Source of the DNA: Chromobacterium haemolyticum DSM 19808 | Lineage (GTDB): Bacteria > Pseudomonadota > Gammaproteobacteria > Burkholderiales > Chromobacteriaceae | NCBI RefSeq assembly: GCF_000711885.1 | Contig: NZ_KL543996.1 | Location: 44,061 to 108,060 of the forward strand | Reading direction: 5' to 3' | Length of the DNA: 64,000 nt | Shown here: in pieces, positions 1-64,000 of the stretch | Numbering within the stretch: the stretch's first letter is position 1 | How the letters are laid out: each line of letters starts with the position of its first letter | The notes under the pieces: generated by a model | The model's input: the letters and a program-made list of their open reading frames with translations, nothing else | The model's database searches: none | What the model was told of the DNA's origin: nothing | Made by a program: the position numbers and the translations under genes

Positions 1-188
1 GAAGCTTCGGCTTTGGCGGCCTGAGCTTTTTGAGCAGCGGAAGCTTCTTTCTTCGCTACTTTTTTCTCGGCTTTTTTAGCCTTGTGGATCGCAACCGGAG
101 CGGAAGCAGCAGCTTTTTCAGCGGCGAAGCCGTTAACGGACACCAGGCTGAAAGCAGCGGTCAGAGCAAGCAGAGCCAGCTTTTTCAT
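1..188 (-). CDS. asr: Asr-like acid-shock protein, C-terminus beyond window
   Basis: The reading frame opens at an ATG at 188 with AGGAG about 8 nt upstream and runs off the window after 62 codons. Residues 1-22 form a clear signal peptide (MKKLALLALTAAFSLVSV, then an AFA-like cleavage region). The mature part is almost entirely Ala and Lys with some Glu, and carries AQKAQAAK, a motif I recall from enterobacterial Asr. Asr is a periplasmic basic protein induced by acid that may buffer or chaperone envelope proteins. The neighbouring rstAB genes support the call, since RstA activates asr in E. coli. A generic Lys/Ala-rich secreted protein is the alternative. Confidence 0.6.
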   Translation of the reverse strand, partial: MKKLALLALTAAFSLVSVNGFAAEKAAASAPVAIHKAKKAEKKVAKKEASAAQKAQAAKAEA

Positions 189-300
189 TTGTGAAACTCC
201 TAAGTTTCTTGGATTGGTATGAAAGTGGACACATAATCCTTTTCAGGCCGAAATGCTAACCATGACAAGGGGCTGAGTCTATGCTCTCTGTGTATCCCAA

Positions 301-314
301 TGTTACGGAATGTA
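301..314 (-). promoter_or_regulatory. RstA-box-like site upstream of asr-like gene
   Basis: Read on the minus strand the 14 bases are TACATTCCGTAACA. The E. coli RstA box is TACATNTNGTTACA, so 10 of its 12 defined positions match. The site lies 113 bp upstream of the asr-like start. A possible -10 (CATAGA, near 276-281) downstream would place the box over the -35 region. Inferred from consensus match and context only. Confidence 0.5.
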
Positions 315-335
315 CATATTTGGCGGCGGCGGGGT

Positions 336-1607
336 TCAGATCGGCCAGCGGAACAGAAAGCGCGCGCCGCCCAGCGGCGAGCTTTCCACTTTGACTTCGC
401 CTCGGTGGGCGCGGGCGATGCCCGCGACGATGGCCAGGCCCAGACCATGGCCGCCGGTTTTGCGGCCGCGGCTTTCGTCCAGCCGCACGAAGGCGTCGAA
501 TACTCGGCTGCGGTCTTGTTCGGGAATGCCGGGGCCGTCGTCGTCCACCATGATGATGCAGTGGCGCTGCTCGACGATGATGCTGGTTTGCACCAGGTGG
601 TTGGCGTGGCGGCGGGCGTTGGACAGGAAGTTGTCCAGCACCCGGGTCAGCAGGTGTTCGTCGGCGGTGATGGCCAGGCTGGCGCCGGCAGGCTCCAGCC
701 ACTGAATGTCCTGCGTCAATGCGGCTTGGCCGGAGATGCGGTCTTTGGCCCAGGGAATGGCGTCGAAGGTGCTGAGCTTAAGAGGCGCTTCAGGCCGGTC
801 CAGCCGCGCGTGCAGCAGCAATTCTTCCACGAGTTTGTCGATGGCGGACAAGTCGCGTTCGATCGCCTGCCGCTCCGGGCTGCTTTCGTCTCCTTCCAGC
901 AGCGCCATCCGGTAGCGCAGCCGCGCCAGCGGCGTGCGCAGCTCATGGGCCACGGCGTTGGTCAGTGTTTTCTTGCTGTTGATCAGCGCGGCGATATTGT
1001 CGGCCATGTGGTTGAAGGCGACGCCCAACTGGCTGACGCCAGAGCGCGGCGGTAGATCGACGCGGGCGGAAAGGTTGCCGCTGGCCAGCTTGCCGGCGGT
1101 TTGTTCCAGAGCCACCAGATCGCGCCAGTGCGGACGCATCCACAGGAAAACCGGGATCGCCAGCGACAGGCCGATGAAGCCCAGCAGTGCGTAGTCGAAC
1201 CATTTGAGCTGATGCAGGAAAAAGAGATAGCGCAGCGGGCCGGCCACCAACAGGTAGTTGCTGTCCTCCAGTTTTTGCAGGAATACGTATTTATCTTCCA
1301 GCATCACGATTTCGCCGCGGTCCAGCGCCTGCTTGGATTCGTCGTCCAGCAGATAGCTGCTCATCTTTTCCACTTTGACGCGGAAGGTGAAGCCGTGATC
1401 GGAGTTGGCCAGCGTTTCGCTCCAGCGGTCTTCCGGCACGCCGCGCAAATCGGCCTCGATCAGCGACAGCGTGGTACGCAGCAGGTCGGACAGATAGCGC
1501 TCGCCCACATCGTCCACCGCCTGTTTGTAGACCGCGCCCACCAAGACCACTGCCACCAGGAAACAGGTCATCAGCAGCAGGTAGAACTGGATGAACAATC
1601 GGCGCAT
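336..1607 (-). CDS. rstB: RstB-like sensor histidine kinase
   Basis: 423-residue inner-membrane kinase. A first transmembrane helix (about residues 7-26) is followed by a periplasmic domain of roughly 110 residues, a second helix near 140-157, a HAMP segment, then the kinase core. Visible motifs are the H-box NAVAHELRTPLARLRYRM, the N-box NFLSNARRHA, the G1 box DDGPGIP and the G2 box GGHGLGLAIV. The length suits RstB (about 430 aa). It lies 6 bp downstream of the rstA-like gene, so the two form one transcript. It probably phosphorylates that regulator in response to acid, Mg2+ or another envelope signal. The signal itself cannot be read from the sequence. Confidence 0.85.
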   Translation of the reverse strand: MRRLFIQFYLLLMTCFLVAVVLVGAVYKQAVDDVGERYLSDLLRTTLSLIEADLRGVPEDRWSETLANSDHGFTFRVKVEKMSSYLLDDESKQALDRGEIVMLEDKYVFLQKLEDSNYLLVAGPLRYLFFLHQLKWFDYALLGFIGLSLAIPVFLWMRPHWRDLVALEQTAGKLASGNLSARVDLPPRSGVSQLGVAFNHMADNIAALINSKKTLTNAVAHELRTPLARLRYRMALLEGDESSPERQAIERDLSAIDKLVEELLLHARLDRPEAPLKLSTFDAIPWAKDRISGQAALTQDIQWLEPAGASLAITADEHLLTRVLDNFLSNARRHANHLVQTSIIVEQRHCIIMVDDDGPGIPEQDRSRVFDAFVRLDESRGRKTGGHGLGLAIVAGIARAHRGEVKVESSPLGGARFLFRWPI

Positions 1608-1613
1608 GCGCGC

Positions 1614-2342
1614 TTACTCCCAGCCGGACAAGGAGAACAGATAGCCGCGGTTGCGCACGGTCTTGATGCGGAACGGCTCGCTGGGGTTGTCGCCCAGTTT
1701 TTTGCGCAGCCGCGAGATGGCCACATCTATGCTGCGGTCCAGTCCGTCGTAGCTGACGCCGCGCATTTCCTTGAGCAGGATATCTCGGTTCAGGGTTTCG
1801 CCGGCGTGGCTGGCCAGCAACCACAGCAGATCGAAGTCCGAGGTGGACAACGGAATCTTTTCGTTTGCCAGCGTCACGTCGCGGCTGATCGGGTCTATGG
1901 CCAACTGACCGAACACCACTTTCCGGGTGCCCGGCTTGGGCGCGGCGGCGTCGGCGTTGGCCGGAGCGGGCCGCAGGTTGCGCAATTGGGCGCGCAGCCG
2001 CGCTACCAGCACCGAGGGCGGCGTGGTTTTCAGAATGTAGTCGTTGGCGCCCAGTTCCAAGCCCAGTATCTGGTTCATATCGCTGTCCAGCGAGGTCAGC
2101 ATGATGATGGGGCCGTCAAACTTGGGGCGCAGCTCGCGGCAGATGGAGAGACCGTCCTTGCCGGGCAACATGATGTCCAGCAGCACCAGATCCGGCGCTT
2201 CGCGGGCTATGGTGTCCAGCGCGGCGTCGCCGCGCGGCTCCACAACCACGTCCATTTCATGACGGGACAGGAAGTCGCTGATCAGCTCGGCCAGGTCGGC
2301 GTCGTCTTCTACAAACACGATGCGGTGAGTCATGCCTTGCAT
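1614..2342 (-). CDS. rstA: RstA-like OmpR-family response regulator
   Basis: 242-residue two-domain regulator. The receiver domain (1-120) has the acidic pair EDDAD, the phospho-acceptor in LVLLDIMLPGKDG, and the conserved Thr/Lys positions in MLTS and YILKT. The C-terminal winged helix contains YDGLDRSIDVAISRLRKKL and TVRNRGYLF, typical of the RstA subgroup. The start could be the ATG at 2342 or at 2333; neither has a strong ribosome-binding site. It is co-transcribed with rstB and faces an asr-like target gene, so it probably controls an acid or envelope response. Confidence 0.85.
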   Translation of the reverse strand: MQGMTHRIVFVEDDADLAELISDFLSRHEMDVVVEPRGDAALDTIAREAPDLVLLDIMLPGKDGLSICRELRPKFDGPIIMLTSLDSDMNQILGLELGANDYILKTTPPSVLVARLRAQLRNLRPAPANADAAAPKPGTRKVVFGQLAIDPISRDVTLANEKIPLSTSDFDLLWLLASHAGETLNRDILLKEMRGVSYDGLDRSIDVAISRLRKKLGDNPSEPFRIKTVRNRGYLFSLSGWE

Positions 2343-2445
2343 CCATCTATTCAGTGGTCAATCCGCGAAGTATCGCCCGAGCCGCCGCGCGCTTCAACTG
2401 CAAGCACGGTCAGGACGGTGTTGTTCCGGTCCGGCGAGCAGGCGA

Positions 2446-2465
2446 TTTCCGTTTCGAAGCGGAAA
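2446..2465. promoter_or_regulatory. 20-bp palindrome, candidate operator of the 2541-8041 cassette
   Basis: TTTCCGTTTCGAAGCGGAAA is an inverted repeat with one mismatched pair, centred on TTCGAA. It lies 75 bp before the first cassette gene and 103 bp from the rstA start on the other strand. Position and symmetry suit a dimeric regulator, perhaps the PRD protein encoded at 8067. The same bases could form an RNA hairpin in the leader. No matching second copy was noticed. Confidence 0.4.
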
Positions 2466-2540
2466 ATCCACCGGTCCACAGTTGGCAGCGGCTTGATTAC
2501 AGTTTCTCGGCATCGCCAACCGTTTTGCAAAGGAAACCCC

Positions 2541-2873
2541 ATGAACGATCAAGTCCGTCCCATCGCTGTCGACCAGGCCGCTATCCGTCGTCTGGCGGAC
2601 CAGGTTTTGGGGCAGGTTCCCGCCTTGCTGGACGCGGCCGGCAAATATTTGACCGAGGTTCAGCAGCAGAAGCTGGATTCGCATGTGCTGGCGATGGCGC
2701 GCCGTTCCTTGACCGGAGAGTGCCTGCCGGATTTCGACAAGAGCCTGTTCGACGAGATCTCGGACACTACGCGGCGTTTGTCCGCCGCCGTGGTGGCCTT
2801 ATTCGGCAACCTGCCGGAAGAAGAAGCGCTGCTGCTGTCCATTCATTTCGAGATGGCCAAGAACAAGGCCTGA
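2541..2873 (+). CDS. Small PRD-domain protein (EF_0829/AHA_3910-type)
   Basis: 110-residue soluble protein that is essentially one PTS regulation domain (PRD), with no DNA-binding or PTS domain attached. The start is the ATG at 2541 after AAAGGAAACCCC. PRDs normally carry phosphorylatable histidines and tune regulators to PTS flux. Here candidate residues include HVLAMARR (near residue 49) and SIHFEMAKNKA at the C-terminus. It is the first gene of a run of closely spaced plus-strand genes. I recall the family as the first member of a conserved cassette in Enterococcus and Aeromonas. Its role is presumably regulatory, but that is inferred. Confidence 0.7.
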   Translation: MNDQVRPIAVDQAAIRRLADQVLGQVPALLDAAGKYLTEVQQQKLDSHVLAMARRSLTGECLPDFDKSLFDEISDTTRRLSAAVVALFGNLPEEEALLLSIHFEMAKNKA

Positions 2874-2912
2874 AGTCCGCCGTGCAAAGCTAGAGAGATA
2901 GAGGAGAAGACC

Positions 2913-3275
2913 ATGACGCAGATAACCGTAGTGATTGGCGACCGCCTGGGCAAGGGACAGAAAGTGGGCGCGGGGGCGGAAGCCGCCGGCGCGCGCGCGG
3001 TGGTGGTTCCGGGCATGGCCGCGGACATGAAATTGGGCGACGTGATGCAGGCGGAGGGCGCGCAGCTGGGGATTTCCTTCTGCGGCAGCGGCGGCGCCGG
3101 CGCCATCACCGCGCAGACCAAGTACGGCTACAAGGCCAAATACGGCATGCGCTCGGTGGAGGAGGGCGTGACCGCGATCGAGGAGGGCTACACCGTGCTC
3201 GGGTTCGGTTTCATGGACAAGGAAGAGCTGGGGCAGCGGCTGGTGGCCGCCTATTTGAAGAAATACGGCGGCTGA
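2913..3275 (+). CDS. Glycine-rich SFCGS-family protein
   Basis: 120-residue soluble protein, ATG at 2913 behind GAGGAGAAGACC. The diagnostic stretch is GISFCGSGGAGAITAQTKYG near residues 50-69, giving the family its name. The N-terminus (ITVVIGDRLGKGQKVGAGAE) looks like a Rossmann-type beta-alpha start. No function is established to my knowledge. The single Cys followed by a glycine-rich turn recalls the phospho-cysteine loop of PTS EIIB proteins, which would fit the PRD proteins in the locus; that is inference. It is always found with DUF4310/4311/4312 in the cassette as I know it. Confidence 0.75.
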   Translation: MTQITVVIGDRLGKGQKVGAGAEAAGARAVVVPGMAADMKLGDVMQAEGAQLGISFCGSGGAGAITAQTKYGYKAKYGMRSVEEGVTAIEEGYTVLGFGFMDKEELGQRLVAAYLKKYGG

Positions 3276-3278
3276 GCG

Positions 3279-3581
3279 ATGCAAAGGCGTTTCGAATCCA
3301 GCGTGACGGTCAGCGGCCGCGGCGACAGCAAGGCTCAGGCTTGCGCCGATGCCTTGTCCGGCGTGCAGCGCGCGGTGACGGCGGCCGGCCATCAGGTGCT
3401 GCTGCGCATTGAGCCCCTGCGGGTGGCGGTGGTCGCGGCGGAGGAAGTCCGCCGTCGCGAGCGCTTTTTGTTCTTCTTTCTGCCGCGGGACCGGCTCAGC
3501 TATGCCGTCACGTTGGAGGTGGAGGTCAGCGTGACCGTACTGGATATCGAGGCCGTGCCGTTCACTGTGCGCCAAGCTTAG
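3279..3581 (+). CDS. DUF4312 family protein
   Basis: 100-residue soluble protein starting 3 bp after the SFCGS gene. It opens with RRFESSVTVSGRGDSKAQA and contains an RRRERFLFFFLPRDRLSY segment, matching the small DUF4312 family (EF_0831 type). It has no signal peptide and no clear membrane helix. The beta-rich ends suggest a ferredoxin-like alpha/beta fold. Function is unknown. Tight linkage to the DUF4311/DUF4310 membrane proteins suggests a cytoplasmic partner of a transporter. Confidence 0.7.
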   Translation: MQRRFESSVTVSGRGDSKAQACADALSGVQRAVTAAGHQVLLRIEPLRVAVVAAEEVRRRERFLFFFLPRDRLSYAVTLEVEVSVTVLDIEAVPFTVRQA

Positions 3582-3616
3582 GCGCTGGCTGTCGTTTCAT
3601 ACCAGAGGAGGAAGCC

Positions 3617-4393
3617 ATGCTTCTGATCATTCTTCTCAAGTCGCTGTTGATCGGCGGCTTGGTCGGGGTTGCGGTGGGCGCCGGCGCGGCCCGCATGTTC
3701 CATGCGCCAACGTCCCAAGGCATGGGCGCCTTTCGCACCCTGGGCGAACTCAATTCCTGCGAGGGCGATCCGGCCTCGCATTTTTCCTTCGGCCTGGGCT
3801 TTTTCTTCAACGCCTGGGCCTCGTCGGTGGCGGCCGGCGCTTTCACTCAGGACATCGATCACCGGGTGATCCCGCACTGGGGGGCGGCGGCGCTGCTGGC
3901 GCGCAACCGCAACCTGGCGGAGACCCTGCACAACCCGCGCAAGATGGCCTTGGTGTGCGGGGTGATAGGCATGCTGCTGGTGGCCTTCCTGAACACCACC
4001 GCTTCGGCGGTGCCGGCTTCGCTGCAAATCACCGCGGTCAAGGTCTTGGTGCCCGCGGCCAATCTGCTGGTCAATACCGTGATGCCGGTGATTTTCTGGC
4101 TGGCGGCGATTGAGGCCGGCCGTCGCTCCGGTTTGTGGGGCACGGTGTTTGGCGGTCTGGCCCAGTTGATCATGGGCAATGCCGTGCCGGGCCTGGTGCT
4201 GGGCATTCTGATCGGCAAGGGAGTGGACGAGGGCGGCTGGAACAAGATCACCAAGTTGATGATGGCGGCTATCGTGGCCTTGTTCGCGCTCAGCGCCTTC
4301 TTCCGCGGCTTTGATCTGAAGTTGCTCAGCAGCTTCCACTTGAACGCCCCGTCCTGGTTGGAACTGGTGCACGCCGCCGTGCGCGGCGCTTGA
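3617..4393 (+). CDS. DUF4311 integral membrane protein
   Basis: 258 residues, ATG at 3617 after AGAGGAGGAAGCC. Hydrophobic segments lie at about residues 4-24, 60-80, 113-135, 140-170, 175-200 and 215-235, so six or so membrane helices are likely. A polar conserved-looking stretch, NSCEGDPASHFSFGLGFFFN, sits near residues 50-69 and may form a substrate site or loop. It matches the uncharacterised DUF4311 family. Together with DUF4310 it is probably the membrane channel of an uncharacterised transporter serving the downstream catabolic enzymes. The substrate is unknown. Confidence 0.75.
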   Translation: MLLIILLKSLLIGGLVGVAVGAGAARMFHAPTSQGMGAFRTLGELNSCEGDPASHFSFGLGFFFNAWASSVAAGAFTQDIDHRVIPHWGAAALLARNRNLAETLHNPRKMALVCGVIGMLLVAFLNTTASAVPASLQITAVKVLVPAANLLVNTVMPVIFWLAAIEAGRRSGLWGTVFGGLAQLIMGNAVPGLVLGILIGKGVDEGGWNKITKLMMAAIVALFALSAFFRGFDLKLLSSFHLNAPSWLELVHAAVRGA

Positions 4394-4410
4394 GGCTGAA
4401 GGAGAGAATG

Positions 4411-5064
4411 ATGACTGAACAAGCACAAGCCGGCGGTTTCTGGCTGGCGGACTGGTCTTTTCCCCTGCTGGTGGGGCTGTTGTCCGCCGGCGTGTTCGCC
4501 GGCACGCATATGTATTACGTCTACGGCATCGGCGCTTTCAACGAGGTGGCTTTCGTCTCGATGCTGAGAGCGGGCATGGATACCGGCGTTTACGGCGCGG
4601 TGGCGGCCTTCGGCGCCAGCTTCCTCTTTGCCCGGGTGATAGAAGGCTCGCTGGTGGGCATTCTGGACATAGGCGGGGCCATCATGACCGGCGTCGGCCT
4701 CGGCATTCCGGCCATGTTCCTCGGCGCGGGGATTCTGTTTCCGGTGGAAAACTTCGGCGCGGCGCTGGCCACCGGCCTGGTCATCGGCCTGCTGATAGGC
4801 GCGGTGATTGTCTTTGCGCGCAAATTCACCATCAATCAGGGCAATTCCACTTACGGCGCCGACGTGATGATGGGCGCCGGCAACTCCTCTGGTCGCTTCC
4901 TCGGCCCCTTGATCATCCTGTCGGCGATGGCGGCGTCCATTCCCATTGGCGTGGGCTCGCTGCTGGGCGCGCTGGTCTTCTATCTGTGGGGCAAACCCAT
5001 CACCGGCGGCGCCATCCTCGGCGCGATGCTGCTGGGCACGCTGTTCCCGGTGGCGATTGCCTGA
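4411..5064 (+). CDS. DUF4310 integral membrane protein
   Basis: About 217 residues. Two adjacent ATGs lie at 4408 and 4411; the second has the better distance from AAGGAGAGA. The protein is almost all membrane helices, with Gly/Ala-rich repeats such as GLVIGLLIGAVIVFARKF and a polar GNSSGRFLGPL segment near residue 155. It follows the DUF4311 gene by 17 bp and precedes the amidohydrolase by 10 bp, so it is in the same operon. Co-occurrence of DUF4310 and DUF4311 suggests a two-component permease. No biochemical role is established to my knowledge. Confidence 0.75.
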   Translation: MTEQAQAGGFWLADWSFPLLVGLLSAGVFAGTHMYYVYGIGAFNEVAFVSMLRAGMDTGVYGAVAAFGASFLFARVIEGSLVGILDIGGAIMTGVGLGIPAMFLGAGILFPVENFGAALATGLVIGLLIGAVIVFARKFTINQGNSTYGADVMMGAGNSSGRFLGPLIILSAMAASIPIGVGSLLGALVFYLWGKPITGGAILGAMLLGTLFPVAIA

Positions 5065-5074
5065 GGAGGCGCTG

Positions 5075-6208
5075 ATGGATGACTTGCTGATCAAGGATGC
5101 CTTGCTGGCCGATGGCTCGGTGCTGGACGTCGCCGTCCGCCACGGCAAGATCGCGGGGCTGGGGCGCCAGGAAGGACCGGCCCGGCGCACGGTGCGGCTG
5201 GATGGCCGTTGGCGGCTCAGCGCCGGCTGGATAGACGGCCATGTGCATTGCAACCCGGCTTCGCCGATTTATCACGATGAGCCGGACCTGGTGGGCGTGG
5301 CCGGCGGCGTCACCACGGTAGTGGACGCGGGGAGCGTCGGAGCCGACGATGTCGCCGCTTTCCGCGAGTTGGCCGGCGGCTGCCGCACCGATGTGCGCGC
5401 GCTGTTGAATATTTCGCGCATCGGCCTCGCCACTCAGCATGAGTTGGCCAATCTAGACGATGTCGACGTGGCGTTGGCGGGCGCGGCGATCCGCGCTCAT
5501 CGCGATTTCATCGTCGGCATCAAGGCTCGGCTGAGCGGCAGCGTGGTCGGCGCCAACGGGATCGCGCCGCTGGCGCGGGCCAAGGAGATCCAGCGCCGCT
5601 TTGGGCCGCTGCCGCTGATGGTGCACATCGGCAATACTCCGCCGTCGCTGGACGAGATCGCAGAATGGCTGGAGCCGGGCGATATCGTCACCCATTGTTT
5701 CAATGGCAAGCCCAACCGCATCCTGGACGCCGCCGGCGCGCTGCGCGCCTCGGTGCGGGCCGCGATCGAGCGCGGCGTGTTGTTGGATGTCGGCCACGGC
5801 AGCGCCAGCTTCAGTTTCCGCGTAGCGCGCGAAGCCATGGCGCTGGGCGTGTACCCGGACACCATCAGCTCGGACATCTATTGCCGCAACCGCGTCAGCG
5901 GGCCGGTGTTCGGCCTGGCGGCGGTGATGTCCAAATTCCTGAGCCTGGGCATGCCGCTGGATCGGGTGCTGGACTGCGTGACCCGGCGGCCGGCAGAGAC
6001 GCTGCGGCTCAGCGGCAAAGGGCGGCTGGAAGTAGGCGCGGACGCCGATCTCACCATTTTCGACATCGAAACCGCGCCGCGGCCGCTGAGCGACAGCGAC
6101 GGCGACACGCTGACTTGCGTGCGTAACCTGGTGCCGCTGGCGGCGGTGGCGGGCGGCGTTTTGCTGCCCACCGAACAAGGAAAGGCTTGCCATGTCTTCA
6201 ATCTATGA
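5075..6208 (+). CDS. Amidohydrolase/deacetylase family metallohydrolase (EF_0837/AHA_3915-type)
   Basis: 377-residue cytoplasmic TIM-barrel amidohydrolase; start ATG 5075 behind GAGGAGGCGCTG. Metal-site motifs are visible in order: HVH in DGHVHCNP, a candidate carbamylated Lys in VGIKARLSG, His in MVHIGNTP, and His in VTHCFNGKP. GHGSASF and DADLTIFD close the fold as in dihydroorotase and D-aminoacylase relatives. It probably hydrolyses an N-acyl or cyclic amide bond on the transported compound, freeing the amine for the next enzyme. It overlaps the following gene by 17 bp, implying translational coupling. The exact substrate is unknown. Confidence 0.75.
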   Translation: MDDLLIKDALLADGSVLDVAVRHGKIAGLGRQEGPARRTVRLDGRWRLSAGWIDGHVHCNPASPIYHDEPDLVGVAGGVTTVVDAGSVGADDVAAFRELAGGCRTDVRALLNISRIGLATQHELANLDDVDVALAGAAIRAHRDFIVGIKARLSGSVVGANGIAPLARAKEIQRRFGPLPLMVHIGNTPPSLDEIAEWLEPGDIVTHCFNGKPNRILDAAGALRASVRAAIERGVLLDVGHGSASFSFRVAREAMALGVYPDTISSDIYCRNRVSGPVFGLAAVMSKFLSLGMPLDRVLDCVTRRPAETLRLSGKGRLEVGADADLTIFDIETAPRPLSDSDGDTLTCVRNLVPLAAVAGGVLLPTEQGKACHVFNL

Positions 6209-7310
6209 ACGGTACCAGCTGCGACCGGTGATCAACGCCTCCGGCCGCATGACCATGCTTGGCGTATCCACGCCTGCGCCGGAGGTGACGGCCGCGGTGG
6301 CGCAGGGCCTGGGCCAGTATTTCGAGATGAAGGATTTGGTCGACAAAACCGGCGACTACATCGCCCGCTTGCTGGAGGTGGAGGCCGCCACCGTGGTGTC
6401 CTGCGCTTCCGCCGGCATTGCTCAGTCGGTGGCCGCGGTCATTGTCCGCGATGATCCGCGCCTGCTGGTGAACCTGCACGCGCAGGCAGTCAACGGGCCG
6501 CGTGAAATCGTGCTGCCCAAAGGGCACAACGTCAATTTCGGCGCGCCGGTCGGCACCATGGTGGCGCTGGGCGGCGGTCAGGTGGTGGAAGCCGGCTGGG
6601 GCAATGAGTGTTCGGCCGCGCAGCTTGAGGCCGCGGTGGGGCCCGACACGGCCGCCATTCTGTACATCAAGTCGCATCACGCCTTGCAGAAAAGCGTGCT
6701 CAGCGTGGCCGAGGCCGCCGAGGTGGCGCGCCGCCGCCATGTGCCGCTGATCGTCGATGCGGCGGCGGAGGAGGACTTGCGCGCCTACTACCTGCAAGGG
6801 GCCGACCTGGTGATCTACAGCGGAGCCAAGGCGATTGAGGGGCCGACCAGCGGCCTGGTGCTGGGCCGCCGCCAGTATGTGGAATGGGTCAAGCTGCAAA
6901 GCCAGGGCATAGGCCGGGCGATGAAGGTGGGCAAGGAGGGCATCCTGGGCCTGACCTGCGCGATCGAACGCTATCTCAAACAGGACAAGGAAAGCGGAGC
7001 GGCCATGGCGGAACGGCTGCAGCCCTTCATCGCCGGCCTGAACCAACTGGCCGGCGTGAGCGCGCGGCTGGTCTGGGACGCCGCCGGCCGCGACATCGCT
7101 CGCGCCGAGATCGCTTTTGACGCCGCCGCGTCCGGCCTCAGCGCGGCCGCCGCGGCCGCCGCGCTGAAACAGGGGGACATCGCCATTTATTTCCGGGAAT
7201 ACCGGGCTAACGAGGGCAAGCTGGAAGTGGACGCGCGCAGCGTGGACGCCGCCCAGCTGGAACAGATCAGCGCGCGCATCCGCCGCTTGCTGACGGGAGA
7301 ACAAGCATGA
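6192..7310 (+). CDS. DgaE-like PLP-dependent ammonia-lyase (SelA fold)
   Basis: 372 residues. The SelA-like fold is recognisable from INASGRMTMLG at the start and the PLP lysine in YSGAKAIEGPTSG (Lys213). The related Salmonella DgaE converts D-glucosaminate-6-phosphate to 2-keto-3-deoxygluconate-6-phosphate plus ammonia. Here the gene overlaps both the amidohydrolase before it and the aldolase after it (ATGA), so the three enzymes are made together. The Dga reaction is a plausible guess; the substrate may instead be a different 2-amino-2-deoxy acid phosphate. Confidence 0.75.
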   Translation: MSSIYERYQLRPVINASGRMTMLGVSTPAPEVTAAVAQGLGQYFEMKDLVDKTGDYIARLLEVEAATVVSCASAGIAQSVAAVIVRDDPRLLVNLHAQAVNGPREIVLPKGHNVNFGAPVGTMVALGGGQVVEAGWGNECSAAQLEAAVGPDTAAILYIKSHHALQKSVLSVAEAAEVARRRHVPLIVDAAAEEDLRAYYLQGADLVIYSGAKAIEGPTSGLVLGRRQYVEWVKLQSQGIGRAMKVGKEGILGLTCAIERYLKQDKESGAAMAERLQPFIAGLNQLAGVSARLVWDAAGRDIARAEIAFDAAASGLSAAAAAAALKQGDIAIYFREYRANEGKLEVDARSVDAAQLEQISARIRRLLTGEQA

Positions 7311-8041
7311 AACTGGAACCCAATTTTTATCAAGGCCGCGTTTGCTTGAATGTGTTGGCGGGAAGCAAGCACAATGCCAGAGATATCCACCAGGCGGCGG
7401 AAGGACACGTATTGGTGGGAGTCTTGTCGAAGAACTACGCCGATGTGGACAGCGCGGTTGCCGACATGCGCGAATACGCGGCCTTGATCGACAACGCCTT
7501 GTCGGTGGGGCTGGGCGCCGGCGATCCGCGCCAGTCGGACATGGTCAGCGCCATTGCCGGCCAAGTGCAGCCGCAGCACGTCAATCAGGTGTTCACCGGC
7601 GTCGGCGCCAGCCGCGCGCTGCTGGGCCAGGCGCGTACCGTGGTCAACGGCCTGGTTTCGCCCAGCGGCATTCCTGGCCTGGTGAAGGTGTCCACCGGTC
7701 CGCTCAGCGCAGAATCGCCCGTTTGCGCGGCGCCGGTGGACACCGCCATCGCCATGCTCAAGGATATGGGCGGCAGTTCGATCAAGTACTTTCCCATGGG
7801 AGGACTAGACTGCCGCGACGAGTATCTGGCGGTGGCGGAAGCCTGCGCGCGCCATGATTTCTGGCTGGAGCCCACTGGCGGCATCTCGCTGGAGAACTTC
7901 AGCGAGATCGTCCGCCTGGCGCTGGAGGCCGGCGTGCCCAAGGTGATTCCGCATGTGTACAGCTCCATCATCGACGCGAATGGCGAAACCCGGCCGGGCG
8001 ACGTTGAACGGCTGCTGTCGATGGTGAAAGCCTTGTTGTAG
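7307..8041 (+). CDS. KDGP aldolase family protein (DgaF-like)
   Basis: 244-residue TIM-barrel aldolase, EF_0839 type. The Schiff-base lysine is probably Lys160 in SSIKYFPMGG, and the phosphate or carboxylate loop is in LEPTGGISLENF. DgaF cleaves 2-keto-3-deoxygluconate-6-phosphate to pyruvate and glyceraldehyde-3-phosphate, feeding central metabolism. The start codon overlaps the dgaE-like stop by 4 bp. It is the last enzyme of the operon, and a GC-rich hairpin follows immediately. Confidence 0.8.
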   Translation: MKLEPNFYQGRVCLNVLAGSKHNARDIHQAAEGHVLVGVLSKNYADVDSAVADMREYAALIDNALSVGLGAGDPRQSDMVSAIAGQVQPQHVNQVFTGVGASRALLGQARTVVNGLVSPSGIPGLVKVSTGPLSAESPVCAAPVDTAIAMLKDMGGSSIKYFPMGGLDCRDEYLAVAEACARHDFWLEPTGGISLENFSEIVRLALEAGVPKVIPHVYSSIIDANGETRPGDVERLLSMVKALL

Positions 8042-8042
8042 A

Positions 8043-8065
8043 CGCGCCCGGGGAGGCCGGGCGCG
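8043..8065 (+). promoter_or_regulatory. Perfect GC hairpin with GGAGG in the loop
   Basis: CGCGCCCGG (8043-8051) pairs with CCGGGCGCG (8057-8065) around a GGAGG loop. It begins 1 bp after the aldolase stop and ends just before an ATG at 8067. It has no U-run, so it is not a standard terminator. It could stabilise the upstream message or limit ribosome access to the regulator start. Confidence 0.5.
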
Positions 8066-8066
8066 G

Positions 8067-10004
8067 ATGGGTTCAAGAAAGAGGCTCATGGTCAAATTCC
8101 CCTATCAACGGCTGGCCCAGGCCTTTGCCGCCCTGCAGGCGGAAGCGCTGCCGCAGGAAGAGCTGGCGCGTCGGCTGGCGGTGTCCACCCGCACCGTGCG
8201 CAACGACATCGACGCGCTCAACGCCATTCTGGCCGAGCACGGCGCGCGCTTCGTGCTCAAGCGCGGCGAGGGCTACCGGCTGCAGGCCGACGACCCGGAA
8301 CGCTTCCAGCGGGTGCGGCCGCAGGCCGGTTCCGGCCGCGCCATCCCGCGACAGGCCGGCGAGCGGGTGCACTACCTGCTGGCTCAATTTCTAGGCTCCG
8401 CCTACGCCTTGAAGCTGCAAGATCTGGCCGACGCCTGGTGCGTGAGCCGCGCCACCTTGCAGGCGGACATGGCCGAGGTGCGCGAGCGTCTGGCCGCTTA
8501 CGGTCTGAGCATAGAGGCCAAGCCGCACTACGGCATGAAGCTGTTGGGCGCGGAATCCTCCATCCGCGTCTGCCTTAGCGATCTATTGGCGCAACTGGCG
8601 GCGGAGCGGCCGGACCACCCGCTGTTGAGCGCGGACCCGGTGCTGGCCGACGCGCTGGCGACGGTGCGCGCCGGCCTGCCAGGCTGTTTGAGCCGCGCCG
8701 GCGTCCGTCTCAGCGACGATGGCGCTCAGTTTCTGACCTTTTATTGCGCGGTGGCGGCCAAGCGCATCGTCGACGGTTTTCCGCTGCAGGACTTCTGCGG
8801 CGAGGAGACGCTGCCGGCGGTGGATCAGGCCGCCACGCATATCGTCGGCCTGCTGAGGCGCATGAGCGGAGTGGAAATCGCCGCCGCCGAGCGGGCCTTT
8901 CTCTGCGTCAACATTGCCGCGCGCAGCCTGACCGGCATGTTGCCCAGCGCGATCAACGCCGACGACGCCGACGCCTTGGTCTGCTACATCCTCGACTACA
9001 TCAACCGCCATTACCGTTACGATCTGCGCGCCGACCGGCAATTGCGAGAGGACCTGATCACCCACGTTAAAACCATGATCACCCGGGTGCGTTACCAGAT
9101 TAATCTGCCCAATCCGGTGTTGGCCGACATCAAGCAGCATTACGCGCTGGCCTATGACTTCACGCTGGCGGCGGTGTCTAGCTGGGCCAAGCACTCGCCG
9201 TACCGGATCTCGGAAAATGAGATCGGCTATCTGGTGCTGCACATCGGCGTGGGGCTGGAGCGCCATTACCAGATCGGCTATCTGCGCCGGCCGCAGGCCC
9301 TGCTGGTGTGCGACGGCGGCAACGCCACGCTGCGCACGTTGGAGGCGGTGTTGCGGCGCCGTTTCCCGCAGTTGGAGGTATGCGCCTCCTTGTCCTGTCA
9401 GGAATACGAGGCGCTGGAGCATGTGAGCGCGGATTTCGTGGTGTCCACGGTGCGCTTGGAAGACAAGCGCAAGCCCGTGGCGCTGCTGTCGCCGTTTCCA
9501 TCGGATTACCAGTTGGAGCAATTGGCGCGGCTGGTGGCGGTGGACCGTACCCGGCCTTATATGTTGGAACGCTATTTTTCCGCCAAGCATTTCTGGGTGG
9601 CGGAAGCGGGACTGAGTCAGCAGGCCTTGTTCGAGCGTGTTTGCGGGCAGTTGCGCGAGGAGGGCTATGTCGACGCCGATTTCCTGCCTTCGGTGCGCGA
9701 GCGCGAGGACATTCTCAGCACCATGCTGGGCGACGGTATCGCCTTGCCGCACTCGCTGGGCCTGCTGGCGCGCAAAACCACGGTGTGCACCATCATCGCG
9801 CCGCACGGCGTCGCCTGGGGCGAGGGCAGCGTGGCGCGGGTGATTTTTCTGCTGGCGATCAGCAAGACCGAGTACGAGGAGGCGATGGCGATCTACGAAC
9901 TGTTCGTTTCCTTCATGCGCCAGCGCGCCGGCGTCCGGCTGGTGGAAAGCCGCAGCTTCGAAGAGTTTCTGCGCAATGCCTTGCTATGCCTGCCTGAGTC
10001 CTGA
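8067..10004 (+). CDS. PRD/PTS-domain transcriptional regulator (BglG/MtlR-type)
   Basis: 645 residues (638 if the ATG at 8088, behind AAAGAGG, is used). Domains in order: N-terminal HTH (LARRLAVSTRTVRNDIDALN), a second winged region, two PRDs (about 180-290 and 295-395; the second has DLITHVKTMITR and EIGYLVLHIGVG histidines), an EIIB-like segment with LLVCDGGNATLRTLE, and a C-terminal EIIA-2 domain with the phospho-His motif GIALPHSLG. Such proteins are DNA-binding activators whose activity is set by PTS phosphorylation. It probably controls the 2541-8041 operon. No PTS permease is encoded nearby, which makes the PTS-style control notable. Confidence 0.8.
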   Translation: MGSRKRLMVKFPYQRLAQAFAALQAEALPQEELARRLAVSTRTVRNDIDALNAILAEHGARFVLKRGEGYRLQADDPERFQRVRPQAGSGRAIPRQAGERVHYLLAQFLGSAYALKLQDLADAWCVSRATLQADMAEVRERLAAYGLSIEAKPHYGMKLLGAESSIRVCLSDLLAQLAAERPDHPLLSADPVLADALATVRAGLPGCLSRAGVRLSDDGAQFLTFYCAVAAKRIVDGFPLQDFCGEETLPAVDQAATHIVGLLRRMSGVEIAAAERAFLCVNIAARSLTGMLPSAINADDADALVCYILDYINRHYRYDLRADRQLREDLITHVKTMITRVRYQINLPNPVLADIKQHYALAYDFTLAAVSSWAKHSPYRISENEIGYLVLHIGVGLERHYQIGYLRRPQALLVCDGGNATLRTLEAVLRRRFPQLEVCASLSCQEYEALEHVSADFVVSTVRLEDKRKPVALLSPFPSDYQLEQLARLVAVDRTRPYMLERYFSAKHFWVAEAGLSQQALFERVCGQLREEGYVDADFLPSVREREDILSTMLGDGIALPHSLGLLARKTTVCTIIAPHGVAWGEGSVARVIFLLAISKTEYEEAMAIYELFVSFMRQRAGVRLVESRSFEEFLRNALLCLPES

Positions 10005-10008
10005 AGCA

Positions 10009-10030
10009 CGCGGGAAGGGCTTTTCCCGCG
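10009..10030 (+). terminator. Hairpin after the regulator gene
   Basis: CGCGGGAA (10009-10016) pairs perfectly with TTCCCGCG (10023-10030). It starts 5 bp after the regulator stop codon. There is no immediate U-run, only T-rich DNA from about 10047, so termination is likely but not certain. Confidence 0.45.
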
Positions 10031-10130
10031 GCTGTCAATCCATACGGTTTGGTTTATGTTTTTGTTGCGATTTGTATTGAATCGCGTTGTTTTTGTGCAC
10101 AGCAAAGGGTGGAGTTCCTGCTTTTTTGTA

Positions 10131-10145
10131 ACAGTTTGAAACTGT
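10131..10145. promoter_or_regulatory. 15-bp palindrome ACAGTTT-G-AAACTGT
   Basis: The 7-bp arms are perfect inverted repeats about one central base, in the AT-rich part of the cyo leader. It is a candidate operator with no family assigned. Confidence 0.35.
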
Positions 10146-10263
10146 GTATATGTTCGAGTATTTACTTCATGCTTTCGTTCTAGATCACGCCATGTCTGAG
10201 CTTGGGCGTTATTTTCGTCATTGATCTGTAACAAGTGATCTGGTTTTGCCCTGCGGGCGGCCA

Positions 10264-10277
10264 TTAACCTGGATCAA
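10264..10277. promoter_or_regulatory. FNR/ANR-box-like site in the cyo leader
   Basis: TTAAC-CTGG-ATCAA matches 8 of 10 positions of TTGAT-N4-ATCAA. It lies 450 bp before cyoA, far for direct control unless the transcript starts well upstream. bo3 oxidase operons are commonly repressed by FNR-type proteins when oxygen is low. Confidence 0.3.
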
Positions 10278-10727
10278 ATTTGCCCTTGAAAGTTAGGGGC
10301 GAACTGTTTTTAATAGCGCCGCCTGGCTTCACAACCGGGATGCTCCCGCCGCTTTCTGCGCCGTCCAGGGCTGCTTGCCCGCTGGAAGACGCGTCTCCGC
10401 CCGAGGGTTCGCCGGCTGTCAGCGTTGTGATGTCCCAGCAGGAGAAAGCCGGCTGTCGCCGCTCTCCTGTCGCGTCATCCACTTGGAGCGATTCACGTCG
10501 CCCCTGTCGATTGATCATACCGACCTTTCGATTTTGATCAGCTCGCGCTGCGAGTTCCGCATTGTTTTTTATTATGACGATAGCATTTGCATGGCCGTCG
10601 GCCGCGCAAGGGCTCGCTGTTGCCGTCCGGTCATGAGCCGGGCCTGGATTACCGCCGCCGGGGCCGATGGCGCGCAGCCGTAGCGCCCGGGCGAGATAAC
10701 AAGAATGTTCAACCCGTAAAGTCGTAA

Positions 10728-11663
10728 ATGATGAGAAACCAAAGACCCTCACGCCTGTGGCGGGGACTTGCTGTTGCTTCGGCGTTGCTGCTCGCCGGGT
10801 GTCAAGGCGGAATCCTTGACCCCAAGGGCCCGGTGGCGGCGGAGCAGAAGTCCCTGATCATCACGGCAACCGCGCTGATGCTGCTGGTGGTCATCCCGGT
10901 GATCGTGATGACCCTGTTCTTCGCCTGGAAGTACCGAGCCAGCAACAAGGACGCCGTCTACGAGCCCAAATGGTCGCACTCGACCAAGATCGAGCTGGTG
11001 GTCTGGCTGATTCCCTGCATCATCATCGCCTTCCTTGCCGTGCTCACCTGGGAAACCACCCACAAGCTGGATCCGTACCGCCCGCTGGATTCGGATCAGA
11101 AGCCGATCGAGGTGCAGGTGGTGGCGTTGAACTGGAAATGGTTGTTCATCTACCCGGAACAGCAGATCGCCACGATCAACGAGCTGGCCTTCCCCAGTAA
11201 TGTGCCGGTGAATTTCAAGATCACTTCCGACGCCGCGATGAACTCCTTCTTCATCCCGCAATTGGGCGGCCAGATTTACGCGATGGCCGGCATGCAGACC
11301 CAGTTGCATCTGCTGGCGCATGAGCCGGGCGTGTACAAGGGCTTCTCCGCCAACTACAGCGGCGCCGGCTTCTCCGGCATGAAGTTCAACGCCGTCGCCA
11401 CCAAGACGCCGGCTGAGTTCGATGCCTGGGTGGCCAAGGTCAAGGCTTCCGGCAAGACGCTGGACGTCAACGGCTATCGCGGCCTGGTGCTGCCTAGCGA
11501 AAAGAACCCGGTGACCTATTACGGCGCCGTCACCCCCTATCTGTTCCAGGGCGTGTTGCACAAATACATGACCGGCCGCACCTCGCTGGCCGCCACCGAG
11601 GCCGACGTCAAGCTGGCCGCGCTGGCCAAGAGCCTGTGTGAACCGCTGACGGTGAAGGAGTAA
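10728..11663 (+). CDS. cyoA: Cytochrome bo3 ubiquinol oxidase subunit II
   Basis: 311-residue lipoprotein-anchored subunit. The signal ends in LLAGC, giving a lipobox Cys near residue 25. Two membrane helices follow (about 41-65 and 88-108), then a periplasmic cupredoxin domain starting near [12 protein letters not shown]. The Cys pair that binds CuA in cytochrome c oxidases is absent from the [15 protein letters not shown] region, as expected for a quinol oxidase. The two ATGs at 10728 and 10731 lack a clear Shine-Dalgarno. It is the first gene of cyoABCDE, the terminal oxidase reducing O2 with ubiquinol electrons and pumping protons. Confidence 0.93.
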
Positions 11664-11670
11664 TCAAGAC

Positions 11671-13713
11671 ATGCTGTTAGGCAAACTGACGCTGGACGCC
11701 ATCCCTTTCCACGAACCCATCGTGATGGGCGCGCTGGGCGGCGCCGGCCTGATCGGGCTGATGCTGGTGGCCCTGATCTCCAAAATGGGCAAATGGGGCT
11801 ATCTGTGGCATGAGTGGCTGACTTCGGTCGATCACAAGAAGATCGGCGTGATGTACATCATCGTCGCCATGATCATGTTGCTGCGCGGCTTCGCCGACGC
11901 GCTGATGATGCGCGCGCAACTGGCCATCGCCACGGGCGGCAGCCATGGCGTGCTGCCGCCCGATCACTACGATCAGATCTTCACCGCCCACGGCGTGATC
12001 ATGATCATTTTCATGGCGATGCCGTTCATGACGGGCCTGATGAACATCGTGGTGCCGCTGCAGATCGGCGCGCGCGACGTGGCTTTCCCCTTCCTGAACT
12101 CGCTGAGCTTCTGGCTGCTGGTGGCGGCGGTGATTCTGGTCAACTTGTCGTTGGGCGTGGGCAACTTCGCCCGCACCGGCTGGGTGGCCTATCCGCCCTT
12201 GGCCGGCATTGCATTCAGTCCAGACGTGGGGGTGGATTACTACACCTGGGCCTTGCAGATATCAGGGATAGGGACGACGCTGACGGCGATCAACTTCCTG
12301 GTCACCGTGATCAAGATGCGCGCTCCGGGCATGAAGCTGATGGACATGCCCATCTTCACCTGGACCTGCACCTGGGCCAATGTGCTGATCGCCAGTTCCT
12401 TCCCGATCCTGACCGGCGCGCTGGCCATGCTGAGCCTGGACCGCTACCTGGACTTCCATTTCTTCACCGCGGAAGCCGGCGGCAACGCCATGATGTATCT
12501 GAACCTGTTCTGGGCCTGGGGTCACCCCGAGGTGTACATTCTGGTGCTGCCCGCCTTCGGCATTTTCTCCGAGGTGGTGTCCACCTTCACCGGCAAGCGC
12601 CTGTTCGGCCATAAGTCCATGATCTACGCCAGCGGCGCGATTTCCATCCTGGGCTTCATGGTATGGCTGCATCACTTCTTCACCATGGGTTCCGGCGCCA
12701 GCGTCAACGCTTTCTTCGGCATCGCCACCATGATCATTTCGATCCCGACCGGGGTGAAGCTGTTCAACTGGTTATTCACCATCTACCGCGGCCGCCTGCG
12801 CTTTGAAACTCCCATCCTGTGGACGCTGGGTTTCATGGTTACCTTCTCCATCGGCGGCATGACCGGCGTGTTGATGGCGGTGCCGGGCGCGGACTTCGTG
12901 TTGCACAACAGCCTGTTCCTGATCGCCCACTTCCACAACACCATTATCGGCGGCGCGGTGTTCGGCTACTTGGCCGGCGTGACCTTCTGGTTCCCGAAAG
13001 TGTTTGGTTTCAAGTTGAACCCGAAACTGGGCAAGGCCTCGTTCTGGTTCTGGCAGATCGGCTTCATGTTCGCCTTCATGCCGCTGTATGTGTTGGGCTT
13101 CCTCGGCATGACCCGCCGCCTGAACTACACCACCAATCCTGAATGGGAGCCGTGGCTGTACCTGGCGCTGTTCGGCGCGCTGTTGATCGCCTGCGGCATC
13201 GCCTGCCAGCTGCTGCAGATCGCGGTTAGCATCCGCGACCGCAAGAAGCTCGCCGACGTCAGCGGCGACCCGTGGAACGGCCATACCCTGGAGTGGTCCA
13301 CCTCGTCGCCGGCGCCGTTCTACAACTTCGCCAAGCTGCCGGTGGTGCATGACATCGACGCCTTCACCGACATGAAGGAAAAAGGCGTGGCCTATGCGGT
13401 GCCGTCGTCCTACGAGCCTATCCACATGCCCAAGAACACCGCGGTGGGCGTCTACATCGGCGGCTTTACCACGGTGCTGGGCTTCGCCTTGATCTGGCAT
13501 ATCTGGTGGTTGGCCATCTTTGGCCTGGTGGGCATCGTTGGCTGCATGCTGGCGCGCGCCTACGACAACGACCTGGACTACTACGTCCAGCCGGAGGAAG
13601 TGGAAGCCATCGAGCGCGAGCGCTTCGAGAAGCTGGGCATCGACGTGGACAACTACACCGAGCGTGATCCGGCCCAGCCGCAAAAGGCTGTGCGTCCGAC
13701 CACCACCGCGTAA
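11671..13713 (+). CDS. cyoB: Cytochrome bo3 ubiquinol oxidase subunit I
   Basis: 680 residues with many membrane helices; the heme-copper catalytic subunit. Recognisable signatures are [10 protein letters not shown] near the N-terminus, heme ligand His in FTAHGVIMI, the CuB/Tyr cross-link segment [12 protein letters not shown], the double His WLHHFFTMG, and the C-side heme ligands in [15 protein letters not shown]. It reduces oxygen to water at a heme o3-CuB centre. It is slightly longer than E. coli CyoB (663 aa), with a polar C-terminal tail. It lies 7 bp after cyoA. Confidence 0.96.
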
Positions 13714-13728
13714 GGGGCTGAATCCGAC

Positions 13729-14343
13729 ATGACGACTTATGTAAAAGACGCGCACGAAGCGCATGAGGACCACGAGCACCACGACAGCGGTTCGCAAACC
13801 GTGCTGGGCTTCTGGTTCTACCTGATGACCGACTGCATCCTGTTCGCCAGCGCGTTCGCGGCTTACGCCGTGCTGTTCCGCAATGTGGCGGAAGGCGTGT
13901 CCGGCAAGGATATCTTCGATCTGCAATACGTGCTGGTGGAAACCGCGGCGCTGCTGCTGTCCTCCATCACCTACGGCTTTGCGATGATCGCCGGTCAGAA
14001 GGGCAATAAATCCGCGGTGCTGGGCTGGCTGGGCATGACCTTCCTGTTTGGCGCCGCCTTCATCGGCCTGGAAATCAACGAGTTTCATCACCTGATCTCC
14101 GAGGGCCACGGCCCGCAGGTCAGCGCCTTCCTGTCGGCCTTCTTCGGCCTGGTGGGTCTGCACGGCCTGCACGTGACCGCCGGCCTGATCTGGATGGCGG
14201 TGATGATGATGGAGGTGGCCAAGACCGGCCTGACCGGCCGCGCGATGACGCGCCTGAACTGCCTGTCGCTGTTCTGGCACTTCCTCGACATCGTGTGGAT
14301 TTGCGTGTTCACCGTCGTCTACCTGAAAGGAGCCATGGGATGA
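13729..14343 (+). CDS. cyoC: Cytochrome bo3 ubiquinol oxidase subunit III
   Basis: 204 residues, five predicted helices after a His/Glu-rich N-terminus ([10 protein letters not shown]). [21 protein letters not shown] and [13 protein letters not shown] are typical of the subunit III family. This subunit stabilises subunit I and may support proton uptake. Its stop codon overlaps the cyoD start by 4 bp. Confidence 0.94.
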
Positions 14344-14660
14344 GCCAGGCACATGAACACGCCGCGCACGGCAGCGTGAAAAGCTATCTGATCGGCTTCC
14401 TGCTGTCGGTGGTGCTCACCGCCATTCCGTTCTGGATGGTGATGGGCGGCGCCTTCACGCCGCAGGCGACGGCCATCGGCATCTTCGCGCTGGCGGTGGT
14501 GCAGATCGTGGTGCATCTGAAGTATTTCCTGCACCTGGACTTCAGCAAGGAGGGCAAGCTCAACACCATGTCCTTCCTGTTCACCGGCATGGTGATCGTG
14601 CTGCTGGTCGGGCTGTCGATCTGGATCATCTACACCGCCGACGCGCTGATGATGCGTTGA
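14340..14660 (+). CDS. cyoD: Cytochrome bo3 ubiquinol oxidase subunit IV
   Basis: 106 residues with three membrane helices. The start is the ATG at 14340 ([20 protein letters not shown]), preceded by AAAGGAG and overlapping the cyoC stop. The segment [13 protein letters not shown] is characteristic of CyoD. It assists CuB insertion and assembly of the bo3 complex. Confidence 0.93.
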
Positions 14661-14682
14661 GACGGCGTTGAGAGAGACCGCC

Positions 14683-15588
14683 TTGAAATTCAAGCGCTAT
14701 TTGCAGGTGACCAAGCCGGGCATCATCTTCGGCAACCTGATCTCGGCCGTCGGCGGCTTTCTGCTGGCGGCCCAGGGCCGGGTTGACTGGAGCTTGCTGC
14801 TGGCCACGCTGGCCGGCCTCTCGCTGGTGGTGGCGTCCGGCTGTGCGATCAACAACTGCATAGACCAGGACATCGACGCCAAGATGGCCCGTACCCGCAA
14901 GCGGGTGCTGGTCACCGGCGCGATGAGCACCCGGGCGGCGCTGGCTCACGGCCTGCTGCTCGGCTTGGCCGGCTTCTACGCGCTGTGGCGCTGGACCAAT
15001 CCGCTGGCCTTCGGCTGCGTGCTGTTCGGCTTCGTCATCTATGTGGGGGTGTACAGCCTCTATATGAAGCGCCATTCGGTGTACGGCACCCTGGTGGGCA
15101 GCTTGTCCGGCGCGGTGCCGCCGGTGGCCGGCTACTGCGCGGTGACCGGCCGTTTCGACGCCGGCGCGGCTATCCTGCTGCTGATGTTCTGTCTGTGGCA
15201 GATGCCGCATTCCTACGCCATCGCCATCTTCCGCCTGCAGGATTACCAGGCGGCGGGGATTCCGGTGTTGCCGGTGGTCAAGGGCATTTCCAGCGCCAAG
15301 CGCCAGATCGTGCTTTACATCCTGGCCTTCGGCGCCGCCACCGCGATGCTGGCTTTCGGCGGATACGCCGGCTACGGCTATCTGGCGGTGGCCGGAGCCA
15401 CCAGCCTGTGGTGGCTGAAGATGGCCTTGTCCGGCTACAAGAGCAGCACCGACGACCGCGTCTGGGCGCGTCAGGTGTTCTTCTTTTCCATCATCACCAT
15501 CACCGCGCTATCCGTGATGATGGCGGTGGATTTCCGGCAGCCGGAACGCCAACAGCTGGCCGGCCTGAGCGCCACCGCGCAGTCCTGA
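14683..15588 (+). CDS. cyoE: Protoheme IX farnesyltransferase (heme O synthase)
   Basis: About 301 residues, nine predicted helices, UbiA-type prenyltransferase. The start is set at TTG 14683 because the protein then begins (M)[17 protein letters not shown] as in E. coli CyoE, and GAGAGA lies 6-10 nt upstream; an in-frame TTG at 14668 has no such site. Asp-rich prenyl-PP binding motifs are [12 protein letters not shown] and the [11 protein letters not shown] region. It farnesylates heme b to heme O for the oxidase encoded just upstream. Confidence 0.93.
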
Positions 15589-15608
15589 ACGTCAGCAAGC
15601 CAAGACAA

Positions 15609-15635
15609 AGCGCGGGCCGTGGCCCGCGCTTTTTT
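15609..15635 (+). terminator. Rho-independent terminator of cyoABCDE
   Basis: AGCGCGGGCC pairs with GGCCCGCGCT and is followed by six T. It lies about 20 bp after the cyoE stop and just before the convergent carboxylase gene. Confidence 0.9.
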
Positions 15636-15659
15636 CATGGCTGAGCGGCTAGAGCGCGA

Positions 15660-17624
<1,965 letters not shown>

Positions 17625-17629
17625 GGTGT

Positions 17630-19234
17630 TTACATCCTGAAAACGCCGAAGCGGGTGTCTTGGACGGGAGCGGCGGCGGCCAGCGCCAGGCTGAGCGCCA
17701 GCCATTCGCGGGTCTGGGCCGGGTCGACGATGGCGTCCACCCACATGCGGGCCGCCACGTACAGCGCCTGGCCCTGGCGCTCGTAGGCGTCGCGGATCGG
17801 CCGCTTGAAGCTTTCCTCTTCTTCCGGCGTCCAGGCCTTGCCCTGTTTTTCCAATTGTTCCGCGCGGATCAGCGCCAGCACTGTTGCCGCCTGCTCCCCG
17901 CCCACCACCGTGGTCTTGGCGTTGGGCCACATCGCCATCAACTGCGGGCCGATGGCGCGGCCGCACATGGCCAGATTGCCGGCGCCGTAGCTGCCGCCGA
18001 TCAGGATGCTGAATTTGGGCACGCGGGCGCAGGAGGCGGCGTTGACCATCTTGGCTCCGTGCTTGGCGATGCCGCCGGCCTCGTATTCCGCGCCCACCAT
18101 GAAGCCGTTGATATTGTGCAGGAATAGCAGGGGAATGCCGCGTTGCGCGCATAGTTCGATGAAGTTGGCCGCTTTTTGCGCGCTCTCCGAGAACAACACC
18201 CCGTCGTTGATCAGCACGCCCACCGGATAGCCGCCGATGTGGCCGGTGCCGCACAGAATGGTGGCGCCGAAGCGGGCGCGGTATTCGGCAAAGGCGGAGT
18301 CGTCCAGCAGCCGGGCCAGGATTTCCCGCGCCGGAATATGTTCGCGCGGGTTGGCGCTGACGATGCCGGCCAGCTCAGCCGGATCATAACGCGGTGGCCG
18401 CGGCGTTTGCGGCGGTGCGTACTGCCTGCCGCGGCCGCGGCGGGCCACGATGTCGCGCATCAGCCGCAGCGCGTGCTCGTCGCTCAGCGCATAGTGGTCT
18501 GCCACGCCGCTGTCGCGGGCGTGCACGTCGGCTCCGCCCAGGGTTTCCGCGTCCACGATTACCCCGGTGGCGGCTCGCACCAGTTGCGGGCCGCCCAGAA
18601 AGATGGAGCCGTTGCCGCGCACGATGATGGTTTCGTCGCTCATCGCCGGGATGTAGGCACCGCCGGCGGTGCAGGAGCCGAGCACCGCGGAGATCTGCGG
18701 CAGGCCCAGCGCCGACATCTCGGCGATATTGCGGAAGATGCGGCCGAAGTGCTGCTCATCCGGGAAAATGTCTTCCTGCAAGGGGAGGTAGACTCCGCCG
18801 GAATCCACCAGATAGAGGCAGGGCAGGCCTTGTTCGCGGGCGATCTGCTGGGTGCGCAGATGCTTGCGCAGTGTCAGCGGGTAATAAGTGCCGCCCTTGA
18901 CCGAGGCATCGTTGGCGAATACCGCCACTGCGTGGCCGGCGACGATGCCGATGCCGGTGACGATGCCGGCGCAGGGCACCGCGTGGTCGTAAACGTCGTG
19001 GGCGGCCAGTTGGCCGATCTCCAGAAAGGGCGTGCCGGGGTCCAGCAGCAGCGACAAGCGCTCGCGCGGGGACAGCTTGCCCTTGGCCGCCTGTTTGGCG
19101 CGCGCTTCGGGGCCGCCGCCTTGCAGGGCGGCGTCGCGGGCGGCGGCGATGCGCTCGCGCAGTTGGCGGTAGGCTTCGGCATTGCGTTCAAACGCCTCGC
19201 CGGAGGCGGGAACGCGGGATTCAATACGGGACAT
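17630..19234 (-). CDS. Acyl-CoA carboxylase carboxyltransferase subunit (MccB-like)
   Basis: 534 residues, start ATG 19234 with GAGGAAG upstream. Two crotonase-like carboxyltransferase halves are visible: the N-half has LVDSGGVYLPLQ and GSCTAGGAYIPAM; the C-half has GGSYGAGNLAMCGRA and MWPNAKTTVVGGEQAA. Length and motifs match methylcrotonyl/geranyl-CoA carboxylase beta subunits. It sits 5 bp upstream of its biotin partner, so they form one complex. The acyl-CoA substrate cannot be decided from motifs alone. Confidence 0.85.
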   Translation of the reverse strand: MSRIESRVPASGEAFERNAEAYRQLRERIAAARDAALQGGGPEARAKQAAKGKLSPRERLSLLLDPGTPFLEIGQLAAHDVYDHAVPCAGIVTGIGIVAGHAVAVFANDASVKGGTYYPLTLRKHLRTQQIAREQGLPCLYLVDSGGVYLPLQEDIFPDEQHFGRIFRNIAEMSALGLPQISAVLGSCTAGGAYIPAMSDETIIVRGNGSIFLGGPQLVRAATGVIVDAETLGGADVHARDSGVADHYALSDEHALRLMRDIVARRGRGRQYAPPQTPRPPRYDPAELAGIVSANPREHIPAREILARLLDDSAFAEYRARFGATILCGTGHIGGYPVGVLINDGVLFSESAQKAANFIELCAQRGIPLLFLHNINGFMVGAEYEAGGIAKHGAKMVNAASCARVPKFSILIGGSYGAGNLAMCGRAIGPQLMAMWPNAKTTVVGGEQAATVLALIRAEQLEKQGKAWTPEEEESFKRPIRDAYERQGQALYVAARMWVDAIVDPAQTREWLALSLALAAAAPVQDTRFGVFRM

Positions 19235-19251
19235 GAATAAGCTTCCTCGAT

Positions 19252-20463
19252 TCAGGACGCGCGCGGGCGCACCTTGAACAGCACTTGGGACAGGGTCAAC
19301 AGGCCGAGGGCGGCTACCGCCAGCGTCCAGGCGCCATCGTGATGCAGCAGCACCGAGACGGTGGCGGCGATGCCGGCCAGCCCTTGCTGCAGGAAGCCGC
19401 ACAAGGCCATCGCATGCGCGCCGTGTTCCTTGGCGTCGCTGACGGCGGTGGCCATGCTGTTGGGAAACAGCACCGCCTGGCCGAAGATGGTCAGGCAGTA
19501 GAGGCCGATGAACAGCCACAAGCCGGGCTGATGCTCCAACAAGCCCAGATGCCAGCCCAGCAGCATGGCCAGCGTGGCCGCGGCCAGCAGCGCCGAGCCG
19601 GCGCGCATCAGCCGCAACCCGCCCACGCGGGCCACCAGACGGTTCACCACCATGGCGCCGCTGAAGTAAGACAGGCCGATCAACAGGCCGACGTTGCCGA
19701 AACCGGCCACCGCGAGGCCGAAGTGCTCCTGAAACACAAAGGGGCTGACTTCTTGCAAGGTCACCGTGGTGGCGAAGCCCAGGCCGCCGGCGCAGGCAGG
19801 CCATAGAAAGCCGGGGCGGCGCAGAATGCGCCAGTACGGGCTGGGGCCGGAGGCCGAGGCGGCCGGGCGGCCGGCTTGCAGCGGCAGGCCCATGGTCAGC
19901 AGCGCCGCCACGGCGCCGGTGACCGCCATCAAGGCGAAACCGGCTTCCCAATGACTGTATTTGCCGATCAGACCGCCGATGAACTGGCCGCCGCCCAGCG
20001 CGGTGATGAAGGCGATGGACAGCACGGATAATTTGCGAGCCAGATCGTCGCCGCGCCAGTGATCGCGCACGATGATGCGGGCGATGATGGCCGCGCCGCC
20101 GCCGGCGATGCCTTGCGCCACGCGCAGCGTCAGCAGCTCCGCGGCGTTGGACACGAAGGCGAGCAGCAGGCTGCAGACGATGAATAGCGCCAGCGAAATC
20201 AGCAGCGGTCCGCGCCGGCCCCAGCGGTCGGCCGCCGAGCCCCAGAACAGCACCGGCAAGGCCGCGCCCACCACGTAGCCGGAAATGGACATCTCCACCA
20301 GGCTCTGGCTCATCGCCAATTCCCGCATCACCGCCGGCAGCGAAGGCAGATACACGGTGGTGGCCATCTGCGCCATGAACACGATCAGGCAGGCCAGCAC
20401 CATCAGCCGGCCGGCCGGCTGCGCCAGCGCCGCTTGCGGCGCGGTCAGGGTTTTTTCATTCAT
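19252..20463 (-). CDS. MFS drug/metabolite exporter (Bcr/CflA-like)
   Basis: 403 residues with twelve predicted helices. The motif-A loop reads GSAADRWGRRGPLL near residues 77-90, and QGIAGGGAAIIARIIVRD after helix 4 is typical of the Bcr/CflA subfamily of proton antiporters. The start overlaps the stop of the oxoamine-synthase-like gene by 8 bp, a sign of translational coupling. Export of that enzyme's product is a reasonable inference. An unrelated drug-efflux role is possible. Confidence 0.8.
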   Translation of the reverse strand: MNEKTLTAPQAALAQPAGRLMVLACLIVFMAQMATTVYLPSLPAVMRELAMSQSLVEMSISGYVVGAALPVLFWGSAADRWGRRGPLLISLALFIVCSLLLAFVSNAAELLTLRVAQGIAGGGAAIIARIIVRDHWRGDDLARKLSVLSIAFITALGGGQFIGGLIGKYSHWEAGFALMAVTGAVAALLTMGLPLQAGRPAASASGPSPYWRILRRPGFLWPACAGGLGFATTVTLQEVSPFVFQEHFGLAVAGFGNVGLLIGLSYFSGAMVVNRLVARVGGLRLMRAGSALLAAATLAMLLGWHLGLLEHQPGLWLFIGLYCLTIFGQAVLFPNSMATAVSDAKEHGAHAMALCGFLQQGLAGIAATVSVLLHHDGAWTLAVAALGLLTLSQVLFKVRPRAS

Positions 20464-21667
20464 GGGCGGCTCGCAACTGATTGAGGCAGGCGGCGAAGCG
20501 TTCGATCTCCTGCGTGCTCATATTGGCGCGGATCATGATGCGCAGGCCGGCGCGGCCCTTGGCGATCACCGGGAAGAAGATGGGCGAGGTGTAGAAACCG
20601 TCTTCCAGCAAGCTCTTGGCGTAGAAGATGGTGTTTTCTTCCGAGCCGATGGAGACGAAGCGGATGGGCAGCGGCTCGCCGCTATTGTCGGAGGCCACGT
20701 GTTGGTCGAACAGGCGGATATTGTCCTGCAACCGCTGTTGCAGGCGCGGCAGCTCCTCGGAGCGATGAATGGCCGCGGACTGGATGATGGCGCCCAGGCC
20801 GGCGGTGTTGATGCGTTGCGACCAAGTCACCGGTCCGCCGAAGCGGGTGGCCAGCTTACGGCGCTCCGCGTGGTGGCGCGGGCCCAGGAAGATGGCGCCG
20901 CCGGACGCGCCGAAGCCCTTGTTCAGCGAGGTGACGATCAAGGTGCGCTCATTGATGCCGCCCATGGTTTCCAGCACCAGGCCGCGGCCATGGCGGCCCA
21001 GCGTGGACAGACCGTGAGCTTCGTCGAAAAACAGGAACAAACCGTATTTGTCCTGCAACGCCAGCAGCTCCGGTACCGGGGCCATGCCGCCGGTGCTGTA
21101 GACCCCGTCGGCGACGTAGGCCACGCGCGCATGCGTTTTGCACAGGTCTTCCAGCGTGTTCAGATCATTGTGGCGGATGGTGTGGATCTCGGCCTCGTCG
21201 GCGCAGATCGGCTTCATCATGTTCAGGCAGAAGTGGGCGTTCTTGTCGAACACCATCAAGGGCGGCACATCCTCGGTCAGCGCGCCGGAGGCGAGCAGGG
21301 GCAGGGCGGCCGCGGCGGCGGCGGCGCAAGACGGCACGGTCAGCGTTTCCGCATCCACCAGTTCCGCCAGCGCGTCCTCCGCCTGCTGCAGGATGTCGAA
21401 CTGCACGCGGATGCGCGAAATCGAGGTATTCAACGAGCCGGTGTTCAACACCGCGTCCGCCGCCGCTTGCAGGATGTCCGGGTGCGAGTCCAGGCCCAGA
21501 TAGGAATAGGACGACATATTGACGAAGCGCTTGCCGTTGGCCACCGCCTCGTGACGGCCGTCGCCCAGGTTGCGGGTGACGATATTGGCCATGCCGGCCT
21601 GGGTGGTGATGTCCCAGAAGCTGTTACTCAACTGAATGGCTTTTTTGATATTGGCGTGTTGATGCAT
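20456..21667 (-). CDS. Alpha-oxoamine-synthase-like PLP enzyme
   Basis: 403 residues; start ATG 21667 (MHQHANIKKAIQ) behind GGGGGGAAAC. Fold-type I PLP enzyme of the AONS/KBL/CqsA group: stacking His145 in DKNAHFCLN, PLP-binding FFDEAHGLSTLGRHGRG (215-231), and Schiff-base Lys250 in TSLNKGFGASGG. The usual GSGxSR..xGxxxxHxxLE stretch is replaced by GSLNTSISRIRVQFDILQQ, so it is outside the classic biotin or threonine-catabolic clades. It probably condenses an acyl-CoA with an amino acid, releasing CO2 to give an alpha-aminoketone, or is a related enzyme. The substrates are unknown. Confidence 0.75.
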   Translation of the reverse strand: MHQHANIKKAIQLSNSFWDITTQAGMANIVTRNLGDGRHEAVANGKRFVNMSSYSYLGLDSHPDILQAAADAVLNTGSLNTSISRIRVQFDILQQAEDALAELVDAETLTVPSCAAAAAAALPLLASGALTEDVPPLMVFDKNAHFCLNMMKPICADEAEIHTIRHNDLNTLEDLCKTHARVAYVADGVYSTGGMAPVPELLALQDKYGLFLFFDEAHGLSTLGRHGRGLVLETMGGINERTLIVTSLNKGFGASGGAIFLGPRHHAERRKLATRFGGPVTWSQRINTAGLGAIIQSAAIHRSEELPRLQQRLQDNIRLFDQHVASDNSGEPLPIRFVSIGSEENTIFYAKSLLEDGFYTSPIFFPVIAKGRAGLRIMIRANMSTQEIERFAACLNQLRAAHE

Positions 21668-21719
21668 GTTTCCCCCCTCGTATGGTTTGGCGGCGGCCGT
21701 CATGGCCGCCTCGTCCGGC

Positions 21720-22922
<1,203 letters not shown>

Positions 22923-22934
22923 TGCGGTTTCCTC

Positions 22935-23603
22935 TCAGCTCAAGCTGGTTTGCGGTTGCAACAGCGCGGACAGCAAATCGCGCGCCGCGTCTATTTCGTC
23001 GGCGCAAACGTGGTGGGGCATGTCCGGATAAACGCGGAAATCCACCTTGGCGCCAGCGCGACGGAAGGTCTCGGCGCTGCGTTGGATCCGCTCCAGCGGC
23101 ATCCAGCTGTCGCTGTCGCTGGTGCCGAAGAAGGCCGGGAAGTCCAGCGCCGCGGTTGGCTCGCCCCAGGCAGACTCGTCGGGGCCGAACAGGCCGCCGG
23201 AGAAGGCGATCAGCCCGCCTATCGGGCTGGGGCGGCGATAGATGAATTCGGCGGCCAGACAAGCGCCCTGGGAGAAGCCCATCAATACGATCTGGCGGTT
23301 AGCGAAGCCGTAGCCGCGCAATTCTTCGATGGTGGCCTCGACGCAATCCAGCGCCTGATCCAGCGCGGGCTGATTGCTCTCCAGCGGCGCCATGAAGCTG
23401 TGCGGATACCAGGTGCGGTCCTTGGCGATGGGCAGGATATAGGCGACGTCGGCCAGGCCGATGGCCTCACCGTTTTTGTAGGCGTCCTGGGCGCTCTGGC
23501 GGCGGCCGTGCAGCAGCACCACGGCCAGTTTGGCCTGGTTCAGCGGCGCGCCGTAGATTTCCAGACCTTGTTCTTTGTGCGGATTCGGATCGATCGTGCT
23601 CAT
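22935..23603 (-). CDS. Phospholipase/carboxylesterase-family alpha/beta hydrolase
   Basis: 222 residues, no signal peptide. The catalytic triad is readable: Ser in GFSQGACLA (nucleophile elbow), Asp in GTSDSDSW, and His in DMPHHVCADEI. VVLLHGRRQSAQD supplies the oxyanion-hole strand. This family cleaves short acyl or lysophospholipid esters. It lies 12 bp before the thiolase start in one transcription unit. It could act as a thioesterase or hydrolase for the pathway. Its upstream region is formed by a dispersed repeat (23621-23763), so its expression may depend on that element. Confidence 0.75.
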   Translation of the reverse strand: MSTIDPNPHKEQGLEIYGAPLNQAKLAVVLLHGRRQSAQDAYKNGEAIGLADVAYILPIAKDRTWYPHSFMAPLESNQPALDQALDCVEATIEELRGYGFANRQIVLMGFSQGACLAAEFIYRRPSPIGGLIAFSGGLFGPDESAWGEPTAALDFPAFFGTSDSDSWMPLERIQRSAETFRRAGAKVDFRVYPDMPHHVCADEIDAARDLLSALLQPQTSLS

Positions 23604-23620
23604 GTAGTGTGTCCTTTGAA

Positions 23621-23763
23621 TGGCTTGGCGTTACGATCTGCTGCGCATCGGCGATACGGCGTTGAAACCGTCTTCGGAATGCTCATGTACCGTATGTACA
23701 CTCCGCTTCTTCAGCCGTTTTCGCCTTGTCTCGCTCTTGCTCGCGAGAACGTAAACATGTTCT
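23621..23763 (+). repeat. Dispersed inverted-terminal element, copy 1
   Basis: About 143 bp. It shares the core GATACGGCGTTGAA..., TGTACACTCCGCTT and CGCCTTGTCTCGCTC blocks with copies at 31673, 34112 and (degenerate) 38406. The right end CGTAAACATGTTCT is followed by TA; the left end is degenerate (GGCGTTACGATCT). The right terminus supplies the last base of the TAA stop of the gene at 23763-24584 (minus strand). Confidence 0.8.
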
Positions 23764-24584
23764 TAGTGGATGCCCAGAATCTGCTTGGCTTCGGCGGGGG
23801 AGGCGATCTCGCGGCCGACTTCGCCGGCCAGGCGCGCCAGGCGCTCCACCAGTTGGGCGTTGTCGCGGGCCAGTTCGCCGTAGCGGTAATAGACGTTGTC
23901 TTCCAGGCCGGTGCGAACATGGCCGCCCAGCAGCAGGGTGTGCAGATTGATCGCCAGCTGGTGTTTGCCTATGCCCAGGGCGGACCACACGCTGTCCTGC
24001 GGAATGCTTTCGACGAAATGCAGCAGGTTCTTGCAAGTGGCGGCCGCGCCGCCCTGTATGCCCATGGCGAAGCTGAAGCACAGCGGGCCGCTCAGGTAGC
24101 CATCTTCCTGCAGTTTCAGCGCCTCGCCGATGATGCCCTGGTGGTAGACCTCGATCTCCGGCTTGGCGCGGTATTCGCGGATGTCCAAGGCCAGCGCGCG
24201 CGCCAGCTCCGGCGGATTGATGAAGGGCTTGCTGCCGTGGTTGACCGAGCCGCAGTTGAAGGAGGCGATGTCGGGGCGGAAGGGCAGGTGATTCCAGGCT
24301 TCCTTCTTCTCCAGTTGCGGCGGCAGGTTGAGGCCGGAGGTGCTCAGATTGATCAGGATGTCGCAGCGATCGCGGATGCGGCGGACGATCTCGCCGTAGA
24401 CGTCCGCGTCGTAGCTGGGCGTGCCGTCCGGGTTGCGGGCGTGGATGTGGACCACCGCCGCGCCGGCGTTCCAGCATTCGTAGGCGGCCTGGGCGATTTC
24501 CTCAGGCGAGAACGGAACGCCCGGATGTTTTTGCCGGCTGGTGATGCCGCCGTTGACGGCGGCGGTGATGATGAGTTTTTGCAT
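23763..24584 (-). CDS. Beta-keto acid cleavage enzyme (BKACE, DUF849)
   Basis: 273 residues from ATG 24584 (MQKLIITAAVNGG); an in-frame ATG at 24599 is possible and neither has a strong Shine-Dalgarno. Zn-ligand motif VVHIHARNPDG, substrate loop INLSTSG, the PDIASFNCGS strand and GGHVRTGLEDN all match the 3-keto-5-aminohexanoate cleavage enzyme family. BKACEs transfer an acetyl unit: a beta-keto acid plus acetyl-CoA gives acetoacetate plus a new CoA ester. It could therefore make the acyl-CoA used by the thiolase or oxoamine synthase downstream. The specific keto acid is unknown. Confidence 0.85.
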   Translation of the reverse strand: MQKLIITAAVNGGITSRQKHPGVPFSPEEIAQAAYECWNAGAAVVHIHARNPDGTPSYDADVYGEIVRRIRDRCDILINLSTSGLNLPPQLEKKEAWNHLPFRPDIASFNCGSVNHGSKPFINPPELARALALDIREYRAKPEIEVYHQGIIGEALKLQEDGYLSGPLCFSFAMGIQGGAAATCKNLLHFVESIPQDSVWSALGIGKHQLAINLHTLLLGGHVRTGLEDNVYYRYGELARDNAQLVERLARLAGEVGREIASPAEAKQILGIH

Positions 24585-24627
24585 GGTGGGAAAGCTCATG
24601 TGAATAAAGGGTAAAAAGCGACGGCGC

Positions 24628-25557
24628 TCAGATCTGGTCGCCGGCGGGCGCGGTTTGAGGCTGCGCGGCGGCGGTTGGGCGCTTGGACACCAGATAAATG
24701 CCAACGCCGATCAGCACGCCGCCGATCAGTTCATGCAACGACAGCGAATAGCCGAAGGCGACAAAGGAAATCAGGGTGGCGAACAGCGGAGATAGAAACA
24801 GGAAGCCGCTGGTGCGCACCGCGCCGCCCAGGTCCAGCGCCATGAACCACAGCGCCATGGCCCCGGTGGTGGCCGGCAGCGCCAGCCACAAAAAGGCGGC
24901 CAACACCCGCTCGCTGTGCGGCGGGGCGGGGACTTCTCCGCCGGCCCAGGCCAGCAGCGCCAGGCAGGCCGAACCGACCAGCATCTGCCAAAAAGTCAGC
25001 GCCCAGACGTTGATCACGATGCGGCTGCCCTTGATCACCAGCGTGGACGCGGCCCAACAGGCCGCGCCGCACAGCACCAGCGCGTCGCCGGCGCCGAAGC
25101 CGTCCAGCTTGTTCAAGCCGATGCAGACGGCGACGCCGAAGAAAGCGAGGACCAGGCCGACGGCGGCCAGAGGGTGGATTTTTTCCTTTAGCGCCAGCCG
25201 CGACATCAAGGCCACGATCAAGGGGGTGCAGGCCATCAGGATGGCGGCCTTGGCCGGTGTGGTGCTGCGCAGCCCGATATTGAGAAAGCCCATCGAGCCG
25301 GCGGTTTGCAGCAGCCCGATCAGCGCCAGCACGCCCCAGGGGCGCGGGCGGACGAAAGCGCGCGGATAGCGGAAGCGCTGCCACAGCAGTATGGGGACGA
25401 TGCCGGCGGCGGCGGCGGTGAAGCGCGCCACCGCCGCCCATAAGGGCGGCATTTCCGAAAGCACGATCTTGGAGGTGGGGAAGGTGGAGCCAAACAAAAA
25501 GGTGGCGGCCAGAATCAGCAGCCAATAGCGTTTGGCGTCGTAGTTGGGATGGGACAT
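24628..25557 (-). CDS. EamA/DMT-family transporter
   Basis: 309 residues, ten predicted helices arranged as two EamA repeats. The start is ATG 25557, with AGGTGA nearby; an upstream TTG is less likely. LFGSTFPTSKIVLSEMPP near the N-terminus and the SPLFATLISFVAFGYSLSLHE region near the end of the second repeat are typical of metabolite or amino-acid exporters. It is 43 bp upstream of BKACE and heads the minus-strand gene run. A strong inverted repeat lies just before it. It probably exports or imports a small metabolite of this pathway. Confidence 0.8.
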   Translation of the reverse strand: MSHPNYDAKRYWLLILAATFLFGSTFPTSKIVLSEMPPLWAAVARFTAAAAGIVPILLWQRFRYPRAFVRPRPWGVLALIGLLQTAGSMGFLNIGLRSTTPAKAAILMACTPLIVALMSRLALKEKIHPLAAVGLVLAFFGVAVCIGLNKLDGFGAGDALVLCGAACWAASTLVIKGSRIVINVWALTFWQMLVGSACLALLAWAGGEVPAPPHSERVLAAFLWLALPATTGAMALWFMALDLGGAVRTSGFLFLSPLFATLISFVAFGYSLSLHELIGGVLIGVGIYLVSKRPTAAAQPQTAPAGDQI

Positions 25558-25577
25558 GGTCACCTGGCCAGACAGCG

Positions 25578-25606
25578 GTTTCAATAGCTATTTATCATAT
25601 TGAAAC
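25578..25606. promoter_or_regulatory. Candidate operator GTTTCAATA-N11-TATTGAAAC
   Basis: Perfect 9-bp inverted repeats separated by 11 bp, ending 21 bp upstream of the DMT transporter start. The geometry suits a dimeric regulator such as a LysR- or TetR-type protein. It probably controls the 15660-25557 gene run; which protein binds is not known. Confidence 0.5.
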
Positions 25607-25765
25607 GGTTTGGCTCAGGCTTCTTGCAAGCGGACAATTGCTGCGTCAAAACGGACAATCATGCTGCGCTGCGGCAAAGCTGTGTCGGCGCGCGGGGCCG
25701 CGAGGTGGAGGAGTGGCTGCTCAAAGCCTCGCTTTTGCCGGCGCGGCTTTGAACAGCTTATGAGC

Positions 25766-26527
25766 TCAGGAGAAGTACTGGCTGGGGGCCGCGTTCATAA
25801 TGCGGCGGAACATGGAGGAAAACGCGCCGGGGGTTTCGTAGCCCAGGTCGGAGGCAATCAGGGTGACCGGCTCGCCGGCGCCCAGCCGCGGCAGGGCCGC
25901 CATTGCGCATACTTGTTGGCGCCAGTATAGATAGGACACGCCCAACTCCTGTTGGAACAAGCGCGCCAGCGTGCGGCTGGACGCGCCCACCAGTTCCGCC
26001 CATTCGCTCAGGCCGCGGCGGTCGCCTGGATTGGCCAGAATCGCCGAGCATACCCGTTGCAAGCGCGGGTCGCCCAGCGGGGGCAGTGGCAAGGCCGTTT
26101 CGCTGGACCATTCGATTTCGTCGATCAGTAAATCCAGCAAGCGGCCTTCTTTTTGGTTGTCGTGGGGAATGGCGTGCGTGCGCATCAGGCGGATGATGAT
26201 TTCCCGCATCAGCGGCGAAATGGCGATGGCTTTGGAGTGACGCGGCAACTGCGCCAAGTAGCGGGGGGACTGTATGTACAGCGTGCGCAAGGACACCGTG
26301 CCGCGGGCACGCATGCTGTGCTCCACCGCCGGGGGCATCCAGACGCCGCGCTGCGGCGGCACCAGCCACAGGCCGTCGGAGGTAGACAGCTCCATCACGC
26401 CGGAGACGGCGAAAATCAGTTGGCCTTCGCGGTGTTGGTGGCGGCCGACTTGATGACCGCTGGGAAAGTCCTTGGACATGCTCCACGCGGCGAAGTCCGG
26501 CAGGACAGCGTTGGATTCTATGGCCAT
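25766..26527 (-). CDS. AraC-family transcriptional regulator with cupin domain
   Basis: 253 residues. The N-terminal cupin (GHQVGRHQHREGQLIFAVSG, then WMPPAVEHSM) probably binds a small ligand. The C-terminal two-HTH AraC domain contains LSEWAELVGASSRTLARLFQQ and LIASDLGYETPGAFSSMFRR. It is in the same orientation as the DMT-to-carboxylase gene run, with 208 bp between. AraC-cupin proteins often control an adjacent exporter, so it may control that run. Direct proof is absent. Confidence 0.85.
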   Translation of the reverse strand: MAIESNAVLPDFAAWSMSKDFPSGHQVGRHQHREGQLIFAVSGVMELSTSDGLWLVPPQRGVWMPPAVEHSMRARGTVSLRTLYIQSPRYLAQLPRHSKAIAISPLMREIIIRLMRTHAIPHDNQKEGRLLDLLIDEIEWSSETALPLPPLGDPRLQRVCSAILANPGDRRGLSEWAELVGASSRTLARLFQQELGVSYLYWRQQVCAMAALPRLGAGEPVTLIASDLGYETPGAFSSMFRRIMNAAPSQYFS

Positions 26528-26704
26528 GCGCTTGCTTTCTTATTTGAGGGTAGCCCGGTTCCGCGCGGCTTGCGGCCCTGTTGTGCGGGCGTCTTCAGCC
26601 GCGAGTTCAATCTCATGATACTGCAGCGCACAAAATATTCATACAGTATAAATTGTGTCTATTTCGATGCGAATGCCTTGGGGTTGCGGCTCCGCCCCCG
26701 CAAG

Positions 26705-26740
26705 GACAAAAGAAAACACCGCGGCCGGAGGGCCGCGGTG
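26705..26740 (-). terminator. Rho-independent terminator of the GH3 gene
   Basis: CACCGCGGCC pairs with GGCCGCGGTG (26717-26740). On the minus strand it is followed by TTTTCTTTTG. It lies 35 bp beyond the stop of the gene at 26775-28808. Confidence 0.85.
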
Positions 26741-26774
26741 CGTTAGGAGGAGGGTTAAGAAGAGCGATGCTTCG

Positions 26775-28808
26775 TCAGAACCTCAGCCCAAAACCGCGCG
26801 CGTAGCGCAACGCGCCCGGCTGGCCGTTTTCATCCAGCGCATGGATGGCCACCGGCAGCTTGCCGCCCGGCGGGTTCGCGCCCAGCATGACGTCCACCAG
26901 CGCCGGCATGGAGGGCCCGCGCAGGCCGTTCTCATAACCGTAGTAGGAGTAGGTGGCCAGCGTGGCGTCTGCCAGATCGTCGTAATTGATCACGTCGTAA
27001 GGCGCGCGCAAGGTCACGTGGATCAGCTTCTTGCCTTGCCGTTTGGCGTATTCCATCGCATTGCGCATTTGTTGCGCCTCGCTGAGCGGCGGCGCGGACA
27101 GGCTGCGGGCGAAACGGGTTTGCAAGGACGGCAGGTCTTCCGCCACGTTGAAGACCAGGGAGCCGTTGCCGGACATCGGCGCCGACGCCGCTTCAGTCGG
27201 CAGGCTGCGTTTCAGTCGAGGCGCAAGGGCCGGCGCGTTGGGGTCGCCGTTGCGCTCCACCGGGCTGACGCCGGTGGCCAGGGTGCCGATGACGACCACG
27301 TCGGCCTGATCGATCGCCTGTTTCTGGGCCTCCCACGGCGTGGCGCTCAGCTTGGCGCCGCTGACTTGGCGATAGCCTTTCTCATCAAAGCGGCGACGCA
27401 TCGCCTCGGCCTGCTCGCCCCAGGGCGTCAGGATGAAGATGCGCTGGCTGGGCGAGCGCAACGGCAGCGCCGCGCCCTGATTGCGCAGCAGGGTGATGGA
27501 TTGCCGGGTGATCTTATCTTCCACCGCGCGGTGTTCCGCACCGCCTATGGTGCTCAACTCCGGCAACGGCTTGGCTTCGCCGGCAGGGGTGACCTCGTTG
27601 CGCAACTTCATCGCCACGATGCGCCGCACCGAGCGGTCCAGTTCGGCGCGGTCTATCCGTCCGTCCGCCACCGCGGCGGCTACTTGGTCGATTAATTGAC
27701 GCAGCCGGCCGGCTTGCGCGGCGGTGCGGAATTCGGTGGGCATCAGCGCGATGTCGACATCGGCCTGGAACACCTTGATTACCGCGTCGGCCTGCTCGAA
27801 GAAATCGCTGATGCCCTTCATGTCCAGCGCGTCAGTGACGGTGACGCCCTGGTAGCCCATCTCGCCGCGCAGCAGATCGTGCTGGATTTTGCGCGACATG
27901 GTCGCCGGCGCGATCATGCGTTCGCCGTTGCGGGCGGTGATTTGGCTGTTGTCCAGCGCCGGGTACTGGATGTGGGCGGTCATGATCATCTCCGGGGGCT
28001 GGCCGGAGGCGATGGCTTGGCGGTAGGGCGCCAGGTCGATGGCGTAGGCGTCGGCGCGCGATTTGTTGACCACGGGCAGACCGTAATGGGAGTCGGTGGC
28101 GGTGTCGCCGTGGCCGGGGAAGTGTTTGAAGGAGCCGATCACGCCTTGCTCGCGCATGCCTTGCGTCGTGGCCTGGCCCAGCAGGCTGATGGTGGCGGGG
28201 TCGTCGCCGTAGGCGCGGACATTGATTACCGGATTGAGCGGATTGCTGTTGACGTCCACGTCCGGGGCAAAGTTGACGTTGAAGCCGACGGCGCGGATCT
28301 CGGCGGCCAGCACGCGGCCGGAGTCGCGGGCCAGGCCACTATCCCGAGTTGCTTCATAGGCGGCGCCCAGCGCCATATTGCCAGGAAAGCTGGTGGCCAG
28401 CGGACGCGGCAAGCGGAAGACATTGCCGCCCTCCTGGTCAGAACCAATCAACAGGCCGACCGGGCTGTTTTGCGGCCGCGCCTTGCGGATCTGCTCGGAC
28501 AGGCGGCGGGTTTGCTGCAGATCGGTCAGATTGTTGGCGAACAGAATCACGCCGCCGATGGCGTTGTCGCGCAAGGAGCGGCTGGCGGCTTCCGGCAGTT
28601 CGGTCATGCCGGCGGTGCAGGCGGGCTGATCGTCCGGGCACCAGTAGCGGAAGGCCATCATGATTTTCTGGCCGATTTTCTCGCGGGGGCTCATTTGTTC
28701 GACGATGCGCGCGGCTTGCTGTTCGACGCTGGGCTGGTCCAGGCAGCCGCTCAACAGCGCCGGCAATAGCATCAGCGCCGGTAAGCGCAGGGAGTATGGT
28801 TTAAACAT
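26775..28808 (-). CDS. Glycoside hydrolase family 3 lipoprotein (beta-N-acetylglucosaminidase type)
   Basis: 677 residues. A lipoprotein signal ends in LLSGC (Cys22). The GH3 N-domain carries the NagZ-type dyad motif KHFPGHGDTATDSHYG and the nucleophile Asp in VTDALDMKG. A second domain (about residues 400-677) matches the GH3 C-terminal domain, so it resembles two-domain Gram-positive NagZ (about 640 aa) more than the 340-residue cytoplasmic NagZ of most proteobacteria. It probably trims N-acetylglucosamine from muropeptides or other glycans at the envelope. It is a single-gene unit with its own terminator. Confidence 0.85.
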   Translation of the reverse strand: MFKPYSLRLPALMLLPALLSGCLDQPSVEQQAARIVEQMSPREKIGQKIMMAFRYWCPDDQPACTAGMTELPEAASRSLRDNAIGGVILFANNLTDLQQTRRLSEQIRKARPQNSPVGLLIGSDQEGGNVFRLPRPLATSFPGNMALGAAYEATRDSGLARDSGRVLAAEIRAVGFNVNFAPDVDVNSNPLNPVINVRAYGDDPATISLLGQATTQGMREQGVIGSFKHFPGHGDTATDSHYGLPVVNKSRADAYAIDLAPYRQAIASGQPPEMIMTAHIQYPALDNSQITARNGERMIAPATMSRKIQHDLLRGEMGYQGVTVTDALDMKGISDFFEQADAVIKVFQADVDIALMPTEFRTAAQAGRLRQLIDQVAAAVADGRIDRAELDRSVRRIVAMKLRNEVTPAGEAKPLPELSTIGGAEHRAVEDKITRQSITLLRNQGAALPLRSPSQRIFILTPWGEQAEAMRRRFDEKGYRQVSGAKLSATPWEAQKQAIDQADVVVIGTLATGVSPVERNGDPNAPALAPRLKRSLPTEAASAPMSGNGSLVFNVAEDLPSLQTRFARSLSAPPLSEAQQMRNAMEYAKRQGKKLIHVTLRAPYDVINYDDLADATLATYSYYGYENGLRGPSMPALVDVMLGANPPGGKLPVAIHALDENGQPGALRYARGFGLRF

Positions 28809-29119
28809 GGGTCAACCTTGTGCTGAAGTGGAAACATCCGGAATGACGGGCAGGCCCGCCCGACAGCCTGCAACGCTGGTCCGGCGGACAGGCGCGAGGG
28901 CTGGATTCTCTTTTCATGAATATATTCATTTGTGAATGATTCTTGTTAGTAATGGATTGGCACGCCAGACACCCCTGCCAGGGCGCGTCCGGCGCGAAGA
29001 TGCGGTCGCCGTAGTTAAAGCTTATGAAATTCAATTCTTGAAAAAGTTGCCTGCGGGGGAGAATCGTTGGGCCATAATCGCCATATCCCTTTGATTGCTC
29101 GGTGTTTTTGCCTAAATGC
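28809..29119. other. Divergent intergenic region between GH3 and dusA
   Basis: No gene is supported. It holds the perfect 14-bp palindrome ATGAATATATTCAT at 28916-28929, followed by a related TTCATTTGTGAAT repeat at 28924-28936. These are about 110 bp upstream of the GH3 start and are candidate operator or promoter elements. The remainder is featureless to my reading. Confidence 0.45.
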
Positions 29120-29149
29120 TTGACCCTTGTTCGGGTGCGGGAGGATAAT
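29120..29149 (+). promoter_or_regulatory. Sigma-70 promoter of dusA
   Basis: TTGACC (29120-29125) and GATAAT (29144-29149) are separated by 18 bp, a near-consensus arrangement. It predicts a start near 29156 and a leader of about 75 nt before dusA. Confidence 0.6.
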
Positions 29150-29230
29150 TCATGCCTTTTTTCAAACGCTTAGCGCGATGGCGGGCCGGTCTGCAGCCGG
29201 CGCTGAGCGGCGATCTGGTTTCGGGTGGAT

Positions 29231-30268
29231 ATGGATACGATGCAGGACAGCGGAGTGCAGCATTCTAGGGTTGGGAACAGCGACGGCTTGCCGCCGCGCC
29301 GTCTATCGGTGGCGCCGATGCTGGATTGGACCGACCGTCACTACCGCTATTTCGCGCGTCAGATCACTCGGCATGCCTGGCTGTACACCGAGATGGTGAC
29401 CACCGGAGCGTTGTTGCATGGCGACGTTGAACGCCACCTGCGTTTCGACGAGGCGGAACATCCGCTGGCCTTGCAACTGGGCGGCAGCGAGCCGGCGGAG
29501 CTGGCGCGTTGCGCCAAGCTGGCGGCGGAGTGGGGCTACGACGAGGTCAATCTGAACGTGGGCTGCCCGTCGGAACGGGTGCAGAAAGGCGCTTTCGGCG
29601 CCTGCCTGATGGCCGAGCCGCAGCTGGTGGCCGACTGCGTCAAAGCGATGCGCGACGCGGTGTCCATTGATGTGACGGTCAAGCACCGCATCGGCATCGA
29701 CCGCATCGAGCATTACGATTACCTGAGCGATTTCGTCGGCCAGGTGGCGGACGCCGGCTGCCGCACTTTCATCGTGCATGCGCGAAACGCCATTCTCAAA
29801 GGCCTGAGCCCCAAGGAAAACCGCGAAATCCCGCCCTTGAAATACGATTACGTCTATCGGCTGAAGCAGGAGCGTCCGGATCTGGAAATCCTGATCAACG
29901 GAGGCGTCAAAAGCCAGGCCGACATTGACGAGCATCTGCGCCACGTCGACGGCGTGATGGTGGGGCGCGAGGCCTACCACAACCCCTGGCTGATGGCGGA
30001 TTGGGACCAGCGCTACTACGGCGTCGCCGCCGCGCCGGAGCGAGAACAGGTGGTGGCCGCGATGATGCCCTATGTGGCGGCGCGTCTGGCCGAGGGCCAC
30101 AAGACACGCAATATCGCCCGCCACATCCTGGGCCTGTTTCAGGGCATTCCCGGCGCGCGCAACTGGCGGCGCATGCTGTCCGACGCCAAATTGCTGGACG
30201 GCGCCGACGAGCGCCTGCTGCAACAGGCGCTGGAGGCGACGCTGGGCGCAGCCCGCCGCGCCGAATAA
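29231..30268 (+). CDS. dusA: tRNA-dihydrouridine synthase A
   Basis: About 345 residues. Possible starts are GTG 29225, ATG 29231 and ATG 29240, none with a strong ribosome-binding site. FMN-barrel motifs are clear: LSVAPMLDWTDRHYRYFAR, NLNVGCPSERVQKGAFG (active-site Cys), VKHRIGIDR, FIVHARNAILKGLSPKENR, and INGGVKS with GVMVGREAYHNPW. The KGLSPKENR segment marks the DusA subgroup, which reduces U20/U20a of tRNA. A repeat copy lies downstream. Confidence 0.93.
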   Translation: MDTMQDSGVQHSRVGNSDGLPPRRLSVAPMLDWTDRHYRYFARQITRHAWLYTEMVTTGALLHGDVERHLRFDEAEHPLALQLGGSEPAELARCAKLAAEWGYDEVNLNVGCPSERVQKGAFGACLMAEPQLVADCVKAMRDAVSIDVTVKHRIGIDRIEHYDYLSDFVGQVADAGCRTFIVHARNAILKGLSPKENREIPPLKYDYVYRLKQERPDLEILINGGVKSQADIDEHLRHVDGVMVGREAYHNPWLMADWDQRYYGVAAAPEREQVVAAMMPYVAARLAEGHKTRNIARHILGLFQGIPGARNWRRMLSDAKLLDGADERLLQQALEATLGAARRAE

Positions 30269-30374
30269 ACCGCCTGGCCGTTGCGGCCAGGAACGGATTC
30301 GCGGCGCCGGGGTCTGCTGTAGCAAGGCGAGAGCGTTGCTCTTGCTGAGGCAGGGCCCGACGCCGCCGTATTTA

Positions 30375-30506
30375 AGAGCTTGTTCAAAGTCTCGCTGGTT
30401 AGCGCGAGACAAGACCGAAACCGTTGAAGAAGCGTTAATGCGCCTACCGCGCATGGGCATCAGAACGCGACGCTTGTCGATGCTAAGCGGACTTTGAACA
30501 GGTTCT
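30375..30506 (-). repeat. Dispersed inverted-terminal element, copy 2 (inverted)
   Basis: 132 bp, reverse orientation. The termini are AGAGCTTGTTCAAAGTCT and GGACTTTGAACAGGTTCT, an inverted repeat with few mismatches. The inner CTCGCTGGTTAGCGCGAGAC hairpin and the CAAGACCGAAACCGTTGAAG block match the other copies in reverse. A TA precedes the left end. It lies 106 bp after the dusA stop. Confidence 0.75.
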
Positions 30507-30541
30507 ACGTCGCGGGGCTTCCCAAGAGGGAAACCCGCCAT

Positions 30542-30559
30542 GGCGGCTTGCCGCCTTTT
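30542..30559 (+). terminator. Weak terminator-like hairpin
   Basis: GGCGG-CTTG-CCGCC followed by TTTT, between dusA and the binding-protein gene. The stem is short, so termination is plausible but partial. Confidence 0.45.
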
Positions 30560-30602
30560 CTGTTCGCCATGCTGGTCATGGCCGTCTGGAGGTGAATCTG
30601 AA

Positions 30603-31673
30603 TTGAAACCGCTGAAGCTTGTCCTATTGTCCTCCATCCTGTCGTCCGCCGTCTGGGCCGGACCCAAGGACGTCTTGCACATCTATAACTGGAGCGGCTC
30701 ACTGTCGGACGCCATCCTCCGTCAGTTCGAGAAAAGCTGTGATTGCCGCGTGGTGCAGAATTACTACGGCGACAATGAGGAAATGCTGGCCAAGCTGGCG
30801 GCCGGGGCCAAGGGTTACGACATGGTGTTTCCATCCAGCTTCGTGATCCAGGCGATGAGCAAACAGAAGCTGCTGCGGCCGCTGGATCACGCCAAGCTGC
30901 CGAATCTGAAGAACGTCGACCCCGCTTACTTGTCCCAAAGCTATGATCCCGGCAACCGTTACACCGTGCCCACGGTGCTGTCGCTGACCTCGGTCGGCTA
31001 CAACGCGGAGCGCTTGCAGAAACTGGGCATCGATCCGCACAGCTGGTCCGTGATCTTCGATCCCAAGGTGCTGCAGAAGATCAAGGGCAAGGTCACCGTG
31101 CTGGACAGCTCGCGCGAGGTGTTCGCCGCCGCGCTGTTCTACCTGGGCAAGAACCCGAACACCGCCAGCCAGGCGGATTATCGCGCGGCGCAGGCGGTGA
31201 TCAAGCAGGCCAAGCCCTACTGGGCCACCTTCTCCAACGCCAGTTATCTGAAAGAGCTGGCAGTGGGCAATATCTGGGTGTCGCTGGGCTATTCCACCGA
31301 GTTCTTCCAGGCCGCCGAGGACGCGCGGCAGGCCAAGCGCCGCTTCCACATCGCCAATGTGGCGCAGAAGGAAGGCAATGAACTGGGCGTGGACACCATG
31401 GCGGTGTTGGCCAGCGCCAAACGCCCGGACCTGGCGCATCAGTTCATCAACTTCATGCTGGACGGCAAGAACGCCGCCCAACTGACCAACCTTAACGGCG
31501 CCACTAATCCGGTTAAAACCGCCGCCCCCTTTTTCCGCGCGGATTTGAAAGCCCATCCGGTGATCGATCCGACGCCGGACACCGTGAAGAAATGGACGGT
31601 GCTGCGTGAGCTGACGCCGGTGGAACGGCGCTCGCTGGCGCGGATGTGGACGGAAGTGAAGGTCAGCCGTTAA
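30603..31673 (+). CDS. Polyamine-type ABC transporter substrate-binding protein (PotD/PotF family)
   Basis: 356 residues from TTG 30603, 9-10 nt after GGAGG. A signal peptide (LKLVLLSSILSSAVWA) directs it to the periplasm. The mature start VLHIYNWSGSLSDAILRQFE and the later YDMVFPSSFVIQ are typical of putrescine/spermidine binding proteins. The aromatic/acidic ligand pocket of PotF seems mostly kept (NWSG, WVSLGYSTEFF). No permease or ATPase genes adjoin it, so it must work with a transporter encoded elsewhere or act as a sensor. The stop TAA is completed by the following repeat. Confidence 0.82.
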   Translation: MKPLKLVLLSSILSSAVWAGPKDVLHIYNWSGSLSDAILRQFEKSCDCRVVQNYYGDNEEMLAKLAAGAKGYDMVFPSSFVIQAMSKQKLLRPLDHAKLPNLKNVDPAYLSQSYDPGNRYTVPTVLSLTSVGYNAERLQKLGIDPHSWSVIFDPKVLQKIKGKVTVLDSSREVFAAALFYLGKNPNTASQADYRAAQAVIKQAKPYWATFSNASYLKELAVGNIWVSLGYSTEFFQAAEDARQAKRRFHIANVAQKEGNELGVDTMAVLASAKRPDLAHQFINFMLDGKNAAQLTNLNGATNPVKTAAPFFRADLKAHPVIDPTPDTVKKWTVLRELTPVERRSLARMWTEVKVSR

Positions 31674-31817
31674 GCTTGTTTTGAACAAAGTCTGCTGCGC
31701 GTCGGCGATACGGCGTTGAAAACGGCTTCGAAATGCTCATGTACCACTTGTACATTCCGCTTTCTCAGCTGTTTTCGCCTTGTCTCGCGCTAGCTCGCGA
31801 GACTTTGAATAAGTTCT
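31673..31817 (+). repeat. Dispersed inverted-terminal element, copy 3
   Basis: 145 bp, flanked by TA on both sides (31671-31672 and 31818-31819), as expected for a TA target duplication. The arms carry AAAGTCT and AGACTTT. An inner hairpin GTCTCGCG/CGCGAGAC lies near the right end. Its first base completes the TAA stop of the binding-protein gene. Confidence 0.85.
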
Positions 31818-31877
31818 TATACTTATGTCCGCAGCCCCGGCGTCGTCGGGGCTGCGTTGCATTCGATGGAGTTCTCA

Positions 31878-32471
31878 ATGTTCGACAAATTAGTGATGGC
31901 CAGCAACAACGCCGGCAAGCTGAAGGAATTCTCCTCGCTGCTGGCGCCGCTGGGCATACAAGTGATTCCGCAGGTGGAACTGCAGGTGCCGGAATGTCCG
32001 GAGCCCCACCACACTTTCCTGGAAAACGCGCTGGAAAAAGCGCGCCACGCCAGCCGCATGACCGGCTTGCCGGCGTTGGCCGACGACTCCGGCATCTGCG
32101 TCGAGGCGTTGTCCGGCGCGCCGGGCGTGTATTCGGCCCGCTACGCCGGCGAGCCCAAGTCCGACGCCGCCAACAACGCCAAGCTGGTGGCGGCGCTGCA
32201 AGGCGAAGCCAACCGCCGCGCCTGGTATTACTGCGTGCTGGTCTTGGTGCGCCACGCCGACGATCCGCAGCCGCTGGTGGCGGACGGCATGTGGTTTGGC
32301 GAGGTGAAAGACGAGGCGGCCGGCACGGGCGGCTTTGGCTACGATCCACATTTCTGGCTGCCGCAACACGGCTGTAGCGTGGCCGAACTGGATGCGGCGG
32401 AGAAGAACCGCGTCAGCCACCGCGGCCAGGCGATGCAGGCGCTGCTGGCCAAGCTGCGCGCGCTGGCATGA
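31878..32471 (+). CDS. rdgB: XTP/dITP diphosphatase (RdgB/HAM1)
   Basis: 197 residues from ATG 31878, which follows GGAG at the right distance; this equals the E. coli RdgB length. Motifs: MASNNAGKLKEF (nucleotide-binding start), LADDSGICVEAL (metal-binding acids), GGFGYDPHFWLP and KNRVSHRGQAM. It hydrolyses non-canonical purine triphosphates (XTP, dITP) to monophosphates, keeping them out of DNA and RNA. It is followed 49 bp later by hemW. Confidence 0.94.
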   Translation: MFDKLVMASNNAGKLKEFSSLLAPLGIQVIPQVELQVPECPEPHHTFLENALEKARHASRMTGLPALADDSGICVEALSGAPGVYSARYAGEPKSDAANNAKLVAALQGEANRRAWYYCVLVLVRHADDPQPLVADGMWFGEVKDEAAGTGGFGYDPHFWLPQHGCSVAELDAAEKNRVSHRGQAMQALLAKLRALA

Positions 32472-32520
32472 AGCCCTTCCTTCCTTTCTGCGCCCGGCTG
32501 AAGCGACAAGGAGCCGCAAC

Positions 32521-33732
32521 GTGCAGGTGACCAAGATCTCGCTGTCCGCGCTTGGGGGCTTGGGCGGGCAGCCCGCTTTGACGGAGCTGCCGCCGCTGTC
32601 GCTGTACATCCATTTCCCGTGGTGCGTGCGCAAGTGCCCGTATTGCGACTTCAATTCGCACGAGCCCAAGAGCGGTTTCGACGAGATGGCCTATGTCGAC
32701 GCCTTGCTGCGCGATCTAGAATTCAGCCTGCCGGAAGTCTGGGGCCGTCCCTTGACCAGCATCTTCATGGGCGGCGGCACGCCCAGCCTGTTCTCGCCGC
32801 AGGCGATGGACGCGCTGCTGGCCGGCGTGCGCGCGCGCATGCGTCTGCAGCCGGATGCGGAAATCACCATGGAAGCCAATCCCGGCACGTTCGAGGCCGA
32901 GCGTTTCCGCGGCTACCGCGAGGCCGGCATCAACCGCTTGTCCATCGGCATCCAGAGCTTCAAGCCTGCGCATTTGCAGGCGCTGGGCCGCATCCATGAC
33001 GGCGAGGAGGCGCGTCGCGCCATCGACATCGCGCTCAGCCACTTCGACAACGTCAATCTGGACCTGATGTACGCGTTGCCGGGGCAGACCCTGGACGAAG
33101 CGCTGGCCGATCTGGACACCGCACTGTCCTATGGGATTACTCATCTGTCCGCCTATCACCTGACGATAGAGCCCAACACCCTGTTTGCCGCAGAGACGCC
33201 GCGCAATCTGCCGGACGACGAAGTGTCCGCCGATATGCAGGAGGCGATCGAAGCGCGGCTCGCCGCCGCCGGTTTCGAGCACTACGAAACCTCGGCCTTC
33301 GCGCGGCCGGGCCGCCGCGCGCGGCACAATCTCAACTACTGGCAGTTCGGCGACTATGTCGGCATCGGCGCCGGCGCCCACGGCAAGATCAGCAGCCACG
33401 CGGGCATTGTCCGTCAGATGCGTCACAAGCAGCCGGCCGCCTATCTGAAAGCGGTGGCCGAGGGCAAGCCCTTGCAAAGCAGCCGCAAGGTGACGCGCGA
33501 CGAACTGCCGTTCGAATTCATGATGAACCTGCTGAGGCTGACCGAAGGCTTCGAATTGCGCCTGTTCCAAGAGCGCACCGGTCTGCCGCTGTCCGGCATA
33601 CAATCCGCGTTGACGCAAGCCGAGGCGCAAGGCCTGATTGAGCGCGACGCCGTGATGTTGCGGCCCACGCTCAAGGGCCAACGCTTCCTCAATGACTTAT
33701 TAACCCTGTTCCTGAAAGAAGGAGATGAATAA
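32521..33732 (+). CDS. hemW: Radical SAM heme chaperone HemW
   Basis: 403 residues from GTG 32521, with AAGGAG 8 nt upstream. The radical-SAM cluster motif is [14 protein letters not shown] (CxxxCxxC). [23 protein letters not shown] and [10 protein letters not shown] follow, then the HemW-type C-domain with [22 protein letters not shown]. HemW lacks the true coproporphyrinogen-oxidase chemistry of HemN and is thought to hand heme to respiratory enzymes. Its stop overlaps the ridA start (TAATG). Confidence 0.92.
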
Positions 33733-34112
33733 TGGCTAAGGAAATCATTCACACCGACAAGGCCCCGGCCGCCATCGGCGCTTACTCGCAAGCCGTGAAA
33801 GCCGGCAACACCGTTTACTTGTCCGGCCAGATCCCGCTGGACCCGGCCACCATGAACGTGGTGGAAGGCGGTTTCGCCGCTGAAACCCACCAGGTGTTCA
33901 AGAACATGAAGGCGGTATGCGAAGCCGCCGGCGGCAGCCTGGACCAGATCGTCAAACTCAACGCTTACCTGACCGACCTGTCCAATTTCGCCACCTTCAA
34001 CGAAATCATGGGCCAGTATTTCAGCCAACCCTTCCCGGCGCGTGCCGCCGTGGGCGTGGCCAGCCTGCCCAAGGGCGTGTTGGTGGAGGCGGAAGCGGTT
34101 CTGGTGCTCTAA
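33732..34112 (+). CDS. ridA: RidA family enamine/imine deaminase
   Basis: 126 residues. Signature segments include [27 protein letters not shown], the active Arg in [23 protein letters not shown] and the start IHTDKAPAA. RidA hydrolyses reactive enamines such as 2-aminoacrylate, protecting PLP enzymes. GGAG lies about 9 nt before the ATG, inside the hemW 3' end, so the two are coupled. The TAA stop is completed by the first base of the following repeat. Confidence 0.93.
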
Positions 34113-34253
34113 GAGCCTGTTCACGATCTGCTGCGCGTTGGCGATACGGCGTTGAGAACAGCTTCAGAAGGCCCGTGTACCGTGTGTACACTCCGCTTTC
34201 TCAGCCGTTTTCGCCTTGTCTCGCTCTTGCTCGCGAGATCGTAAACAGGCTCT
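34112..34253 (+). repeat. Dispersed inverted-terminal element, copy 4 (best termini)
   Basis: 142 bp. AGAGCCTGTTCACGATCT at the left and AGATCGTAAACAGGCTCT at the right form an 18-bp terminal inverted repeat with one mismatch. The inner CTCGCTCTTGCTCGCGAG hairpin is present. TA precedes the left end; the right flank is GA. Confidence 0.88.
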
Positions 34254-34285
34254 GAGCAGCCCAACTGCTCGAAATGTCAGACCAC

Positions 34286-34309
34286 AAGGCGGCCCAGGCC
34301 GCCTTTTTT
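34286..34309 (+). terminator. Rho-independent terminator after ridA
   Basis: AAGGCGGCC pairs with GGCCGCCTT and runs into six T (34304-34309). It ends the rdgB-hemW-ridA transcript beyond the repeat. Confidence 0.88.
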
Positions 34310-34352
34310 CATGTTAACTATCCGGATCGTTCATTCCTGCCGCGGAGGTCGC

Positions 34353-34811
34353 ATGAGCATCTGGATCGCACTGTTGTTATTGCTGCCGGGCCTGGTCTGG
34401 GCCCAGGTTTACAAATGTCGGGACGCGGAAGGCGGATTGACCTACCGCGACCGGGCCTGCGCCGACGGCGGCGCGGCGGAAGCGTTCCGGCCGCCCCCGT
34501 TGAGCGTGGTGGAACAGGATGAGCGCCAGCGCCGGGGCGTGGCCGAGTCCCAGGCCCAAAGCCGGCGCTGGGCCGCCGAAGAGGCGCGCGAGGCCCGGCG
34601 GCGACAGGCGCAACGCAGCCGCGCTGAGAGTGCGCAAGCGCGGGAACTGGACAAAGCGCGTCGCCGCTGTCATGGTCTGGAGCTTCAACAGCGGCGCTTG
34701 CGGCAGTCCTTGGCGGCGGCGCCGGCCAGGAAGTCCCTGGCCGAGCGTCTGGCCGGCGTCGAGGAAAAACTGGCCGCGGCGGCGTGTCATCCATTCCGGG
34801 AGGGGGCATGA
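34353..34811 (+). CDS. DUF4124 domain secreted protein
   Basis: 152 residues from ATG 34353 behind GGAGGTCGC. A signal peptide (IWIALLLLLPGLVWA) is followed by the DUF4124 motif VYKCRDAEGGLTYRDRAC. The rest is Arg/Ala/Gln-rich and probably a helical coil (residues 60-140), with a Cys pair near the end. These small periplasmic proteins are common in beta- and gammaproteobacteria and have no assigned function. Its TGA overlaps the start of the next gene. Confidence 0.75.
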   Translation: MSIWIALLLLLPGLVWAQVYKCRDAEGGLTYRDRACADGGAAEAFRPPPLSVVEQDERQRRGVAESQAQSRRWAAEEAREARRRQAQRSRAESAQARELDKARRRCHGLELQQRRLRQSLAAAPARKSLAERLAGVEEKLAAAACHPFREGA

Positions 34812-35644
34812 GCGGGTATTCGTTCGAATTGGTCAATGTGTTCGCCGAGGAGCGCTTCGGCGGCAATCCACTGGCGGTGTTCTCCGACGCCAGCGGGCTG
34901 GACGAGCGCGAGATGCAGCTCTTGGCCAGACAGATGAATCTGTCGGAAACCGTATTTTTGTTCCCGGACGGGGAGGCGGCTGCGCGGCTGCGCATCTTCA
35001 CCCCCAGCCAGGAACTGCCGTTCGCCGGCCATCCCACGCTGGGCGCGGCGGCGGTGCTGCATTGGCGCGGGGAGCTGGACTCCCGCTTTCAGTTGCGCAC
35101 CAACGCCGGCCTGATTCCCATCCTCCACAGCGACGGCGTTTACACCTTGCGGGCGAACCCGCCCAGCGCGCGCGCCGCCGGCCTCAGCCGTGCTCAGGCC
35201 GCGGCGATGCTGGGGCTGGACGAGGAGGACATCGCGCTGGAGCCAGTATGGGTGGACACCGGCAGCGAACAGCTGCTGATTCGCGCCGCCAGCGCCGGCG
35301 CGGTGTTGCGCGCCCGTCCGGTGCATGCCTTGCTGCTGCGCGACGCCACCTTGAGGCCGGGGCGCAGCGTCGCCTATCTGTGGCACGAGGACGGCGGCGT
35401 CGCCACCGTGCGGCTGTTTTTCGAACAGCGGGGCGCAGTGCTGGAAGATCCAGGCACCGGATCGGCCTGCGCCAATCTGGGCGGCTGGTGCGCGCTCAAC
35501 GGCCTGGGACCCTTGCAGTGGCGGGTGGAGCAGGGGGCGGCGCTGACGCGGCCCAATGTGCTGCATCTGCAAGTGGACGCCGAGGGCGGCATCCTGGTGG
35601 GCGGGCGAGTGCATAGGGTAGGGCGTGGAGAGATATCTTTGTGA
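34808..35644 (+). CDS. PhzF family isomerase/epimerase-like protein
   Basis: 278 residues from ATG 34808, behind GGGAGGGGGC and overlapping the preceding stop. PhzF-fold marks are FELVNVFAEERFGGNPLAVF, the catalytic-Glu segment NLSETVFLFP, TPSQELPFAGHPTLGAA, and the mirrored DPGTGSACANLGGW in the second half. Members isomerise or epimerise small acids; true PhzF acts in phenazine synthesis. No phenazine genes are here, so the substrate is unknown. Confidence 0.85.
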   Translation: MSGYSFELVNVFAEERFGGNPLAVFSDASGLDEREMQLLARQMNLSETVFLFPDGEAAARLRIFTPSQELPFAGHPTLGAAAVLHWRGELDSRFQLRTNAGLIPILHSDGVYTLRANPPSARAAGLSRAQAAAMLGLDEEDIALEPVWVDTGSEQLLIRAASAGAVLRARPVHALLLRDATLRPGRSVAYLWHEDGGVATVRLFFEQRGAVLEDPGTGSACANLGGWCALNGLGPLQWRVEQGAALTRPNVLHLQVDAEGGILVGGRVHRVGRGEISL

Positions 35645-35831
35645 GTTTCATCGCTCTTCGTCTCCATTCTTGACGGCGGCATTGGCTGTTGGCATCCTAG
35701 AGCCGCTGCTCCAAACCAACGTTTCTTTTCGGCGTGCCGGCTATTCCGGGGCGGCGTTCTGATAATTAAAAGGCCGATGCGGCCGCCCGTTCGCGGAGCG
35801 GCCTCTCGGCCCGACTCGCGAGGAAATCAAG

Positions 35832-36260
35832 ATGAGCAAATTCGCCAAAGCCGCCTGCCTGGCGTCCGTGCTGGGCCTGTTCAGCCACATGGCGCTGGCC
35901 GACAGCGCCGCCGGCGTCTGGAAGACGATAGACGACGAAACCAAGCAGGCCAAGGCCCTGGTGCAGATCACGGAAAGCGCCAGCGGGGAACTGAACGGCA
36001 AGATCATCAAGCTGTTCGCCAACCCGGAAGCGGTGTGCGACAAATGCGAAGGCGATCGCAAAGGCAAGCCGGTAAACGGCATGCAAATCCTCTGGGGGCT
36101 GAAGAAAGACGGCGCCGAGTGGGGCAGCGGCAAAATTCTGGACCCCAAGTCCGGCAAGATCTACACCTCCGGCGCCAAGCTGATCGAAGACGGCAAGAAG
36201 CTGCGCGTGCGCGGCTACATCGGCCCCTTCTTCCGTTCTCAGGTGTGGGAGCGTCAGTAA
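35832..36260 (+). CDS. DUF2147 domain secreted protein
   Basis: 142 residues, start ATG 35832 with GAGGAAATCAAG upstream. The signal peptide ends near HMALA. The mature part has the DUF2147 hallmarks GVWKTIDDETKQAKALVQI, a CDKC pair, GKILDPKSGKIY and RVRGYIGPFFRSQVWER. It is a small lipocalin-like beta barrel thought to be periplasmic. Function is unknown. It is monocistronic, ending at a strong terminator. Confidence 0.85.
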   Translation: MSKFAKAACLASVLGLFSHMALADSAAGVWKTIDDETKQAKALVQITESASGELNGKIIKLFANPEAVCDKCEGDRKGKPVNGMQILWGLKKDGAEWGSGKILDPKSGKIYTSGAKLIEDGKKLRVRGYIGPFFRSQVWERQ

Positions 36261-36291
36261 GCGCAAGCGCCGCGGCGCGGCGAGAATGAGC

Positions 36292-36323
36292 AAGGCGGGA
36301 GCGCGAACAGCTCCCGCCTTTTT
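36292..36323 (+). terminator. Rho-independent terminator after DUF2147
   Basis: AAGGCGGGAGC (36292-36302) pairs with GCTCCCGCCTT (36310-36320), followed by a T-run. It lies 25 bp upstream of recG. Confidence 0.92.
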
Positions 36324-36347
36324 CTTTATTGGGTACAATCGCTGCTG

Positions 36348-38396
36348 ATGAGCTCCCTAATCGACCCCGCCAATCAGCCGCCGGCCGTGGCGCCGGCACT
36401 GGCCAAGAAGCTGGAAAAGCTGGGCATACGCCGCCGTTTCGACCTGGTCCTGCATCTGCCGCTGCGCTATGAGGACGAGACCCATCTGTACGCCATCGCC
36501 GACGCGCCGTACGGCCAGGCGGTGCTGGTGGAGGGCGAGGTGATCGCCCATGAAATCCAGTTCCGGCCGCGCCGTCAGCTGGTGGCGCGCATTGAGGACG
36601 CCAGCGGCAGCCTGGTGCTGCGCTTCATTCATTTCTATCCCAATCAGGTCAAGCAATTCACCACCGGCAACCGGGTGCGTGCCTTGGGCGAGATCCGCCG
36701 CGGCTTCGCCGGCGACGAGATGGTGCACCCCAAAATCCGCGAAGTGGGCAATGGCGCGCCGCTGGCGGACAGCCTGACTCCGATCTATCCCACGGTCAAC
36801 GGCCTCACCCAGCCGGCGCTGCGCAAGCTGATCCATGCCGAGCTGGACAGCCAGCCTTTGGGCGAGACGTTGCCGGAGGAACTGGCCGCGCCGTTGCGGC
36901 TGACGCCGTTCGCCGAGGCGATCCGCCTGCTGCACTTGCCAACGCCGGATTACAGCGCCAGCCAATTGGCCGACCCGAGACTGCCGGCTTGGCAGCGGCT
37001 CAAGTTCGACGAATTACTGGCGCAGCAGCTGTCGATGCGTTTGGCCTATCGCGCTCGACGACTGGGCCGCGCGCCGCCGCTGCGTGGCGACGGCACGTTG
37101 AGCCGAGCGTTGGTCGAGCGCCTGCCGTTCTCGCTGACTGGCGCGCAGCAACGGGCCTTGGCTGAAGTCCGCGCCGACCTGACTCAGCCGCATCCGATGC
37201 ACCGTCTGTTGCAAGGCGACGTGGGCAGCGGCAAGACCATCGTCGCGGCCCTAGCGGCCTTGACCGCGATTGAATCCGGCTACCAAGTGGCGCTGATGGC
37301 GCCGACCGAGATTCTGGCCGAACAGCACTTCCTCAAACTTTCCGCCTGGCTGGAGCCCTTGGGCGTTCCCGTGCGCTGGCTGGCCGGCAGCCTGCGCAAG
37401 AAGCAAAAGCAAGAAGCGATGGCGGCGATCGCCAGCGGCGAAACGCGGCTGGCGGTGGGCACCCATGCCTTGTTCCAGGACGAGGTGGCCTTCCATCGCC
37501 TGGGCCTGGTCATTGTCGACGAGCAACACCGTTTCGGCGTCGGCCAGCGGCTGGCGTTGAAGGAGAAGGGCGGCGAGCCGCACCAGCTGATGATGTCGGC
37601 GACGCCGATTCCGCGCACGCTGGCGATGAGTTTCTACGCCGACCTCGACGTGTCGGTGATAGACGAACTGCCGCCGGGGCGCACGCCCATCGTGACCAAG
37701 CTGATCAACAGCGCTCGCCGCGAGGAGATCGTCGCCCACGTGGCCAAGACCTGCGCCGACGGGCAGCAGGCCTACTGGGTGTGCCCGCTGATCGAGGAAT
37801 CGGAAACCCTACAATTGCAGACCGCGGTGGACACCCATCAGCAACTCACCGCCGACCTGCCGCAGCTTGGCATCGGGCTGGTGCATGGCCGGATGAAGGC
37901 GGACGAAAAAGCGGCGGTGATGGCGGCTTTTGCCCGAAACGAACTGCAAGTGTTGGTGGCCACCACGGTGATCGAGGTGGGCGTGGACGTGCCCAACGCC
38001 AGCTTGATGGTGATAGAGCACGCAGAGCGCATGGGCCTGGCTCAGTTGCACCAGTTGCGCGGCCGGGTGGGGCGCGGCAGCGCGCGCAGCGTCTGCGTGC
38101 TGATGTTCGACAATCCGTTATCCGACTTGGCCAAGGCGCGCTTGAAAGTGATTTACGAGAATGTTGATGGTTTCGAGATCGCGCGGCAAGACTTGCTGAT
38201 TCGCGGGCCCGGCGAACTACTGGGCGCGCGCCAGAGCGGCCTGCCCATGCTGCGCTTCGCCAATCTGGAAGAGGACCTGGAACTGTTGGAGGCGGCGCGG
38301 GAACTGGCGCCCTTGCTGCTGGAGCGCCACCCGCAGGCGGTGGACGCTCATCTGGACCGTTGGCTGGCCGGACGCGAGCAGTTTCTCAAAGCTTGA
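36348..38396 (+). CDS. recG: ATP-dependent DNA helicase RecG
   Basis: 682 residues, close to E. coli RecG (693). The N-terminal wedge domain includes IRRRFDLVLHLPLRYEDET and an OB fold (about 55-145). Helicase motifs: LQGDVGSGKTIVA (Walker A), VDEQHRFGVGQR (DEQH type), MSATPIPRTLAM, and the C-lobe VLVATTVIEVGVDVPNAS and HQLRGRVGRGS. It remodels stalled replication forks and Holliday junctions. Confidence 0.95.
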   Translation: MSSLIDPANQPPAVAPALAKKLEKLGIRRRFDLVLHLPLRYEDETHLYAIADAPYGQAVLVEGEVIAHEIQFRPRRQLVARIEDASGSLVLRFIHFYPNQVKQFTTGNRVRALGEIRRGFAGDEMVHPKIREVGNGAPLADSLTPIYPTVNGLTQPALRKLIHAELDSQPLGETLPEELAAPLRLTPFAEAIRLLHLPTPDYSASQLADPRLPAWQRLKFDELLAQQLSMRLAYRARRLGRAPPLRGDGTLSRALVERLPFSLTGAQQRALAEVRADLTQPHPMHRLLQGDVGSGKTIVAALAALTAIESGYQVALMAPTEILAEQHFLKLSAWLEPLGVPVRWLAGSLRKKQKQEAMAAIASGETRLAVGTHALFQDEVAFHRLGLVIVDEQHRFGVGQRLALKEKGGEPHQLMMSATPIPRTLAMSFYADLDVSVIDELPPGRTPIVTKLINSARREEIVAHVAKTCADGQQAYWVCPLIEESETLQLQTAVDTHQQLTADLPQLGIGLVHGRMKADEKAAVMAAFARNELQVLVATTVIEVGVDVPNASLMVIEHAERMGLAQLHQLRGRVGRGSARSVCVLMFDNPLSDLAKARLKVIYENVDGFEIARQDLLIRGPGELLGARQSGLPMLRFANLEEDLELLEAARELAPLLLERHPQAVDAHLDRWLAGREQFLKA

Positions 38397-38405
38397 AGCC
38401 GGCTA

Positions 38406-38550
38406 AATGCTTGCTCCGCTTCGGCGGGATGGATGGATAAAGGGCGTGGAGAGCCGCTTCGAAATGCTCATGAGCCACGTTCACATTCCGTTTTCTCAGC
38501 GGTTCTCGCCTTGCTTGGCTCTGGCTCTCCAGCCTTGGAGCAGGCTTTCG
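38406..38550 (+). repeat. Dispersed inverted-terminal element, copy 5 (divergent)
   Basis: About 145 bp. CTTCGAAATGCTCATGAGCCAC, CATTCCGTTTTCTCAG and CTCGCCTTG blocks align without gaps to copies 1, 3 and 4. Its arms differ (GCTTGCTCC at left, GGAGCAGGC at right) yet still pair. TA precedes it. It lies 10 bp after the recG stop. Confidence 0.65.
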
Positions 38551-38558
38551 AATAGGGC

Positions 38559-38635
38559 AAAAAAAAGCGCCTCGGCTGGGGGGCTGAGGCGCAAAGGGAT
38601 TGCTGCAAACAACAAAGGAGAAACCATGATGAAGC
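38559..38635 (-). ncRNA. Candidate FNR-dependent small RNA
   Basis: A minus-strand unit of about 76 nt bounded by a promoter (38642-38671) and a terminator: GCGCCTC/GAGGCGC stem (38567-38592) followed by eight T on the minus strand. No protein gene feeds this terminator, because pit has its own at 38731-38761. The body contains TTTCTCCTTTGTTGTTT, a pyrimidine-rich anti-Shine-Dalgarno stretch in a predicted single-stranded part. A TTGAC-N4-GTCAA dyad is centred 61.5 bp upstream of the predicted start, the class I FNR position. This resembles neisserial FNR-controlled sRNAs in design. Expression is inferred. Confidence 0.55.
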
Positions 38636-38641
38636 GAGCAA

Positions 38642-38671
38642 ATATTAGCAATTTATAAAATATTGGCACAA
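38642..38671 (-). promoter_or_regulatory. Predicted promoter of the candidate sRNA
   Basis: On the minus strand: -35 TTGTGC (38671-38666), an 18-bp spacer, -10 TAATAT (38647-38642). The -35 is weak, consistent with a need for an activator. A second -10-like TATAAA lies at 38657-38652. Confidence 0.4.
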
Positions 38672-38689
38672 GCAGTGCCGGCTTAAAGC

Positions 38690-38703
38690 TTGACCCAGGT
38701 CAA
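38690..38703. promoter_or_regulatory. FNR/CRP-family dyad TTGAC-CCAG-GTCAA
   Basis: Perfect 5-bp arms with the FNR spacing of four. It differs from TTGAT-N4-ATCAA only in the innermost base of each arm. It lies between two convergent genes, so its only sensible target is a transcript starting in this gap. Confidence 0.5.
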
Positions 38704-38730
38704 TCGAAAATTTTCCGACAAGGAAATGCC

Positions 38731-38761
38731 AAAAGAAAAAGCCACCGCAATGCGGTGGCTT
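38731..38761 (-). terminator. Rho-independent terminator of pit
   Basis: AGCCACCGC/GCGGTGGCT stem with an AAT loop. On the minus strand it is followed by TTTTTCTTTT. It lies about 42 bp past the pit stop. Confidence 0.9.
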
Positions 38762-38802
38762 TGACTTTCTCGACAGCCTTGAAGAGTCTGGCAAGACTTT
38801 TA

Positions 38803-40257
38803 TTACAACCAGAGCGAGGCCACGTAGTACAGCCCGCCCGCCAGCAACATCGATACCGGCAGCGTGAACAGCCAGGCCAATGCGATCGAGCGGATAGTGG
38901 ACATCTGCAAGCCGGCCTTGTCCGCCACCATGGTGCCGGCCACGGCGCTGGACAGCACCTGAGTGGTGGATACCGGGAAGCCGAACTGGCTGGCGAGGCC
39001 GATGGAGATGGCGGCGGTCATTTGCGCGGATACGCCCTGGGCGTAAGTCATGTCTTTCTTGCCAATGCCTTCGCCCACGGTTTTCACCACGCGGCGCCAG
39101 CCGACCATGGTGCCGATGCCAAGGGACAGCGCCACGGCGACGATCACCCAGGTGGGCGCGTATTCAGTGGTGGTGGTCAAATCCTTGCGCAGGTTCTGCA
39201 GCATCTGCTTGTCGTCGGCGGACAGCTTGGGCAGGGCGGAGGCCTTCTTGGCGGCGTCGTCCAGACACAGCAGTTCGGTGCGCACATTCCAGCGCTGTTC
39301 GGAGCTCAGCGCATGGTAGTCGCCGCCGTCGCCCATGGTGCTCAGCAGGCGCTTGACGGTGTCGCCGGTTTCCAGCGGGTGGCATTCGTACTGGCTGGAG
39401 CCCTTGGACGGCAGGATGATCTTGTTCAGTTCGACTTGATGACGTTCGTAGAACTTCTGCAAGTGAATGGCGGCGTCGCGAGTGCGGTCCAGTTGGTAGG
39501 GCGTGCTGTCCAGATCCAGCACGAACTTGGCCGGCACGATGCCGATCAGCACCAGCATGATCAGGCCCACGCCTTTCTGGCCGTCATTGGAGCCGTGGGC
39601 GAAGCTGACGCCCATCGACGACACGATCAGCATGAAGCGGGTCCAGAACGGCGGATGTTTGCGGCCTTCCACCTGCTGGCGTTGGTAAGGGGTCTTGTGC
39701 ACATTGCTGTGAGGCCGGTAGCGCCGCAGCAGGATGACGATCAGCGCGGCGAGCAAGGCGCCCACCAGCGGCGAGGCCAGCAGCGAGGCGCCGACGTCGA
39801 TGGCCTTGCTCCAGTTGATGCCATGGGACAGCGAAGTGCCGTGGATGAGGCTGTTGGCCACGCCCACGCCCAGAATGGCGCCGATCAGCGTGTGGCTGCT
39901 GGAGGCGGGCAGGCCGAAGTACCACGTGCCCAGGTTCCAGGCGATGGCGGCGGTCAGCAGCGCAAACACCATGGCCATGCCGCGGGTGGTGTTGATCGAG
40001 ATCAGCAGGTCCACGGGCAGCAAGTGCACGATGGCGTAGGCGACGGCGAGGCCGCCGGTGATGACGCCGAGGAAATTGAAAATACCGGAGTAGAACACCG
40101 CGAGGCGCGGTTTCATCGACTGGGTATAGATAACGGTAGCCACCGCGTTGGCAGTGTCATGGAAGCCGTTGATGAACTCAAAGGCGAGCACGAAGCCCAG
40201 GGAAAGCACCAGGGTGATGGCGACGTGGGTCTCAAGCCCGGAAAACAGGTCCAACAT
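38803..40257 (-). CDS. pit: Low-affinity inorganic phosphate transporter (Pit)
   Basis: 484 residues with about ten membrane helices. Two PiT signature repeats are visible: EFINGFHDTANAVATVIYT near the N-terminus and VSFAHGSNDGQKGVGLIML after mid-length, plus GLPASSSHTLIGAILGV and the C-terminal FPVSTTQVLSSAVAGTM. A hydrophilic cytoplasmic loop of roughly 130 residues separates the halves. It co-transports metal-phosphate with protons. It lies beside, and in the same direction as, the Pst operon, 255 bp downstream of pstB. Confidence 0.93.
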   Translation of the reverse strand: MLDLFSGLETHVAITLVLSLGFVLAFEFINGFHDTANAVATVIYTQSMKPRLAVFYSGIFNFLGVITGGLAVAYAIVHLLPVDLLISINTTRGMAMVFALLTAAIAWNLGTWYFGLPASSSHTLIGAILGVGVANSLIHGTSLSHGINWSKAIDVGASLLASPLVGALLAALIVILLRRYRPHSNVHKTPYQRQQVEGRKHPPFWTRFMLIVSSMGVSFAHGSNDGQKGVGLIMLVLIGIVPAKFVLDLDSTPYQLDRTRDAAIHLQKFYERHQVELNKIILPSKGSSQYECHPLETGDTVKRLLSTMGDGGDYHALSSEQRWNVRTELLCLDDAAKKASALPKLSADDKQMLQNLRKDLTTTTEYAPTWVIVAVALSLGIGTMVGWRRVVKTVGEGIGKKDMTYAQGVSAQMTAAISIGLASQFGFPVSTTQVLSSAVAGTMVADKAGLQMSTIRSIALAWLFTLPVSMLLAGGLYYVASLWL

Positions 40258-40456
40258 GGTGAAATGTGCACACAGTATCGTAAAGGCGGGATTGTTGTGT
40301 CCAAGGCCAATGCCGTCAAGTACTTATAAAAAAAAAATAAATGGTGTCGTATTTGCCGGCAAACCATGTGGAATCGCCTTGACAGACCGGTCCGGGAGAC
40401 CGGCTGATTTAGGCGGTTTTTTGCCGCCGTCATGGTAAATTGCGCTCGCGATAATG

Positions 40457-40493
40457 TTAAAAGCCGCCATGCCCGGAGAGGTCATGACGGCGG
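40457..40493 (-). terminator. Probable terminator after pstB
   Basis: On the minus strand CCGCCgtCATG pairs with CATGGCGG around a 10-nt loop and runs into CTTTTAAC. The stem has a bulge, so confidence is moderate. Confidence 0.5.
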
Positions 40494-40512
40494 TCTGAGA
40501 GCCTGGACGGGA

Positions 40513-41277
40513 TCAGCCGAACTTGCCGGTGATGTAGTCTTCGGTGGCCTTCTTCTGCGGGGTGGTGAAGATGGAGTCGGTGTCGCCGAACTCGATCAAT
40601 TCGCCCAAATACATGTAGGCGGTGTAGTCCGATACCCGAGCCGCCTGCTGCATATTGTGGGTGACGATGGCGATGGTGTAGTCCTCTTTGAGCTCATGAA
40701 TCAGCTCTTCGATGTGAGCGGTGGAAATCGGGTCCAGCGCCGAGGTGGGCTCGTCCAGCAGCAGCACCTCCGGCTTGGACGCCACCGCGCGCGCGATGCA
40801 CAGCCGCTGCTGCTGGCCGCCGGACAGCGAGTTGCCGGACTGCTTGAGCTTGTCCTTGACCTCGTCCCACAGCGCGGCCTTGCGCAGCGCCCATTCCACC
40901 CGGTCCTCCATCTCGCCTTTGGACAGTTTTTCGTAGAGCTTCACGCCGAAGGTGATGTTGTCGTAGATGGACATCGGGAACGGGGTGGGCTTCTGGAACA
41001 CCATGCCCACTTTGGCGCGCAGCAGGTTGACGTCCACGTCGCGGCCCAGGACATTGTGGCCGTCCAGCAGGATGTCGCCCTCGGCGCGCAGGCCGGGGTA
41101 GAGCTCGTACATGCGGTTGAAGGTGCGCAGCAGCGTGGATTTGCCACAGCCGGACGGGCCGATGAAAGCGGTGACCTTGCGCGAAGCGATCTCCAGCTGG
41201 ATGTTCTTCAGCGCGTGGAAATTACCGTAAAAGAAGTTCAGATTCTTGACCTGAAGCTTGGAGTGGATTTCAGCCAT
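40513..41277 (-). CDS. pstB: Phosphate ABC transporter ATP-binding protein
   Basis: 254 residues from ATG 41277 (a TTG at 41286 is an unlikely alternative). Walker A is [12 protein letters not shown], the Q-loop follows in [16 protein letters not shown], the signature is [14 protein letters not shown] and Walker B is [12 protein letters not shown]. The H-loop is [14 protein letters not shown]. It powers the high-affinity PstSCAB phosphate importer. It is the last gene of the operon; no phoU follows, unlike many pst operons. Confidence 0.96.
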
Positions 41278-41289
41278 GGTCTGCAAGCC

Positions 41290-42198
41290 TTAATGCGATT
41301 GGTTTTTCTGGCTGCCCATCCAGCGGGCAACGATGTTCAGCGTCAGCACGCTGAAGGTGATCAACAGGGAGCCGGCCCAGGCCAGTCTGTGCCAGTCCTC
41401 GTACGGGCTCATCGCGAACTGGAAGATCACGATGGGCAGGTTGGCCATCGGCTGGTTCATATTGCTGTTGAAGAACTGGTTGTTCAGCGCGGTGAACAGC
41501 AGCGGCGCGGTTTCGCCGGAAATGCGCGCCACCGCCAGCAGAATGCCGGTCAGCACGCCGGCCTTGGCCGAGCGCAAGGTGACGTGCAAGGTGACCTTCC
41601 ACTGCGGCGCGCCCAGCGCCGACGCGGCTTCGCGCAGGCTGCCCGGCACCAGGCGCAGCATGTTCTCGGTGGTGCGCACGACAACCGGGATCACCAGGAT
41701 GGCCAGCGCGAAGGAGCCGGCCCAGCCGGAAAAGTGTCCGACCGATACCACGTAGACTTCGTAGATGAACAGGCCGATGACGATGGACGGCGCGGACAGC
41801 AGGATGTCGTTGATGAAGCGGGTGGCCGGCGCCAGCCAGCCGCGCTGGCCGAACTCGGCCAGGTAGATGCCGGCCAGGATGCCGATCGGCGTGCCGAACA
41901 GGGTGCCAAAGGCCGTCATCATCAGGCTGCCGTAAATGGCGTTGGCCAAGCCGCCGGTGCTGCCCGGCGGTGGCGTGCTGGCGGTGAACACCTCCCAGTT
42001 GAGTCCGGACAAGCCGTGCTGAAGCAAGGTGCTCAGAATCCAGAACAACCAGAACAGGCCGAAGGCCATGGTGAACATCGACGCGCCCATATTGATGCGG
42101 TTCACCAGCCGGCGGCGGCGGTAAACGCTGCTGTCGGCCTTGGAGGAAATGGCGGATTGGGGCGGGCGCAGGGCGGAATTCATAACGGTTTGGCTCAT
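41290..42198 (-). CDS. pstA: Phosphate ABC transporter permease PstA
   Basis: 302 residues from ATG 42198, with GAGAGA about 12 nt upstream; ATG 42183 is an alternative. Six membrane helices. The inner-membrane permease signature is in [25 protein letters not shown], which docks on Pst[18 protein letters not shown] is typical of PstA. It lies 12 bp before pstB and 20 bp after pstC. Confidence 0.94.
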
Positions 42199-42218
42199 GC
42201 GGTTAGCGTCTCTCGTGT

Positions 42219-43193
42219 TCAGGACGGGCGACCTTCCTGTTTCTTCAGGCGCAGCAACAACAGTTTGGAGCACGCCAGCACCACGAAGGTGATGAAGAAC
42301 AGGATCAGGCCCAGTTGAATCAGGGAGGAGAGATAAAGCTCGCCATTGGCTTCGGCGAATTCATTCGCCAGAGAGGAGGCGATGGAATTGCCCGGCTCGA
42401 ACAGGCCGGCGGCGAAGCGGGTGGAGTTGCCGATGACGAAGGTCACCGCCATGGTCTCGCCCAGCGCGCGGCCCAAGCCAAGCATGATGCCGCCGACCAC
42501 GCCGGTCTTGGTGTAGGGCAGCACCACATAGCGCACCACTTCCCAGGTGGTGGAGCCCAGACCGTAGGCGGACTCCTTCAGCATCACCGGCACCACTTCG
42601 AACACATCGCGCATAACCGAGGCGATGAAGGGGATGATCATGATGGCCAGGATCAGCCCGGCGGTGAAAATGCCAATGCCCATCGGCGCGCCCTGGAACA
42701 GCACGCCCAGCAGCGGGATGTTGCCCAGGGTGTCGGTCAGCAGCGGCTGCACGTGGTCGGCGAAAATGGGAGCGAACACGAACAGGCCCCACATGCCGTA
42801 GATGATGGACGGAATACCCGCCAGCAGTTCCACCGCGATGCCCAGCGGCCGCTTCAGCCAGGTGGGGCACAATTCGGTCAGGAACAGGGCAATGCCGAAG
42901 CTGACCGGCACGCCGATCAGCAGGGCGATGAAAGAGGTGGCCAGGGTGCCGAAAATGGGCACCAGCGCGCCAAATTGCTCGTTGACCGGATCCCAGTCGC
43001 TGGTGACCAGAAACTTGAAGCCGAAGGCTTGAATGCTGGGCAGCGCGCCGATCAACAGCGAAATCAGGATGCCCACCAGCAAGGCCAGCACCAGGAAGGC
43101 GAAGAAACGGGTAACCCAGCGGAACAGATTGTCCAGCAGCAGCTGGGTTTTGATTTGCTGCGAGTGACTCAACTTTTGCATATGCATGCTCAT
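42219..43193 (-). CDS. pstC: Phosphate ABC transporter permease PstC
   Basis: 324 residues, six helices plus a hydrophilic N-terminus ([17 protein letters not shown]). The ABC coupling loop is [48 protein letters not shown] is a PstC hallmark. The start ATG 43193 has no good Shine-Dalgarno. An attenuating terminator lies between it and pstS. Confidence 0.94.
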
Positions 43194-43202
43194 TTATCAG
43201 AC

Positions 43203-43228
43203 AAAAAGCCGGGGAAGCCTTCCCCGGC
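43203..43228 (-). terminator. Intercistronic terminator between pstS and pstC
   Basis: GCCGGGGAA/TTCCCCGGC stem with a 3-nt loop, followed on the minus strand by five T. It probably lets PstS be made in excess over the permease genes. Confidence 0.8.
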
Positions 43229-43248
43229 CTGCGTGCATGGTATGCGGC

Positions 43249-44292
43249 TCAGTTCCACACCGATTTGCCGCTGTTGTCGGCAATTTGCTTCCAGCTGGCG
43301 CGAATCACGCCCTTGATCGCGTCCGGCATCGGGATATAGTCCAGATCCAGCGCGGTCTTGTCGCCGTTCTTGTAAGCCCAGTCGAAGAATTTCAACACTT
43401 CGCCGCCTTGCGCCGGCTTGTCCTGCTTCTTGTGCATCAAGATGAAGGTGGCGCCGGCGATGGGCCAGCTGTCCTTGCCCGGCTGGTTGGTCAGCAGCAG
43501 GTAGAAGCCCGGCGCTTTTTTCCAGTCGGCGTTGGCGGCGGCGGCCTTGAAGCTGGACTCATCCGGCTTCACGAAGCTGCCTGCCTGGTTTTGCATCAGG
43601 CCGAAGGCCAACTTGTTCTGCTTGGCGTAGGCGTATTCCACGTAGCCGATCGCGCCCTTGATGCGGGTCACGTAGTTGGCCACGCCCTCATTGCCCTTGC
43701 CGCCCACCGGGTTGCCTTTCCAGCTGACCGCGGTGTTGGAGCCGACTTCCTTGGCCCAGTCCGGAGAGACCTTGGACAGGTAGTTGGTGAAGATGAAGGT
43801 GGTGCCGGAACCGTCGGAGCGACGCACCACGGAGATGCGCAGGTCCGGCAGTTTGACGCCGGGATTCAGCTTGGCGATGGCCGGGTCGTTCCACTTGGCG
43901 ACTTTGCCCAAGTAGATGTCCGCCAGCAGCGGGCCGGTGAACTTCACCTGTCCCGGAGTGATGCCGGGCACGTTCAGCACCGGCACCACGCCGCCGATCA
44001 CGGTGGGGAATTGGGTCAGGCCGGATTTTTCCAGCTCTTCCGGCTTCAGCGGCATGTCGGAAGCGCCGAAATCCACGGTCTTGGACTGGATCTGCTTGAT
44101 GCCGCCGCCGGAGCCGATGGACTGGTAGTTCAGGTTGTTGTTGGTGCCGGCTTTGTAGGCGGCGGCCCATTTGGCGTACAGAGGGTACGGGAAGGTAGCG
44201 CCCGCGCCGGTGATGTCGGCGGCCGCGGCCGCGCCGGACAGGCAGACGGAACCGAGAACAAACGATGCGGCCAGACGAACAGACTGTTTCAT
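43249..44292 (-). CDS. pstS: Phosphate-binding periplasmic protein PstS
   Basis: 347 residues. A signal peptide (MKQSVRLAASFVLGSVCLSG, cut after AAAA) precedes the mature start ADITGAGATFPYPLYAKWA. Phosphate-ligand segments are GSGGGIKQIQSKTVDFGASDMP and RRSDGSGTTFIFTNYLSK. It binds phosphate with high affinity and delivers it to PstCA. It is the first gene of pstSCAB; AGGAGT precedes the ATG. Confidence 0.96.
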   Translation of the reverse strand: MKQSVRLAASFVLGSVCLSGAAAAADITGAGATFPYPLYAKWAAAYKAGTNNNLNYQSIGSGGGIKQIQSKTVDFGASDMPLKPEELEKSGLTQFPTVIGGVVPVLNVPGITPGQVKFTGPLLADIYLGKVAKWNDPAIAKLNPGVKLPDLRISVVRRSDGSGTTFIFTNYLSKVSPDWAKEVGSNTAVSWKGNPVGGKGNEGVANYVTRIKGAIGYVEYAYAKQNKLAFGLMQNQAGSFVKPDESSFKAAAANADWKKAPGFYLLLTNQPGKDSWPIAGATFILMHKKQDKPAQGGEVLKFFDWAYKNGDKTALDLDYIPMPDAIKGVIRASWKQIADNSGKSVWN

Positions 44293-44399
44293 GCCTACTC
44301 CTGAGAATGGATGAGGTGCGTGGTAATGGGCGCATGCTAAGACGGAAATTTTTCAGGAATATTACAAGTCGTGGAAACGGCTTTGTTTGCGGACAATCA

Positions 44400-44417
44400 A
44401 TGTCAGCTGGATGTCGG
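44400..44417 (-). promoter_or_regulatory. Candidate PHO box upstream of pstS
   Basis: On the minus strand CCGACAT-CCAG-CTGACAT matches 11 of 14 repeat positions of CTGTCAT-N4-CTGTCAT. It lies 108 bp before pstS. No clear -10 is seen at the usual distance, so confidence is modest. Confidence 0.45.
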
Positions 44418-44480
44418 TTTGAGCCAACAAGGCGGCTGCGGATATAATCGGCGGATATTCAAGAATCGCGGGAGGCGGAA

Positions 44481-45227
44481 ATGGCCGGCAAGCTGGTAAT
44501 TGGCAACTGGAAGATGAATACCCGCGCCGACAGCGCGCAGACGCTGTTGCAGGCGCTGCTGGCGGATGAGACGAGCAACCGCGATTGGGTGGGCGTGGCC
44601 GCGCCGGCCGTCTACTTGGCCGGCCTGGCGGAACGGCTGCGCGGTCAGCCGCTCCGGCTGTGCGCGCAGGATGTCAGCGCCTTCGATCAAGACGGCGCCT
44701 TCACCGGCGAAACCAGCGCCGCGATGCTGGCCGATATCGGCTGCGGCTACACTTTGGTGGGCCACTCGGAGCGCCGCCAGTATTTCGGCGAGAGCAACGC
44801 CGCTTTGTTGCGGAAGATGCGGAACGCCATCGCGGCCGGCCTGGTGCCGGTGCTGTGCGTGGGCGAGACCCTGGAAGAGCGGGAAGCCGGCCGTCAGCTC
44901 GAGGTGATTAGAGATCAGCTTGCGCTTCTGTCCGAGATAGACCATGGTGAATACGTTGTGGCTTATGAACCGGTCTGGGCGATCGGCACCGGCAAGGTGG
45001 CGACGCTGGCGCAAATCGCCGAAATCCACGGCGCGATCAAAAAATGGTGCTTGCAAAACGTCAAGGCCTCCGATAATATTCGCGTCCTCTACGGCGGCAG
45101 TGTCAAGGCAGAGAATGCCGAAGCGATTCTGGCGACTGAAAATGTCGACGGAGCCCTTGTTGGAGGGGCATCTCTGGACGCCGGTTCATTCAGGGCAATT
45201 TGCCAAGCCGCAGGAAAATTGATATAG
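44481..45227 (+). CDS. tpiA: Triosephosphate isomerase
   Basis: 248 residues, start ATG 44481 after GGGAGGCGGAA. Substrate Lys in VIGNWKMN, electrophile His in [10 protein letters not shown], and catalytic Glu in [14 protein letters not shown] are present, plus [10 protein letters not shown] for phosphate binding. It interconverts dihydroxyacetone phosphate and glyceraldehyde-3-phosphate. It is followed 1 bp later by secG, as in many betaproteobacteria. Confidence 0.96.
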
Positions 45228-45228
45228 T

Positions 45229-45579
45229 ATGGAACTTATTAAGACGCTTATTTGGATCGTAAATCTCCTGTCTGCAGGGACTATTATCGTGCTGGTTTTG
45301 ATGCAGCACGGCAAGGGCGCGGACATGGGGGCGGCTTTCGGTAGCGGCTCTTCCGGTAGCTTGTTCGGCGCGTCTGGTTCTGCGAATTTCTTGAGTAGGA
45401 CAACCGCTGTCGCAGCGGCCGTGTTCTTCTCGACTTCCCTTGCTCTGGTTTTTCTGTCTGGGGGCGGAAAAAGCGATTTGGGCGTAATGGGAACCAAGGT
45501 TGAACAGGTTGCACCGCAAATCCCGGCCGGTGTGCCTAGCGATAAAGCTTCGGGTACGGCATCGAAAATACCGGAGTAA
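45229..45579 (+). CDS. secG: Preprotein translocase subunit SecG
   Basis: 116 residues. Two membrane helices (about 3-22 and 52-73) flank the family loop LVLMQHGKGADMGAAFGSGSSGSLFG. The C-terminal tail is short and polar. It assists SecYE protein export. It has no obvious Shine-Dalgarno and follows tpiA by a single base, so translation is probably coupled. The tRNA-Leu gene lies 17 bp downstream. Confidence 0.94.
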   Translation: MELIKTLIWIVNLLSAGTIIVLVLMQHGKGADMGAAFGSGSSGSLFGASGSANFLSRTTAVAAAVFFSTSLALVFLSGGGKSDLGVMGTKVEQVAPQIPAGVPSDKASGTASKIPE

Positions 45580-45596
45580 CAATTAAAGCTTGCTGT

Positions 45597-45681
45597 GCCG
45601 ACATGGTGAAATTGGTAGACACGCTATCTTGAGGGGGTAGTGGCGAAAGCTGTGTGAGTTCGAGTCTCACTGTCGGCACCA
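45597..45681 (+). tRNA. tRNA-Leu (anticodon GAG)
   Basis: 85 nt including an encoded CCA. The acceptor stem is GCCGACA/TGTCGGC. The D-arm contains AATTGGTAGAC, the anticodon stem-loop is CTATC-TTGAGGG-GGTAG (anticodon GAG), a long variable arm (class II) follows, and the T-loop is GTTCGAGTC. It decodes CUC/CUU. It is probably co-transcribed with tpiA-secG. Confidence 0.96.
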
Positions 45682-45688
45682 CCATTCA

Positions 45689-45722
45689 AAAACAGGCCAC
45701 CGGGACTCCGGTGGCCTGTTTT
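45689..45722 (+). terminator. Rho-independent terminator after tRNA-Leu
   Basis: AAAACAGGCCACCGG and CCGGTGGCCTGTTTT form a perfect 15-bp stem with a GACT loop and a T-rich 3' side. Confidence 0.93.
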
Positions 45723-45732
45723 ATTTGGAGCC

Positions 45733-45753
45733 AAAGGGGGGGTAACCCCCTTT
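45733..45753 (+). promoter_or_regulatory. Second hairpin in the nuoA leader
   Basis: AAAGGGGG pairs with CCCCCTTT around GGTAA and is followed by ATTTCG. It ends 22 bp before nuoA. It could be an attenuator or an mRNA-stabilising 5' structure. Confidence 0.45.
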
Positions 45754-45775
45754 ATTTCGTGGGGGTGTACGGGAA

Positions 45776-46132
45776 ATGCTGCAAAATTACTTTCCCATTC
45801 TGCTGTTTGTCATGGTCGGACTGTTGGTCGGCGTAGGCCCTATTTTATTGGGCAAACTGCTGGCTCCCAATCGTCCCGATCCTGAGAAACTGTCTCCGTA
45901 TGAGTGCGGCTTCGAGGCTTTCGAAGACGCTCGCATGAAGTTTGACGTCCGCTATTATCTGATAGCCATCCTCTTCATCCTGTTCGACCTAGAGGTCGCC
46001 TTCCTGCTGCCGTGGGCCGTGGTGTTGAAGGAGTTGGGGACTTATGGTCTGGGCGTCATGGTGGAGTTCCTGGGCGTGTTGACCCTGGGCTTCGTCTACA
46101 TGTGGAAAAAAGGAGCTCTGGAATGGGAGTAG
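45776..46132 (+). CDS. nuoA: NADH-quinone oxidoreductase subunit A
   Basis: 118 residues, three membrane helices. Conserved [43 protein letters not shown]-type segments identify it; the acidic residues and the loop Cys (YECGFE) sit at the quinone-side interface. It is the first gene of a nuoA-N operon encoding proton-pumping complex I. Its last bases overlap nuoB by 10 bp. Confidence 0.96.
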
Positions 46133-46599
46133 AAGGTATTCTGGAGAAAGGGTTTGTCACCACAACGGCTGACAAGCTCATCAATTACACCCGAACCGGT
46201 TCGCTGTGGCCGATGACCTTTGGTCTGGCCTGTTGCGCGGTGGAGATGATGCATGCCGGCGCGGCGCGTTACGATCTGGACCGTTTCGGCATCGTGTTCC
46301 GTCCCAGCCCGCGCCAGTCCGATCTGATGATCGTGGCCGGCACGCTGTGCAACAAGATGGCTCCGGCCCTGCGCAAGGTTTACGACCAGATGGCCGAGCC
46401 TCGCTGGGTGATCTCGATGGGGTCCTGTGCCAACGGCGGCGGCTATTACCATTATTCCTATTCAGTCGTGCGAGGCTGCGACCGCATTGTGCCGGTCGAC
46501 GTCTACGTGCCCGGCTGTCCGCCAACTGCAGAGGCCTTGCTGTACGGCATCATTCAGCTGCAGAACAAGATCAAACGCACCAACACCATCGCCCGCTAA
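46123..46599 (+). CDS. nuoB: NADH-quinone oxidoreductase subunit B
   Basis: 158 residues from ATG 46123 ([15 protein letters not shown]), behind AAAGGAGCTCTGGA. The N2 cluster ligands are visible: adjacent Cys pair in [11 protein letters not shown], Cys in [15 protein letters not shown] and Cys in [13 protein letters not shown]. It carries the terminal Fe-S cluster that reduces quinone. Confidence 0.97.
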
Positions 46600-46610
46600 G
46601 GTAGAAACTT

Positions 46611-47207
46611 ATGGCCTCCAAGAAAATGGAAGCGTTAGGGTCGGCTGTGCAGCAGGCGCTGGGCGACAAGCTCGTGCAAAGCACGCTGGCTCTGGAAGAG
46701 CTGACCATTGTATGCAAGGCGGCGGATCTGATCGCCGTGGCGACCACGCTGCGCGACCACGCCGACCTGTCTTTTGAGCAATGCATCGATTTGTGCGGTG
46801 TGGACTACAGCGCGTACCGCGACGAGGTATGGGACGGTCCGCGCTTCGCCGTGGTCTACCATCTGCTGTCGGTCAAGCACAATCAGCGCATCCGCCTGCG
46901 CGTGTTCGCCGAAGACGACGCCTTCCCGGTGGTCGCTTCGGTCGTGGGCGTCTGGAGCGGCGCCAACTGGTTCGAGCGCGAGGCGTTCGACCTGTTCGGC
47001 ATCGTTTTCGACGGCCATCCTGACCTGCGCCGCATCCTGACCGACTACGGCTTCGTCGGCCATCCGTTCCGCAAGGACTTCCCGCTGTCCGGTCACGTGG
47101 AAATGCGTTACGACCCGACACAACAGCGCGTGATTTATCAGCCGGTGACCATTGAGCCGCGTGAAATTACGCCGCGCATCATTCGCGAGGAGAACTACGG
47201 TGGCTGA
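46611..47207 (+). CDS. nuoC: NADH-quinone oxidoreductase subunit C
   Basis: 198 residues, the 30-kDa subunit family. Diagnostic segment [38 protein letters not shown] is present in pieces around residues 124-162. It is separate from NuoD here, not fused as in enterobacteria. Its stop overlaps the GTG of nuoD by 8 bp. Confidence 0.96.
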
Positions 47208-48453
47208 AATCCGTAACTACACCCTCAACTTCGGCCCGCAACACCCTGCCGCTCACGGTGTGTTGCGTCTGGTGCTGGAACTGGACGGCGAAGTCGTCCA
47301 GCGCGCGGACCCGCATATCGGCCTGCTGCATCGCGGCACCGAGAAGCTGGCCGAGAGCAAGACCTTCATTCAGTCGCTGCCTTACATGGACCGTCTCGAC
47401 TACGTGTCCATGATGTGCAACGAGCACGCGTACTGTCTGTCCATCGAGAAGCTGCTGGGCATCGAAGTGCCTGAGCGCGCGCAATACATCCGCGTGATGT
47501 TCGCCGAGATCACCCGCCTGCTGAACCACTTGCTGTGGATTGGCGCGCATGGTCTCGACATCGGCGCGATGACCGTATTCCTGTACGCCTTCCGCGAACG
47601 CGAAGACTTGATGGACTGCTACGAAGCGGTGTCCGGCGCGCGTCTGCACGCGGCCTACTTCCGTCCCGGCGGCGTGTATCGCGATCTGCCGGACAGCATG
47701 CCGCAGTACACCGTCTCCAAGATCAAGAACGCCCGCGAACTGGCCCGCCTGAACGAAGGCCGCCAGGGTTCGCTGCTGGACTTCATCGACGATTTCACCA
47801 AGCGTTTCCCGACTTATGTCGACGAATACGAGACTTTGCTGACCGACAACCGCATCTGGAAGCAGCGCACCGTCGGCATCGGCGTGGTGTCGCCCGAGCG
47901 CGCGCTGAACCTGGGCCTGACCGGTCCGATGCTGCGCGGCTCCGGCATCGCCTGGGATTTGCGCAAGAAGCAGCCCTACGATGTGTATTCCAAGCTGGAC
48001 TTCGATATTCCCGTCGGCGTCAACGGCGATTGCTACGACCGCTACCTGGTGCGCATCGAAGAGATGCGCCAGTCCAACCGCATCATCCGCCAGTGCGTGG
48101 AATGGCTGCGTAAGAATCCGGGCCCGGTGATCACCGACAACCATAAAGTGGCGCCGCCTTCGCGCGAAGGCATGAAGGCCAATATGGAAGACCTGATCCA
48201 CCACTTCAAACTGTTTACCGAAGGCATGCATGTGCCGGAGGGCGAGGCCTACGTGGGCACCGAGCACCCGAAAGGCGAGTTCGGCGTCTATCTGGTGTCC
48301 GACGGCGCAAACAAGCCGTACCGCATGAAGATTCGCGCGCCCGGCTACGCCCACCTTGCGGCGCTGGACGAGATGGCCAAGGGCCATATGATCGCCGACG
48401 TGGTGGCCATCATCGGTACGCAGGATATCGTGTTTGGGGAGATTGACCGCTGA
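47200..48453 (+). CDS. nuoD: NADH-quinone oxidoreductase subunit D
   Basis: 417 residues from GTG 47200 ([19 protein letters not shown]), behind GAGGAGAACTACG; longer in-frame extensions fall inside nuoC. The 49-kDa motifs [34 protein letters not shown] and the C-terminal [14 protein letters not shown] are present. It lines the quinone pocket with NuoB. Stop and nuoE start overlap (TGATG). Confidence 0.97.
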
Positions 48454-48953
48454 TGCTGTCCGCTGAATCGCTAGCCAAAATCGATCGCGAAGTCGCCAAA
48501 TATCCCGCAGACCAGAAACGGTCCGCGGTGATGGGCGCCTTGCGCATCGCGCTGACTGAACGTCGCGAAGCGGGCTCCGCTCCGGAGGAGCGTTGCCTGA
48601 ATACCGAGGTGATCGAATTCGTCGCCAACTACCTGCAGATTCCGCCGGTAGCCGCTTACGAAGTCGCCACTTTCTACAATATGTACGACATGAAGCCGGT
48701 TGGGCAGTACAAGATCACTGTCTGCACCAACTTGCCCTGTGCCTTGTCCGGCGGCGTCAACGCGGCTGAGTACATCTCCAAGAAGCTGGGCATCGCCATC
48801 GGCGAAACCAGCGCGGACGGCAAGTACACCTTGCTGGAAGGGGAGTGCATGGGGGCCTGTGGCGACGCGCCGGTCTTGCTGGTCAACAACCACAAGATGT
48901 GCAGCTTCATGACGCCCGAAGCAATCGATAAGAAACTGGCGGAGCTGAAATAA
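48453..48953 (+). CDS. nuoE: NADH-quinone oxidoreductase subunit E
   Basis: 166 residues. The thioredoxin-like 2Fe-2S (N1a) ligands are in [10 protein letters not shown] and [15 protein letters not shown]. It forms the NADH dehydrogenase module with NuoF and NuoG. Its stop overlaps the nuoF start by one base. Confidence 0.96.
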
Positions 48954-50248
48954 TGGCAATCTTCGTCAATGGCGTGATTTTCGATGGCGTCGACACTTCC
49001 GATCCCAATTGCTGGCAACTGAGCGCCTACGAGGCGCGCGGCGGCTACCAGGCGCTGCGCCGCATTCTGGACAGCAAGATGGCCCAGGAAGACGTGATCG
49101 CCGAAGTGAAAAACTCCGGCCTGCGCGGCCGCGGCGGCGCGGGTTTCCCCACCGGCCTGAAGTGGAGCTTCATGCCGCGTTCGTTCCCGGGCGACAAATA
49201 CGTCGTTTGCAATACCGACGAGGGCGAGCCGGGCACCTTCAAGGACCGCGACATCCTGCGCTTCAATCCGCATTCGCTGATCGAAGGCATGATCATCGCC
49301 GGTTACGCGATGGGCACCAAGGCCGGCTACAACTACATCCACGGTGAAATCTTCGCCGAATACGAGCGTTTCGAAGAAGCGCTGGATGAGGCGCGCAAAG
49401 CGGGTCTGCTGGGACAGAACATTCTGGGCTCCGGCTTCAACTTCGACCTGTTCGCCCATCATGGCTACGGCGCCTACATCTGCGGCGAGGAAACCGCGCT
49501 GCTGGAGTCGCTGGAAGGCAAGAAGGGACAACCGCGTTTCAAGCCGCCGTTCCCGGCCAGCTTCGGCCTGTACGGCAAGCCGACCACCATCAACAACACC
49601 GAATCGTTCGCCTCGGTGCCCTTCATTATCCGCGACGGCGCGCAGCCGTTCCTGGAAAAGGGCAAGCCGAACAACGGCGGCACCAAGCTGTTCTCGGTCT
49701 CCGGCCATGTGAACCGTCCGGGCAACTACGAGATCCCGCTGGGCACTCCGTTCTCCGAGCTGCTGGAAATGGCCGGCGGCATGCGCGACGGCAAGAAGCT
49801 CAAGGCGGTGATTCCGGGCGGTTCGTCCGCCCCCATTCTGCCCGCCGACGTCATGATGCAATGCACGATGGACTACGACAGCATCGCCAAAGCCGGCTCG
49901 ATGCTGGGTTCCGGCGCTGTCATCGTGATGAATGAAGACGTGTGCATGATCAAGGCGCTGGAGCGTCTGGCCTACTTCTACCACGAAGAATCCTGCGGCC
50001 AGTGCACGCCGTGCCGAGAAGGCACCGGTTGGCTGTACCGTGTGATCCACCGCATCGCCAACGGCCAGGGCCGTCCGGGCGATCTGGAGCTTCTGGATTC
50101 CGTGGGCAACAACATGGCGGGCCGCACTATCTGTGCGCTGGCCGACGCCGCCGTGTTCCCGGTTCGCAGTTTCACCAAGCATTTCCGTCACGAGTTCGAG
50201 TACGCGATCGAACACGGAAAGACCTTGGTGGACCACAAATGGTGTTGA
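48953..50248 (+). CDS. nuoF: NADH-quinone oxidoreductase subunit F
   Basis: 431 residues. NADH/FMN motifs [18 protein letters not shown] and [15 protein letters not shown] are clear, followed by the 4Fe-4S (N3) ligands [15 protein letters not shown] with a fourth Cys in [11 protein letters not shown]. It oxidises NADH and passes electrons to the Fe-S chain. Confidence 0.97.
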
Positions 50249-50251
50249 GCG

Positions 50252-52582
50252 ATGCTTGAAATCGAAATCGACGGAAAAAAACTGACGGTCCCGCAAGGCA
50301 GCACCGTCATGGAAGCGGCCCACTCGGTGGGCACGTACATTCCGCACTTCTGCTACCACAAGAAGCTGTCCATCGCGGCCAACTGCCGCATGTGCCTGGT
50401 GGAAGTGGAGAAGGCGCCCAAGCCGTTGCCGGCTTGCGCCACCCCGGTGACCGACGGCATGAAGGTCCATACCCACTCCGACATGGCCAAGAAGGCCCAG
50501 GCGGGCGTGATGGAGTTCCTGCTGATCAACCACCCGCTGGATTGCCCGATCTGCGACCAAGGCGGCGAATGCCAGCTGCAGGATCTGGCCGTGGGCTACG
50601 GCAACTCCTCCTCGCGCTATCAGGAAGAAAAGCGCGTGGTGGTGGGCAAGGACATGGGCCCGCTGGTCTCGGCGGAAGAAATGTCGCGCTGCATTCACTG
50701 CACACGCTGCGTGCGCTTTACCGAGGAAGTCGGCGGCTTCCAGGAAATCGGCATGGCTCATCGCGGCGAGTTCTCCGAGATTCTGCCCTTCCTCGGCAAG
50801 ACCGTGGATTCGGAAATCTCCGGCAACGTCATCGATCTGTGCCCGGTGGGCGCGCTGACCTCCAAGCCGTTCCGCTACAGCACCCGCGCCTGGGAGCTGT
50901 CGCGCCGCAAATCGGTCAGCCCGCACGACGGCCTGGGCTCCAACCTGATCGTTCAGGTCAAGAGCAATGAAGTGATGCGCGTGCTGCCGCTGGAAAATGA
51001 AGCCATCAACGAGTGCTGGATCGCCGACCGCGACCGCTTCTCCTACGAGGGCTTGAACTCGGCCGAGCGTCTGAAGCAGCCGATGATCAAGTTTGACGGC
51101 AAGTGGCACGAAACCGATTGGGAGACCGCGCTCAATTACGTGGTCAAGGGCCTGAACGGCGTGTCCGCCGATCACGGCAAGGACGCCATCGCTTTCCTGA
51201 CCAGCCCGCACTCCACCACCGAAGAGCTGTATCTGGCGCAGAAGCTGGCGCGCGCCTTCGGCGTGGAAAGCATTGATTACCGCCTGCGCCGCAGCGACTT
51301 CGCCGCCGATGCGGCCAAGCAGGGCGCGGAATGGCTGGGCTCCAGCATTTCCGATCTGGCCGCGGCCAAGTCGGTACTGGTGGTGGGCTCCACGCTGCGC
51401 AAGGAACAGCCTCTGCTGACTTCGCGCCTCCGCTCAGCGGCCAAAAAAGGCAGCGAGCTTAATATTATCCACGTCGCCGACGACGACCTGCTGATCAAGA
51501 TCAACGCCAAGCTGATCGTGTCGCCGCTGGCGCTGGTCAACGGCTTCGCTCAGGTGCTGAAGGCTGTGGCGGAAATCAAGGGCGGTGAAACCTCCGTTGA
51601 TCTGTCCGCGGTGGAAGTCTCCGCCGAGGCGCGCCGCATCGCCGAAAGCCTGAGCGGCGCAGAAACCGCCGCCGTGGTGCTGGGCAATGTGGCTCAGCAT
51701 CATCCGGCGTTCAGCCAGCTGCTGTCCGTGGCGCAGGAGATTTCGCGCCTGAGCGGCGCCAGCTTCGGCGTGCTGTCCGAGGCCGCCAACAGCGTGGGCG
51801 CGGAACTGGCGGGCGCGCTGCCGCAAGGCGCGGGCGCCAATGCCGCCGCGATGATCGCGCAGCCGAAGAAGGCTTACGTGCTGCTGAACACCGAAGTCGA
51901 GTTCGACAGCTACAACCCGCAGGCCGCCGTCGCGGCGATGAAGCAGGCCGCCACCGTGATCGCGTTGACCGCGTTCAAGGGTCAGGGCTTGCTGGATTAC
52001 GCCGACGTGCTGCTGCCGATCGCGCCGTTCTCCGAAACCGCCGGTTCCTTCGTGAATATGGAAGGCAAGCTGCAGCCGTTCAACGGCGTGGTGCGTCCGT
52101 TGGGCGAAGCGCGCCCGGCCTGGAAAGTGCTGCGGGTACTGGGCAATATGCTGAATCTGTCCGGCTTTGAGTTCAACAGCGCCGAGGAAGTACGCGCCGA
52201 GCTGTTGGCCAAGGGCGACATCGCCGCGCGTCTGAACAACGCGCTGAGCCAGCTGAACGTCGCCGCTACCGCTGCTGCCGGTCTGAGCCGTATCGGCGAA
52301 GTGCCGCTGTATCAGGCCGACGCCATCTGCCGCCGCGCCAAGTCGCTGCAACAGACCCGCGATGCGGCCGAGCCGGTGGCTTCCGCTCACAGCGGCCTGC
52401 TGCAGAAGCTGGGCATTGCCGTCGACAGCACCGCATTGCTGAGCCAGGGTTCCGGCCAGGCGCGCGTGCGCATCGTCGCCGACGACCGCCTGCCGCAGGA
52501 TACGGTCCGCATCGCCACCGCTCACGCGGCCACGCTGGCGCTGGGCGGCATGTTCGACGCTATCGAGATCACCCAGGGGTAA
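50252..52582 (+). CDS. nuoG: NADH-quinone oxidoreductase subunit G
   Basis: 776 residues. N-terminal 2Fe-2S ferredoxin (FCYHKKLSIAANCRMCLVEV, LPACATPV), the His-Cys 4Fe-4S site (HPLDCPICDQGGECQLQD) and a second 4Fe-4S site (CIHCTRCVRF, CPVGALTSKPF), then a degenerate molybdopterin-oxidoreductase fold. It starts 3 bp after nuoF. The C-terminal half is Ala-rich and more variable, as usual in this family. Confidence 0.96.
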   Translation: MLEIEIDGKKLTVPQGSTVMEAAHSVGTYIPHFCYHKKLSIAANCRMCLVEVEKAPKPLPACATPVTDGMKVHTHSDMAKKAQAGVMEFLLINHPLDCPICDQGGECQLQDLAVGYGNSSSRYQEEKRVVVGKDMGPLVSAEEMSRCIHCTRCVRFTEEVGGFQEIGMAHRGEFSEILPFLGKTVDSEISGNVIDLCPVGALTSKPFRYSTRAWELSRRKSVSPHDGLGSNLIVQVKSNEVMRVLPLENEAINECWIADRDRFSYEGLNSAERLKQPMIKFDGKWHETDWETALNYVVKGLNGVSADHGKDAIAFLTSPHSTTEELYLAQKLARAFGVESIDYRLRRSDFAADAAKQGAEWLGSSISDLAAAKSVLVVGSTLRKEQPLLTSRLRSAAKKGSELNIIHVADDDLLIKINAKLIVSPLALVNGFAQVLKAVAEIKGGETSVDLSAVEVSAEARRIAESLSGAETAAVVLGNVAQHHPAFSQLLSVAQEISRLSGASFGVLSEAANSVGAELAGALPQGAGANAAAMIAQPKKAYVLLNTEVEFDSYNPQAAVAAMKQAATVIALTAFKGQGLLDYADVLLPIAPFSETAGSFVNMEGKLQPFNGVVRPLGEARPAWKVLRVLGNMLNLSGFEFNSAEEVRAELLAKGDIAARLNNALSQLNVAATAAAGLSRIGEVPLYQADAICRRAKSLQQTRDAAEPVASAHSGLLQKLGIAVDSTALLSQGSGQARVRIVADDRLPQDTVRIATAHAATLALGGMFDAIEITQG

Positions 52583-52585
52583 AGC

Positions 52586-53632
52586 ATGGAGTTCTTGCAA
52601 GGTATTCTTGGCACTGACGCGGGGCTCGTGGTTTGGACCCTGTTGAAGATCATCGCCATCGTATTGCCGATGCTGCTGTGCGTCGCCTACCTGACCTATG
52701 CCGAGCGCAAGGTCATCGGCTTCATGCAGATCCGCATCGGCCCCAACCGGGTAGGCCCGCTGGGCCTGCTGCAGCCCATCGCCGACGCGGTCAAGCTGCT
52801 GATGAAGGAAATCATCCTGCCCACCAACTCCAGCAAGGGCCTGTTCCTGCTGGCGCCGGTGCTGTCCATCGCTCCGGCGTTGGCGGCCTGGGCGGTGATT
52901 CCCTTCACCGACAAGCTGGTGCTGGCCAACGTCAACGCCTCGCTGCTCTACATCCTGGCGCTGACCTCGATGGGGGTTTACGGCGTGATCATCGCCGGCT
53001 GGGCGGGCAACTCCAAGTACTCCTTCCTCGGCGCCATGCGTTCCGCCGCTCAGATCGTGTCTTACGAACTGGCGATGGGCTTCGCGCTGATCGGCGTGCT
53101 GATGGTGTCCAGCAGCCTGAACCTGGTGGAGATCGTCCAGCAGCAAGGGCAGGGCATGGCGGGCGGTTCCGTGCTGTCGTGGAACTGGCTGCCGCTGTTC
53201 CCGCTGTTCGTGGTCTACCTGATTTCCGGCGTGGCCGAAACCAACCGCGCGCCGTTTGACGTGGCCGAGGGCGAATCCGAGATCGTGGCCGGTTTCCACG
53301 TTGAGTACTCGGGCATGGCCTTCGCCATCTTCTTCCTGGCCGAATACGCCAACATGATTCTGGTTGCCGCGCTGACCTCGCTGCTGTTCCTCGGCGGCTG
53401 GCTGTCGCCGTTCCCGGCGTCCTGGGGCATTCTGGGCGCGGGCGGTTTCTTCTGGCTGGCGCTCAAGGTAGCCATGGTGCTGTTCTGCTTCCTGTGGTTC
53501 CGCGCCACCTTCCCGCGTTATCGCTATGACCAAATCATGCGTCTGGGCTGGAAGGTGTTCATCCCGGTGACCCTGGTGTGGATCCTGGTGGTGGGCGTCT
53601 GGATGATGACCCCGCTGTCCTTGTGGCACTGA
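52586..53632 (+). CDS. nuoH: NADH-quinone oxidoreductase subunit H
   Basis: 348 residues, eight membrane helices. Quinone-tunnel motifs [25 protein letters not shown] and [20 protein letters not shown] are intact. It links the hydrophilic arm to the membrane arm. It is separated from nuoG by 3 bp. Confidence 0.97.
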
Positions 53633-53651
53633 GACGGGGATAGGTGAAAAG

Positions 53652-54140
53652 ATGAATTCGATCCGAAACTTTTTCAAGACCTTCCTGCTGGTGGAGCTGG
53701 TCAAGGGCCTGATGGTCACTGGCCGCTACTTCTTCGCCCGCAAGATCACGGTTCAGTTCCCCGAAGAGAAGACGCCGATTTCGCCGCGCTTCCGCGGCCT
53801 GCACGCTCAGCGCCGCTACGCCAACGGCGAAGAACGCTGCATCGCCTGCAAGCTGTGCGAGGCGGTGTGCCCGGCGATGGCGATCAGCATCGAGTCCGAA
53901 CAGCGCGATGACGGCACCCGCCGCACCACGCGCTACGACATCGATCTGACCAAGTGCATCTTCTGCGGCTTCTGCGAGGAAGCCTGTCCGGTGGACGCCA
54001 TCGTGGAAACCCACATCTTCGAATACCACGGCGAAAAACGTGGCGATCTGTACTACACCAAGCCGATGCTGCTGGCGATCGGCGACAAGTACGAAGCCGA
54101 GATCGCCGCCAACAAGGCGGCCGACGCCAAGTATCGCTAA
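53652..54140 (+). CDS. nuoI: NADH-quinone oxidoreductase subunit I
   Basis: 162 residues with two 4Fe-4S ferredoxin motifs, [16 protein letters not shown] and [16 protein letters not shown]. It carries clusters N6a and N6b between NuoG and NuoB. Confidence 0.97.
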
Positions 54141-54149
54141 GGGGGGGTC

Positions 54150-54809
54150 ATGAACTTCACAATGTTTGTCTTCTATGTTCTGTCCGCCATCCTGGTGTTC
54201 GCGGGTATCCGCGTGGTGACGGCCAAGAACCCGATTCACGCCGCACTGTTCCTGGTGCTGGCCTTCTTCAACAGCGCCGGTCTGTGGCTGCTGATGGAGG
54301 CCGAGTTCCTGGCCATCACCCTCGTGGTGGTGTATGTGGGCGCGGTGATGGTGTTGTTCCTGTTTGTGGTGATGATGCTGGACATCAACATCGAGAAACT
54401 GCGCGAGGGCTTCTGGAAGAATCTTCCGGTCGCGGCCGCCGTCGGCATCATCATGGTGTTTGAAATGGCGATGATTCTGGCCAGCCCCAGCGCCAGGCTT
54501 GACGCCTACCAGGCCGCCGCGCCGCTGGCGGCCGACTTCAGCAACGTCAAAGTGCTGGGGCGTCAGCTGTACACCACTTATCTGCTGCCTTTCGAAGTGG
54601 CGGCGGTGGTGCTGCTGCTGGCCATGGTGGCCGCCATCGGCCTGACCATGCGCAGCCGTAAGGACACCAAGGCGATCGATCCGGCGCTGCAGGTCAAGGT
54701 CAAGCGCAACGACCGCGTGCGACTGGTGAAAATGCAGGCCGAACAGCCTGCTGAAGAATCCACGGTGGAGGAGGCCTCCGAGGCCGAATCCGGTAAGCAA
54801 CAGGCCTGA
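54150..54809 (+). CDS. nuoJ: NADH-quinone oxidoreductase subunit J
   Basis: 219 residues, five helices, then an acidic/polar cytoplasmic tail ([18 protein letters not shown]). [22 protein letters not shown] and [18 protein letters not shown] match NuoJ. AGGGGGGGTC precedes the ATG. Confidence 0.95.
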
Positions 54810-54835
54810 CGGCCAATCAACATAAGGGAGGAAAT

Positions 54836-55141
54836 GTGCTGACACTGACTCACTTCCTGGTGCTGGCCGCAATCCTGTTTGCCATCGGCGTGCTAGGCGT
54901 TTTCCTGAACCGGAAAAATCTGATCGTGCTGCTGATGGCCATCGAGCTGATGCTGCTCGCGGTGAACTTCAATTTCATCGCGTTCTCGCATTACCTGTCG
55001 GATACGGCGGGCCAGATCTTCGTATTCTTCATCCTGACGGTGGCTGCGGCCGAAGCCGCGATCGGTCTCGCCATTCTGGTGGTGCTGTTCCGCAATCTGC
55101 GCACCATCAACGTTGAAGACTTGGGCAGCCTCAAAGGCTAA
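54836..55141 (+). CDS. nuoK: NADH-quinone oxidoreductase subunit K
   Basis: 101 residues from GTG 54836, placed directly after AGGGAGGAAAT; the ATG at 54834 is out of frame. Three helices carry the buried glutamates in [16 protein letters not shown] and [12 protein letters not shown] used in proton pumping. Confidence 0.96.
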
Positions 55142-55173
55142 GGCAAACCGGAACCTACACAAAGCACACAAGC

Positions 55174-57207
55174 ATGGATATGAAGAGCTTATACCTGCTG
55201 ATTGCACTCGCCCCGCTGGCGGGTTCCATCATTGCAGGCCTATTTGGATGGGCCATCGGCCGGCGCGCTTCGCACGTCGTGACGATAGCCGGCGTGGCGC
55301 TGTCCGCCGCGCTGTCGCTCAAGGTGCTTCACGCCTTCCTGACCGGGCAGGCTGAAGTGTTCAACGGTCCGGTTTACACCTGGCTGACAGTGGGAGGCTA
55401 CGAGTTCTCGGTGGGCTTCCTGGTGGATTCGCTGACCGCGATGATGCTGGTGGTGGTCACCAGCGTGTCGCTGATGGTGCACATTTACACCATCGGCTAC
55501 ATGCAGGAAGATCCGGGCTATCAGCGCTTCTTCAGCTATATCTCGCTGTTTACCTTCTCGATGCTGATGCTGGTGATGAGCAACAACTTCATCCAGCTGT
55601 TCTTCGGTTGGGAAGCGGTGGGCCTGGTGTCCTACCTGCTGATCGGCTTCTGGTTCAAGCGTCCGACCGCGATCTTCGCCAACCTGAAGGCTTTCCTGGT
55701 CAACCGCGTCGGCGACTTCGGCTTCCTGCTGGGCATCGGCCTGGTGCTGGCCTATTTCGGCGGCTCGCTGAACTACAGCGATGTGTTCGCCGCTGCTCCG
55801 GCGCTGGCCAGCAAGACCATCAGCCTGATTCCGGGCACCGAGTGGTCGCTGCTGAGCGTGACCTGCATCCTGCTGTTCATCGGCGCGATGGGCAAATCGG
55901 CGCAGTTCCCGCTGCACGTGTGGCTGCCGGATTCGATGGAAGGCCCGACCCCGATCTCGGCGCTGATCCACGCGGCCACCATGGTGACCGCCGGCATCTT
56001 CATGGTGTCGCGGATGAGCCCGCTGTTCGAGCTGTCCGACACCGCGCTGAACGTGATCATGGTCGCCGGCTCCATCACCGCGCTGTTCATGGGCTTCCTC
56101 GGCATCGTCCAGAACGACATCAAGCGCGTGGTGGCTTACTCCACGCTGTCGCAACTGGGTTACATGACCGTGGCGCTGGGCGCCTCGGCCTACTCGGTGG
56201 CGATGTTCCATGTGATGACCCACGCCTTCTTCAAGGCGCTGCTGTTCCTGGCTGCGGGTTCGGTGATCATCGGCATGCATCACGATCAGGACATGCGCAA
56301 TATGGGCGGCCTGCGCAAGTACATGCCCATCACCTGGCTGACTTCGCTCTTGGGTTCGCTGGCCTTGATCGGCACGCCGTTCTTCTCCGGCTTCTACTCC
56401 AAGGACTCCATCATCGAGGCGGTGCACGCGTCCAATCTGTCCGCGGCCGGTTTCGCCTACTTCGCGGTGATCGCCGGTGTGTTCGTGACCGCCTTCTACT
56501 CCTTCCGCATGTACTTCCTGGTCTTCCATGGCAAGGAGCGCTGGATGGAGAAGAAGGACGATCATCACGACCATGGCCATGACGATCACGATCATCACCA
56601 TGGCCTGGGCCCGAACGATAAGCCGCACGAGTCGCCGTGGGTGGTGACCCTGCCGCTGGTGCTGCTGGCGATTCCGTCGGTGCTGGTGGGTTACTTCGCG
56701 ATCGAGCCGCTGCTGTACGGCGACTTCTTCAAGGGCGTGATCACCGTCAACCATGAACTGCATCCGGCGATGGAAGAGATCGCCCGCGAGTTCCATGGCG
56801 CCGCCGCCATGGGCGTGCATTCGCTGAGCACGCTGCCGCTGTGGCTGGCGCTGGCCGGCGTGGCCACCGCCTGGTTCTTCTATATGAAGGCGCCGCAGAT
56901 TCCGGCCGCCATCAAGCAGAAGTTCAGCCTGGTGAACAAGGTCCTGGAAAACAAGTACTACCTGGACGAGATCTACTTCGCCGTGTTCGCCAAGGGCTCT
57001 CGGGCTCTGGGCACCTTCTTCTGGAAGGTGGGCGACATGTTGCTGATCGATGGTCTGGTAGTGAACGGCACCGCCAAGCTGGTGGCGACGTTCTCCGGCT
57101 TCATCCGCCGCGCGCAAACCGGCTTCATCTACAGCTACGCCACCGCGATGATCATCGGGGTGCTGGCGCTGATGACGATGTGGTTCTGGCCGCTGATCTG
57201 GCGTTGA
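55174..57207 (+). CDS. nuoL: NADH-quinone oxidoreductase subunit L
   Basis: 677 residues, an antiporter-like subunit with about sixteen helices and a lateral helix. Key segments: FFGWEAVGLVSYLLIGFW, GKSAQFPLHVWLPDSMEGPTPISALIHAATMV and KRVVAYSTLSQLGYM. A His/Asp-rich insertion (HHDHGHDDHDHHHG, near residues 467-480) sits in a loop. It pumps protons at the distal end of the membrane arm. Confidence 0.96.
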   Translation: MDMKSLYLLIALAPLAGSIIAGLFGWAIGRRASHVVTIAGVALSAALSLKVLHAFLTGQAEVFNGPVYTWLTVGGYEFSVGFLVDSLTAMMLVVVTSVSLMVHIYTIGYMQEDPGYQRFFSYISLFTFSMLMLVMSNNFIQLFFGWEAVGLVSYLLIGFWFKRPTAIFANLKAFLVNRVGDFGFLLGIGLVLAYFGGSLNYSDVFAAAPALASKTISLIPGTEWSLLSVTCILLFIGAMGKSAQFPLHVWLPDSMEGPTPISALIHAATMVTAGIFMVSRMSPLFELSDTALNVIMVAGSITALFMGFLGIVQNDIKRVVAYSTLSQLGYMTVALGASAYSVAMFHVMTHAFFKALLFLAAGSVIIGMHHDQDMRNMGGLRKYMPITWLTSLLGSLALIGTPFFSGFYSKDSIIEAVHASNLSAAGFAYFAVIAGVFVTAFYSFRMYFLVFHGKERWMEKKDDHHDHGHDDHDHHHGLGPNDKPHESPWVVTLPLVLLAIPSVLVGYFAIEPLLYGDFFKGVITVNHELHPAMEEIAREFHGAAAMGVHSLSTLPLWLALAGVATAWFFYMKAPQIPAAIKQKFSLVNKVLENKYYLDEIYFAVFAKGSRALGTFFWKVGDMLLIDGLVVNGTAKLVATFSGFIRRAQTGFIYSYATAMIIGVLALMTMWFWPLIWR

Positions 57208-57247
57208 GCCCGGACTCCGGGATTGGAATAACAACTTGGGTTTGACT

Positions 57248-58744
57248 ATGTTCACAAATCTATTGACTCTGGTGATCTGGGCCCCGATAGCGGCCGGGTT
57301 GCTGGTGCTGGCAACCGGGGGCGATCAGCGGGCCACGCTGGCGCGCTGGCTGGCCGCGGCGGGGGCCCTGGCGGGCTTCCTGCTGTCGCTGCCGCTGTTC
57401 ACTGAATTCAACAATCTCAGCGGCGGCATGCAGTTCGTCGAGATGAAGCCGTGGATTGAGTCCCTCGGCATCAACTACCACTTGGGCGTGGACGGCATCT
57501 CGATGCTGTTCGTGGTGCTCAACAGCTTCACCACTCTGCTGGTGGTGGTGGCCGGCTGGCAGGTGATCCAGAAGCGCGTGTCGCAGTACATGGCCGCCTT
57601 CCTGATCATGTCCGGCTTGATCAACGGCGCTTTCGCCGCGTTGGACGCTATCCTGTTCTATGTCTTCTTTGAAGGCATGCTGATTCCGATGTATCTGATC
57701 ATCGGCGTCTGGGGCGGCCCGCGTCGCGTGTACGCGTCGATCAAGTTCTTCCTTTACACCCTGCTGGGCTCGCTGCTGATGCTGGTGGCCTTGATCTACC
57801 TGTACTTCCAGGCCGGCAAGTCCTTCGACATCCAGGCTTTCCACGACATCGCCAAGATCCCGCTGACGGTGCAGATCCTGCTCTTCGTCGCCTTCTTCCT
57901 GTCCTTCGCGGTGAAGGTGCCGATGTGGCCGGTGCACACCTGGTTGCCGGACGCCCACGTGGAAGCGCCTACCGGCGGCTCCATGGTGCTGGCCGCGATC
58001 ACGCTGAAGATCGGCGCCTACGGCTTCCTGCGGTTCGTGCTGCCCATCCTCCCCGACGCCGCGCGCGAGCTGTCCGGCGTGATGGTGGCGCTGTCGCTGG
58101 TGGCGGTGGTTTACATCGGTCTGGTGGCGCTGGTGCAGTCCGACATGAAGAAGCTGGTGGCTTATTCGTCTATTTCGCACATGGGCTTCGTCACCCTGGG
58201 TCTGTTCCTGTTCACCGGTTCCGAACTGAACCAGTGGGCGGTTGAAGGCGCGCTGGTGCAGATGGTGTCCCACGGCTTCGTGTCCGCCGCGATGTTCTTC
58301 TGCATCGGCGTGATGTACGACCGCGTGCACAGCCGCAATATCGCCGACTACGGCGGCGTGGCCAACAAGATGCCGATCTTCGCGGCCTTCATGATGCTGT
58401 TCGCCATGGCCAACTCCGGTCTGCCGGCCACCTCCGGCTTCGTCGGCGAGTTCATGGTGATCATGGGCGCGGTGCAGGTGAACTTCTGGTACGCAGCCTT
58501 GGCCGCCACCACGCTGATCTTCGGCGCGGCCTATACCTTGTGGATGTACAAGCGCGTGATCTTCGGCGATGTGGGCAACAGCCATGTGGCGGAGCTGTCC
58601 GACGTCAACAAGCGCGAATTCCTGGTGCTGGCCATCCTGGCCATCGCGGTGCTGGGCATGGGCCTGTATCCGCAAGCCTTCGTCGAGAAAATGCACCTGT
58701 CGGTCAATGACCTGATCCTGCATGTCTCGCAGAGCAAGCTGTAA
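57248..58744 (+). CDS. nuoM: NADH-quinone oxidoreductase subunit M
   Basis: 498 residues from ATG 57248 (MFTNLLTLVIWAPI); an in-frame TTG at 57236 is less likely. Fourteen helices. Glu/Lys pumping residues lie in FYVFFEGMLIPMYLIIGVWGG and KVPMWPVHTWLPDAHVEAPT. The start region has no strong Shine-Dalgarno. Confidence 0.96.
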   Translation: MFTNLLTLVIWAPIAAGLLVLATGGDQRATLARWLAAAGALAGFLLSLPLFTEFNNLSGGMQFVEMKPWIESLGINYHLGVDGISMLFVVLNSFTTLLVVVAGWQVIQKRVSQYMAAFLIMSGLINGAFAALDAILFYVFFEGMLIPMYLIIGVWGGPRRVYASIKFFLYTLLGSLLMLVALIYLYFQAGKSFDIQAFHDIAKIPLTVQILLFVAFFLSFAVKVPMWPVHTWLPDAHVEAPTGGSMVLAAITLKIGAYGFLRFVLPILPDAARELSGVMVALSLVAVVYIGLVALVQSDMKKLVAYSSISHMGFVTLGLFLFTGSELNQWAVEGALVQMVSHGFVSAAMFFCIGVMYDRVHSRNIADYGGVANKMPIFAAFMMLFAMANSGLPATSGFVGEFMVIMGAVQVNFWYAALAATTLIFGAAYTLWMYKRVIFGDVGNSHVAELSDVNKREFLVLAILAIAVLGMGLYPQAFVEKMHLSVNDLILHVSQSKL

Positions 58745-58764
58745 GCGCGGAAGGAATGGAAACA

Positions 58765-60219
58765 ATGAATTGGGCTGATCTCAACCTGATACCGGCAATC
58801 CCCGAGATGTTCCTCGCCGGCGCGATCCTGTTCGTGCTGATGGCGGACCTGTTCGTTTCGGACGAAAAGCGCGGCATCACCCTGGGCCTGACCCTGCTGA
58901 CCCTCTTGGGCGCGGCGGTGGCGCAGGTGATGACTTTCTCTTCGCAGCCGGTCGTGACTTTCTCCGGCATGTTCGTCGCGGATCCGATGGGCGGCGTGGT
59001 CAAGCTGGCCATGTACGCTGTGACCGCCATCGTGCTGATCTACAGCCGGCAGTACACTGCTGATCGTCAGCTGTTCAAGGGCGAGTATTTTTCGCTGGCG
59101 CTGTTCGCTTTGCTGGGCATGAACCTGATGGTGTCGGCTTCGCATTTCCTGACCCTGTATATGGGCCTGGAACTGCTCTCGCTGGCGCTGTACTCGCTGA
59201 TCGCTCTGCAGCGCGAGTCCGTGAAGGCCACCGAAGCGGCGATGAAGTACTTCGTGCTGGGCGCGCTGGCCTCCGGTCTGCTGCTCTACGGCATTTCCAT
59301 GGTCTACGGCGCCACTGGTTCGCTGGAACTGGCGACGGTAGCCAAGTCCATCGCCGCGCATAAGGCCAACGACGTGCTGCTGGTCTTCGGTCTGGTGTTC
59401 ATCGTGGCCGGCCTGTCCTTCAAGCTGGGCGCTGTGCCGTTCCACATGTGGGTGCCGGACGTTTACCACGGCGCGCCGACTTCGGTGACGCTGATGGTGG
59501 GCGCGGCCCCCAAGCTGGCGGCCTTCGTCTTCACGCTGCGCATCCTGGCTCAGGGCCTGGACGCGCTGGTGGCGGACTGGCAACTGATGCTGGTGATCGT
59601 GTCCGCGCTGTCGATGGCGATCGGCAACGTAACCGCTATCGTGCAGACCAACATCAAACGGATGCTGGCTTACTCGACGATCTCGCACATGGGCTTTCTG
59701 CTCTTGGGCGTCCTTGCGGGCACCAAGGTGGGCTACTCGGCGGCGCTGTTCTACGCGCTGAGCTATGTGCTGATGTCGCTGGTCAGCTTCGGAATGCTGC
59801 TGGCCCTCTCGCGCGCCGGTTTCGAGTGCGAGAAGGTTGAGGATCTGAAGGGCCTGAACAGCCGCAACAGCTGGTATGCGCTGCTGATGCTGCTGACCAT
59901 GTTCTCCATGGCCGGCATTCCGCCGCTGGTGGGCTTCTACGCCAAGTTCGCGGTGATCAAGGCTATCGTGGATATCGGCATGATCAAGCTGGCCATCTTC
60001 GCGGTGCTGATGTCGGTGATCGGCGCGTTCTACTACCTGCGCGTGGTCAAGACCATGTACTTCGACGATGCCGAAGACCGCAGCGATATCGTGGTGCGCG
60101 GCGATATGAAGCTGGTGCTGTCGCTGAACGCGCTGGCCTTGCTCGTCATCGGCCTGCTGCCGGAGCGCGCGCTGGAGTTGTGCCTGCAAGTCGTGCGTCA
60201 ATCGCTTACCGTGATTTAA
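58765..60219 (+). CDS. nuoN: NADH-quinone oxidoreductase subunit N
   Basis: 484 residues from ATG 58765, chosen because GGAAGGA is 9 nt upstream; the ATG at 58756 touches that site. Antiporter-like fold with LYMGLELLSLALYSLIAL, KLGAVPFHMWVPDVYHGAPT and KRMLAYSTISHMGFLLLG. It is the last core complex I subunit here. Confidence 0.96.
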   Translation: MNWADLNLIPAIPEMFLAGAILFVLMADLFVSDEKRGITLGLTLLTLLGAAVAQVMTFSSQPVVTFSGMFVADPMGGVVKLAMYAVTAIVLIYSRQYTADRQLFKGEYFSLALFALLGMNLMVSASHFLTLYMGLELLSLALYSLIALQRESVKATEAAMKYFVLGALASGLLLYGISMVYGATGSLELATVAKSIAAHKANDVLLVFGLVFIVAGLSFKLGAVPFHMWVPDVYHGAPTSVTLMVGAAPKLAAFVFTLRILAQGLDALVADWQLMLVIVSALSMAIGNVTAIVQTNIKRMLAYSTISHMGFLLLGVLAGTKVGYSAALFYALSYVLMSLVSFGMLLALSRAGFECEKVEDLKGLNSRNSWYALLMLLTMFSMAGIPPLVGFYAKFAVIKAIVDIGMIKLAIFAVLMSVIGAFYYLRVVKTMYFDDAEDRSDIVVRGDMKLVLSLNALALLVIGLLPERALELCLQVVRQSLTVI

Positions 60220-60231
60220 GGCTGCCATACC

Positions 60232-60525
60232 ATGCAATCCAGCGTCATCGCTTTGCTGATCATCGCCTTGGCGGCGGCCAACCTGCCGTTCTTGACCCAG
60301 AAAGTGGGCGGCGTGTGGAAAGTGGCCAATAAGCATTTTGGCTGGCGCTTTCTGGAACTGATGGCGCTGTATCTGCTGGTGGGCGGCTTCGCCTACCTGC
60401 TGGAAAGCCGGTTGATGCCGGTGCAGCCGCAGAATTGGCAGTTCTACGTGACGACCTTGTCGTTGTTCCTGGTGTTCGCGTTTCCGGGTTACGTCTATCG
60501 TTACTTCTGGCGGCGACGCGGTTAA
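60232..60525 (+). CDS. DUF2818 family membrane protein
   Basis: 97 residues with three predicted helices (about 5-20, 40-60, 70-90). LAAANLPFLTQKVGGVWKVANKHFGWRFLELMALY-type sequence and FAFPGYVYRYFWRR are characteristic of DUF2818, which follows nuoN in many betaproteobacteria. Its 12-bp spacing and shared terminator make it part of the nuo operon. A complex I assembly or accessory role is likely but unproven. Confidence 0.88.
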   Translation: MQSSVIALLIIALAAANLPFLTQKVGGVWKVANKHFGWRFLELMALYLLVGGFAYLLESRLMPVQPQNWQFYVTTLSLFLVFAFPGYVYRYFWRRRG

Positions 60526-60549
60526 CAGCGGGCAGGGCGAGCAGTATCG

Positions 60550-60586
60550 GCGCGGATGGGGGAAACCCCGTCCGCGCTGTTTTTTT
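60550..60586 (+). terminator. Rho-independent terminator of the nuo operon
   Basis: GCGCGGATGGGG pairs with CCCCGTCCGCGC (one G-T pair) around GAAA, followed by TGTTTTTTT. Confidence 0.92.
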
Positions 60587-60642
60587 GGGGGGAAGCGGGC
60601 GCGGAGCCCCTCTGGCCGCGCAATAAGAAGAGGGGAGCGAAG

Positions 60643-60921
60643 GTGATTGCTCGGGACTTCACCCCGCTGGACCGCGTGGCTGAGGTGGAGCCGCTGTATC
60701 GCGAATTTGGTGGAGAAGGCGCGGCAAGAGCCGGACTGCATCCGCTATGAGCTGTTCATCGATCAGAAAGACTCAGGCCATTTCGTCTTCATCTAAACCT
60801 GGCCGGACAGGGCGGCCTTGGACCGGCATTGCGGTACGGAGTGGAGCCGCAGATCGACAGCCGGCAGCGGCAGGCGGCCATCTTCTCGTTGGCGGACGTC
60901 TTTGCAGACACTAGCGTCTGA
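60643..60921 (+). pseudogene. Decayed antibiotic-biosynthesis-monooxygenase-like (ABM) gene
   Basis: A GTG at 60643 behind AGGGGAG opens MIARDFTPLDRVAEVEPLYRE, then the frame breaks near 60710. Continuing in the next frame gives VEKARQEPDCIRYELFIDQK and SGHFVFI, then a stop (TAA where GAA would give the usual ETW) followed by TWPDRAALDRHC. A further frame change leads to IDSRQRQAAIFSLADVF and ADTSV before TGA. In order these pieces match a small ABM-domain protein of about 95 residues. At least two frameshifts and one nonsense codon show it is inactive. Confidence 0.75.
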
Positions 60922-60923
60922 TT

Positions 60924-60949
60924 GAAAAAGGCGCCGCTTTGGGCGCCTT
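60924..60949 (-). terminator. Terminator for the acyltransferase transcript
   Basis: AAGGCGCC/GGCGCCTT stem with a 6-nt loop. On the minus strand it is followed by TTTTTCAAT-type sequence (five T in total). Confidence 0.8.
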
Positions 60950-60953
60950 GCTT

Positions 60954-61003
60954 AGAACATGTTTACGGTATCGCCGACGCGCAGCAGATCGTAAACAGGT
61001 TCT
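60954..61003 (-). repeat. Dispersed inverted-terminal element, copy 6 (internally deleted)
   Basis: 50 bp in reverse orientation. Minus strand: AGAACCTGTTTACGATCT then GCTGCGCGTCGGCGATAC, joined directly to CGTAAACATGTTCT. It therefore keeps the left third and the right terminus only. It begins directly after the TAA stop of the acyltransferase at 61004. Confidence 0.75.
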
Positions 61004-61870
61004 TTAGTAAAAGCGGGCCTCACCCTGCGGCCGGCTTTTGAAGCGCTTATGCAGCCAGAAGTACTGGTCCGGGATTTCGCGAACGCGTTGTTCCAGGAAG
61101 GCGTTCATGCGGCGGGTGTCCGCTTCGACGTCCTCGCTGGGGTAGTCGTCCCAAGGCGGGTAGAACTCCAGCTCAAAGCGGTTGCCCACCCGGCGGGCGA
61201 TGGCCGGGACGACTTTGGCGCGCGCCAGCTTGCTGATGCGGGACAGGCCGGTGATGGTGGCGGCCTTGACGCCGAAGAAGTCGACGAATACCGAGTCGCG
61301 CACCCCAAAGTCTTGATCAGGCAAGTAGAGGAAGGGGGCGTGGTCCTTGCGCATTGCCTTGATGATGGGGCGCAGGCCTTCCTGACGAGACACGATGTAG
61401 GCGTTGTCGTAGCGCTGGCGGCCTTTATAGATTTGGCGGTCCAGAGCTTCGTTCTTCTGGTGGGAGTAGACGCTAACCAACGGGATGTGCTGGTTCAGCG
61501 AATACACGCACATTTCGAAACCGACGAAGTGGGGGTAAAACAGGATCACGTCTTCGCCGCGCTCGCGCAGCTCGGTGACGTAGTGCAGGTTTTTGATCTC
61601 GACCAGCTTGTCGATGCGAGCGGCCGAACTCCACCAGACCACGCCGTACTCAAGCACCATGCGTATCATGTGCTGGAAATTGCGGCGGATCAGCCGGCGG
61701 CGTTCCGCCAACGGCATGTCGGGGAAGCATAGCCTCAGATTGATCATGCCGACGCGGCGGCGGCCATGTGCCAGGCAGTAGGCGATATTGCCCAGGCCGC
61801 GGGCCAGCAGGCCGATCGCCCACATCGGCAGCAGGCGGATCAACCACAGCAGGGAAAAAGCGAGTTTCAT
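61004..61870 (-). CDS. LpxL/HtrB-family lysophospholipid acyltransferase
   Basis: 288 residues. An N-terminal membrane anchor (LLWLIRLLPMWAIGLLARGL) is followed by the acyltransferase domain. The catalytic HX4E motif is HFVGFE; the FLPDQD-type segment appears as FLYLPDQDFG and the C-terminal QYFWLHKRFKSRP is typical. It probably adds a secondary acyl chain to lipid A at the inner membrane. It is 69 bp downstream of a second homologue. Confidence 0.88.
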   Translation of the reverse strand: MKLAFSLLWLIRLLPMWAIGLLARGLGNIAYCLAHGRRRVGMINLRLCFPDMPLAERRRLIRRNFQHMIRMVLEYGVVWWSSAARIDKLVEIKNLHYVTELRERGEDVILFYPHFVGFEMCVYSLNQHIPLVSVYSHQKNEALDRQIYKGRQRYDNAYIVSRQEGLRPIIKAMRKDHAPFLYLPDQDFGVRDSVFVDFFGVKAATITGLSRISKLARAKVVPAIARRVGNRFELEFYPPWDDYPSEDVEADTRRMNAFLEQRVREIPDQYFWLHKRFKSRPQGEARFY

Positions 61871-61939
61871 AGGTTTCCTTGTCGAGAAGCTCGAACAACC
61901 CGCCGCGCGTCCTGGGCGAGAGTGTTCCGAGCCTCTCTG

Positions 61940-62821
61940 TTATTGCGTGTCCGGCCGGCTGACGCCAGGCGGGCATTTATAGCGGTTATAGCTCCACAGG
62001 TATTGGCTGGGGAAGCGGCGAATCAGCGCCTCTACCTGGGCGTTGAGCTGAGCGGCGTCCTGCTCCTTATCGCCGCTGAACGCTTGCGCGGGCGGTTCGA
62101 TGTGAACGCGGAAGCCTTGGCCGCAAGACAGTCTCTCGCCGACGAAGAACAGCGTCTCCACGCCGCTGATCTGAGCCAGCCGCGGCACCAGAGTCATGGT
62201 GTAGGCCGGACGCTCGAAGAACGGCGCCCACACGCCTTCGCCGTTGCCGGGCACTTGATCCGGAAGGATGATGGTGGCTTCGCCGGATTTCAGCGCTTTC
62301 ATAAGCACGCGCACTCCGGCGCCGGTGGCCGGCGCGGTCTTGCCCTTGCCGCGGGCGCGGCCGGCCTGCATCACCGGTTCCAGCCAGGAGAGCTTGGGAG
62401 GGCGGTACATCGCGGTCAGCGGAAACGGCAGCCGCGAGCTGATATAGCGGCCGGCGATGTCGTAGCTGCCCAGGTGCGGGGTGACGAAGACGATGCCGTG
62501 GCCTTTGGCCAATGCCGCCTCGACGTGCTCCCAGCCGGTGCACGACTTGACCATGGCGGCGATGTCGTCCGGCTCGCGGCACCAGGCGATGGCCAGTTCC
62601 AGCGCGCCCTTGCCGGTTTCCGCGGCGCTTTGTTTGACTAAACGCGGTAAAAGCTGATAATTTCCACAGATTTTACTAGAACTTAGGTTCTCCCGGAGCC
62701 GTGCTCTGTAGCGGGGGGACGCATGATAAGTCAGTCGTCCAAGAACGGCACCTAGGCCTTGTAGCCAGGATAAAGGCAGGTGCGCCAGGAAAGACAGCAA
62801 TAAATGGACTAGCTTAGACAT
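61940..62821 (-). CDS. LpxL/LpxM-family lipid A acyltransferase, second homologue
   Basis: 293 residues from ATG 62821 (MSKLVHLLLSFLAHLPLSWL); a longer frame upstream enters metK and is not used. The motif HX4D is HLGSYD; IILPDQVPGNGEGVWAPFFERPAY and SQYLWSYNRYK match the family. It differs clearly from the neighbour at 61004, so the pair probably attach different acyl chains to lipid A. It is divergent from metK with a 76-bp shared promoter region. Confidence 0.87.
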   Translation of the reverse strand: MSKLVHLLLSFLAHLPLSWLQGLGAVLGRLTYHASPRYRARLRENLSSSKICGNYQLLPRLVKQSAAETGKGALELAIAWCREPDDIAAMVKSCTGWEHVEAALAKGHGIVFVTPHLGSYDIAGRYISSRLPFPLTAMYRPPKLSWLEPVMQAGRARGKGKTAPATGAGVRVLMKALKSGEATIILPDQVPGNGEGVWAPFFERPAYTMTLVPRLAQISGVETLFFVGERLSCGQGFRVHIEPPAQAFSGDKEQDAAQLNAQVEALIRRFPSQYLWSYNRYKCPPGVSRPDTQ

Positions 62822-62897
62822 ATGAAGCTCAGTCTTGGTCTTAAAGCGACCTATTTTATCATCACAAGGTTTTGCATTTTTCGGGAACGAATAATAA

Positions 62898-64000
62898 ATG
62901 AGCGAATATCTGTTTACATCTGAGTCGGTGTCGGAAGGGCACCCGGACAAAGTCGCCGATCAGATCTCCGACGCCATCCTTGACGCCATTCTGCGCGAGG
63001 ACAAGCACGCGCGCGTCGCCGCCGAGACCCTGGTGAACACCGGCCTGGTCGTGCTGGCCGGCGAAATCACCACCAGCGCCAATATCGACTACATCAAGAT
63101 CGCCCGCGAGACCATCAAGCGCATCGGTTACGACGATTCCGCGCTGGGCTTCGACTTCCGCGGTTGCGCGGTGATGGCTTGCTACGACAAGCAGTCGCAG
63201 GACATCGCCCAAGGCGTCAATGAAGGCGAAGGCCTGGATTTGAACCAGGGCGCCGGCGACCAGGGCCTGATGTTCGGCTACGCTTGCGACGAAACGCCGA
63301 CGCTGATGCCGTTCCCGATCTACTACGCGCACCGCTTGGTGCAGCGTCAGGCCGAGTTGCGCAAGGACGGCCGCCTGCCGTGGCTGCGTCCGGACGCCAA
63401 GAGCCAGATCACTTGCGTATACGACGGCGCCACCGGCCTGCCCAAGCGCATCGACACCGTGGTGCTGTCCACCCAGCACACCCCGGAAATCGATCACAAG
63501 ACGCTGACCGAGGCGGTGATCGAGGACATCATCAAGCCGGTGCTGCCGCCGGAGATGATTACCCCGGAAACCAAATTCCTGATCAACCCGACCGGCCGTT
63601 TCGTGATTGGCGGCCCGATGGGCGATTGCGGCCTGACCGGCCGCAAGATCATCGTCGACACCTATGGCGGCGCGGCGCCGCACGGCGGCGGCGCTTTCTC
63701 CGGCAAGGATCCGTCCAAAGTGGACCGTTCCGCCGCCTATGCCGGCCGCTACGTGGCGAAGAACATCGTTGCCGCGGGCCTGGCACGCCAGTGCCAGATC
63801 CAGGTTTCCTACGCCATCGGCGTGGCCGAGCCGACCTCCATTGCGGTGGACACCTTCGGCACCAACTCGATTCCGAATGAGAAGATCGTGGAGTTGGTGA
63901 AAAAGCACTTCGACCTGCGTCCCAAAGGCATTATCCAGATGCTGGATCTGCTGCGCCCGATCTACAGCAAGACCGCCGCTTACGGCCACTTTGGCCGCGA
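62898..64000 (+). CDS. metK: S-adenosylmethionine synthetase, C-terminus beyond window
   Basis: 367 codons are present; the usual length is about 385-390. The start ATG 62898 ([22 protein letters not shown]) follows GGGAACGAATAATAA. Family motifs are [30 protein letters not shown] and the phosphate loop [16 protein letters not shown]. It makes S-adenosylmethionine from ATP and methionine. The 76-bp leader shows no SAM riboswitch that I can recognise. Confidence 0.97.

Follow-up and report, generated by a model that had tools for sequence, protein, structure and literature searches.

Why should short repeats lie exactly where genes stop? The question is raised by a 64-kb stretch (the window; contig C8:44061-108060) of the Chromobacterium haemolyticum DSM 19808 genome, which is assembled as 5.03 Mb in 63 contigs. 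An earlier note had described six related, MITE-like elements in this window, several of them on TAA stop codons. All six were recovered at about those places, both by blastn with the 31673 copy as query (E 1.4e-5 to 1.3e-37 for the other five) and by a profile search, while an Rfam search of the window returned nothing but a tRNA. The copies are as follows.

23618..23762, plus strand: MITE copy with decayed left end (profile and ORF calls; empty allele in C. haemolyticum H4137, L165)
30376..30505, minus strand: MITE copy of 130 bp, intergenic (paired ends and profile)
31683..31816, plus strand: MITE copy with partly deleted left end (empty allele in C. aquaticum, L166; boundary set by hand)
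34113..34252, plus strand: MITE copy of 140 bp (paired ends and profile; outgroup comparison)
38398..38546, plus strand: degenerate MITE copy (nhmmer match)
60955..61002, minus strand: MITE remnant of 48 bp, mostly the two ends (paired ends and profile; alleles of relatives)

In order to size the family, the window was joined to forty 20-kb stretches whose coordinates were fixed without regard to content, giving a sample of 864 kb or 17% of the genome. It holds 85 elements, 79 found with a profile built from 47 seed copies and 6 by a paired-ends scan, more than chance would give. Extrapolation gives a genome-wide copy number of about 500; a DNA search gave at least 42 matches in the same genome, with 40 of 470 first-look candidates scored. 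Among nineteen Chromobacterium genomes, five (the source genome G000, G001, G004, G013 and G018) carry 362 to 507 loose first-look candidates and the remaining fourteen 7 to 64. With 14 candidates scored per genome, the element was matched in 26 of 61 genomes and 9 of 34 genera; it had no match among the plasmids and phages searched. In one genome of the same order and another family (G057) there were 318 loose candidates, and all 14 that were scored matched, hinting at a second high-copy lineage. The elements are short, carry no transposase, end in terminal inverted repeats and occur in many copies, all of which is expected of a MITE.

Target duplication and empty sites

Out of 58 end-paired elements in the 864-kb sample, 33 measure 140 or 143 bp. 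Their ends are 17-bp inverted repeats of the GAACCTGTTTACGATCT type, and two end types can be distinguished, GAACCTGTTTACGATCT and GAACCTGTTCAAAGTCT, represented in the end-paired elements by TTTACGATCT and TTCAAAGTCT; some elements carry one of each. The first base of the element proper is G and the last is C. A TNA triplet flanks it on the left in 44, on the right in 46 and on both sides in 35 of the 58, leaving 23 without TNA on at least one side. The two triplets share the same N in 28 of these 35 elements and differ in 7, when 11.2 identical pairs were expected; the value of 28 was never reached in 100,000 shuffles (maximum 23). A stringent subset, in which at least 16 of the 17 positions fit at both ends, comprises 26 elements; in 21 of them TNA is present at both flanks, and in 17 of these the two triplets are identical. 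The preferred target has C before and G after the TNA, and its centre is mostly A or T.

Empty alleles were sought by comparing L138, L142 and L160 (20 kb each) with the orthologous stretches of G001, G004, G013 and G018, and the window with L165-L168 and L275-L278. The closest named relative in one scan, from which the nearest records are possibly omitted, was C. haemolyticum H4137 (L165; a 356-amino acid protein is 100% identical), followed by C. aquaticum (L166) and C. alkanivorans (L167). At nine sites an empty allele with a single TNA was found, and at six of them both copies in the filled allele equal that triplet.

L160:6389, TAA
L160:1473, TAA
L142:15264, TAA
L251:4508 (G004), TCA; empty in three relatives
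L138:6548, TTA; orthologue L245:5668 used for the left copy
Window 60955, TAA; one extra base

At the other three (L160:18723, window 23618 and L138:10619) one filled copy has decayed. The remaining compared sites were not clean, with further indels in some relatives, and L251:15742 and L252:3191 have a single triplet, but a different one. Since most paired flanks agree in N and the empty sites hold a single TNA, the target is (C)TNA(G), duplicated as a 3-bp TNA on insertion. The empty-site comparison that the earlier note had proposed thus defined the duplication, as a 3-bp TNA and not the TA it had expected, and both a target duplication and empty sites, as a MITE should have, were found.

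Six of the nine empty sites coincide with a stop codon. At five of these six sites genes were called in the relatives, and each of the nine empty alleles tested there has its single TNA as the stop of the gene; at the sixth, at 61004, TAA ends the gene in three empty relatives (G018, G013 and G001). The elements are insertions, because the empty alleles keep gene and stop intact, and the view that they are ancestral gene-end structures, which the note had named as a possible refutation, is excluded at these sites.

Head-to-tail pairs of elements sharing or adjoining one TNA were observed at L167:11080-11362, L134:10807-11089 and L152:15090-15374, and suggest that a new copy had inserted into the duplicated TNA of an older one.

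Stop codons and the distribution of copies

Judged by the alleles of relatives, native stops carry three of the six window copies (23621, 34112 and 60954 of the earlier note). The right TNA of the 23618 copy, TTA at 23763-23765, serves as the TAA stop of gene 23763-24599 on the minus strand, and H4137, which is empty here, has one TTA called as the stop of that gene. The left TAA of the 34113 copy (34110-34112) is the stop of gene 33732-34112, and its right flank is TGA (34253-34255); none of the high-copy-clade relatives compared is empty at this site, and outgroup Chromobacterium species without the element stop the gene at the same TAA. The copy at 60955 is the 48-bp remnant, with TTA on its left (60952-60954) and, after one extra T, a right TTA (61004-61006) which serves as the TAA stop of gene 61004-61870 on the minus strand; G004 carries a longer, full-type element on this TAA. 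The other three copies are off stops. The 31673 copy, claimed as a stop-codon case, was inserted at a TTA about 8 bp past the stop TAA 31671-31673, the empty allele of C. aquaticum reading TAA GCTTGTCT TTA. The 38398 copy lies about 10 bp past the TGA of gene 36348-38396 and is missing in four relatives (L165, L166, L167 and L168). The 30376 copy lies 107 bp past the gene ending at 30268, and L165, L166 and L167 have an element there also.

For the whole sample, genes were called with our own codon-model caller (dynamic programming), trained on the sample, and the resulting 767 genes are not those of an annotation. In strict classes, 29 of the 85 elements are exactly on TAA or TGA and 5 on TAG, 8 are within 2 bp but ambiguous, 4 overlap a coding region and 39 are elsewhere between genes. 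The expectation came from all free TNA sites, with weights taken from the target preference of 26 insertions outside stops. Stops account for 29 of the 68 stop and intergenic insertions against 12.6% expected (p=7e-10), a test which leaves out the 17 TAG, ambiguous and overlapping copies; tabulated in this way, the enrichment on stop codons which the earlier note had proposed is borne out. A looser stop class (within 2 bp) took in 36/85 elements (p=8e-14; relative to the 60-bp neighbourhood, p=0.003); it gave way to the strict 29/85, because empty sites put its members 31673 and 38398 off stops.

In a second, BLAST-picked set 23 of 44 copies are on stops; 6 of the 44 are shared with the sample, and of those outside it 19 of 38 are on stops. 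Overall, about a third to half of the examined copies sit on stop codons. At distance 0 the stops are 22 TAA, 7 TGA and 1 TAG, compared to 218, 439 and 73 among all genes, an excess of TAA over TGA that would be expected of an A/T-centred target. Neighbouring genes are convergent somewhat more often than in the sample at large (12 of 28 copies with a neighbour in view versus 174/718 overall, p=0.02).

The properties of the target can account for this niche. The element enters at TNA, preferably one preceded by C, followed by G and centred on A or T, and duplicates the triplet. TNA is TAA or TGA on one strand or the other (TTA and TCA being the complements), so that duplication within a stop keeps the same stop and leaves the protein unchanged, and a TAG within TTAG is restored when TTA is the target, since the element starts with G. 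The near-neutrality and the reliable niche suggested earlier thus hold more strongly than stated, and, as follows from the sequence, are explained without any recognition of stop codons. Copies are rare in coding regions, less rare in distant intergenic ones, commoner just past genes and densest on stops (0.3, 4.2, 15.8 and 29.9 per 1000 weighted sites, the third value being for the 60 bp past a stop). We infer that this gradient was made by selection against harmful insertions and not by insertion bias; target chemistry and purifying selection suffice for the stop-codon association. It is, in our judgement, very probable that we are dealing with a high-copy, TNA-duplicating and stop-restoring MITE family moved in trans by a transposase of the IS1031 type (IS5 family), with selection producing the gradient.

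Insertion could instead be steered actively to stops or gene 3' ends, for example by terminating ribosomes or transcription termination. The density at stops, about seven times that of distant intergenic sites, would agree with such steering, as would its recurrence elsewhere: among the best copies of 21 genomes outside the five richest, 13 of 21 are on stops, and 8 of 14 in other genera (classified with codon weights from Chromobacterium, and leaving out 9 other loci from the five richest genomes). Steering is nevertheless unlikely, as the excess over the 60 bp downstream is marginal (29/44 versus 50.5% expected, p=0.05, or p=0.49 with the 8 ambiguous copies counted as downstream) and stops are at most slightly favoured over equally good sites there; orientation relative to the gene is 15:15. 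The counts for two insertion sequences speak against it as well. None of ten copies of one in G005 with apparent TNA flanks is on a stop, and of nine contig-end copies of a second insertion sequence of G000, described below, two exactly adjoin a TAA stop on the one visible side. The G005 result, from few copies, agrees better with selection than with chemistry as the main cause of the MITE pattern, and does not support the idea that every TNA-type insertion sequence sits on stops. For a G039 insertion sequence, whose flanks look different, 0/5 copies are on stops; five copies of a G031 insertion sequence had no definable boundaries.

Partner insertion sequences, copy turnover and hairpins

The MITE reading asks for an autonomous partner with the same ends, and the genome has such elements. 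A complete 850-bp insertion sequence with two overlapping frames is located at G000:C3:189664-190513, its ends being GAACCTGTTCAAAGTCT and, inverted, GAGCCTGTTCAAAGTCT. A second insertion sequence, starting GAACCTGTTTACGATCT, is present as nine copies running into contig ends. A transposase with the same termini, as sought in the earlier note, has thus been located. G018 has a related insertion sequence of 861 bp with one end of each type. The note's statement that no transposase is nearby holds for the window as regards DUF4096 transposases, none of which matched there, but there are 24 DUF4096 matches in the genome, and an insertion sequence with matching ends is found at the end of the window's own contig. 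The encoded proteins match models of IS5-family DDE transposases (DUF4096 and DDE_Tnp_1), with PF01609 and PF13340 over cut-off and NF033580 over cut-off for one frame (150.9 bits) and below it for two partial frames. From its ends and target the partner is assigned to the IS1031 subgroup, and the shared ends and shared target indicate that the insertion sequences found here probably moved the MITEs.

The nine contig-end copies (L109-L117) are identical over their first 100 bases, which reflects recent activity, and they are a cause of the assembly breaks. The partner insertion sequence matches 147 plasmid records, the best one listed being 77.9% identical over the full length. In G001, G004 and G013, despite hundreds of first-look element candidates, no DUF4096 match was over cut-off, a point against the partner proposed here, and their MITEs may have been left without a mobiliser or rely on a different enzyme. 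G004 does have the insertion L251:4508, empty in three relatives; its partner was either lost or is a different enzyme.

Copies also appear to exchange sequence. One copy on contig C4 and one on C8 show no difference over 140 bp. At the 34112 stop, the elements of four Chromobacterium species (34113-34252; L165:13511, L166:13381, L167:13654) are 80-86% alike and belong to different subfamilies, the adjoining 300 bp of the gene are 95-98% alike, and all four share the asymmetric left TAA and right TGA. This suggests a single old insertion whose body would have been replaced from dispersed copies by conversion; repeated insertion is possible instead. Over 22 orthologous filled pairs the mean identity is 89% for elements versus 95% for each flank, and at sites 23618, 31672 and L138:6548 the elements are as alike as the flanks.

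Folded at full length, a copy forms a single hairpin (z -7.2 for one strand and -6.7 for the other), which could mean that the elements are functional gene-end structures, such as 3' hairpins or terminators, kept or spread for the help they give to host genes. Over 47 copies, pairing at the inner pairs reaches 78.0%, as compared to 75.9% when shuffled and at most 53.2% when slid, and two-sided cells number 54 versus 30.5 in shuffles. Such a function is nonetheless quite improbable as the explanation, given that the empty alleles have gene and stop intact and that both orientations are equally common. The two-sided cells are concentrated in three adjacent pairs and follow subfamilies; the pairs with two-sided changes (15 versus 12.3, 53/500 shuffles) and the pair types (172/500 shuffles) do not stand out, and RNAalifold gave a weak consensus on the 47 copies. 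For the hairpin itself, an RNA function, a DNA hairpin and conversion are all possible.

Relation to known elements and meaning

Correia elements have TA as their target, and the earlier note had likewise proposed TA. That the MITE should target TA and duplicate these 2 bp is scarcely credible here: TA does stand beside many copies, because most TNA triplets have A or T at their centre, but TCA/TCA and TGA/TGA flanks occur and the three empty relatives of L251:4508 hold TCA. A TA-duplicating MITE of the IS630, Correia or RUP type was rejected on the same 3-bp duplication. This leaves a real and large repeat family, a new IS1031-type family of MITEs, whose stop-codon niche follows from its target.

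As excerpted in PMC12016507, an insertion sequence of the IS1031 subgroup (IS5 family; for example ISLrh) has 857 bp and 17-bp ends GAACCTGTCTAGTATCT, prefers TNA and produces a 3-bp repeat, and a TNA target with 3-bp duplication defines the group. The nearly identical 17-bp ends, the TNA target with 3-bp duplication and, for the 850-bp insertion sequence, the two overlapping frames are all found again here; the Chromobacterium element differs from the group as excerpted in measuring 140-143 bp, coding for no transposase, being far more numerous and nesting on stops. Correia elements of Neisseria and RUP of the pneumococcus are, in the excerpts of PMC2229807, short non-coding repeats with inverted ends and high copy number that are moved in trans, RUP having TA as target and IS630-Spn1 as its inferred mobiliser. 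The present element resembles them in those general traits, probably including movement in trans, and differs from what is excerpted there in using TNA and another insertion sequence family. For QMITE2 of Coxiella burnetii one copy is described at the 3' end of a gene, where the element is adjoined by a stop and extends the protein (PMC5896051, in excerpt); the position and adjoining stop are similar, whereas the excerpt has a single, protein-extending case and describes no stop-restoring duplication. Among the literature matches listed (titles and beginnings of abstracts, most subscription journals being outside the scope) there was no report of stop-codon nesting of TNA elements, and the search found no paper on Chromobacterium MITEs.

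A further, rather speculative reading is that TNA-duplicating elements form a class of stop-codon parasites, for which the stop triplet as target, the initial G restoring TAG and the full-length hairpin would be an evolved niche, the hairpin being adapted to transcription with host genes. If so, very many genes would gain a mobile, conversion-prone hairpin right after their stop. The MITE family as we describe it already offers a simple reason why some mobile elements attain hundreds of copies even in a bacterial genome densely packed with genes, as the duplicated target is a stop and gene ends are safe harbours, and it predicts stop-codon nesting in other long-resident TNA-duplicating elements. 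In practical terms, the contigs of this genome's assembly break at the partner insertion sequence. For the organisms, the 3' ends of many genes of one Chromobacterium clade bear a mobile hairpin, and their transcript ends may be affected.
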